A stretch of DNA of 40,514 nt from Bacteroidota bacterium (GTDB taxonomy: Bacteria > Bacteroidota > Bacteroidia > Bacteroidales > UBA4417), in assembly GCA_013376995.1 (NCBI GenBank), contig JACAAZ010000029.1, positions 1 through 40,514 of the forward strand. The letters are read 5' to 3'. The position numbers and the translations under genes were made by a program. Below the pieces are notes generated by a model, which was not told the origin of the DNA, searched no databases, and saw only the letters and a program-made list of their open reading frames with translations. Positions 1 through 40,514 of the stretch are shown here, piece after piece. The first letter of the stretch is position 1. Each line of letters starts with the position of its first letter.

Positions 1-48
1 ATCTGCCTTACAAGCAGAGGGTCCTTGGTTCGAATCCATGTGCTCCCA
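1..48 (+). tRNA. tRNA-Val(UAC), 3' part (5' half lies outside the window)
   Basis: Bases 2-6 and 14-18 can form the 5-bp anticodon stem around the loop CTTACAA, whose central triplet TAC is the valine anticodon UAC. A T-loop TTCGAAT follows at 29-35 and a 3' acceptor strand TGCTCCC with discriminator A at 41-48. CCA is not encoded (CTA follows). The T-stem contains one mismatch. The 5' half must lie upstream of base 1, so the gene is truncated only by the window. It is probably the functional copy, with its 3' half supplied by the island. Confidence 0.8.
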
Positions 49-55
49 CTACAAC
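2..55 (+). repeat. attL: left 54-bp core repeat of the island
   Basis: This stretch is identical to 40068-40121. Identity stops at base 1 (A versus T at 40067) and at base 56 (G versus C at 40122). The repeat starts at the first nucleotide of the anticodon stem, a common crossover location for tRNA-targeting integrases. Confidence 0.85.
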
Positions 56-69
56 GACAAAGGTTTCAG

Positions 70-94
70 AAGGTCAACTTTTGGGACCTTTTTT
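70..94 (+). terminator. Rho-independent terminator after attL
   Basis: A 6-bp stem (AAGGTC at 70-75 with GACCTT at 85-90) and a 9-nt loop are followed by a T run to 94. It replaces the native tRNA terminator, which is now found behind attR (40119-40142). The island therefore seems to bring its own terminator for the reconstituted tRNA gene. Confidence 0.65.
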
Positions 95-120
95 CATTTG
101 CACACGATTTGCATATGAAG
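95..120 (+). other. Candidate integrase arm-type site, left end
   Basis: The stretch begins CATTTGCACACGATTTGC and ends TGAAG. It closely matches, in the same orientation, 39932-39958 just inside the right end (begins CATGTGCACACCATTTGC, ends AGAAG). A pair of similar TTTGCA-containing sites at both inner ends of an integrase element is what arm-type binding sites look like. The function is inferred. Confidence 0.4.
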
Positions 121-188
121 TAGTTGCAAAATCTATTAATATTAATTAGAATAACAGACTCGATTTAAACAAAAAGAGGGAATCGGAA

Positions 189-216
189 TTGATTTTGGGT
201 TTTATATGTATATTTG
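189..216 (+). promoter_or_regulatory. Candidate Bacteroidetes promoter for the 363-5237 gene
   Basis: TTG at 189-191, a 17-bp spacer and TATATTTG at 209-216 fit the Bacteroidetes/Flavobacterium pattern TTG-N17-23-TAnnTTTG. Transcription would begin near 222, giving a leader of about 140 nt before the ATG at 363. The rest of the 56-362 gap is AT-rich and holds no convincing gene. Confidence 0.5.
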
Positions 217-362
217 ATTGGTTTATAAATTAATAGGTATCATTCGTGACTTTTTGTATTCTAATTGGATTGCCATTTAAGAATCCAAGTATAAATTGAA
301 GTTCATGATCAATAAATCTTGTATTAAACCAAAACAAATTTGCTATATTAATTTCAATTCAT

Positions 363-3300
363 ATGTTACAAAAATCCCAACCCAAGAATTATTCCTGCGT
401 TCTCCAGGTGTTTGTCATCCTGGTTTTTGTATTCAGCCATTATGCTTGTTATGGCCAGGTTACATATCACCCTGGAATTGCTAACCAGTTAAGGACCAAT
501 CAACAAAATTTACCTCCCCAATTTTTAAATCCCGAATTTGACACATCTGCAGGAGCAACAGAGGGAATTGTAGTTCACAATCCGATAACCAGGCATGATG
601 TTCACAAACATTTTCAACCAACTTCAGAATTCTCTGGTTCCATTGATTCGGGACTTTATAAAAGATTTTCCAGGCAGCATAATCCTGCGTTACATTCTGC
701 AGGGCAGGAGAATGATAATTTCAGTACGAATGTACCTCTTCAGCCAACAGTTAATCCGGCAAACTGGCCGGCTTGTGTAAATTGCAAGCTCATTATTCAT
801 GTCGGAAGTAATGTATATGAAGCTTCTGGCATTTTAGTTGATTCAAGATCCGTGCTTACCGCCGGTCACGTATTATTTAGTCCTGCTTATGGTGGAGATG
901 GCTGGGCTGACCAGGTTGAAGTGATCCCTGCTTACACGGAACCTAATGAACCCTATGGTCATGCAATGGGTGCGCAATTTTCTGTTGTTGAACATTGGTG
1001 GTACCAGGATGAGTATAAAGACGAGTTTGATCTTGGGGTGGTATTATTGGAAAGACCGGTTGGAGCATTAACGGGTTGGTATGGTTTTGATTATCAATCG
1101 GATGATTTCTTCTTTACCCACACATTCTGGAATTTCAACTATCCTGCTGCTTCACCATATACCGGATGTTGCGAGTATTACAGGAGCGGACCATTTGATG
1201 CAATTTACAATAATAATATCCTTGCAATAAACAGTACTTTTTTTGATGGCCAGGATGGAAGTGGAGCTTACTATAATGATCCGACGAACGGAAGAATGGT
1301 TTATGGGATTTTATCAATTCCTTATCCGCCACCCACCTATGAGCAAACTGCCTTTGTTAGGATTACCTGGTTAAAATGGGTATATATAGCTAACACAATA
1401 GATAATTATACACCAGTAAATCCTTTATTATTTCCGCTCCAAGTCCAGGTGAACCCTGATTCTGTTCAACCCGGCCAAACGTTTACCACCTTCACTTTCA
1501 AAGTTCACAATTATTCTTTTAATGATTTTTCCGGGACGCAAAATGTAGATATCTATCTTTCCACAGATAAGAACATTACTCCAACCGATATGAAAATATC
1601 TTCCGGGTATTTTACCGGGGCGATTCCCAGCCTTGGGACAATTACAGTGAATGTACCTAACATGCAGATTCCTTGTACGCCTCCATCAAGTCCCAATAAT
1701 CTTTATTATATCGGCATTGCACTGGATAACCAGTTTACATCCGATCAGGATGTTGCAAAGGTTAAAATAAATGCCCAGGACACTTCACACTTTGAGACGG
1801 AATTAATGTGGAATCGCAGTCCTTCTTATCCTATGATCCAGGGGGTGGTTTCAGATGGAAGTTCCACACTGAAAATCCGTCTTAACAGAACTTCCGGGGA
1901 CTCAGAGATCAACTCAATTTTTCTTCAATTGCAAGCTGTATCTGGCGAAGTTGATGGTCCGCTGGGAAGCGTTGGATCAACGACCACCATTATTACTGGA
2001 GCAAGTTGTTCTGTCCCTGGCTCATCGGGTAATGATCAATGGGACTTCTATTATAAAGCTCCGGAAAAATTCTCAAACAATTCAAATAGCAATAGCCCAG
2101 TAAGAATTCTAAAAGCTGTTTTCACAATTAATGCTACACAAAATGGAAATCCGGTTTGTAAAACCGTTGAGCAAATAATTAAGATAATACGGCCACCCGT
2201 ATTATTAATACATGGTTTAGGTGATAATAGTGAGTGCTTTTCATCACTTTATACGGATTTATTGAATTCAAATAAGTATTCAAAGTATCAAGTAAAATGT
2301 GTAGATTATCGCTGGTCAAATACCTATGCATTTGTTGAAAATGTAAGAGTTATCGCCTCTGATGTGTATGAAATAAAAGATTTTTGGAATTTGGCAGGTT
2401 ATGAAGTTGATAAAGTAGATTTGGTCGGACACAGTATGGGCGGGGTTCTCTCCCGCTTGTATCTACAAAGTCCGGGATATAAAAATGACATTCACAAGTT
2501 AATTACCGTTAACACTCCGCATGCAGGTTCCCAAGGTGCAAACCTTATTTATGATTTTCAATCTATCTTTAGTAAATATTTTGATGTTATTTGTCCAGCA
2601 GTATCAGATCTAAGGGTAACAAGTCCATCAACCAGGGATTATTTGAATGGGCCAGCAAGAAATAATCGCGTTGTGCCTTCATATGCCATTTGTACAGAAA
2701 CTGAAAACCTAGACCCAGTATTTAGAAGCAACATGCTTTTTTCTGCAATTTACTTGGCATTCAAATTGAAATTTCCTGAGTATTTCGAAATAGCTGAATC
2801 TATACCTCCACTAATTTTTCTTGAACCAAATGATTTAGTTGTAGCTCAAAGTAGCCAAATTGGAGGGCTCAGTAAAAATTCTATAACTGAAGGCGAATGG
2901 CATAATGGAGCTCCTAGTAACTTGGAAGTCAAGTCAAGAATCAAGGACCTGCTTGAGGTTACTTCATCAGACAATTCGTTTTCGACAGGTGGATTCAATC
3001 CAACTCCCCTAACACCCTGGTGGTATGGCAAAAACTCGAATCAAAAAATGACATTTGATGATACTGTTCATTTTATTAATCCTTTACCGGGTGCAATAGT
3101 TCAGAATGGTCAAAATTTAGATATCAATATCTCCGGCACTTCAAACATCAGAAATATTGTACTGAACATACGGGAAACTCAGAATTCAGTCCTGATTGTT
3201 GATTCTGTGACTTCCAACTTGCACTATATATACTCAATACCACAGACTGCTTGTGGTATAATTAAACTTTTGGCTTTTGGCTTAGATTCTCTCAGCAACG

Positions 3301-5237
3301 TATTTGCTGATTCAACTTACATCAATATTCAAATGACAGGAACTCCCGATTCCTTATTTATTCCATATCCACCTGATTCACTTGTTCTTTCACAAGGATT
3401 AATGGGCAGTGTTTATGTTTCATGTAAATTCTCAAATGGAATCATCAGGGATATAACTACTTTGCCTGAGACCCAATACAGTATTCAAACACAAAATGCT
3501 ACCATTGTGTCTAAAGGCATTTTTAAAGGAGTTCATCAAGGCAGCGATTCCCTGATAGTTTCTTACCTGGGGCTCACTGTAAAATTACCAATTCACATCG
3601 GCCAGTATTACATCCAGAAAGATTCCATCCATACCTCTGCTAATATTTGTGCCGGCCAGAATTATTTGTTCTATGGACAATCACTGGATTCCACAGGCAC
3701 TTTTTCGAAAACGTTTACGAATCAATATGGATGTGATAGTGTTATATTTCTGAACCTGGCTGTCAACGAAGTCCCAGCCACACCAGGAGTGATTACAGGA
3801 CCTTCAATGGTTCTACCCGGGCAGTCTGGTATTATTTATCAGGTTGATTCAATCCCTGGTGCAACAAGTTATCATTGGAATTTACCCACAGGAATATCCA
3901 TAATTTCAGGTATAAATACCAATTCAATTACTGTGAGTATTTCTGATACAGTAGTTTCAGGTGGCCTAAGCGTTTTCGGGATTAATACATGTGGGAATGG
4001 AAATCTATCGCCAACACTTATAATATCCAGTGGTTATACGATTTCAGGATCATTCCGGTACAACAATGTTGCTAATACAACTATCGATTCACTTGAATTA
4101 AAGCTATACAAAAACAACAGCCTGGTCGATACTAAACATTCAGATATTAGCGGGCACTATGCTTTTAGTGGTAAATCAGACGGTACTTATATACTTAAAG
4201 CCACGACAAATAAACCCTGGTCAGGAGTAAACGGAACCGATGCCTTAAAAATCCAGCGCCATTTTGCCGGAATCGAATACCTGACAGAACCAGTAAGGAT
4301 TCTTGCAGCTGATGTTAATAACAGCAATTCAATCAATGGAACAGATGCGCTGAAAGTGAAACGCCGCTTTGCAGGCCTTGATACTACTTTCGCCCGTGGA
4401 AACTGGACATTCGCCAAACCTGTTATAGGTGGAGACACCATTCTTGTTTCAGGAAGCGATGTTACCCAAAACTTCTACGGCCTCTGCGTTGGCGATGTGA
4501 ACGGTTCCAACGTCCCGGGTCCTGGTGCCAAGAGCACAGAATCCCTTGAACTTAATTACAATGGCACTATTCTTCCTTCCCCGGGGCAAGAGTTTGAAAT
4601 TCAGCTTACAACCGAAGATGATTTATCGGTCAGCGCCGTCTCCCTATTGCTCTCCTACCCGGACGACCTAATCAGTATCAACTCACTTTCGATGAAAGAA
4701 GGAAGCCCTGTTTACACCCTTTCAGATGGACAGATCCGCTTAGCATGGTCAGAAATCAACCCCATGAAAGTTGCCAAAGGTGAGCCCCTGCTTACGATGA
4801 AAGCCCGTGTTAATGAGAATTTCAAGCCTGGAGATGTCATTCGCTTTGGCTTAGGTTCTGAAAGTGAACTGGCGGATGAGTCGGCAGAAGTGATCAGTGG
4901 CGCAGGCCTGAAAATGCCTGAAATCGGGGCTGTTACCTCGATAAAAGATCCAGGTCAGGCTTGCTTTATCTGCAGTGTAAAAGTCCAGCCTAATCCGGCA
5001 AAAGGAACCCTCAACCTGGAGTTTGACCTTACAAAAAGTTCCGACATCTCGATCAGTTTGTATGACCTAATGGGAATAGAAGTTAAGAGGTTGAAAACGT
5101 CCCCCGAAAAAGCAGGCAAGATCAGGAAACAACTGGATGTTTCGGGATTCGCAAACGGAACTTATTTCCTGAAGATCCATGCCAGCGGACCGAACCAGGG
5201 TAACCCTAATATCGTGAAAATCATCATCCAGAATTAG
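363..5237 (+). CDS. Secreted trypsin-like protease plus lipase fusion with dockerin, cohesin-like and T9SS domains
   Basis: A 1624-aa multidomain exoprotein. Residues 1-31 form a signal peptide (hydrophobic core VFVILVFVF, then CYG|Q). Residues 136-345 are a trypsin/V8-like protease with a visible triad: H169 in LTAGHV, D223 in EFDLGVV and S300 in GQDGSGA. Residues 610-860 are an alpha/beta-hydrolase lipase: oxyanion motif LIHGLG, nucleophile S691 in GHSMGG, probable D824 (EPNDLVV) and H848 (EWHNG). A PKD-like module lies near 1140-1220. A dockerin-like module at 1284-1390 has one good calcium loop starting at D1317, an incomplete one before it and a trailing DVNGSN. A cohesin-like domain (about 1395-1525) carries WSEINP and ESELAD motifs. 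Residues 1541-1624 form the T9SS type-A C-terminal domain (VQPNP start). It is likely secreted, surface-anchored or released, and acts on extracellular protein and ester substrates, which are unknown. It is the first gene of a plus-strand run, 104 bp before the next. Confidence 0.9.
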   Translation: MLQKSQPKNYSCVLQVFVILVFVFSHYACYGQVTYHPGIANQLRTNQQNLPPQFLNPEFDTSAGATEGIVVHNPITRHDVHKHFQPTSEFSGSIDSGLYKRFSRQHNPALHSAGQENDNFSTNVPLQPTVNPANWPACVNCKLIIHVGSNVYEASGILVDSRSVLTAGHVLFSPAYGGDGWADQVEVIPAYTEPNEPYGHAMGAQFSVVEHWWYQDEYKDEFDLGVVLLERPVGALTGWYGFDYQSDDFFFTHTFWNFNYPAASPYTGCCEYYRSGPFDAIYNNNILAINSTFFDGQDGSGAYYNDPTNGRMVYGILSIPYPPPTYEQTAFVRITWLKWVYIANTIDNYTPVNPLLFPLQVQVNPDSVQPGQTFTTFTFKVHNYSFNDFSGTQNVDIYLSTDKNITPTDMKISSGYFTGAIPSLGTITVNVPNMQIPCTPPSSPNNLYYIGIALDNQFTSDQDVAKVKINAQDTSHFETELMWNRSPSYPMIQGVVSDGSSTLKIRLNRTSGDSEINSIFLQLQAVSGEVDGPLGSVGSTTTIITGASCSVPGSSGNDQWDFYYKAPEKFSNNSNSNSPVRILKAVFTINATQNGNPVCKTVEQIIKIIRPPVLLIHGLGDNSECFSSLYTDLLNSNKYSKYQVKCVDYRWSNTYAFVENVRVIASDVYEIKDFWNLAGYEVDKVDLVGHSMGGVLSRLYLQSPGYKNDIHKLITVNTPHAGSQGANLIYDFQSIFSKYFDVICPAVSDLRVTSPSTRDYLNGPARNNRVVPSYAICTETENLDPVFRSNMLFSAIYLAFKLKFPEYFEIAESIPPLIFLEPNDLVVAQSSQIGGLSKNSITEGEWHNGAPSNLEVKSRIKDLLEVTSSDNSFSTGGFNPTPLTPWWYGKNSNQKMTFDDTVHFINPLPGAIVQNGQNLDINISGTSNIRNIVLNIRETQNSVLIVDSVTSNLHYIYSIPQTACGIIKLLAFGLDSLSNVFADSTYINIQMTGTPDSLFIPYPPDSLVLSQGLMGSVYVSCKFSNGIIRDITTLPETQYSIQTQNATIVSKGIFKGVHQGSDSLIVSYLGLTVKLPIHIGQYYIQKDSIHTSANICAGQNYLFYGQSLDSTGTFSKTFTNQYGCDSVIFLNLAVNEVPATPGVITGPSMVLPGQSGIIYQVDSIPGATSYHWNLPTGISIISGINTNSITVSISDTVVSGGLSVFGINTCGNGNLSPTLIISSGYTISGSFRYNNVANTTIDSLELKLYKNNSLVDTKHSDISGHYAFSGKSDGTYILKATTNKPWSGVNGTDALKIQRHFAGIEYLTEPVRILAADVNNSNSINGTDALKVKRRFAGLDTTFARGNWTFAKPVIGGDTILVSGSDVTQNFYGLCVGDVNGSNVPGPGAKSTESLELNYNGTILPSPGQEFEIQLTTEDDLSVSAVSLLLSYPDDLISINSLSMKEGSPVYTLSDGQIRLAWSEINPMKVAKGEPLLTMKARVNENFKPGDVIRFGLGSESELADESAEVISGAGLKMPEIGAVTSIKDPGQACFICSVKVQPNPAKGTLNLEFDLTKSSDISISLYDLMGIEVKRLKTSPEKAGKIRKQLDVSGFANGTYFLKIHASGPNQGNPNIVKIIIQN

Positions 5238-5273
5238 CTTTAGGTTTCTTTGTAAGGTTAGGATCGTATATTT
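5125..5273 (+). repeat. 149-bp perfect repeat spanning gene end and gap, copy 1
   Basis: Identical base for base to 9576-9724. It covers the last codons of the T9SS domain, the stop codon and the first part of the intergenic gap. Flanking homologous sequence shows scattered differences, so the identical tract stands out. Confidence 0.85.
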
Positions 5274-5274
5274 G
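5267..5274 (+). promoter_or_regulatory. TAnnTTTG box before the second giant gene
   Basis: TATATTTG matches the Bacteroidetes -7 box. The nearest upstream TTG (5250-5252) is only 14 bp away, shorter than the usual 17-23, so this is a weak candidate. The equivalent site in the next gap reads TATATTTA (9718-9725 region) and has lost the final G. Confidence 0.3.
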
Positions 5275-5341
5275 CTTCATTCATTTCGATAGCTAAGGAT
5301 TTCTATACTTTAAGAGATAAATATAATTTAAAAAGAATATT

Positions 5342-8300
5342 ATGAGTAGGGTAGCGTTTTTGATCTTAATCTTTTGGAGCATTTGTTCTTTGTCGACTGC
5401 CCAATCTAATTCCCGGTTTTGGAAAGGATTATTATCTTCATCTCAAGGACAAGCAGCCTATGCAGTTGTGAATGACAGTCTTTATCGAATAGATGGGGGG
5501 ACGTGGCTGTTCAAGGCATATTTGAATTCTGGCAATAATGTCCTTAATGACTTAAAAGTAAATAATAATGTTTTATGGGCATTTTACTCCTCTACCATAA
5601 AATATAGTCCTGACGAAGGTAATACCTGGCAACTATTTTCTAAACCTTCTGATGCTTCTACTACCGGTAAATTTTATGGAAATTACATCTATTTAAATGG
5701 GGCTAAAGTATACAGGAAAAACATCGTAGCATCAAATAGCAGCTGGGAAACTATTTATAACGGTGGGTGTTACGATTTTGCCGTTACTGTTGACAGTACT
5801 ATTTATCTTACATTTTATGATTTCAGAATAATAAAAAGTACGGATAACGGCCTGACATGGAATGAAACTAACTGGGCGTCATCTGGTGAACAGTCCACTC
5901 CGTGTACTATCGAAGCTCAGTATAATAAAATATTTGTAGGAACTTACTGGGGAGGACTATATCTATCAAACGACGGAGGGAATAACTGGTTAAAATCTAC
6001 AGGATTACCAGTTGGGAAAGGAGTTTCAAACATATATTTAAATTCAGACAGCCTTGTTATTGTTTTAGTCAGAGATCAATTAAGTACGCCAGGATTGTAT
6101 ATTAGCTCAAATGATGGCGTCGATTTTGTTAAACTTAATTGCAGTTTGACAAGGTGGACAGAAGAATTTATTGAAGGTTTTGTAAGAAATAATAATAATA
6201 TGTTCTTAAGTGCTGGATATCGAGGCTTTCTTAAGAGCACTGATACCGGAAATTCGTGGAGCGACTTCAACAATGGCATTGATAATATTAAACCTCATCA
6301 CGTGATTAAAATTCAAATGGATCCGGGTGGTTCAATATGGACATTAATGTCGGAGACCGGAATTGGTCCACGTAACACCTGGGGAATATTAAAATCGACA
6401 GATAATAGTATAAGCTGGAGTGAAGCAGATTCCACGCTAATTGATCAATACATGACACTTGAAGATCTACTTGTTATTCCGAACGGTAAAGCCATTGTCT
6501 CACGATATTCTCCGGGTAAACTGAGTATTTCCACGGATGCAGGCAATAGTTGGGTGAGTAATACAGTTACAGGCATTGCTTCAACCATCAGCAGTTTACA
6601 ATCAAATAATTCCAATGATATCATTTTTGCAGGAACTTATTGGGATGGGGTCCTAAGAAGTATAGACGGTGGTTTGAACTGGGAAAAACTAACAAATGGT
6701 TTACCTAACCACATTGGAGCCTCAAGTATTGTAATTGATAATGACACTGTATATACAATCATAAAAAGTCAAAGCGGTTACGATGGAATTTATCGATCAT
6801 TAACCTTAGGTAATAGTTGGCAGAAAATAAGTTCTGAGTATTTTAACGGTATTATAAAAAATGGCAATTCGCTTTATGGGTACCAAGGACATTCAATTTA
6901 TAAAAGTAATGATGAAGGATCAACCTGGGAAAATATCTCAAATAATCTTCCTTCGAATTTGAACATTAATGCTATTACAATAGCAATCAATATTTCTGAG
7001 CCTTCATTGTCTGCAATCGTATTGGCAACAACTTCCGGAATTTATTGTTTCAATCCCTTTAGCTCAATCTGGGCGAAATTATCTGATACGTCTGGAAATA
7101 CTTTATTATGGGACAATTTGAATAATTGCCTAATAATTGGGAATGATAACGGAATAAACAAGATCAACGCATCACAAGTTTTTATTCATATTAATCCGCT
7201 TCAGTTAATAATGGGTGCCAATGCAGGAACCTGCCAGGTGAACATTTCCTCTTTAACTGCATGGCAGGCTACATCGAACAATGATTGGCTGACCATCAAC
7301 GGTTCAAATAACGGCTCTCCTGGTATTGCTACATTAACATTGAATGCCACAGAAAATAACACTTCTGCGACACGAACAGCTAGTGTCACAATTTCAGCTA
7401 CTGGCTTTGAGAACCAAACTATTACCATTTCACAATGCAGGAAAATCACAGTTTCTGCCGGTACATTAAACACTGTTCTAACTTCCGAAGAAAAAAACAC
7501 TTTAACCAATATCACCTTAGTTGGTGCTATTGATGCGAGGGATTTCAAAACCATGCGTGATTCAATGCCTGCTTTGAATGTGTTAGATATAAGAGATGTT
7601 ATGATTTCCGCCTATTATGGAAACCTAGGCACTCAAGGAACTAATAGTTTTACATATCTAGTTAATTCTATTCCTCAATATGCTTTTCTAAATCCAATTT
7701 CCCATTTAGGAAAAAGTAGTTTAAATACCATAATACTACCTTTTACGATTTCTAAAATAGGATGGAATTCTTTCAATAGCTGTAATGGATTAACCTCTTT
7801 CCATATTCCATCCTCAGTGACGTCAATAGACCAATATGCTTATGCTCAATGTTCATCACTGGATTCTATAATCTTACCTACTTCAGTAGTTTCCATAGGA
7901 TGGGGAGGGTTCTATGGATGTACTGGCCTATCTTTTGTTTTCATCCCAGCTTCAGTTACTTACATAGGCATTGAGGCTTTTTCAAACTGTGGAGGAGATA
8001 TTCTTGTAAGTGATTCCAACCAATTCTATTCAAGCGCTGATGGCGTTTTATTTAATAAGACTAAAACAAGTTTACTCTCGTGCCCTAAATCCAAAAACGG
8101 CAACTTTTCTATTCCTTCTTCTGTTAACATAATTTCGCAGGGGTCTTTTATTGGTTGTTCTGGACTAAATTCAATTACTATCCCATATTCTGTTACCTCG
8201 GTAGGCGGAAGTGCATTCGAATACTGTTATGGCTTAACTTCTATTGGAATTCCTTCTTCAGTTACTTCAATTGAATCTTATGCGTTTTATGATTGTAGAA

Positions 8301-9688
8301 ACATTGATTCTATTTATGCTTATTCAAATATTCCAATTAATATAAGCTCTTCTTATAACGTTTTTTATAATATTAATAAATCATCAACTATATTACTCGT
8401 TCCAATTGGTTCAGTGAGCGCTTACCAGGCAGCTAATCAATGGAAGGACTTTTTGCATATTGTTGAAATGCAGCCACAGCCGAGTTTCCAGTTGAGCGGA
8501 TCAATAACTTATAATAATGCGTCAAACACTCCTCTGGGTTCAGTGAAATTGTCAATTCAGCGTAATTCGATCCCCATTGATTCAACACTGACAAATGAAA
8601 CCGGGGCTTATAGTTTTTCTCCAATTTCCAGTGGAAATTATGCAAGCCAATTCACCTGCACGAAACCTTGGTCAGGTGTAAATGGAACTGATGCATTAAA
8701 AGTTCAACGTCATGTAGCGGGAATAGAACTAATTACTGAACCTATACGGTTATTGGCAGCAGATGTTAATAATACAGGTAGTATTAATGCGACAGATGCG
8801 CTCAAAATAAAGCGACGCGTAGTAGGCATGGATACAAGTTTTACCACGGGTAACTGGATATTCGCAAAGCCAGTTATTGGGGGGAATAACATCATAGTGA
8901 ACGGTGTTAATACTGTCCAAAATTTTTATGGGATTTGCGTAGGCGATGTGAATGGTTCAAATGTTCCCGGCCCCGGTGCCAAGAGCGCCGCATCCCTTGA
9001 ACTAATTTACAATGGTACCATCCTTCCTTCTCCGGGACAGGAATTTGAAATTCAACTTACTACTGAAGAAGATTTAGCAGTCAGCGCTGTTTCGCTGGTT
9101 CTCTCCTATCCTGCTGACCTGATCAGTGTCAGTTCGCTTTCAATGAAAGACGGAAGCCCGGTATACACTATTTCTGATGGAAAGATCCGATTAGCCTGGT
9201 CAGAAGTCGATCCTATGAAAATTGCCAAAGTTGAACCCCTGCTGACAATGAAAGTACGTATTAAGGAAAACTTTAAACCTGGCGATGTCATTCATTTTAC
9301 CCTGGGCTCTGAAAGTGAACTTGCGGATGAATCGGCAGAAGTAATCAGCGGTGTAAACCTGGAAATGCCTGAAATCGGTTCTGTAACTTCGATTGAAGAT
9401 CCTGGTCAGGCTTGCTTTATCTGCAGCATAAAAGTCCAGCCTAACCCGGCAAAAGGAACCCTTAAACTGGAGTTTGACCTGACTAAAAACTCGGACATCT
9501 CCATTGGTTTATATGACCTGATGGGTAAAGAAGTTAAGAGATTGAAAACTTCATCCGAAAAAGCAGGCAGGATCCGGAAACAACTGGATGTTTCGGGATT
9601 CGCAAACGGAACTTATTTCCTGAAGATCCATGCCAGCGGACCGAACCAGGGTAACCCTAATATCGTGAAAATCATCATCCAGAATTAG
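5342..9688 (+). CDS. Secreted Asp-box / BACON / BspA-LRR protein with dockerin, cohesin-like and T9SS domains (chimaeric paralogue)
   Basis: 1448 aa. Signal peptide 1-20 (ends STAQ). Residues about 25-610 contain around ten Asp-box-like motifs of the SxDxGxxW type (STDNGLTW, SNDGGNNW, SIDGGLNW), as in sialidase/YCF48-like beta-propellers. I see no catalytic sialidase residues I could assign, so binding or structure is likelier than hydrolysis. Residues 615-698 are a BACON-like domain (TSNNDWLTI; TVTISATGFENQTITI type). Residues about 700-1040 are BspA-type leucine-rich repeats (IPSSVTSI, AFxxCxGLxSI). Next come a beta-sandwich linker, a dockerin-like module 1108-1215, a cohesin-like domain about 1220-1350 and a T9SS C-terminal domain 1365-1448. 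The part up to the dockerin resembles the downstream paralogue, whereas the cohesin-like and T9SS parts resemble the upstream protease-lipase, so this gene looks like the product of a tandem duplication. Likely an adhesin or scaffold. Confidence 0.9.
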   Translation: MSRVAFLILIFWSICSLSTAQSNSRFWKGLLSSSQGQAAYAVVNDSLYRIDGGTWLFKAYLNSGNNVLNDLKVNNNVLWAFYSSTIKYSPDEGNTWQLFSKPSDASTTGKFYGNYIYLNGAKVYRKNIVASNSSWETIYNGGCYDFAVTVDSTIYLTFYDFRIIKSTDNGLTWNETNWASSGEQSTPCTIEAQYNKIFVGTYWGGLYLSNDGGNNWLKSTGLPVGKGVSNIYLNSDSLVIVLVRDQLSTPGLYISSNDGVDFVKLNCSLTRWTEEFIEGFVRNNNNMFLSAGYRGFLKSTDTGNSWSDFNNGIDNIKPHHVIKIQMDPGGSIWTLMSETGIGPRNTWGILKSTDNSISWSEADSTLIDQYMTLEDLLVIPNGKAIVSRYSPGKLSISTDAGNSWVSNTVTGIASTISSLQSNNSNDIIFAGTYWDGVLRSIDGGLNWEKLTNGLPNHIGASSIVIDNDTVYTIIKSQSGYDGIYRSLTLGNSWQKISSEYFNGIIKNGNSLYGYQGHSIYKSNDEGSTWENISNNLPSNLNINAITIAINISEPSLSAIVLATTSGIYCFNPFSSIWAKLSDTSGNTLLWDNLNNCLIIGNDNGINKINASQVFIHINPLQLIMGANAGTCQVNISSLTAWQATSNNDWLTINGSNNGSPGIATLTLNATENNTSATRTASVTISATGFENQTITISQCRKITVSAGTLNTVLTSEEKNTLTNITLVGAIDARDFKTMRDSMPALNVLDIRDVMISAYYGNLGTQGTNSFTYLVNSIPQYAFLNPISHLGKSSLNTIILPFTISKIGWNSFNSCNGLTSFHIPSSVTSIDQYAYAQCSSLDSIILPTSVVSIGWGGFYGCTGLSFVFIPASVTYIGIEAFSNCGGDILVSDSNQFYSSADGVLFNKTKTSLLSCPKSKNGNFSIPSSVNIISQGSFIGCSGLNSITIPYSVTSVGGSAFEYCYGLTSIGIPSSVTSIESYAFYDCRNIDSIYAYSNIPINISSSYNVFYNINKSSTILLVPIGSVSAYQAANQWKDFLHIVEMQPQPSFQLSGSITYNNASNTPLGSVKLSIQRNSIPIDSTLTNETGAYSFSPISSGNYASQFTCTKPWSGVNGTDALKVQRHVAGIELITEPIRLLAADVNNTGSINATDALKIKRRVVGMDTSFTTGNWIFAKPVIGGNNIIVNGVNTVQNFYGICVGDVNGSNVPGPGAKSAASLELIYNGTILPSPGQEFEIQLTTEEDLAVSAVSLVLSYPADLISVSSLSMKDGSPVYTISDGKIRLAWSEVDPMKIAKVEPLLTMKVRIKENFKPGDVIHFTLGSESELADESAEVISGVNLEMPEIGSVTSIEDPGQACFICSIKVQPNPAKGTLKLEFDLTKNSDISIGLYDLMGKEVKRLKTSSEKAGRIRKQLDVSGFANGTYFLKIHASGPNQGNPNIVKIIIQN

Positions 9689-12600
9689 CTTTAGGTTTCT
9701 TTGTAAGGTTAGGATCGTATATTTACTTCATTCATTTCGCTAGCTAAGGATTTCTATACTTTTAGAGATAAATATAATTTAAAAAGAATATTATGAATAG
9801 GATAGCGTTTTTGATCTTAATCTTTTGTTGCATTTGTTCTTTGTCGATAGCCCAATCCAATTCAAGGTTTTGGAAAGGGGTATTATCTTCTTCTCAAGGA
9901 CAGGCTGCCTACGCAGTTGTGAATGATAGTCTTTATCGTATTGATGGTGGGAACTGGATATACAAGGCATATTTGAATTCTGGCAACAATGTCCTTAATG
10001 ATTTAAAAGTAAATAATAATGTTTTATGGGCATTTTACTCCTCTACCATAAAATATAGTTCTGACGAAGGTATTACCTGGCAACTATTTTCTAAACCTTC
10101 CGATGCTTCTACTACCGGTAAATTTTATGGAGATTACATCTATTTAAATGGGGCTAAAGTATACAGGAAAAACATCGTAGCGTCAAATAGTAGCTGGGAA
10201 ACGATTTATAACAGTCCGTGTTACGATTTTACAGTTACTGTTGACAGTACTATTTATCTTACCTTTTACAATTTCAGAATCATAAAAAGTACGGATGATG
10301 GGCTTACCTGGACTGAAACTAACTGGGCGTCAGCAGGTGAAGGGTCCACTCCTTGCACAATCGAATCTCAAAACAACAAAATATTTGTTGGTACTTACTG
10401 GGGCGGTGTGTATATGTCAGGCGACGGGGGGAATAGCTGGGTAAAATCCACCGGATTACCTGCATTGAGGGGTGTTTCAAACATTTATTTGAGTTCTGAC
10501 AGCCTGGTTATTGTTTTAGTCAGAGATCAAAAAAGTACTTCAGGATTATATATAAGTGCAACTGATGGAGCCGATTTTACAAGGCTTAATTCTGGTTTAA
10601 CCACATGGGCTGAGGAATTTATTAATGGTTTTGTCAGGATAAATAATGATTTCTTTTTGAACGCTGATTATAGGGGCTTTTTTAAGAGTTCAAATACAGG
10701 AAATACCTGGAGAGACTTCAACAATGGAGTAGATAATATTAAGCCACATCATGTCATCAAAATTCAAATGGATCCGGGAGGTACATTGTGGACACTAATG
10801 TCAGTTGCTGGAATTGGTCCACGTAGCACTTGGGGATTATTAAAATCGACAGATAATGGTTTCAACTGGAGTGAAGCTGATTCCACCATATCTGATCCAT
10901 CAATGACCCTTGAAGATTTACTTGTTATTCCGAACGGAAATGTACTTGTCGCTCATTATAACAGCTATCCTACAATTTCTGCGGATGGAGGATACAGTTG
11001 GGTGAATGATACCGTAACGGGAATTCATTCAACCATCAGCAGTTTACAATCCAACAATTCCAATGATATTATTTTTGCCGGAACTTATTGGGATGGTGTT
11101 ATAAGAACGATAAATGGAGGCGCAAGCTGGGAAAAATTAACAAATGGTATTCCTAACAACGTTGGAGCCTCAAGCATTATAATTGATAATGACACCGTTT
11201 ACACGATTTTATCTAGTCAAAGCAGTTATTTAGGAATTTACAGATCAACGAACCTGGGCAATGATTGGCAGCAAATAAGTTCTGAGTATTTTGCAGGTAT
11301 TATTAAAAATGGGAATTCACTTTACGGGCATGATGGCCAGTACATATATAAAAGTGATGATGAAGGGTTAACCTGGCAAGATATCTCAAATAATCTTCCC
11401 TGGAATTTGAGTATTAATGCAATTGCAATTGCAAACAATATTTCTCAGCCGTCATTGTCTCCTATCGTTTTGGCAACTACATCCGGAATTTACTATTTCA
11501 ACCCTTATAGTTTAACCTGGGATAAAATATCAGAGATAAATGGAAAATCCTTATTTTGGGATAATTTAAACAATAGCCTTATTATTGGGAGTGATGGTGG
11601 GATTAACAGGATAAATGCATCACAAATTTTTATTCATATTACTCCGCTTCAGTTAATAATGGGTGCAAATGCTGGAACCAGCCAGGTAAACATTTCCTCA
11701 TTAACGGCATGGCAGGCTACATCCAACAATGATTGGCTGACCATCAGCGGCTCAAGTACCGGCTCTGCCGGTAATGCAACATTGACATTGCAAGCCACAG
11801 ATAATAACACGTCCGGGACTCGAACCGCAACTGTTACAATTTCAGCATCAGGCTTTGAGAACCAAACTATTACCATTTCACAATGCAGGAAAATCACAGT
11901 TTCTGCCGGTACATTAAACACTGTTCTAACTTCCGAAGAAAAAAACACTTTAACCAATATCACCTTAGTTGGTACTATAGATGCAAGGGATTTTAAAACA
12001 ATGCGTGATTCTATTCCATTGTTGTCAGCATTGGACATACGAAATGTAACTATAGTAGCCTATACAGGATCCAAAGGTACTCAAGGAACAAGCAGCTATT
12101 CTTATTCTGCCAACGAGATTCCGATAGATGCCTTTTATAATCCTTCTACATATAAAGGCAAAACGAGTTTGATTTCAATCAGCATGCCCTTATCAACCCA
12201 ATATATTGATTATTCAGCTTTTCAATACTGTACAGGACTTACCTCATGCAACATTCCTCCTTCAGTAGTTATTGTTCGTGGTTCAGCCTTTTATTTTTGC
12301 AACGGTCTGAATTCGATAATTATTCCTTCCTCTTTAATAAATATTTATGATGGGGCGTTTCGAAATACCAGCGGATATTTTACGGTAGATGCCAACAATC
12401 CAAATTATTCAAGCTTAAATGGAGTCTTATTTAATAAGAACCAGTCAACTCTAGTCCAATCAACAATATCAAACGCCGGAAATTATGTTATACCTTCTTC
12501 TGTCGCAACTATCGGATCATGTGCGTTCTGGTATTGCTATAGATTAAACTCCATATCAATTCCATATTCGGTTACATCCATTAAAGGCCAGGCATTCCAA

Positions 12601-13320
12601 TCCTGTTACGGCCTTACTTCAATTGAAATCCCATCTTCGGTGTCTTCAATTGCTGCTGCTGCATTCTACGATTGCAAATATGCTGATTCAATTTTTTCAT
12701 ACTCTTCTACCCCCGTTAATTTAAGTTCTTCCTCTAACGTTTTTTATAATATCAATAAATCAACTACTATTTTGCTTGTTCCAATTGGTTCAGTAAGCGC
12801 TTACCAAGCCGCAAATCAATGGAAGGACTTTCTGCATATTGTTGAAATGCAGCCGCAGCCGAGTTTCCAGTTGAGCGGATCAATAACTTATAATAATGCG
12901 TCAAACACTCCTCTGGGTTCAGTGAAATTGTCAATTCAGCGTAATTCGATCCCCATTGATTCAACATTGACAAATGAAACCGGGGCATATAGTTTTTCTC
13001 CTATTTCCAGTGGAAATTATACAAGCCAATTCACTTGTACGAAACCCTGGTCAGGTGTAAATGGAACTGATGCATTGAAAGTTCAACGTCATGTAGCCGG
13101 AATAGAACTGATTACTGAACCTATCCGGCTATTGGCAGCAGATGTTAATAATACGGGAAGTATCAATGCCACGGATGCGCTGAAAATAAAGCGACGCGTA
13201 GTAGGCATGGATACAAGTTTTACTGCAGGCAACTGGATCTTTGCAAAGCCTGTCATAGGTGGGAATAACATCATAGTGAACGGGGTCAATACTGTCCAAA
13301 ATTTTTATGGGATTTGTGTA
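8943..13320 (+). repeat. Tandem duplication, copy B (about 4.38 kb)
   Basis: Homologous to 4491-8942: cohesin-like and T9SS domains of the second giant gene, the 104-bp gap, then the third giant gene up to its dockerin. The gene 2/3 N-terminal regions have diverged by many scattered substitutions with some near-identical patches, for example around 7407-7525 versus 11850-11968. Confidence 0.75.
9576..9724 (+). repeat. 149-bp perfect repeat spanning gene end and gap, copy 2
   Basis: Identical to 5125-5273. The first difference downstream is the base that changes TATATTTG to TATATTTA. Confidence 0.85.
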
Positions 13321-14067
13321 GGAGATGTGAATGGTTCAAATACTCCAGGGCCCGGCAAAAAGAGTTCGTCGTCTCCGCAACTGGTTTATGAAGGGTATCA
13401 GTATGCTGCACCCGACCAGGAATTGGAGTTACCTGTAATCGCTGATCAGGACATGGAAATCTCTGCTGTGACCCTTGAGTTTTCATACCCTGAAGCTCTC
13501 ATCACGGTTAAAGATTTGTCCTTTAAGGCAGGAAGCCCTTTATATACAATTCACAATGGCATTATTCGCATGATCTGGTCGGAGGTTAATCCTGTTAAGA
13601 TATTCAAAGGTGATACATTGCTTACATTGAGAGCACATACCACAAATCAATTTTCGCCCGGAAGGCTTATCAGTTTTGACTTAGGTGAAGAGAGTGAATT
13701 GGCAGATCAAAATGCTGAAATTCTTGAAGGTGTCACTTTGAATATGCCAGTTCCAGAGTCTGTTACCTCAGTTGAGGATTTGGCACAGGAGTGCAATATC
13801 TGCAATGTTGAGCTTAGCCCTAATCCGGCAAGTAACACCCTCACTGTTGTATTTGATGTTTCTGCAATGTCCGCTGCAGTGATCAGCCTTTTCAACCAGC
13901 AGGGACAGGAATTAATGAAAGTGGATATGATATCTGATAAAGCGGGCAAAATGAAACATCAATTCGATATTTCAGGCTATCCCAATGGAGTATATCTATT
14001 GAAACTAAATTCAAAAAATGGGGATAATGACTATTCAAAAACATTCAAATTTATTATCCAACATTGA
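9793..14067 (+). CDS. Secreted Asp-box / BACON / BspA-LRR protein with dockerin, cohesin-like and T9SS domains (paralogue)
   Basis: 1424 aa, same architecture and near-parallel sequence to the upstream 1448-aa protein through the dockerin. Signal peptide 1-20 (ends SIAQ), Asp-box repeats about 25-610, BACON-like domain about 613-695, BspA-LRR about 700-1020, dockerin-like module 1084-1190, cohesin-like domain about 1198-1330, T9SS C-terminal domain about 1343-1424 (LSPNPAS start). The cohesin-like and sorting domains differ clearly from those of the two upstream genes (it has WSEVNP and ESELADQ, but a different surround). It is therefore likely the original 3' end of this gene, while the upstream neighbour received the other type. 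The LRR block differs most between the paralogues, as expected if it is the ligand-facing part. It lies 104 bp after its neighbour and was probably co-transcribed with it. Confidence 0.9.
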   Translation: MNRIAFLILIFCCICSLSIAQSNSRFWKGVLSSSQGQAAYAVVNDSLYRIDGGNWIYKAYLNSGNNVLNDLKVNNNVLWAFYSSTIKYSSDEGITWQLFSKPSDASTTGKFYGDYIYLNGAKVYRKNIVASNSSWETIYNSPCYDFTVTVDSTIYLTFYNFRIIKSTDDGLTWTETNWASAGEGSTPCTIESQNNKIFVGTYWGGVYMSGDGGNSWVKSTGLPALRGVSNIYLSSDSLVIVLVRDQKSTSGLYISATDGADFTRLNSGLTTWAEEFINGFVRINNDFFLNADYRGFFKSSNTGNTWRDFNNGVDNIKPHHVIKIQMDPGGTLWTLMSVAGIGPRSTWGLLKSTDNGFNWSEADSTISDPSMTLEDLLVIPNGNVLVAHYNSYPTISADGGYSWVNDTVTGIHSTISSLQSNNSNDIIFAGTYWDGVIRTINGGASWEKLTNGIPNNVGASSIIIDNDTVYTILSSQSSYLGIYRSTNLGNDWQQISSEYFAGIIKNGNSLYGHDGQYIYKSDDEGLTWQDISNNLPWNLSINAIAIANNISQPSLSPIVLATTSGIYYFNPYSLTWDKISEINGKSLFWDNLNNSLIIGSDGGINRINASQIFIHITPLQLIMGANAGTSQVNISSLTAWQATSNNDWLTISGSSTGSAGNATLTLQATDNNTSGTRTATVTISASGFENQTITISQCRKITVSAGTLNTVLTSEEKNTLTNITLVGTIDARDFKTMRDSIPLLSALDIRNVTIVAYTGSKGTQGTSSYSYSANEIPIDAFYNPSTYKGKTSLISISMPLSTQYIDYSAFQYCTGLTSCNIPPSVVIVRGSAFYFCNGLNSIIIPSSLINIYDGAFRNTSGYFTVDANNPNYSSLNGVLFNKNQSTLVQSTISNAGNYVIPSSVATIGSCAFWYCYRLNSISIPYSVTSIKGQAFQSCYGLTSIEIPSSVSSIAAAAFYDCKYADSIFSYSSTPVNLSSSSNVFYNINKSTTILLVPIGSVSAYQAANQWKDFLHIVEMQPQPSFQLSGSITYNNASNTPLGSVKLSIQRNSIPIDSTLTNETGAYSFSPISSGNYTSQFTCTKPWSGVNGTDALKVQRHVAGIELITEPIRLLAADVNNTGSINATDALKIKRRVVGMDTSFTAGNWIFAKPVIGGNNIIVNGVNTVQNFYGICVGDVNGSNTPGPGKKSSSSPQLVYEGYQYAAPDQELELPVIADQDMEISAVTLEFSYPEALITVKDLSFKAGSPLYTIHNGIIRMIWSEVNPVKIFKGDTLLTLRAHTTNQFSPGRLISFDLGEESELADQNAEILEGVTLNMPVPESVTSVEDLAQECNICNVELSPNPASNTLTVVFDVSAMSAAVISLFNQQGQELMKVDMISDKAGKMKHQFDISGYPNGVYLLKLNSKNGDNDYSKTFKFIIQH

Positions 14068-14905
14068 TCGTTTGCCAGCTGGCAGATTTTTAACAACTGG
14101 ATATATGCAATTGCTATATTATCGGCATTAACATTAAAGTTAATAGATTGCACTTGAAGTAAGTTTGCATGATTATTATCTTGGACAAGCCCCAATCAAT
14201 AAAATTGTTATTGGACAAGAAACAATTCTCAAATTCATTACCTTAAACCATGATATTGCCTAAAGTGCTTTGAACAAACAAAACGACCAATCCCTGAATA
14301 AAATTAGGATACAACATTTTACAATCGGATTCTCATTAAAAGCTTTCATTCACGACAACTAAGCTAATTATAAATGTACTTAAATACTTAAATTATCATA
14401 GACAATTTTCTGTTAATGATTTAGCAGAATTTAATAAGATTCTTTATCTTAGCCGCTATAATGATAACTGAAACTCGATTACTTCTTTCTAATCTAATGC
14501 TTTATTTGCTTTAATTTTTGTCAACTCGTATTCTTGTATTCTTTCTATAGTTTTTGATGGCTGATCATGCCAGTAAAATGATAAAAGTAGAATTTGCGCT
14601 TAGGTTCGTTAACACTCTCCGGGAATACAGTTAATTATGAAGAATAATTAGGCAACAATCAATTTTAATGTTATTTGTTGCTCCATCATAGGCATAAATA
14701 ATAATTGGAGCAAATAGCAAAACCTTAGAAACCCTTTAAGTACAATTATTAAAATCTATTTACTGAGATAGTAGATCCATAGGCTGGATTATGTTATCCC
14801 AGTTATAATTGTCTGTATACTCCTATTATAATTGAAATGTCAAGTTGAGTAAAAATATATCATGAATAATGAACATCAAACTATCAAAAACCCACTATTA
14901 AACGT
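14068..14905. other. 838-bp AT-rich gap without a convincing gene
   Basis: No open frame with coding character was found. Visible items: a short palindrome TGCCAGCTGGCA (14073-14084) followed by a T run that could be a weak terminator for the preceding gene; a TAAGTTTG box (14160-14167) without a well-spaced upstream TTG; and an imperfect inverted repeat, TATTTGTTGCTCCA (14672-14685) against TGGAGCAAATA (14705-14715). The promoter of the 784-aa gene probably lies here but I cannot place it securely. Confidence 0.4.
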
Positions 14906-17260
14906 ATGAAAACAATTTTTCTAACATTAGTTTTCCTTGTGCTCCATTTCGCAGCAATCATGGCACAATCCCCTAGCAGTTTCAGTTACCAGGCTGTAGC
15001 CAGGGATGCTACAGGAAGTCCCATCATCAATAAAGCTATTTCCTTACGGATATCGATTCTGCAGGGAACCGTTACCGGCTCGGAGGTATACAAGGAAACT
15101 CATACTGTTACGACGAATCCTTTCGGGCTTGTCAATTTGGCCATTGGTAATGGAACACTGGTTAATGGCAGCTTTACCGGAATTAGTTGGGGAAGCAACC
15201 CCTATTTTGTAAAAGTAGAAATGGATACTGCCGGTGGTAGTAATTATGTATTTATGGGTACAAGCCAATTGCTTTCTGTTCCTTATGCTCTAAATGCAAA
15301 GAATGGTGTTCCTGCTGGCCAAAATGTGGGCGATATGTTGTATTGGAATGGAACTCAATGGTTGGCTGTACCTATTGGTATTAACGGGCAAACGCTTGTT
15401 ATTAATAATGGAATACCGGCATGGGGAGGGATTCAGCTTCCTGTAATTACATCAACATTAAAACCAGATTCTACAACAATAACAGCATATACAGCAAGTA
15501 GTGGAGGTACTGTTCTTAGTGATGGTGGGGCACCTATTACAGCAAGAGGAGTCTGCTGGAGCACTTCGCAAAATCCTACCATCGCTGATTCTAAATCCAT
15601 GGATGGGACAGGTATTGGTACTTTTACCAGTCAAATAACAGGACTGTCTATTGGTACAACGTATTACGTCCGAGCATATGCTACTAATAATGTGGGTACA
15701 GGGTATGGCAACCAGGTTAGTTTCACCACACAAAATGGAATAATTGTTCTGACTACATATCAGCCCTATACTGTTACTGCTACATCTGCAATTTCAGGTG
15801 GAAACTACATATCGACAGGTGGTCTTGTGATACTTGGTAATGGGGTTTGTTACGGCACGTCTCCTAATCCAACCATATCTGGAACGAAAACTACTGATGC
15901 AATTGGTAATCTGTCAATCTCAAGTAATATCTTTAACTTAACACCAAACACGATTTATTATGTGCGTTCCTATGCTACCAATAGCTTAGGTACTTATTAT
16001 GGAAATGAAATAAACTTTACGACTCCTGATGGAATTATTCTCCTTTCGACAGGCTTAGTTACTACAATTCAGCATAATGATGCGAAATCTGGAGGTTCCA
16101 TCTCCTCAGATGGCGGAGGCGGAATTATTTCTGCTAAAGGTGTATGCTGGAGTACATCCAATAACCCTACTGTTGCAGATAATAAAACAAATGAAGGATC
16201 TAATGCAACATCATACGATAGTTACATTACAGGATTCAGCGATAATTTAACTTACTATGTTCGGGCTTATGCTACTAATCAATTTGGAACCTATTATGGA
16301 AATCAACAATCCTTTATTTATGTTCCTGGTGTCATTTCAATCAATACGAATCCGCTTTCGAGTGTGGCAAGTTTATCTGCAATTGGCGGAGGCTTAATTA
16401 CCAGTATTGGAGGAACAAATCTTACTGCTAAAGGCGTTTGTTGGGACTCAATTTCTTCTCCCACGATTAACAACCACAAAACAGTTGATGCAGGCTCGTG
16501 GTATAATTCTTATTCCTCAATTCTAACAAATTTATTTCCTAATAGAACCTATTATGTTAGAGCGTATGCAACCAATTTTTCTGGCACCACTTATGGAAAT
16601 GAATTAAGTTTTACTACCAGTAATGCATGTCCTTCGACTGTTTCGCATGGATATGTTTCCGGTATATCACCCGATACTTCTGCACAGTTCAATATTACCT
16701 ATACTTATAATGTAATAACTGCTAACCCGGCATGGGGTGGAAAATGCTGGACGATGAAAAATCTTGGAGCAACAAATGAGGCTACTTCTGCCCAGGATGT
16801 AGACCCAAACCATGATGGTTGGTATTTTCAGTTCAACAAGAAGCAGGGCTTTTATGATGATGGAGCCACTTTAACACCCAGTTCAAAATGGTCTGTGGAA
16901 TATCCTGATGGAGGTTGGTCAAGTGAGAACGACCCTTGCCTTCAACTATTAGGGTCAGGCTGGAGAATCCCAACCGTCGCAGAATGGCAAATCTTTACCT
17001 ATGCTTCAGTTGAAAATGGAGGATTATATGCTGGCGGATATACGACTGCATTTAATTCCAGCTTAAAGCTTAATGCTTCTGGAATAGTCTATCAGCAGGC
17101 CTTGTATTACCGTGGCTCTGAAGCATATTATTGGAGTGGAGAGATAAATTCTACTTATCCAACTTGGGATGGGAATAGTTTGAGAATTCAATCAAATTAT
17201 AGTGATTTTTATGGTACTGATAAGACATATGGATGCTCTGTCCGTTGCATTAAAGACTAG
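14906..17260 (+). CDS. Secreted protein with FN3-like repeats and C-terminal FISUMP domain
   Basis: 784 aa. Signal peptide 1-20 (ends IMAQ). An N-terminal region (about 22-150) begins SFSYQAVARDATG, a pattern common at the start of Bacteroidetes secreted proteins. Four beta-sandwich repeats of about 97 residues follow at 178-273, 277-371, 374-470 and 474-572, each with a GVCW/GVCY segment and a TYYVRAYATN..GT.YGN ending. Residues about 575-784 match the Fibrobacter succinogenes major paralogous (FISUMP) domain: CWTMKNLG, WRIPTVAEW, YYWSG and a final SVRCIKD. No T9SS C-terminal domain, dockerin or cohesin is visible, unlike its neighbours. Export by Sec is clear; surface retention is not. The next gene starts 46 bp downstream, so the two are probably co-transcribed. 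The biochemical function of FISUMP domains is not established to my knowledge. Confidence 0.87.
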   Translation: MKTIFLTLVFLVLHFAAIMAQSPSSFSYQAVARDATGSPIINKAISLRISILQGTVTGSEVYKETHTVTTNPFGLVNLAIGNGTLVNGSFTGISWGSNPYFVKVEMDTAGGSNYVFMGTSQLLSVPYALNAKNGVPAGQNVGDMLYWNGTQWLAVPIGINGQTLVINNGIPAWGGIQLPVITSTLKPDSTTITAYTASSGGTVLSDGGAPITARGVCWSTSQNPTIADSKSMDGTGIGTFTSQITGLSIGTTYYVRAYATNNVGTGYGNQVSFTTQNGIIVLTTYQPYTVTATSAISGGNYISTGGLVILGNGVCYGTSPNPTISGTKTTDAIGNLSISSNIFNLTPNTIYYVRSYATNSLGTYYGNEINFTTPDGIILLSTGLVTTIQHNDAKSGGSISSDGGGGIISAKGVCWSTSNNPTVADNKTNEGSNATSYDSYITGFSDNLTYYVRAYATNQFGTYYGNQQSFIYVPGVISINTNPLSSVASLSAIGGGLITSIGGTNLTAKGVCWDSISSPTINNHKTVDAGSWYNSYSSILTNLFPNRTYYVRAYATNFSGTTYGNELSFTTSNACPSTVSHGYVSGISPDTSAQFNITYTYNVITANPAWGGKCWTMKNLGATNEATSAQDVDPNHDGWYFQFNKKQGFYDDGATLTPSSKWSVEYPDGGWSSENDPCLQLLGSGWRIPTVAEWQIFTYASVENGGLYAGGYTTAFNSSLKLNASGIVYQQALYYRGSEAYYWSGEINSTYPTWDGNSLRIQSNYSDFYGTDKTYGCSVRCIKD

Positions 17261-17306
17261 TATTTGAAGTAAATAGACCATAACTGATCAAATAATTCTA
17301 ACTATC

Positions 17307-18719
17307 ATGAAATTCAAAATATTAATGGGATTCATTCTGTGTTGGGGATATATTTGCAATGCACAGACTTTGACGCCATCAGTAGTAGCTTCTTCGGGGA
17401 ATTTGGGCTTCAATGAGGGAGTTAGCCTAGGATGGACTGTCGGCCAACCTGTGATTGAAACCATATCTAATCCCATTCTAACACTTACCCAAGGCTTCCA
17501 GCAGGGAGGTTCAAACGGAAAGCAGATCAGCGGCCTGTTCAGGTATAACAACACACAACTTACAGCCCTTGACAGTGTGAAGATTGTTTTGACAATCAAT
17601 GGGAACAGGCTGGACTCGGTTTATACCAATACTTCCGGGTATTTCCAGTTTTCAGGGGTTGTACCTGGCAATTACCGGCTTACTGCCTATTCAGGTAAAC
17701 CCTGGTTGGGAGTAAATGCGACAGATGCCATCAAGATCCAGCGTCACTTTGCAGGTATGGAATTACTTACAGTCCCAATCCGGTTACTGGCTGCCGATGT
17801 GAATAATTCCAATTCCATCAATGCAACTGATGGAATAAAGGTAAAACGACGTTTCTCAGGTATCGATAATTCATTCCTCCGTGGAGACTGGACTTTTTCG
17901 AAAACCACAGGTGGTGACACGATTGTTATGAGCAACAGTAACGTAAGCCAGGATTTCCAGGGTTTATGTGTTGGGGATGTTAACGGCTCTAATGTTCCGG
18001 CTCCCGGTGATTATATTCAAAACCATGTAGTAATTGTAAGCGAAGGCAGCATAGATGTGATGCCCGGACAGGAATTCAACGTTCCCCTAAATGCTACGCA
18101 GGATATGTCGGTTTCAGCTATCTCACTTGTTATTCCAATTTCCCAGGATTATCTCCAGGTAGAATCAGTTGAGGTCAAGTCCGGAAGTCCTGTTTTTTCG
18201 ATATTAAATGGTCAGTTAAGGATTGCATGGTCAGAACTTGATCCTATAATCCTTAAGGCTGGTCAGCCCCTTATTACTGTTAAACTAAGGGCAACTGAAC
18301 AATTTACGACTACTCAGCTGATAAACTTGCAGGCAACATCCGAATCGGAGATTGCAGACGAATATGGTGAAGGCATTTCACTTGTAACACTTTCCAGTTA
18401 TACGATCAGCATGCTTAATCTGACTGGATTAAATCCTTCAACAAGCCTGGTATCATCTGTTAATGTCTTTCCAAATCCGGCAAAAGACATGGTCAAACTA
18501 TCCCTTCAATTGTCTCAACCGGCAATAGCAGAAATCAGGATGATGGATGAATTGGGAAATTTAGTACATGTACTTGGCCAACATGCCCTGAAGACTGGGA
18601 ATAACGAAATTTCAATCAACCTCCAAAACAGATGCAGTGGGATATACTACTTCAGGATAGATCTGGCCATCAAGGATCAAACTATTCAATTCGTCAAAAA
18701 GTTTGTCATTCTTCAATGA
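17307..18719 (+). CDS. Compact secreted dockerin / cohesin-like / T9SS protein
   Basis: 470 aa and essentially the shared C-terminal cassette of the giant proteins without a large effector. Signal peptide 1-19 (ends CNAQ). A short conserved segment 20-68 (SLGWTVGQPVIETI, TQGFQQG) is seen in many T9SS-exported proteins. A beta-sandwich precedes a dockerin-like module at 131-235, with a degenerate first loop (KPWLGVNATDAIK), a good second loop (DVNNSNSINATD) and a trailing DVNGSN at 224. Cohesin-like domain about 240-365 (WSELDP, ESEIADE), T9SS C-terminal domain about 390-470 (VFPNPAKD start). With both binding modules and little else, it could be a linker or adaptor in a cohesin-dockerin assembly. 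It lies 46 bp after the FISUMP gene and 81 bp before the 3042-aa gene, consistent with an operon. Confidence 0.88.
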   Translation: MKFKILMGFILCWGYICNAQTLTPSVVASSGNLGFNEGVSLGWTVGQPVIETISNPILTLTQGFQQGGSNGKQISGLFRYNNTQLTALDSVKIVLTINGNRLDSVYTNTSGYFQFSGVVPGNYRLTAYSGKPWLGVNATDAIKIQRHFAGMELLTVPIRLLAADVNNSNSINATDGIKVKRRFSGIDNSFLRGDWTFSKTTGGDTIVMSNSNVSQDFQGLCVGDVNGSNVPAPGDYIQNHVVIVSEGSIDVMPGQEFNVPLNATQDMSVSAISLVIPISQDYLQVESVEVKSGSPVFSILNGQLRIAWSELDPIILKAGQPLITVKLRATEQFTTTQLINLQATSESEIADEYGEGISLVTLSSYTISMLNLTGLNPSTSLVSSVNVFPNPAKDMVKLSLQLSQPAIAEIRMMDELGNLVHVLGQHALKTGNNEISINLQNRCSGIYYFRIDLAIKDQTIQFVKKFVILQ

Positions 18720-18800
18720 GAGCATTTTCGAATCATTACCTAAAGAATTGATTCAAAATACAGAATATCAGAATATTGCCAAAAATCCATCTTACTATAT

Positions 18801-21800
18801 ATGAATTCCAATACTATGAAAACAACCTCTACATATGTGAATCTGATTATCGCGCTGGTGATCCTTCTTTTGCCTGCTTTAGTAGTTGCACAAAATGCTC
18901 CTATTACTTTAGCAGGATCTTCAAGTGTTTGCCCCAACGCATCGGTAACGGTACCAATTACAGTGAATAATTTTTCACAAATCACTGCTGTATCTCTTCG
19001 GTTGGATATTAACCCTACTCTGCTTAGTTATACCGGATATACCAATCTAAATTCATCTCTTGCAGGTTGCCTGGTGAATTCAGTTCTAGTATCTCCGACC
19101 CTGCGGAAAATACTAATTGTTTGGTCTGATGTTAATCCACTTACCTTAACTAATGGTAGTAAATTAGTAGACCTAAATTTTACATTGTTATCTGGAAATC
19201 CGACTGTTAGCTTCAACAATACTGCTAACGGGGGATCCGACTGCGAATATGCTGATCTGAATGGAGATCCATTGAACGATATCCCAACGTCTACTTACTA
19301 TACAGATGCACTAATAACCAATCTGGGGGTTGGGAACCCTGGAACAATAACGGGGCTTGCCAGTGTATGTAAAGGACAAAGTGGAGTTACCTACTCAGTC
19401 TCACCCATACCCAATGCATCAGCGTACATATGGACCATACCGGCAGGTTCTGATATTGTCGGCAGTTCCAACGCAAACAGCATTATTGTAAACTATTCAT
19501 CAGCAGCATTATCAGGTAATATTACTGTCCTAGGAACAAACTTTTGTGGAAGCGGTCCGGTTTCAACGCTTCCGGTTACAGTAAATGCATTGCCTGTTCC
19601 TACGATATCAGGAAGTTTAACTGCATGCGCAGGTTCCACAAATAATATCTTTACTACTGAAGCCGGAATGAGCGTCTATAGTTGGAGTGTTTCAAGTGGG
19701 GGCACCATAACCTCTGGAGGGACTTCAAATACAGCTCATATTACATGGAATTCAACAGGGCCACAAACTGTAAGTGTGAGTTATTCGAATGCAGCTGGTT
19801 GTGCTGCACAAACGCCAACCGTTTCAAATGTAACAGTAAATCCTTTACCCGTTCCCGTGATATCCGGAACCAATAATGTTTGTCAGGGTGCAACTGTTGT
19901 GTATTCAACATCAGCAGGGATGTCAAACTACCAATGGACGGTATCGGCCGGAGGCAGCATTGTTTCAGGAGGAAGCTCAACAAATAATACAGTATCCATT
20001 CAATGGAATTCAACAGGAAACCAGACGGTGGGTGTAAATTACACAAATGGCAACTCCTGCTCTGCATCCGCGCCAACATCTTACCCTATTACTGTTAATT
20101 CCACTTTACCATCTAATGTTTCCATATTAGCAAGCCAGAATAACATCTGTGCAGGAACATCTGTGACTATTAATGCGACTCCTACGAACGGCGGATCTCC
20201 CACCTACCAATGGTACAAGAATTCTCTTCCGGTAGGAACAAACCAGAGCACCTATACTTTTACTCCTTCCAATAATGACCAGGTGTATGTAGTGATGACC
20301 TCTTCTTTGGCCTGTACCAGTGGAAGCCCGGCAAGTTCCAACATAGTAACAATGACTGTTAATCCTTTAATCCCAGTTGGTGTAAGTATTGTTGCTAATG
20401 CAAACCCAGTTTGCGTTGGTACGCCAGTTACCTTAACTGCCACTCCAACCAATGGGGGAACGCCTTCATATCAATGGTATGTCAATTCAACACCTGTTGG
20501 ATCTAACCAGGCTACCTATTCTTATACCCCGGTGAATAATGATCATGTTTATGTTGTATTAACATCAAGTATAACCTGTCCTTCAGGAAATCCTGCTAGT
20601 TCAAACATTATCAACATGGTTGTCACTTCTCCCACACCGGTGAGTGTTAGTATAGCAGCCTCAAACAACCCTGTTTGTGCAGGTACGAGTGTTACTTTTA
20701 CCGCCACTCCAACCAATGGGGGAACGCCATCATACCAATGGTACGTTAATTCCGTGGCTGTTGGAACAAATCAAAGCACCTACAGCTACATTCCAGTAAA
20801 TGGTGACCAGGTGCATGTTAGCATGACTTCCGGATTGACTTGCACTTCTGGTAATCCAGCCACTTCTAATACGGTGGCTATGGTTGTGAATTCGATAAGC
20901 CCGGTAAGCGTTTCGGTTTCGGCTTCTGCGAATCCGGTTTGTGCAGGTGCGGCAGTTACTTTCACAGCCACTCCAACAAACGGAGGTATACCTGCCTACC
21001 AATGGTATGTTAATTCAACTCCTGTCGGACTGAATCAAAACACTTATTCATATATTCCGGTAAATGGAGATCTTGTTAATGTTGTAATGACCTCAGGACT
21101 CAGTTGTACCAGTGGTAACCCAGCTACATCGAACATAATTACTATGGTTGTAAATCCGCTAGTTCCTGTCAGCGTGAGCATTGTTGCTGATGTTAATCCG
21201 GTTTGTACCGGAGCATCTGTTCTGCTCACAGCCACTCCAACAAATGGTGGTACACCTACATATCAGTGGTATGTGAACGGTGCGCCAGTTGGAACCAACC
21301 AGGCAACATATTCATATTTACCTGTTGCTGGTGATTTGGTTCATGTTGTGATGACTTCCAGTCTTACCACATGCGTTGTTGGAAGTCCAGCTACTTCCAA
21401 TGAGATAACTATATCTCTAACCTCCCCCTTACCTGTAAGTGTGGTTGCTACCCCATCAGAGAACCCTGTATGTGCTGGTACGAGTGTTACATTCACGGCC
21501 ACTCCAACCAATGGCGGGACTCCAACTTACCAATGGTATGTTAATTCATTACCTGTTGGAACTAACCAGGCAACATACAGCTATATTCCATTAAATAATG
21601 ACCAGGTATATGTAAGTATGACTTCTGGACTTGGATGTGTTTCTGGTAATCCGGCATCATCAAATATAGTAACGATGTCAGTCAATGCACCTGATCCAGT
21701 TAGTGTTAGCATAGCTGCTACATCCAATCCTGTATGCAGCGGAATAGCTGTCACCTATACAGCAATACCGGTAAACGGAGGCACTGCAACCTATCAATGG

Positions 21801-24800
21801 TATGTAAATTCTCTGCCAGTTGGAACCAATCAGGATACTTATACTTATACTCCTGTGAATAATGACCAGGTAAGTGTAGTAATGACATCTTCCTTCACAT
21901 GTATTTCAGGTAGTCCTGCTACATCCAATGTAGTTACGATGACTGTTAATCCAATTATGCCGGTAAGTGTAAGCGTTGCAGCTTCCGCAAATCCGGTATG
22001 TGCCGGTACAACAGTTGTGATGACTGCGACTCCTGCTAATGGAGGAACCCCATCATATCAGTGGTATTTAAATGGACTACCTGTTGGTACAAATTCAGAT
22101 ACATATTCGTTTGTTCCTGTTAACAATGACCAGGTAAATGTTGTAATGACTTCAACCCTTGCTGCTTGCTTATCCGGTAATCCTGCAACTTCAAATACAG
22201 TTGCTATGACCGTGATTCCTGGCGGACCTGCTTTGGTAAGTATTGTAGAAAGCAGCAATAATGTTTGTGTAGGGACTTCAGTTACTTTTACCGCAACACC
22301 TACCAATGGAGGAACTCCTTCCTATCAATGGTATGTCAATTCACTGCCAGTCGGGACAAACCAGAACACGTATTCTTATGTTCCTGCAAACGGTGACCTG
22401 GTAGATGTAGTAATGACCTCAAGCCTTAGCTGTGCAACCGGTAGCCCTGTTACTTCAAATACGGTTACCATGGTGGTCAACAATCCGGTTCCTGTAAGTG
22501 TAGGCATCGTAGAATCTGCAAATACGGTTTGTGCCGGAACCCAGGTTACATTCACTGCAACTCCTACCAATGGAGGCACTCCAACTTATCAGTGGTACGT
22601 TAATTCACTCCCTGTTGGCACAAGCCAGAATACCTATGCTTATACACCTCTTAATGGTGACCAGGTTAATGTTATTATGACATCCAGCCTTGGCTGTATC
22701 TCAGGTAGCCCAGCTACTTCAAATACAGTAACGATGATAGTCAATCCACTCATACCTTTATCTGTTAGCCTTTCAGCTTCAGCCAACCCGGTATGCCTTG
22801 GAACATCGGTTACATTCACAGCCTCCGTGTCTACAAAGGCTCCGCAGGCATCTGCCAATTACCAATGGTATGTGAACAGTGTTCTTGTCCAGACCGGAAC
22901 ATCAACTTACACGTATGTACCTGCCAATAATGACCAGGTTTATGTAGTATATTCAGAAACAGTACCATGTACAGTGCCGGGAACATCGAATACTGTAACA
23001 ATGGTTGTGAATAACCCACTTCCTGTAAGTGTTATTGTAGCACCATCAGCCAACAGTGTATGTGCGGGTTCATCCGTAACATTTACTGCAACTCCAACCA
23101 ATGGTGGAACAGCTTCATACCAATGGTATCTGAATACCCTTCCGGTTGGATTGGATCAGGCGACCTATACCTACGTTCCTGTAAATGGTGACCAGATTTA
23201 TGTTGTTATGACTTCCAGCCTTGGTTGTATTACGGGATCCCCTGCTACTTCAAATACAGTAACAATGATCGTAAATGATCCGGTTGCTGTATCAGTGACT
23301 ATGGCAGCTAATGCAAATCCGGTATGTGCCGGAACACAGGTCACCTTCACTGCAACACCAGTTAATGGGGGCCCAACACCTGCTTACCAATGGTTTGTAA
23401 ATTCATTGCCTGTTGGTACCGGTGGTGCAACCTATACTTATGCTCCAGTAACTGGTGACCAGGTTGAAGTTGTATTGACAACGAGCCTTACTTGTGTTAT
23501 AAATACAACTTCATCCTCGAATGTAGTGACCATGACGGTTAACCCTCTTATCCCTGTTAGTGTCAGCATAACTGCATCAGCTAACCCGGTTTGTGCTGGT
23601 ACTTCCGTTACTTATTCAGTTGCAGCGGGAAATCCTCCAACGAACTCATATCAATGGTATGTTAATGGTGCAGCTGTTGGAACAGATGCTACCTCCTATA
23701 CCTATACACCAGCTAATGGTGACCAGGTTTATGTTGTTATGATCGCTAATATTACATGTCCATCCGGATCACCTGCAACATCGAATATTGTTACTATGAC
23801 CGTGAATCCGGTTTATGCAGTTAGTGTTAGTATAGCTCCATCTGATAACCCTATATGTTCAGGCAATAGCGTTACACTAACAGCAACCCCAGTCAATGCC
23901 GGAACTCCTACTTATCAATGGTATGTTAATACGCTACCGGTTGGAACAGGGTTAAGCACTTATACCTATACACCAGCTAACGGTGACCAGGTTTATGTTG
24001 TAATGACTTCAGATCATACCTGTACAACCGGAAATCCGGCAACATCCAATACAGTCACCATGAGTGTACTGCTAACTGTTCCGGTAACACTGATCAATAC
24101 ACCATCTGCCAACCCTGTATGTGCTGGTACTTCTGTAACCTTCACAGCATCATCAAATGTTGCAGCCACAAGCTATCAGTGGTATAAGAACTCAGCTCCG
24201 GTTGGAACTAACCTCGATACTTATACTTTCACACCGTCCAATAATGACCAGGTATATGTTGTATTGACACCTGTATGGGCTTGTGCATCTCCGAACCCTG
24301 CTACCTCCAATGTTGTGACGATGACGGTTAATCCTATCCCTGTCCCGACTTTAGCCGGGCCTGCCTCTGTTTGTATCAATTCCAGCGGAAATGTATATTC
24401 TACCGAAGCCGGAAAGAGCAACTACATTTGGAGTGTACCAACCGGTGGAACGATTACATCCGGAGGTACCATAACTGACAATACAGTTACCGTTACTTGG
24501 ACTGCCGCAGGTGCTCAGACCGTATCAGTTAATTACACGGCTAACTCCTGTACTGCAGCATCACCAGCAATTTACAATGTAACTGTAAATCCTCTGCCGG
24601 TTCCGACTATCACAGGGCCAGCATCAGTTTGCTTGAATTCAACAGGCAATGTTTATACTACCCAGGCTGGAATGACCAGCTATGCATGGTCAGTACCTGC
24701 CGGAGGAACCATAAGCGCAGGCGGAACTGCCACAAGCAATACAGTAACTGTTACCTGGACAACTACCGGGCCTCAGACTGTATCAGTTAACTACGTCAAT

Positions 24801-27800
24801 TCAAACAGTTGTACAGCAGTTTCACCTACTGTTTACAATGTTACAGTTAACCCATTACCTGTTCCGACCATTTCAGGTCCGGCAGCAGCATGTGCAGGTG
24901 CCTGTGGCAATGTTTATACAACGGAAGCTTTGATGACCGGGTATGTCTGGATTGTATCTGCCGGAGGAACTATCACAGCAGGTGCAGGAACCAATGCAAT
25001 CACCGTATGCTGGAATACAGCAGGAGCTCAAACAGTTAGTGTAAATTATGCTAATGCAAATAGCTGTACTGCAGCCAGCGCAACGGTTTATAATGTGACT
25101 GTAAATGCATTGCCGGTTCCAACAGTAACAGGACCTGCATCCGCTTGTGTTACATCAACCGGTAATGTGTATAGTACTCAAGCTGGAATGACCGGTTATG
25201 TTTGGAATGTTTCTGCTGGTGGCACCATTGCTTCCGGTTCAGGAACCAATTCCATTACGGTAACTTGGAATACAGCCGGTGCTCAAACGGTTTCCGTTAA
25301 TTACACAAATGGCAATTCTTGTACAGCTGCATCAGCTACTGTCTATAATGTAACGGTTAATCCACTTCCTGTACCAACAATTACAGGGCCAGCTTCAGTA
25401 TGTGTTAATTCAACCGGTAATGTTTATACAACACAAGCCGGAATGAGCGGGTACACATGGAATATTCCTGCCGGTGGCATCATTACTGCCGGATCAGGAA
25501 CAAATTCCATTACCGTAAACTGGAATACAGTCGGTGCTCAGACGGTTACAGTGAATTACACTAACGGTAACTCATGTACAGCTGCTTCTGCTACAGTATA
25601 TAATGTTGCGGTTAATGCACTTCCTGTTCCTACAATTGCAGGCCCAAGTTCAGTATGCGTGAATTCCTGCGCTAATGTTTACGTAACGGAAGCCGGTATG
25701 ACAAATTATACGTGGACAGTTTCAGCCGGAGGTACTATAACAGCGGGAGGAACCGCAACAAGCAGTACTGTAACAGTATGCTGGAATACCGTTGGGGCTC
25801 ATACAGTATCCGTTAATTATTCGAATGGGAATAGTTGTACCGCTGCTGCTGCAACAGTATATAATGTTACCACCAACGCATTGCCTGTTCCTACTATTAC
25901 TGGACCGGCTTCTATTTGTGCCGGAACTACAGGTAATGTTTATACAACACAGGCTGGAATGACAGGATATACCTGGACCGTTTCTGCAGGTGGCACCATT
26001 ACCGCAGGTACCGGAACCAATGCAATTACCATTACCTGGAATACTGCCGGTGCTCAAACCGTATCAGTAAACTATACTAATGGCAATGCTTGTACAGCCG
26101 CATCAGCAACCATATATAATGTAACAGTTAATGCCCTTCCAGTTCCAACCATTACCGGTACTACGCCGGCAGGTGTTGGTTCAACCCAGGTCTATACGAC
26201 CCAGGCTGGTATGACCAACTATGTATGGACTGTCTCTGCTGGGGGTACTATTACAGCCGGTGGAACAGCTACCAGCAATACTGTTACTGTACAATGGACT
26301 GCTGCCGGAGCACAGACTGTAAGTGTAAACTATACCAATGGATCTGGATGTTCAGCAGCTTCAGCTACTGTCTTCCCTGTTTCAGTAATATCAGTTCCAC
26401 CGCCAGCTGGCCCAATTACAGGTGCCTCAACAGTATGCCAGGGAGCACAAGGCGTTCCATATTCAGTAGCCGCAATTCCAAATGCAACTGGTTATCAATG
26501 GAACCTACCATTAGGAGCAACGATTGCGACTGGTGCCAATACCAACTCCATCACTGTTAATTTCTCCACTACTGCTGTATCAGGTGTGATCACTGTTGCT
26601 GGAACAAACTCTTTTGGAAACGGGACCGTATCACCAAACTTCAATGTAACTGTAACACCAGCACCGGTTCCAACAATTACCGGGGATAATGATCTCTGCC
26701 AGAACTCTGATTACTACTACTATTCAACAGAGCCTGGAATGACCAATTATGTCTGGAACATTAGTCCTAACAGCGGTACCATTACATGGGTTAACGGAAG
26801 TAACCAGGTTATGGTCTATTGGAACGCTCCGGGACCTCAATGGGTCAGTGTATCCTATACCAACCCTGGAGGCTGTACAGCTGCAACTCCAACATTGTTT
26901 AATGTTACGGTTCATCCACTTCCAGCAGCAGCAGGTGCTATTACAGGTAACGCAACAGTATGTGCCGGAGCAACCGGAGTTACATATACTATTGGTACTG
27001 TTACCAATGCTACATCCTATTCGTGGACTGTGCCAGCAGGTGCTACCATTACAGCAGGTGCAACTACCAATACAATAACTGTAAGCTTTGGAGCATCAGC
27101 AGTTTCGGGAAGCATAATAGCAACAGCTGTTAATGCTTGCGGAAACGGAGCTGCCTCTCCAGCCTTTACAGTGACTGTAAATCCTCTTCCATCTGCAGCA
27201 GGTGCTATTACCGGCCCTATTTCAGTTTGTCAGGGAACACAGGGCGTTGTCTATACTGTTGGCGCAATTGCCAATGCAACCGGATATCATTGGACTGTTC
27301 CTTCAGGAGCAACCATTGTATCAGGAGGCAATACCAATAGCATAACAGTTGATTTTGAAGCAACCGCTTTATCTGGAGTTGTTACGGTTTATGGAACCAA
27401 TGACTGTGGAGATGGGGCAACTTCTACCAATAATGTAACGCTGAATCCTATACCAGCAGCTCCAGTTATTACTTTGAGCGGGTACCTGTTAACCAGCAGT
27501 GCTCCGGCAGGTAACCAATGGTACTACGATGGAGAAATCATTGCAGGTGCTATCGGACAGACCTACCTGGCTCCTCATACAGGAAACTATTATGCAGTAG
27601 TTACCCTGAACGGATGTAGTTCGGATACTTCGAATAACATTTATGTGGTGTATGTTGGTGTTAATGATTTGGTAAAAGTCCAGAAAGTCGAAGTTTATCC
27701 TAACCCGAATGATGGTCGCTTCACCTTATCAGTGACAACAACTTCTGCAGAGAAATTTGACCTGAGGATTGTAAATAACCTGGGAGTTATGGTTTATGAA

Positions 27801-27929
27801 AAACAGAACCTATACATGGATGGTGTATATATGGTAAAGTTTGATCTTCAAAATCTTTCCAAAGGGGTTTATTTGGTTATATTGAACTCCGATAATAAGC
27901 AGATTATACGCAAATTTGTAAAGGACTGA
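18801..27929 (+). CDS. Giant 3042-aa surface protein: cohesin-like head, 16 Ig-like and 8 PKD/Ig-like repeats, T9SS tail
   Basis: Signal peptide within residues 1-31 (LIIALVILLLPALVVAQ); an alternative ATG lies at 18816, five codons in. Residues 32-173 form a cohesin-like domain with WSDVNP and CEYAD motifs, like the cohesin-like domains of the upstream plus-strand genes. Then come one PKD-like module and two LPVP-type modules, 16 Ig-like repeats of about 88 aa (435-1845; each with PVC.G, TPTNGG, YQWYVN and ATSN), eight LPVPTITGP modules of about 86 aa (1846-2530), further PKD-like modules (AGAITG...VC.G), a last Ig-like unit, and a T9SS C-terminal domain at about 2958-3042 (VYPNPNDGR, ending IRKFVKD). 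Each repeat carries Cys pairs, suggesting disulfides. No dockerin and no catalytic motif was seen. It is likely a long stalk or scaffold presenting one cohesin far from the cell. It is the last gene of the plus-strand run, with a terminator 34 bp downstream. Confidence 0.9.
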   Translation: MNSNTMKTTSTYVNLIIALVILLLPALVVAQNAPITLAGSSSVCPNASVTVPITVNNFSQITAVSLRLDINPTLLSYTGYTNLNSSLAGCLVNSVLVSPTLRKILIVWSDVNPLTLTNGSKLVDLNFTLLSGNPTVSFNNTANGGSDCEYADLNGDPLNDIPTSTYYTDALITNLGVGNPGTITGLASVCKGQSGVTYSVSPIPNASAYIWTIPAGSDIVGSSNANSIIVNYSSAALSGNITVLGTNFCGSGPVSTLPVTVNALPVPTISGSLTACAGSTNNIFTTEAGMSVYSWSVSSGGTITSGGTSNTAHITWNSTGPQTVSVSYSNAAGCAAQTPTVSNVTVNPLPVPVISGTNNVCQGATVVYSTSAGMSNYQWTVSAGGSIVSGGSSTNNTVSIQWNSTGNQTVGVNYTNGNSCSASAPTSYPITVNSTLPSNVSILASQNNICAGTSVTINATPTNGGSPTYQWYKNSLPVGTNQSTYTFTPSNNDQVYVVMTSSLACTSGSPASSNIVTMTVNPLIPVGVSIVANANPVCVGTPVTLTATPTNGGTPSYQWYVNSTPVGSNQATYSYTPVNNDHVYVVLTSSITCPSGNPASSNIINMVVTSPTPVSVSIAASNNPVCAGTSVTFTATPTNGGTPSYQWYVNSVAVGTNQSTYSYIPVNGDQVHVSMTSGLTCTSGNPATSNTVAMVVNSISPVSVSVSASANPVCAGAAVTFTATPTNGGIPAYQWYVNSTPVGLNQNTYSYIPVNGDLVNVVMTSGLSCTSGNPATSNIITMVVNPLVPVSVSIVADVNPVCTGASVLLTATPTNGGTPTYQWYVNGAPVGTNQATYSYLPVAGDLVHVVMTSSLTTCVVGSPATSNEITISLTSPLPVSVVATPSENPVCAGTSVTFTATPTNGGTPTYQWYVNSLPVGTNQATYSYIPLNNDQVYVSMTSGLGCVSGNPASSNIVTMSVNAPDPVSVSIAATSNPVCSGIAVTYTAIPVNGGTATYQWYVNSLPVGTNQDTYTYTPVNNDQVSVVMTSSFTCISGSPATSNVVTMTVNPIMPVSVSVAASANPVCAGTTVVMTATPANGGTPSYQWYLNGLPVGTNSDTYSFVPVNNDQVNVVMTSTLAACLSGNPATSNTVAMTVIPGGPALVSIVESSNNVCVGTSVTFTATPTNGGTPSYQWYVNSLPVGTNQNTYSYVPANGDLVDVVMTSSLSCATGSPVTSNTVTMVVNNPVPVSVGIVESANTVCAGTQVTFTATPTNGGTPTYQWYVNSLPVGTSQNTYAYTPLNGDQVNVIMTSSLGCISGSPATSNTVTMIVNPLIPLSVSLSASANPVCLGTSVTFTASVSTKAPQASANYQWYVNSVLVQTGTSTYTYVPANNDQVYVVYSETVPCTVPGTSNTVTMVVNNPLPVSVIVAPSANSVCAGSSVTFTATPTNGGTASYQWYLNTLPVGLDQATYTYVPVNGDQIYVVMTSSLGCITGSPATSNTVTMIVNDPVAVSVTMAANANPVCAGTQVTFTATPVNGGPTPAYQWFVNSLPVGTGGATYTYAPVTGDQVEVVLTTSLTCVINTTSSSNVVTMTVNPLIPVSVSITASANPVCAGTSVTYSVAAGNPPTNSYQWYVNGAAVGTDATSYTYTPANGDQVYVVMIANITCPSGSPATSNIVTMTVNPVYAVSVSIAPSDNPICSGNSVTLTATPVNAGTPTYQWYVNTLPVGTGLSTYTYTPANGDQVYVVMTSDHTCTTGNPATSNTVTMSVLLTVPVTLINTPSANPVCAGTSVTFTASSNVAATSYQWYKNSAPVGTNLDTYTFTPSNNDQVYVVLTPVWACASPNPATSNVVTMTVNPIPVPTLAGPASVCINSSGNVYSTEAGKSNYIWSVPTGGTITSGGTITDNTVTVTWTAAGAQTVSVNYTANSCTAASPAIYNVTVNPLPVPTITGPASVCLNSTGNVYTTQAGMTSYAWSVPAGGTISAGGTATSNTVTVTWTTTGPQTVSVNYVNSNSCTAVSPTVYNVTVNPLPVPTISGPAAACAGACGNVYTTEALMTGYVWIVSAGGTITAGAGTNAITVCWNTAGAQTVSVNYANANSCTAASATVYNVTVNALPVPTVTGPASACVTSTGNVYSTQAGMTGYVWNVSAGGTIASGSGTNSITVTWNTAGAQTVSVNYTNGNSCTAASATVYNVTVNPLPVPTITGPASVCVNSTGNVYTTQAGMSGYTWNIPAGGIITAGSGTNSITVNWNTVGAQTVTVNYTNGNSCTAASATVYNVAVNALPVPTIAGPSSVCVNSCANVYVTEAGMTNYTWTVSAGGTITAGGTATSSTVTVCWNTVGAHTVSVNYSNGNSCTAAAATVYNVTTNALPVPTITGPASICAGTTGNVYTTQAGMTGYTWTVSAGGTITAGTGTNAITITWNTAGAQTVSVNYTNGNACTAASATIYNVTVNALPVPTITGTTPAGVGSTQVYTTQAGMTNYVWTVSAGGTITAGGTATSNTVTVQWTAAGAQTVSVNYTNGSGCSAASATVFPVSVISVPPPAGPITGASTVCQGAQGVPYSVAAIPNATGYQWNLPLGATIATGANTNSITVNFSTTAVSGVITVAGTNSFGNGTVSPNFNVTVTPAPVPTITGDNDLCQNSDYYYYSTEPGMTNYVWNISPNSGTITWVNGSNQVMVYWNAPGPQWVSVSYTNPGGCTAATPTLFNVTVHPLPAAAGAITGNATVCAGATGVTYTIGTVTNATSYSWTVPAGATITAGATTNTITVSFGASAVSGSIIATAVNACGNGAASPAFTVTVNPLPSAAGAITGPISVCQGTQGVVYTVGAIANATGYHWTVPSGATIVSGGNTNSITVDFEATALSGVVTVYGTNDCGDGATSTNNVTLNPIPAAPVITLSGYLLTSSAPAGNQWYYDGEIIAGAIGQTYLAPHTGNYYAVVTLNGCSSDTSNNIYVVYVGVNDLVKVQKVEVYPNPNDGRFTLSVTTTSAEKFDLRIVNNLGVMVYEKQNLYMDGVYMVKFDLQNLSKGVYLVILNSDNKQIIRKFVKD
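20104..24335 (+). repeat. Array of 16 Ig-like coding repeats (about 264 bp each)
   Basis: Sixteen in-frame units lie head to tail. They are counted from their starts (for example PVSVSIAASNNPVCAG and PVSVSVAASANPVCAG) and are internally similar in DNA as well as protein. Spacing is regular, with one longer unit near 22800 (VSTKAPQASAN insertion). Confidence 0.8.
24336..26391 (+). repeat. Array of 8 PKD/Ig-like coding repeats (about 257 bp each)
   Basis: Eight in-frame units start with PVPTITGPASVC-type sequence and contain GGTITAG, AQTVSVNYTNGNSCTA and YNVTVN. The eighth lacks the usual Cys (TGTTPAGVGST). The DNA of adjacent units is similar enough to expect recombination. Confidence 0.8.
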
Positions 27930-27962
27930 AAATAGTCAAATAATAATAATTGCTTAATAAGC

Positions 27963-27999
27963 GAGGCTGCTCCTGTAAAAAGGGCAGCCTCATTTTTTT
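27963..27999 (+). terminator. Strong rho-independent terminator after the 3042-aa gene
   Basis: GAGGCTGC (27963-27970) pairs with GCAGCCTC (27984-27991), and a run of seven T follows (27993-27999). It lies between the convergent plus-strand operon and the minus-strand HTH gene. Confidence 0.85.
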
Positions 28000-28167
28000 A
28001 TTCTTGATGTTCGGGAGTAAAGTAAATAGTATGAATCAACGTAATACCATGGTTACTGACAGGAATGAGAAGGAGCGCCATTCATTACCAAACATATCAC
28101 CCTAGTAATCAGTTAAGCAGATTGCTTATTTTCTGATTTTCCCCACTAAATTGGAGCTTTCATGAAA

Positions 28168-28497
28168 TTATTGCTTCCTCTTTTTCAAGCTCAGGTATGC
28201 TTCTGCCCTGTTTTCAGTCAATGTTTTTCTACGACCAGACTTGATATATTCATCGATTTCGCGTTTGGAGAAAATAAGGTTCTTGTCGGGCTTATGGAAA
28301 GGTATCCTGCGTTTACGTACAAGTGCATAAATGGTTGACTTTGCCGGTTTATTTGGCATGTATTCACATACTTCAGCAAGGTTTAGCCATTGATCATTGT
28401 TCGAATTTGTAATATTCTCGGATTCAAAATGATGAAGGACTCTGTTTAGTATTGCTTCGATCTGGTTTAAGCGTGATTCAAGCGATTCATTTTCCAT
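28168..28497 (-). CDS. Small helix-turn-helix DNA-binding protein, excisionase-like
   Basis: 109 aa, ATG start at 28497. The N-terminal third (about 1-30) is a likely coiled coil (SLESRLNQIEAILNRVL). Residues about 36-90 fit the MerR/excisionase-type HTH_17 fold: WLNLAEVCEYM, STIYALVRKRRIPFHK, and a winged end KNLIFSKREIDEYIKSG. The tail is basic. Such proteins in Bacteroidetes mobile elements act as recombination directionality factors or regulators, but this one is 10 kb from the integrase, so a regulator of the cargo genes is equally possible. It stands alone between the terminator of the plus-strand operon and a 1-kb gap. Confidence 0.8.
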   Translation of the reverse strand: MENESLESRLNQIEAILNRVLHHFESENITNSNNDQWLNLAEVCEYMPNKPAKSTIYALVRKRRIPFHKPDKNLIFSKREIDEYIKSGRRKTLTENRAEAYLSLKKRKQ

Positions 28498-29501
28498 TTA
28501 TGAAAGTTTTTTGGCTTTAACGTACTTTGAGAATTTGCTGCATTGTCAAGACAAAAGTGTCTTCCAGCACTTTCAAAGCCTGAATTGTTTGAACCAAGAT
28601 AGCATATCTACTTTCCAGTTGTTTCTACCACTTTGAGGTGTTTGCAATTGTGTTTTGGTAGAAAAGCAGTACAACTGGATAACATAAATCCACAAATAGA
28701 TACAGATCAATCCAGGTTGAACTGGTGATAACATGAATAAGGCATCTCTTGGACCACTTTCATTCTTACTCTTCGGATTATATCCCATTCTGCTCTTGGA
28801 TTTATTTTGAAAAAGCTGTTCTTTCTTTAGCAGCTGCGCTGCAAAGTTACTACGGTGATCAGGTCTAAGTGTGATAAGCACTAACTAATCCTTAATAATT
28901 GCAATAAGTTGCGTAACGGCGTTATTTAGCTTATGAACTATTTTCTATAACTGAATTATCCTTAGCATTTGCATTTTTAGCTTATTAAGACATGTTATTT
29001 GGCTAAACCTTACCAAATTGATTTCATTTTCGAAGGAATTTTTGTTTCAAGGATGAAAAGCAAGAGAAATTCATAATAATATCATCGAATGTGGGCTTAA
29101 TTGAAATTATAAGTTGCTTCACGAGCATTTATCTATCGATTTTTCGCAAGTAGTTGATATACAAGAGCACATTAATAATCATCATTATTGAGATTTGATG
29201 GATTATAGTTGTCACTAATTGCTTATAATTGTCTCTAATGGCCATTAACGGGCAGGAATATACAGTTCAGGGATTTGAGTAAAAATCAAGAATGAATAAA
29301 AAAAGCCCACTTTCATGGACTTTTCTTGTTAGAAGCAGAATTGGGAGTGGTTGATATCAAAATTGACAAACAAAGTCAAATCTTGATTATCAATTTGAGA
29401 GATTGAATTGGTATCAACACTTGGTTATTATGGATTTATCAATATTATTAGTTCAAAGGGATTAAATGATCTGAGCCCAATCAGAAAACATAACAGAAAA
29501 G
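28498..29501. other. 1-kb gap without a convincing gene
   Basis: A 102-codon minus frame at 28573-28881 starts with GTG and has no recognisable domain; I do not call it. The rest is AT-rich. Short similar stretches TTGTCACTAATTG and TTGTCTCTAATGG lie near 29209-29240. The 3' part holds the minus-strand terminator at 29298-29321. Confidence 0.4.
29298..29321 (-). terminator. Probable terminator of the cohesin-dockerin gene (minus strand)
   Basis: Read on the minus strand: AGTCCA, loop TGAAAG, TGGGCT (one G-U pair), then seven T. It lies about 180 bp beyond the stop codon at 29502. Confidence 0.6.
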
Positions 29502-32339
29502 TTAAGGCTTATGAACCCGAACAATAGCAGACGAATTATTGTCAATTATTGCCATGTCTGACCCATCCACAATTGCATCTCCATTGAGATCCTCCTGGTG
29601 ATATCCTCTAAGAACAATAGAACTAGCATTATCAATTGCAGCCATATCCGACCCATCTACTATCCCATCTTGGGTTTCATCCCCGCCATAAACGGCGTAA
29701 ATGATTCCCATTAACTTTAAATTATAATCGTAAGCCTGAGTTGCAGATGAAGAAAAACTGTAATTAATCGTATTACTTGCAAATGAGACTGGTACAGCAC
29801 TCCAGGTTTCAATACTATTACGATGTTTTATTACAAGATAGTAGGAATTTGAATACGTATTGGGGATATTGAGTACTGAACTTCCATCTCTTAAAAGATC
29901 AATTGAACCAAATGATTGAACTAAAGTGTGAGGAGCGATACTTTGCCTGATCTCAACTGTAATTTTATCCGCTATCTCACCGGAATATTGATAACCTGTT
30001 TCATTTTTAGCCTTATTCATAAGGTTCGTGGAAATATTAAAAAGTCCTTCAAGCATAACATTAAGATTCAACACCTTATTTTCCGGGATAATTGTTACGC
30101 CCTTTGAACCCTGGGAACCTATACCACAGCTATTTGATGGAGTAACCACTATTGTTCCTCCAGCAGAACCAGCTGTTACTATAATAGTATTACTCCCTTG
30201 ACCATTTATAATAGTCCAACCATTTGGTAGTACCCAGTTATAGTATGTAGCATTTGGTACAGACGTTACAGAATATGAGATACCAGTTTGACCAGCAAAG
30301 ACCTGTTCTGGTCCAATAATACTTCCAGCTGGGTCAGGTTGTGGGTTAATCAACATAGTAATTGCATTTGAAGTAACTGGGGATCCGGAAGCGCAGGGTC
30401 CTGAAGGAGTCAGTACACAAGAAATAATATCTCCAGCATTCAGAGAATTACTTGAATACATTACCATATTTGCGCCAGATATTGGATTACCATTTTTCTT
30501 CCATTGATACAACGGAGTGCCACCATTTACAGGTGAAGCAGTAAATGCAACGGTAGTATTTGCACAAACAGCTCCGGAAGGGTTCGATGTGATACTAATA
30601 CTGGCTGGAGCAGGGTTCACCCCAACTATACTGCCATTTATATCAACTAATGGATTTGGAACTCCCTGGTTTAATAACACGTTGGATAATTGCAAAGTCG
30701 CAGTTGAACCAAGAATAAAGGTTGGGTTAATAGAAAATTTCAACATTAAGAGAATTCCAGCAGTATTGAATGAATTGCTACTTGAACCTGCAAAATTGAC
30801 AACTCCAGATGTTGGATTGCACACCACTGTCCAGCCTTGGGTCAAAGTACCATCTGTTTCAACTTGCAGAAAAGTTAAGTAATTAGAATTATATGTGACC
30901 TTCGCTTGCAATGAATAGACAGCTTCACCTGAAGGTAAGGCATTGATCAAAATCGGATAAGAAATTACTCCGGCAGCAGGGCAAGTTGAAGTTTCGGGCA
31001 TAGTGATCTGTGTATCATATATCAACCAGTTTCCCGAAGCTGCGCTAGCACCATGAGCATCAGTTGCTTTAATTACCAGATTTCCCCCTGTTTGCGTGGT
31101 TAATAATCCACTTTGGCTAATTGATGCAATTGACGGATTACTTACACTCCATTGAATAGGCGGTGTACCACCACCATCTAAAGTATATTGTTGGGTTTGT
31201 CCAGCAACCAATGTCCCGACAGATGGGGAAATAGATAATACCGGTAAGTTTATTGTTGAGAATGAACCATTTGTAAAAGCTGGTATAAGTGTTTCATTAA
31301 ATAGTCCGTTGATAAAAGAAAGCGATGTTGATCCGGCAGTTAGAGCTGATACGTGAAATCTAATATAGATTAGAGGACCACTACCGGAAAGCGGGGAATA
31401 ACCTGCAAAAGCAATAGCAACATTCCCCGGTACATTTAAATTAATAGTCGGTATAGGAAATGATTCTAAAAGGGTACCAGTTTGTATAATACTTACTGGC
31501 GTCAGAATACCCTGATTGAAACTTATGCTGAAATTGCCCGAGTAGATATTTAACCCCCCTAAATTTGATGTATTTATAGGAATATCTATATCTGACCCTT
31601 GCCATTGGCTAAGATTTGTCGGGATACTCAGTCTTAAAGCCTTAATTTCAATCATTGAATTTGTTGTATCCCTCAACCCGGTATTATCCTGTGCCACAAC
31701 TTTTGTAAATCCAGGTTGGACGGCTGTAAGTAGCCCGGATGAATTAATGGTTGCAACAGATGAATTAGTGACAAACCATTGATAGGGAGCAGTTCCTCCT
31801 GAAGACGAAAACTGCAATTGTTCACCTTTGCTTATTATCCCATAGTCTGGTGTCACGGTGATCGTTGGAGCCGGAGAAATATTGAGGTTCCCGTTGTCAA
31901 AACTCATAGCCGGGTTTCCCTCATTAAAAAAATTGTACTGAGCCCCGGTGAAACTTATTGTGAAATAGCTTGCTTGTAGAGCGTGGAAACGAATAAAAAT
32001 GAATTTCCCCGATCCTGTTAACGGACTTGTACCAGCTCCTGCAATTGTTATTTTACCAGGGACAGTAGTGTTGACTGCTGGACTTCCAAAAGGAGCACTT
32101 AGTGTACCGGCGGTAATTACAGATACTACTGACAAATATGATTGGTTAAAGGAAATTTGCAGAGTGTAGGATAATACATTTCGTCCGGTTAGTGTATTAT
32201 CTGCATAAACAGGAACATCAATATTATTGCCCACAAATGTTGCAGTATCGGGTATTCTCATGCCAATTGCCTGAGCTCGTAATCCAACTTCTGGATGGAG
32301 AGCTATTATCAGAAGAAGTAGAAATATATATGTTCTCAT
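29502..32339 (-). CDS. Secreted scaffoldin-like protein: three cohesin-like modules and C-terminal dockerin, no T9SS tail
   Basis: About 945 aa from the ATG at 32339; a TTG three codons upstream (32348) is less likely. Signal peptide about 1-23 (YIFLLLLIIALHPEVGLRAQ). Cohesin-like module 1 at about 24-155, BIG2-like 156-232, cohesin-like 2 at 233-365, BIG2-like 366-441, cohesin-like 3 at 442-577. All three cohesin-like modules show the pattern of an NxxxYS/L..SFN strand and a GxLxxIRFH or LLMLKF strand. Then follow an Ig-like module of the same family as the 3042-aa protein, a PKD-like module, a beta-rich domain, and a clear type-I dockerin in the last 60 residues with two calcium loops (DETQDGIVDGSD and DLNGDAIVDGSD). 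It ends soon after, so no T9SS C-terminal domain. This is the closest thing to a scaffoldin here; surface location would depend on docking to another protein. It lies 79 bp after the beta-helix gene, probably the same transcript. Confidence 0.9.
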   Translation of the reverse strand: MRTYIFLLLLIIALHPEVGLRAQAIGMRIPDTATFVGNNIDVPVYADNTLTGRNVLSYTLQISFNQSYLSVVSVITAGTLSAPFGSPAVNTTVPGKITIAGAGTSPLTGSGKFIFIRFHALQASYFTISFTGAQYNFFNEGNPAMSFDNGNLNISPAPTITVTPDYGIISKGEQLQFSSSGGTAPYQWFVTNSSVATINSSGLLTAVQPGFTKVVAQDNTGLRDTTNSMIEIKALRLSIPTNLSQWQGSDIDIPINTSNLGGLNIYSGNFSISFNQGILTPVSIIQTGTLLESFPIPTINLNVPGNVAIAFAGYSPLSGSGPLIYIRFHVSALTAGSTSLSFINGLFNETLIPAFTNGSFSTINLPVLSISPSVGTLVAGQTQQYTLDGGGTPPIQWSVSNPSIASISQSGLLTTQTGGNLVIKATDAHGASAASGNWLIYDTQITMPETSTCPAAGVISYPILINALPSGEAVYSLQAKVTYNSNYLTFLQVETDGTLTQGWTVVCNPTSGVVNFAGSSSNSFNTAGILLMLKFSINPTFILGSTATLQLSNVLLNQGVPNPLVDINGSIVGVNPAPASISITSNPSGAVCANTTVAFTASPVNGGTPLYQWKKNGNPISGANMVMYSSNSLNAGDIISCVLTPSGPCASGSPVTSNAITMLINPQPDPAGSIIGPEQVFAGQTGISYSVTSVPNATYYNWVLPNGWTIINGQGSNTIIVTAGSAGGTIVVTPSNSCGIGSQGSKGVTIIPENKVLNLNVMLEGLFNISTNLMNKAKNETGYQYSGEIADKITVEIRQSIAPHTLVQSFGSIDLLRDGSSVLNIPNTYSNSYYLVIKHRNSIETWSAVPVSFASNTINYSFSSSATQAYDYNLKLMGIIYAVYGGDETQDGIVDGSDMAAIDNASSIVLRGYHQEDLNGDAIVDGSDMAIIDNNSSAIVRVHKP

Positions 32340-32418
32340 TGTTTTCAAATTCAGATTTTACAATAAATTAATTATAAATGAAGGGCCGCCTTCCGAGAAA
32401 AGCATGCTTGCATCACAA

Positions 32419-35400
32419 TTACCTGACAATTTGAAACATTTGAGTTTGATAACAACCATTCACTGTCAGCCTCAGAATATATGTGCCGGATTGAAGAGCG
32501 CTTCCTGAATTTGCAAATTGGATTAAATGATTGCCCTTTAAAGTCGATTCAGTATTAATCGTTTCAATTTTTTGTCCCATCATATTATATACTTCTATTG
32601 TTATATCCAGGTTATCTTCATCCAACTGATATGAAAGTGAAACATCTCCAGAAGAAGGATTAGGGAAAACATGGAACATTTTCCCTTTCATACGCAAATT
32701 ATTCTCCCTGATTCCTGTAGTCTGATCACTAATAGTTATAACCCCTGGTAATGAGGTAGCGGTCAGATCACTTTCATTTGCAAGGAATTTACCTACGGTT
32801 AACTCAGTCGTACCAATATATCCTGAGGGTAGGAAAGCATGAAAAGTGACCATTAGAGCAGTAGTATCAGTCGTTAAGGCATTAATTCCAGCTAAAGCAA
32901 TTGTGAGGATGTTGTTGATACTATCATTACTGAATGTCATATTCATTCCATTCAGTTGATTGATTACTTGGCTGAATTGCAGATAAGCAGGATCATATTT
33001 GAGCATTATATCAGTAGAAAACATTCCATAACCATTTATAACCCTTATTGGTATGGTAACGTCCTGGCCATTGGTTGTCAAAACGCTGCCAATAACTAAC
33101 TGTGGATCTGTTAGCATCAGAGCTCCAGCTTTCAGAAGCTCTGCAGGAAAATATTGGATCAATCCTACAACATATTGGAGAATAAGTGAAGCATCATAAG
33201 CCGTAATTCCTGCGGCACCACTTACATCAGCCACTTGTTGCTGCGTACTATTCAAGGTAATACTTCCAACAACATTTTGTAAAACAAGAGACGCATCATA
33301 TGCCTGAACAATCCCGTTTAAGCTCACATCTCCCATTAGAGGCACTGAAGCTCCGCTGGTTCTCCAGGGTGAATAGTCTACCATGTTGGTTACTGCATCC
33401 CCGGTTCCCCCTGGATTTCCGGAATGAGATGGCCCGGTATTACTTCCCCACCAGCAGTTTTCAGCATTGATGTTGAAAGCGAGACCGGCATTCTGGACTC
33501 CATATGCCACATTACCATAGATATCACAATTATTGACAATTGGATTGGATGCCCCATTGGATTGAACACCAACATTATTTTTGTTCAATACAGTATTGGT
33601 AATTGAAGGGCTTGCATTAATACATCTCACGCCTGCATAATCACCGTAATTATATCCGGAATATCTAATTATACAATGATTAAGTTTGCAATGAATGTCA
33701 TCGGATTCATCTTCAAAGACGATTCCTGTCCATGGATATTGGTAACCTCCTGTTATGGGATTAGGACCATAACCCGGTTGTGTTAATGAACCATCCGAAT
33801 TAGAGTCTCCACCATAAAAATCATCCCGTATATCTGTAAAAACTATTGTACTATCAGGAGATGAGCCTCCTTCTGCCATCAAACCATTCCTTATTGTCAT
33901 ATTTGATGATGCATTAAATTTTAAAGTAACTCCTGGCTTAATGGTCATAATTGATCCAGTCCCAACAGTAAAACTGCTATTAAAATAATACGGGATATTT
34001 GTGACTCCACCGAAATTCCGCTTTGGTATTACAACATTTTGCGCCATAGTTTCTGCTTTCACTCCTAAGGCTTTATAAGTTGTACCCGAAATTATATTGC
34101 CAATTGTCGATGATGGATAAGAGACTAAGGAGAACTCAAAAGGTGTATAAGTCAAGTTATTAAATTTGCATGAGTCTATAATTGGCTCAGAAACTCCATT
34201 CATATTTATTCCAATATTGTTCTTTTCAAAAGTGCTGTTCTTGATTGTCGGTGATGCCTGCTGGATTAGAATTGCATTGTCCTGGTATTTGAAGATAGCA
34301 TGATTAATCGTACAATTGGCATCATCGCTAATAGAACTGAAGTTTAGAATGTACTGGCTGTTAATGGATGGTGCAGTCAGTGAGCCATCACCATTAGTGT
34401 CCAAAGGATTCCCATAGCTATCGTCCCTGAAATCAGTAAAAACAACTGGTTCATCAACAGTACCAAAGATTTTAATACCTCCATTAACATCCAGGTATTT
34501 ACCATTAGGTGTTTGCCACGAATTACCATTAAAATCAGAGTATTTAAAAACTATCCCTTTGGGTATTGTTATTATTGTCCCACTGTTAATAGAAGAGTTA
34601 TTACTTCCGCACCAGTATTGATAATAGGAAAAAAGGATGTAAGTAATATTCTGAATACCAGCAAAATTTCGTTTGATAACAGTGTCGCTTGAAGAATAAT
34701 TCTCAATTGCAATACCTAAACCAAATAATCCCACATTCGAAACATGGTTATTATTCCCGAAAACCGGTTTGGAAAACAGGCTCATGATGATTGGAGTGGC
34801 AGACAAATTACTGAAGGTACTATTCGATATGGTTGGGGATGCATTTCCATATATCCCAATACCTGAGGTACTGGAATGTTTGAAAACACTGCTATCAATT
34901 GTAACTATAGTATTGTTAATACAAACCTCTGCAAAATGCTTATAAAGTCTTTGCTCATAATAACTACAAGGATTATAAAATCCACCATAGCTCACTGTAC
35001 AATTACTTAATTTATTCTGTTGAGAAACACCTAAACTACTAAAGTCGATGAACCCCCAATCTCCTCTATTTGGTGTAGTGTTATTTCCGTCATTGTTTGT
35101 ATCTCCTCCTTTAGAATCATCCATAAATGAAGTAAAGACAATAGGTTCCTGAGCCGTTCCTATAGCTGATAATTGTCCATTGATTAATAAATTACTGTTA
35201 CCCAGCGGAAATTTAATAACTACTCCGGGTTCAATCGTCAATAAAGCATTTTCGCTAACAACTAATTGTTGGATGATATATGCAATATTGGAAATACCTG
35301 CAATATTTCTCTTTCTCAGTCTAGCATTTGAGGATAATGTTCCTTCAATGATCCTGATGCCGTTACTGCCATTATTTGAAAAAGTGATGTTTGTAAATTG

Positions 35401-38133
35401 TGGATCCGATTTTAAGGACATGGCTATAGGATCATTTGTACAATTCTGAATGGTTAGGTTGTCAATTATTGGAATTGATGCACCATCTGACCATATACCA
35501 TAATTGGATGAATAAGATATTGTACTATGATCAACTTGGGTGTTAGCAGAAACAAAACTTAAAGATCCCTGAGAATAACATCCACCATACTTGATTTTCA
35601 GGTTATTCAAGTGGCAAAACAAATCATCACTCAAATCATTAAATTGGATTCTATCCCAATCCCCGCCTCCTGGTGATGTTGTACTTCCATCATTGTTGGT
35701 ATCTCCAGGATTCCCTTCATTATCATCTTTGATGGAAGTAAAAACAACTTTGTTGCTGGCTAGAATCCCTCCCAGAACCTTCAAGCCGCCATTAACCTCA
35801 ATCCGGGCACACGCATTAACTTTAATGACAACTCCGGAATCGATGGAAACATATGCCCCAGCACTAATAAACAAATTACTCAAAAGCAAGTAGGAAATGT
35901 TTGTATATCCAGCAAAGTTTAGTCTGGTAATTGTTCCGCTTACTCCCAAATCTTCTCCAATAATACCAATTGCTAAATTACTTGCATTTACAATTGTGTT
36001 CCCCGATAAAATTGGCGCTGCTGAAATAGATCTGGCAACAGGAACAACAGTGGAATGGTCAAAAGAATTGTTGAATAGTTTAGGGTGACTATTCCCGGCG
36101 CAATAAACCCCAAATTGATCATGCTTTATAATACAGTTCTGAATAGAGGGACTAGCGTTCACCAGGGTTATCTGACCACCTTCATAAGTGTATTGATTGT
36201 TGTATAGTCTATAGTCATCGTTGTCGCCATAATAAATTCTGCAATAATTGAGTTTGCTCGCAGTATCTGACGTTACCTTGAATAAGAAGCCTCCCCAATC
36301 ACCAATTGCCGGACTTGTCTGGGAACCATCTTTGTTTGTATCATGTGGATTCCCAAAATTATCGTCCCTGGCGGAAGTAAAAACGATTAAGCTGTCTGGT
36401 GTTCCAACTGCCGTTAATTTACCTTCAACGATGAATTTTCTGAAAGTACTATAAGAAGAAGTAGGATAATAGGTTTTTATGACAACACCCTTATTTATAG
36501 TAAGTGTTAATCCTTGAGGGATTGTGATGTTATCGAGCATCAGGTAAGTTATATTTTGTACACCAGAGAAATTCCTAACAGGGAGAACAGCATTTGCAGT
36601 CATTGTACCACCAAGCAATCCGATAGCATCATAGGCATTATCTGAGAAAGAGAGAGTATTGGTAGCCAAAATTGGGTTCGCCTCATAAGAAATTGCGATT
36701 GGGGTCATCTGGCTGGAACCAATTGTATTATTTGTAAATACTGGATTAGAAGCAGCTTGCATCATCACGCCGTAATAACTGTTCGAAAGATCACAATAAT
36801 CAATAGTTGGGCTGGCGCTTATAAGATTTATGGCTCCGCTATTACTGAGTCCGGCATACCTCACTTTACATCTTCTTAACAGACAAGATGCGTCAATACT
36901 AATATTATTAAATGTTATGCCATACCAATCCTGAGGAACTGGAGAAGTTGTTGCGCCATCATTGTTTGTGTCTCCTCCCCAATTATCATCCCTTTCAGAA
37001 GTAAAATATATAAATGTACCTGGATTTGAATTGGCATTTATGACGCCGTCAACTGTTATTCCATAGTATCTCCCTACTTTTAATATGTTTCCTGATAATA
37101 TTGTCAGAATTCCCGTAGAACTAATATTAAGTCCGTATACGAAGTAGTATGGGACATTAATGGTTGGCAATGTCCAGGAAGTAGTTAATGTACTGATCGG
37201 AACGTAGAATGCATTCCTGGTGTTGCCTGTAAAGTTATTCGTTCCGGATGTCGCTACGGATCCGGTTCCTTCATAATAACCTGGCCAGATATTATTCGTG
37301 AAGTTGCAATTAGTTATTAAGATATTTGTACCTGGATAAATATCAAGTGCAATATTTGAATGCGTAATATTAACATGATCAAGTGAAACTTGCGCGCCGG
37401 AAGCAGTTCCTATTCCGTAGCCAGGAGAGGTATAACCAGATAAATCAACATCGGTGTATGCCATATTTAGTTGCCCCTCTGCGTAAACTCCATATTGGTC
37501 TGCCCCGATAATTGAACAACCATTGGATGTCGTTACTTTTGCATTTGTGGCAACATAATAACCGTACCGGCAATTACCTATGTCCAGGTTATTTGCAGTA
37601 ATATTCGCATTTGCGAGAGCATAGATCCCAAAGCCAGAACCAGAGTAATATGCCGGCATATTAATATAAGTATCTTTAATACTAAGGGAGTCAGAACATT
37701 GTATGCCGAATGAATAAAAATTATCTAACGTACATCCGTCAAAGGAAACTGAACCTTTTTGCACATAAATCTGGTTGGCATAATTAAAATTGCAGTTCTT
37801 CAAAGTGCCCTGACCAAAATATGTTGATGTGCCAAATTGGATATTGTCCCATATGCCAGAGGTTGGAGAAGTAGCTGATGACGTGAATGAAGCATACTTT
37901 GCAATGAGTTTCCCATTTACACTCATGTTCCTGCTATTATTGAATTTTACTATAACAGCGGAATCAATTGTAAGAGTGACGCCCGGATTAACCGTGACGT
38001 TTCCCGTAACAGTGTAGGGACTACCGGCTAAGTTCCAGGTTGTGTTTGAAGTTAGAATGCCGGTAACGTCTGTTGCTTTTAACATTGTACTGCAACATAC
38101 CAGGGTAGCCAGGAGGGTCAATAATCTTTTCAT
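32419..38133 (-). CDS. Secreted right-handed parallel beta-helix protein with dockerin, cohesin-like and T9SS domains
   Basis: 1904 aa, ATG at 38133. Signal peptide about 1-20 (LLTLLATLVCCSTMLKA). Residues about 25-1590 form a long right-handed parallel beta-helix (repeated xNSTFxN/xxNCxI, ASPTI, GVY/GIx turns) made of large units. Each unit is marked by VFTSxRDDxxG, then a calcium-loop-like DTNNDGSxTSP, then W. Six such marks occur at residues about 382, 590, 802, 1004, 1236 and 1436. A dockerin lies at about 1598-1665 (DVSLNGIVQAYD and DVSGAAGITAYD), a cohesin-like domain at about 1670-1810 (FSTDIMLKYDP, FLANESDL) and a T9SS C-terminal domain at about 1820-1904 (VFPNPSSG, ending MFQIVR). 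Beta-helices of this type bind or cleave polysaccharides, but I cannot point to lyase catalytic residues, so adhesion or glycan binding is as likely. First gene of the minus-strand unit. Confidence 0.9.
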   Translation of the reverse strand: MKRLLTLLATLVCCSTMLKATDVTGILTSNTTWNLAGSPYTVTGNVTVNPGVTLTIDSAVIVKFNNSRNMSVNGKLIAKYASFTSSATSPTSGIWDNIQFGTSTYFGQGTLKNCNFNYANQIYVQKGSVSFDGCTLDNFYSFGIQCSDSLSIKDTYINMPAYYSGSGFGIYALANANITANNLDIGNCRYGYYVATNAKVTTSNGCSIIGADQYGVYAEGQLNMAYTDVDLSGYTSPGYGIGTASGAQVSLDHVNITHSNIALDIYPGTNILITNCNFTNNIWPGYYEGTGSVATSGTNNFTGNTRNAFYVPISTLTTSWTLPTINVPYYFVYGLNISSTGILTILSGNILKVGRYYGITVDGVINANSNPGTFIYFTSERDDNWGGDTNNDGATTSPVPQDWYGITFNNISIDASCLLRRCKVRYAGLSNSGAINLISASPTIDYCDLSNSYYGVMMQAASNPVFTNNTIGSSQMTPIAISYEANPILATNTLSFSDNAYDAIGLLGGTMTANAVLPVRNFSGVQNITYLMLDNITIPQGLTLTINKGVVIKTYYPTSSYSTFRKFIVEGKLTAVGTPDSLIVFTSARDDNFGNPHDTNKDGSQTSPAIGDWGGFLFKVTSDTASKLNYCRIYYGDNDDYRLYNNQYTYEGGQITLVNASPSIQNCIIKHDQFGVYCAGNSHPKLFNNSFDHSTVVPVARSISAAPILSGNTIVNASNLAIGIIGEDLGVSGTITRLNFAGYTNISYLLLSNLFISAGAYVSIDSGVVIKVNACARIEVNGGLKVLGGILASNKVVFTSIKDDNEGNPGDTNNDGSTTSPGGGDWDRIQFNDLSDDLFCHLNNLKIKYGGCYSQGSLSFVSANTQVDHSTISYSSNYGIWSDGASIPIIDNLTIQNCTNDPIAMSLKSDPQFTNITFSNNGSNGIRIIEGTLSSNARLRKRNIAGISNIAYIIQQLVVSENALLTIEPGVVIKFPLGNSNLLINGQLSAIGTAQEPIVFTSFMDDSKGGDTNNDGNNTTPNRGDWGFIDFSSLGVSQQNKLSNCTVSYGGFYNPCSYYEQRLYKHFAEVCINNTIVTIDSSVFKHSSTSGIGIYGNASPTISNSTFSNLSATPIIMSLFSKPVFGNNNHVSNVGLFGLGIAIENYSSSDTVIKRNFAGIQNITYILFSYYQYWCGSNNSSINSGTIITIPKGIVFKYSDFNGNSWQTPNGKYLDVNGGIKIFGTVDEPVVFTDFRDDSYGNPLDTNGDGSLTAPSINSQYILNFSSISDDANCTINHAIFKYQDNAILIQQASPTIKNSTFEKNNIGINMNGVSEPIIDSCKFNNLTYTPFEFSLVSYPSSTIGNIISGTTYKALGVKAETMAQNVVIPKRNFGGVTNIPYYFNSSFTVGTGSIMTIKPGVTLKFNASSNMTIRNGLMAEGGSSPDSTIVFTDIRDDFYGGDSNSDGSLTQPGYGPNPITGGYQYPWTGIVFEDESDDIHCKLNHCIIRYSGYNYGDYAGVRCINASPSITNTVLNKNNVGVQSNGASNPIVNNCDIYGNVAYGVQNAGLAFNINAENCWWGSNTGPSHSGNPGGTGDAVTNMVDYSPWRTSGASVPLMGDVSLNGIVQAYDASLVLQNVVGSITLNSTQQQVADVSGAAGITAYDASLILQYVVGLIQYFPAELLKAGALMLTDPQLVIGSVLTTNGQDVTIPIRVINGYGMFSTDIMLKYDPAYLQFSQVINQLNGMNMTFSNDSINNILTIALAGINALTTDTTALMVTFHAFLPSGYIGTTELTVGKFLANESDLTATSLPGVITISDQTTGIRENNLRMKGKMFHVFPNPSSGDVSLSYQLDEDNLDITIEVYNMMGQKIETINTESTLKGNHLIQFANSGSALQSGTYILRLTVNGCYQTQMFQIVR

Positions 38134-38361
38134 GATTTTATAATTAATTAATTAGACATGCTAGCAGATATAGAAGGAGAGAAATAGATTAGTTCTGTTC
38201 CTTAGTAAGCACTAAAGCTAAATTCAATGAGAATCAATTATTTATCGTTGCCTGATAGTGAACAAGTCAATTTAGATCATGTTTAGTTGTTAAAATATTA
38301 ACAGCAGAGTAGATAAGATTAAAATTATCAGACATTTATAGATAAAATATTTCTTAGGATG

Positions 38362-38392
38362 CAAGGATAGCTCATTAAAAATAAAATACCAA
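38362..38392 (-). promoter_or_regulatory. Candidate promoter of the beta-helix / scaffoldin unit
   Basis: On the minus strand: TTG (38390-38392), 20-bp spacer, TATCCTTG (38362-38369), one mismatch from TAnnTTTG. The start would fall near 38356, leaving a leader of about 220 nt. The overlap with the T tract of the integrase terminator makes a compact terminator-promoter junction. Confidence 0.35.
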
Positions 38393-38423
38393 AAAAAACT
38401 AGTCCGACTTTCTGAAGTCGGAC
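38391..38423 (-). terminator. Terminator downstream of the integrase
   Basis: A perfect 9-bp stem, GTCCGACTT (38402-38410) with AAGTCGGAC (38415-38423), and a 4-nt loop. On the minus strand the stem is followed, after three bases, by a run of eight T (38391-38398). Confidence 0.7.
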
Positions 38424-38634
38424 AAATGAATTAATTGAAAGGATGAAAATTTGTGTTGCACTGGCTACAATTGACATGGAATTCTTTATATAATCTATAC
38501 TGATGAAGACCACCTTTCGAACAAAATTGAAATTTTTATAACCTGAGTTAGACACATTTAGATCTTTTATTGCAAGTTGATCATTATCACATTAAAGGAT
38601 ATTTGGAAAATTTAATCAATTAAGCAGTTTATAT

Positions 38635-39891
38635 TTACTCAAAATCCATAAGCCTCTCCATAAGTTCCTTCTTTGTCGAATCAGGAAACCCTGCAAAATA
38701 GGCCCTCGTTGTCTTAATATCGCTATGATTCAATGCTTCGCTTACAAATTCCAAGCTGGCTCCATTTTGAATAGCAAGGGTACTGAATGTGTGACGGGCA
38801 TAATAGGTGGAAATATCTCCACTAATCCCAACAGATAAAGCCAATTTTTTAATATGCTGATTTATGAATCGCGTGAAGGCCTGGACCTTGGACCGTTTTT
38901 CAGTTTCGTTATCATCTGTTTTGAGGATAGGAAAGAGGAATTGTTTTGGATCTCTATCCTTGTTTGAGTATTTTTCAATGATTTGCCTGGCAAAATCGGT
39001 CAGGAAAACATCTACTTCCTCGCTATCCTTTTTGGTATTCATAGTCTTTGCCCTGGAAAAATTGAAGGATGCCTCCTTGAGATCGCTAAATCGAAGTAAA
39101 GCGATATCCTTAACATTCATTCCATTGCAGGTATAGGAGAAAAACCAGAAATCCCTCGCTTTCTCCTGCTCCGGATTTGCAGCTTTAGCGTGGAATAATC
39201 TTGCAATCTCCTCCTTGGAAAGGGCTTTCTTGACCCTTCTACCAGTAGGAATGATGTACTTGCCTCTTCCAAATGGATACACTATCTGATCAATTTCATT
39301 ATCAGCGATAGCACTGTTGAAAAGCGTTCTTAAAGCCCTCAAATACATGCTCACAGTAGTTTTACTCCTTGAAAGTTCTTCTAACATGTATTTTTCATAT
39401 TTCGTCAGCCAAACGGAAGTGATCTCCGAAAACAAAAGCTTTGAAGGTTCTGTTCCTCTGGAATACATAATAAAGTTTTTCAGGGATTTCAGGGAGAGTT
39501 CATAATTGCTTGCAGTTCCCAGTTGGTTGTTCGCTTTCAGCGTGTTAATAGCCTGTTCATACTGATAAAACACGTTATATCCATCTCCTGGCCTTCTGAA
39601 CATCCTTCTTTCAAACTGATCAAAATTGAAAGGTTTCAATTCATTTGCACACGAAGTGGCTAAAATGAACAATGACGTCAGCTCATTCTTCTGATCTTTG
39701 TATTCGTTTCTGGGCTTAGTTGTTTCCCAAATACTTGCAAATTCCTTTTCGGAATATTCGAATTTAGTCGTGTAAAGTTTGGCCTTTCGATCTGCAAAGG
39801 AGTACACCCGTAAGCGGACAGGATACTGATTGTTTTGTTTTGCTCTTCGGGTGTCAAGCCAAAGGGAAATTTCAAATGATTTTGCATTCAC
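38635..39891 (-). CDS. int: Tyrosine recombinase (integrase) of the Bacteroidetes mobile-element type
   Basis: About 418 aa from a GTG at 39891; the frame stays open to TTG codons at 39909 and 39912, and there is no ATG before codon 97. I prefer the GTG because homologues usually start just before SFEISLWLDTRR. N-terminal arm-binding domain about 1-90, SAM-like core-binding domain about 105-205, catalytic domain about 225-418. Visible catalytic motifs: YYARHTFST (Arg II R366, with Tyr at the usual His place, Y363), LNHSDIKTT (H389) and the nucleophile Y398 in TTRAYF. The Arg I box reads YTCNGMNVKDIALL, with Asn (N259) where TGLR-type enzymes have Arg. The gene lies about 175 bp from attR and points away from it, a usual arrangement. 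It would recombine the 54-bp tRNA cores. TACCTTTG (39909-39916, minus) matches the -7 box and would start transcription just before the GTG. Confidence 0.92.
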   Translation of the reverse strand: MNAKSFEISLWLDTRRAKQNNQYPVRLRVYSFADRKAKLYTTKFEYSEKEFASIWETTKPRNEYKDQKNELTSLFILATSCANELKPFNFDQFERRMFRRPGDGYNVFYQYEQAINTLKANNQLGTASNYELSLKSLKNFIMYSRGTEPSKLLFSEITSVWLTKYEKYMLEELSRSKTTVSMYLRALRTLFNSAIADNEIDQIVYPFGRGKYIIPTGRRVKKALSKEEIARLFHAKAANPEQEKARDFWFFSYTCNGMNVKDIALLRFSDLKEASFNFSRAKTMNTKKDSEEVDVFLTDFARQIIEKYSNKDRDPKQFLFPILKTDDNETEKRSKVQAFTRFINQHIKKLALSVGISGDISTYYARHTFSTLAIQNGASLEFVSEALNHSDIKTTRAYFAGFPDSTKKELMERLMDFE

Positions 39892-39931
39892 AGCATGAAT
39901 ATTTGACAACAAAGGTAATACTTTTTCAATT

Positions 39932-39958
39932 CATGTGCACACCATTTGCACACAGAAG
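39932..39958 (+). other. Candidate integrase arm-type site, right end
   Basis: Starts CATGTGCACACCATTTGC and ends AGAAG. It is the counterpart of 95-120, lies between the integrase start and attR and has the same orientation. The shared core TTTGCACAC (39945-39953 region) also occurs within the integrase gene near 39644. Confidence 0.4.
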
Positions 39959-40067
39959 TGCATAATAAGCTAATATCATCAATTAAAATTCATAATCAAA
40001 AATCGCTGAATCATTAGATAATTAAGCTAAAAGCTTGTTTTATGAAAATCTCATAAGCTGGCGTTTT

Positions 40068-40121
40068 TCTGCCTTACAAGCAGAGGGTCCTTGGTTCGAA
40101 TCCATGTGCTCCCACTACAAC
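40068..40121 (+). repeat. attR: right 54-bp core repeat (displaced tRNA-Val 3' end)
   Basis: Identical to 2-55. It contains the anticodon arm, T arm and acceptor 3' strand (to 40114) but no 5' half precedes it, so it is a non-functional remnant left by integration. The sequence after it, including the terminator, recurs at the right edge of the window. Confidence 0.85.
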
Positions 40122-40142
40122 CGCCACAAGGCGGTTTTTTTT
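40119..40142 (+). terminator. Native tRNA-Val terminator
   Basis: AACCGCC (40119-40125), loop ACAA, GGCGGTT (40130-40136), then a T run to about 40142. An identical stem follows the tRNA-end copy at 40460-40514. Confidence 0.85.
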
Positions 40143-40163
40143 ATTTTATACTCTTTTAGTGCT

Positions 40164-40427
40164 ATGTCTTGTGTTTACATTCTGTTTTCATTGTCTTTGA
40201 ACAAGTATTACATAGGAAGCACTTCTGATTCCCTGGAGAGAAGAATTCATAAGCACCTTACAAATCATCATGGATATACTGCAAAAGCTAAAGACTGGGC
40301 TATAGTCTATTCGGAAGAAGCATTGGATAATTCTGCTGCATTAAAAAGAGAATCGCAAATTAAGAAATGGAAAAGTAGAAAAATGATTGAAGTCCTCATT
40401 AACAGTAGTTCTAATCAATCCAAATAA
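40164..40427 (+). CDS. Small GIY-YIG nuclease family protein
   Basis: 87 aa from the ATG at 40164. The frame stays open upstream through the terminator and tRNA remnant (to 40035), but that extension is translated tRNA sequence and is rejected. One GIY-YIG domain fills the protein: VYI at 4-6, YYIGST at 15-20 (YIG box), catalytic Arg in LERRIHKH (R26/R27) and Glu E63 in ALKRESQIKKWK. Length and motif order fit the single-domain UPF0213/COG2827-type family. Members have the fold of homing endonucleases and UvrC; the cellular role of the short ones is not settled. It lies outside the island, between two copies of the tRNA-Val 3' end, with its start only about 22 bp after the terminator T run. 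Confidence 0.88.
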   Translation: MSCVYILFSLSLNKYYIGSTSDSLERRIHKHLTNHHGYTAKAKDWAIVYSEEALDNSAALKRESQIKKWKSRKMIEVLINSSSNQSK

Positions 40428-40445
40428 CTAGCTGGTTCTGTGCAT

Positions 40446-40460
40446 CCCGACACTGTCGGG
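40446..40460. repeat. Perfect 15-nt palindrome next to the second tRNA-end copy
   Basis: CCCGACA-C-TGTCGGG at 40446-40460, immediately before the point where the tRNA-like repeat begins. It could be a REP-like hairpin or a junction mark. There is no T run, so it is not a standard terminator. Confidence 0.45.
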
Positions 40461-40514
40461 AGGGTCCTTGGTTCGAATCCATGTGCTCCCACTACAACCG
40501 CCACAAGGCGGTTT
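40460..40514 (+). repeat. Second partial copy of tRNA-Val 3' end plus terminator (runs off window)
   Basis: Matches 40083-40137 without a difference to the window edge: end of the anticodon arm, T arm, acceptor strand, CTACAA and the AACCGCC/GGCGGTT stem. It lacks the anticodon loop and everything 5', so it is not a tRNA gene. The period between the two copies is 377 bp, and the GIY-YIG gene lies inside that period. Confidence 0.85.

Follow-up and report, generated by a model that had tools for sequence, protein, structure and literature searches.

The DNA analysed here most plausibly contains a 40-kb island in tRNA-Val(TAC) that has its own tyrosine integrase and encodes a non-cellulosomal cohesin-dockerin surface system, in which X-dockerins would dock on protein F and protein G would serve as a scaffold for display and adhesion. 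We put the probability of this reading at about 60%. It builds on features that the sequence itself supports, namely the identity of the modules, the repeats at the borders, the T9SS sorting tails and a recurring gene order. Cohesins and dockerins are the plug-and-socket domains that hold cellulosomes together. Non-cellulosomal modules are reportedly the subject of Peer et al. 2009. The stretch examined (the window) is the entire contig C22 (40,514 bases) of a 5.05-Mb genome in 43 contigs. The source organism, an uncultured bacterium that is probably a member of the Bacteroidales, probably came from lake water, and many of its relatives are lake MAGs.

Modules of the eight cargo proteins

Eight large cargo ORFs occupy the window: A to F are read from the plus strand, H and then G from the minus strand, and the integrase lies at the right end. 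The ORF description of an initial annotation, made from the sequence, was borne out. That annotation had assigned cohesin-like or dockerin-like modules to six of seven cargo proteins; the seven listed there stand, but the real total is eight large ORFs, and D carries no such module. Using Pfam and PDB profiles, and AlphaFold2 with Foldseek for the E tail, we found cohesin and/or dockerin modules in seven of the eight large proteins. Across 14 control genomes, Dockerin_1 matched in two and Cohesin in two (one over the cut-off), and we regard the modules in the window as real, as judged from sequence. T9SS sorting tails (Por_Secre_tail) are present in six of the eight proteins (A, B, C, E, F and H), D and G having none. 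Such C-terminal tails, together with the T9SS sortase PorU encoded twice in the genome, mark type A substrates and agree with the T9SS export proposed earlier. Two tandem PorU genes lie in this genome at G000:C18:38678-45781, about 7.5 kb from a tRNA-Val fragment that ends contig C18.

Four plus-strand proteins, A, B, C and E, show the order dockerin, cohesin-like domain and T9SS tail, as initially annotated, on the basis of Pfam Dockerin_1 and Por_Secre_tail, a tail profile and the fold of E. Protein A (1624 aa; 363..5237, plus strand) combines an alpha/beta-hydrolase (lipase-like) domain and PKD_6 with an X-dockerin (4227..4370, plus strand; no Ca ligands in loop 1, but a canonical loop 2), a cohesin (4527..4946, plus strand) and a T9SS tail (4989-5189). 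The hydrolase match agrees with the lipase that had been proposed. The protease proposed alongside it was not recovered: trypsin-like motifs in A were seen by eye only, with no protease match in Pfam at E 0.1 or in the PDB at E 1. Protein B (1448 aa; 5342..9688, plus strand) has sortilin-like, BACON and LRR_5 regions ahead of an X-dockerin (8678-8821), a tail cohesin (8978-9394) and a T9SS tail (9440-9640). Its paralogue C (1424 aa; 9793..14067, plus strand) has a diverged tail, with the X-dockerin at 13057-13200, the tail cohesin at 13357-13776 and the T9SS tail at 13819-14028. Protein E (470 aa; 17307..18719, plus strand) consists of an X module, a dockerin (17712-17855), a cohesin (18009-18425) and a T9SS tail (18465-18710), and in this compact form it resembles an adaptor. 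Pfam E-values for Dockerin_1 were 3.1e-6 (A), 7.4e-8 (B), 8.5e-8 (C) and 1.5e-5 (E), and in a six-frame search A, B, C, E and H exceeded the cut-off. The genes for A, B and C form a mosaic, with B and C sharing 83% over their first 2300 nt, A and B 80% over their last 1034 nt, and A and C matching over only 301 nt (70%). This pattern suggests segment exchange among the three genes.

The C-terminal domains of A, B, C and E gave no match to Pfam Cohesin. A tail profile of 17 sequences, searched against the PDB up to E 1, matched 37 distinct sequences: dockerins, two clostridial X-dockerins, Ig-like proteins in the X module, and a single cohesin, the archaeal 2xdh (E 1.1e-6). AlphaFold2 modelled the X-dockerin-cohesin part of E (residues 61-385, 51 sequences) with a pLDDT of 92.1 and a pTM of 0.87. 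The top three Foldseek matches of this model were cohesins (6kgf_A, E 1.4e-7; 2xdh second, E 1.7e-7) with TM values of about 0.6-0.7 by target length; pilins followed from rank 4 as loose alignments of more than 330 columns with an rmsd of about 12. The cohesin-like modules thereby passed the jelly-roll check that had been proposed for them, E by AlphaFold2 and Foldseek and A, B and C by homology to E, the one protein for which a structure model was made. We classify all four domains as predicted cohesins.

Within the X-dockerin, the first calcium loop has lost its ligands: positions 1, 3 and 5 of loop 1 hold T or S in 44/51, K in 45/51 and W in 50/51 sequences, while loop 2 is canonical. Only one of the two calcium loops is therefore canonical, and the label "dockerin" would denote homology, not proof of two-calcium binding. 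At the recognition end of the loops, N, D and A are kept in 47 to 51 of the 51 sequences in both halves, and T in 47/51 and 31/51. Between dockerin and cohesin comes a third motif, GDVNGS, whose G, D and S are invariant (51/51). Mean pairwise identity over the same sequences is 0.54 for the dockerin, 0.33 for the X module and 0.26 for the tail cohesin. In a further 18 ORFs an X-dockerin occurs but no tail cohesin was recognised; several of these dockerins sit at the extreme C-terminus, and two of the ORFs, L111 and L112, are near-identical. These two were the tail relatives found in a viral collection, which also gave one weak dockerin match.

Protein D (784 aa; 14906..17260, plus strand) showed weak fn3-like and FISUMP matches below cut-offs and a match to an arabinosidase model (107.5 against a cut-off of 600); Pfam found no cohesin, dockerin or T9SS tail in it. 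Protein F (3042 aa; 18801..27929, plus strand) has an N-terminal cohesin (18918-19205), tandem PKD/Ig-like repeats and a T9SS tail (27693-27920). This is the architecture given initially, with the tail found by Pfam and the cohesin over the cut-off at 26.5 bits in the six-frame search; the whole-protein scan at E 0.1 was silent on the cohesin. The F repeats also match Glyco_hydro_95_C, a C-terminal domain, at 28.8 versus 27.6 bits and over no single stretch. No catalytic glycoside hydrolase or CBM over the Pfam cut-off was found in the island proteins.

Protein G (948 aa from a TTG start, 945 from the first ATG; 29502..32348, minus strand) contains three cohesins (31929-32258, 31305-31631 and 30627-31007, minus strand; Pfam E 2.7e-24 over three stretches), PKD_6 and a C-terminal module of 189 aa with a symmetric dockerin (29505-30071, minus strand), and has no T9SS tail. 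With three cohesins, it has the make-up of a multi-cohesin scaffoldin. Of the earlier description of G, the three cohesins were recovered by Pfam, and the dockerin was recovered through weak PDB profile matches, Pfam being silent on it at E 0.1: a profile of nine copies of the module matched dockerin chains in 8/8 cases up to E 0.1 (best, 0.0018). The two loops of the G dockerin are canonical and nearly identical, and are of another type than those of the X-dockerin. Structure prediction of the module from two sequences gave a pLDDT of 33.7, too low to support any conclusion. Protein H (1904 aa; 32419..38133, minus strand) carries a beta-helix, a dockerin (33169-33333), a cohesin (32839-33102) and a T9SS tail (32452-32670), in line with the initial annotation. 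On the protein, Pfam scored its dockerin (22.1 bits) and cohesin (22.3 bits) just below the cut-offs; in the six-frame search both were over them (29.6 and 25.2 bits). The H dockerin loops look like a third type, loop typing having been done by eye. The cohesins over the Pfam cut-off in the six-frame search of the window are those of F, G (three) and H.

In a midpoint-rooted tree of 123 cohesins, the tail, F, G and H types each group, with support of 0.965 and 1.0 for the small F and H groups and a modest 0.74 for G. The H-G gene pair recurs in contig C12 of the genome (identity 63% for G, 49% for H) and in L072, and the three G cohesins and the H cohesin have tree counterparts in both.

A tRNA-Val island in a module-rich genome

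Two identical 54-nt fragments, each the 3' part of tRNA-Val(TAC), lie at 2..55 and 40068..40121 (both plus strand). They bound the gene set, and a tyrosine recombinase (38635..39912, minus strand; Phage_int_SAM_5 and Phage_integrase) adjoins the right repeat. With the tRNA 3' direct repeat at both borders and the integrase alongside, the inference of a 40-kb island at the 3' end of tRNA-Val(TAC) is supported, and on these sequence features we consider island status well supported. An intact tRNA-Val(TAC) stands at the end of contig C17, and the final 55 bases of that contig are identical to window positions 1-55, in the manner of an assembly overlap; the link between the two contigs rests on these common assembly ends, not on reads. 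A gene for an excisionase-like HTH protein (28168..28497, minus strand; matches below curated cut-offs) lies about 10 kb from the integrase. Neither the ten main ORFs (Pfam) nor the HTH gene showed relaxase or conjugation genes. At the right flank, a GIY-YIG gene (40164-40427) sits between two tRNA-Val 3' fragments. The last 55 bases of the window (40460-40514) are an exact copy of 40083-40137 and resemble an assembler k-mer overlap, so that the flank past the island is uncertain.

The same tRNA carries other elements in related genomes. Genome G003 has a 50-kb island there, with a related integrase (33-34% identity) beside the repeat and an HTH gene (28.8% identical to that of the window) next but one to the integrase, compared with about 10 kb away in the window. 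Its cargo includes efflux pumps, a metal ATPase and type I restriction genes. Genomes G008 and G014 also hold an integrase of the window kind beside a tRNA fragment. The tRNA-Val site therefore appears to be a hot spot whose cargo can be exchanged. In G003 (L148:13396-15252), five closely similar GIY-YIG ORFs, one of them checked with Pfam, stand in tandem at a spacing of about 395 nt with tRNA-like fragments between them.

The cohesin-dockerin modules extend well beyond the island. The genome contains 38 dockerin matches at E 0.01, spread across 16 contigs; 25 of them exceed the cut-off and 5 lie in the window. Cohesin matches number 17 across 4 contigs, with 15 above the cut-off and again 5 within the window, and there are at least 150 T9SS tails. 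From these counts, the network would not be confined to the island. The earlier claim that the whole set moves as one integrase island thus found support for the island, with its att repeats and the intact tRNA-Val on C17, and none for confinement of the modules to it.

A generic tRNA-Val hot-spot element could have gathered its surface-gene cargo by chance from so module-rich a genome, as the different cargo of the G003 island would allow. The search for the same set near integrases elsewhere, suggested initially, adds to this: the window-type integrase was absent from 51 related tail loci (L060-L110; 731,556 bases including flanks of up to 10 kb, many shorter) by phmmer at 1e-10 and with a profile of relatives at 1e-5. 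For the island itself this account is probably true. As an account of the cargo we consider it rather unlikely, as E-F and H-G keep gene orders found elsewhere and at least two likely functional pairs would hence travel together.

The C-terminal module of G is itself widespread in the genome, with 40 matches including G (two of them weak) that overlap the dockerin matches. Among the other 39 copies, 21 resemble G in having two SDM loop motifs; by eye, the loops of about 28 are closely similar and 11 differ. Since the module sits at the C-terminal end (36 copies end no more than 8 codons after it, 2 within 17, and 1 runs on), all but one of these proteins, many of them large, leave no room for a T9SS tail, and the module may itself be a sorting signal. 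In L028:11466-16001, a G-type module is internal, at residues 724-911 of a 1512-aa frame. Seven module proteins of the genome were scanned, and the sole clear enzyme among them was a papain-like protease ending in a G-type module. Across 60 genomes, the G module correlates with cohesins (Spearman 0.62): the 7 genomes that have it each show no fewer than 4 Pfam cohesin matches, a number reached by 3 of the 53 genomes without it. The threshold of 4 was chosen after the counts had been seen, and five of the seven genomes belong to one genus, within which the comparison is 5/5 versus 1/11 (p 0.0014).

Tentatively, and at rather long odds, the mobile island would plug into this resident network. 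It would supply further anchors together with a scaffold of three cohesins, the dockerin of which has a loop type found in about 28 other proteins of the genome, nearly all without a T9SS tail. Surface display would thereby be rewired, and dockerin proteins without tails would ride on T9SS-exported cohesin partners. A point against the shared loop type is that the differing copies make up 11 of the other 39.

Candidate docking partners

Gene order points to a partner for the X-dockerin. For the 50 distinct tails outside the window, 45 next genes were visible. Of these, 36 share the strand of the tail gene, and an N-terminal cohesin is encoded by 17 of the 36, compared with 1 of 180 control pairs. 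The control pairs excluded neighbours with tails, the cohesin profile was built from the same loci, and the 17 include several close relatives (L078, L084, L085, L090, L093 and L094 appear to be one setting), so the independent number is smaller. E and F in the window show the same order of tail gene and N-terminal cohesin gene. In 13 matched pairs (window E-F and 12 of the 17, leaving out L085, L093, L094 and both of L108), mean identity was 0.49 for the X-dockerin, 0.34 for the N-terminal (F-type) cohesin and 0.27 for the tail cohesin, the F-type cohesin being the more alike in 63 of 78 comparisons. Identity correlations singled out no partner (0.82 between dockerin and F-type cohesin, 0.78 between dockerin and tail cohesin).

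Relatives add enzymes to this picture. In L104 (5295-12669), the two genes behind a multi-cohesin gene encode an alpha-amylase and a subtilase, each ending in an X-dockerin, and X-dockerins also end a subtilase in L101 and an alpha/beta-hydrolase in L105. Because of these enzymes and the papain-like protease with its G-type module, a scaffold-and-client logic is likely; the island cargo itself appears mainly adhesin-like. L107 (5341-12669) has a gene order like that of L104 by length, likewise with two X-dockerin genes after a multi-cohesin gene, and the two loci may represent an amylosome-like set in Bacteroidota.

From gene order, co-occurrence and the enzyme-bearing relatives, we infer the following arrangement. 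A, B, C, E, F and H would be exported by T9SS and anchored. F would form a long Ig-like stalk with one cohesin near its tip, which could serve as the docking site for the X-dockerins that A, B, C and E carry; E, having a single dockerin and a single cohesin, would act as a small adaptor. G would be a three-cohesin scaffold, held without a sorting tail via its neighbour H, and its dockerin loop type, common to many resident proteins, would let the island add parts to an existing network. We have fair confidence in binding between the X-dockerin and the F-type cohesin, and less in binding by G and H. Rather than degrading cellulose, the system would likely serve surface display and adhesion, with few enzymes. 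Speculatively, X-dockerin and F-cohesin partners may tie cells together, because the proteins on both sides are anchored. The same anchoring also counts against docking, which would link A, B, C, E and F when all are already held by T9SS tails, and the N-terminal cohesin is missing from 19 of the 36 same-strand next genes.

That A, B, C and E join head to tail by way of their own cohesins, as first envisaged, seems less likely than docking on the F-type cohesin, since the dockerin is conserved and the tail cohesin much less so, whereas the next-gene cohesin is frequent and somewhat better conserved. In the same four proteins, the dockerin might instead pack on the cohesin of its own chain and form a rigid unit before the T9SS tail, with no network through these modules. 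The high pTM of the three-domain model of E also fits such a closed intramolecular unit, the GDVNGS motif joins dockerin and cohesin, and the tail cohesins stand apart from the other cohesins in the midpoint-rooted tree, with modest support inside their group. Yet a clasp of this kind is unlikely in view of the poor conservation of the cohesin beside a well-conserved dockerin, the ORFs with an X-dockerin and no recognised tail cohesin, and the enrichment of cohesin genes next door.

The modules could also be mere spacers or folding units near the C-terminus of ordinary T9SS adhesins, with no partner at all. The loss of calcium ligands from loop 1 and the adhesin-like character of most of the cargo would suit spacers. 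We nevertheless find this quite improbable given the near-symmetric conserved loop residues of both the X-dockerin and the G-type dockerin, the neighbouring cohesin genes, the co-occurrence with cohesins, and the X-dockerin enzymes behind the multi-cohesin gene of L104. Docking on F with G as a scaffold remains our preferred reading.

Relation to known systems and implications

Clostridial and ruminococcal cellulosomes contain X-dockerin dyads and adaptor scaffoldins; PDB entries 4wi0 and 4u3s from this group were among the matches of the tail profile. The island shares with them the cohesin and dockerin folds and a module before the dockerin, and E, with its single cohesin and single dockerin, is adaptor-like. 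Unlike those cellulosomes, the island has T9SS tails and an X-dockerin whose first Ca loop is lost, and it lacks a detected catalytic glycoside hydrolase or CBM. Genomic islands integrated in tRNA genes with a tyrosine integrase are a known class of element. This island resembles them in its tRNA 3' repeats, adjacent integrase, excisionase-like gene and the other cargo in a relative, and differs from the usual ones in its cohesin-dockerin surface cargo and in showing no conjugation genes. The non-cellulosomal cohesin of Archaeoglobus fulgidus (PDB 2xdh) resembles the tail cohesin, although organism and context are different.

The closest precedent we found is Ca. Stygibacter (Cloacimonadota), for which, in the parts of PMC8542988 consulted, a cellulosome-like complex was proposed. 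Common features are dockerin proteins that include peptidases, a large multi-cohesin scaffoldin with a C-terminal surface-attachment domain, and inference from lake MAGs. In Stygibacter, dockerin enzymes would gather on one scaffoldin, whereas here dockerin and cohesin share one chain before a T9SS tail; several dockerin types, few enzymes, a tRNA-integrated island and a different phylum further set the present system apart. Single-cell genomes of cockroach-gut Bacteroidota have, in the portion of PMC10266427 consulted, Pfam Dockerin_1 in Alistipes, Bacteroides and Bacteroidales and cohesin solely in a Christensenellales genome, and hence no paired system like the one here. According to the sections consulted of PMC5831590 and PMC7768429, the Bacteroidetes genomes described there lack cohesins and dockerins, an absence that the authors regard as consistent with the phylum or as expected for it. 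In the literature searched, some of it consulted in part, we found no report of a cohesin-dockerin-T9SS architecture in Bacteroidota.

The X-dockerin with one lost calcium loop could become a new protein-assembly tool if the pairs bind. More broadly, our data point to an inventory of T9SS-linked cohesins and dockerins that is conserved in Bacteroidota; relatives have what is likely an operon with enzymes, and an island carries one of the sets. Provided that the pairs bind, such an inventory would give the phylum another route to build surface complexes.
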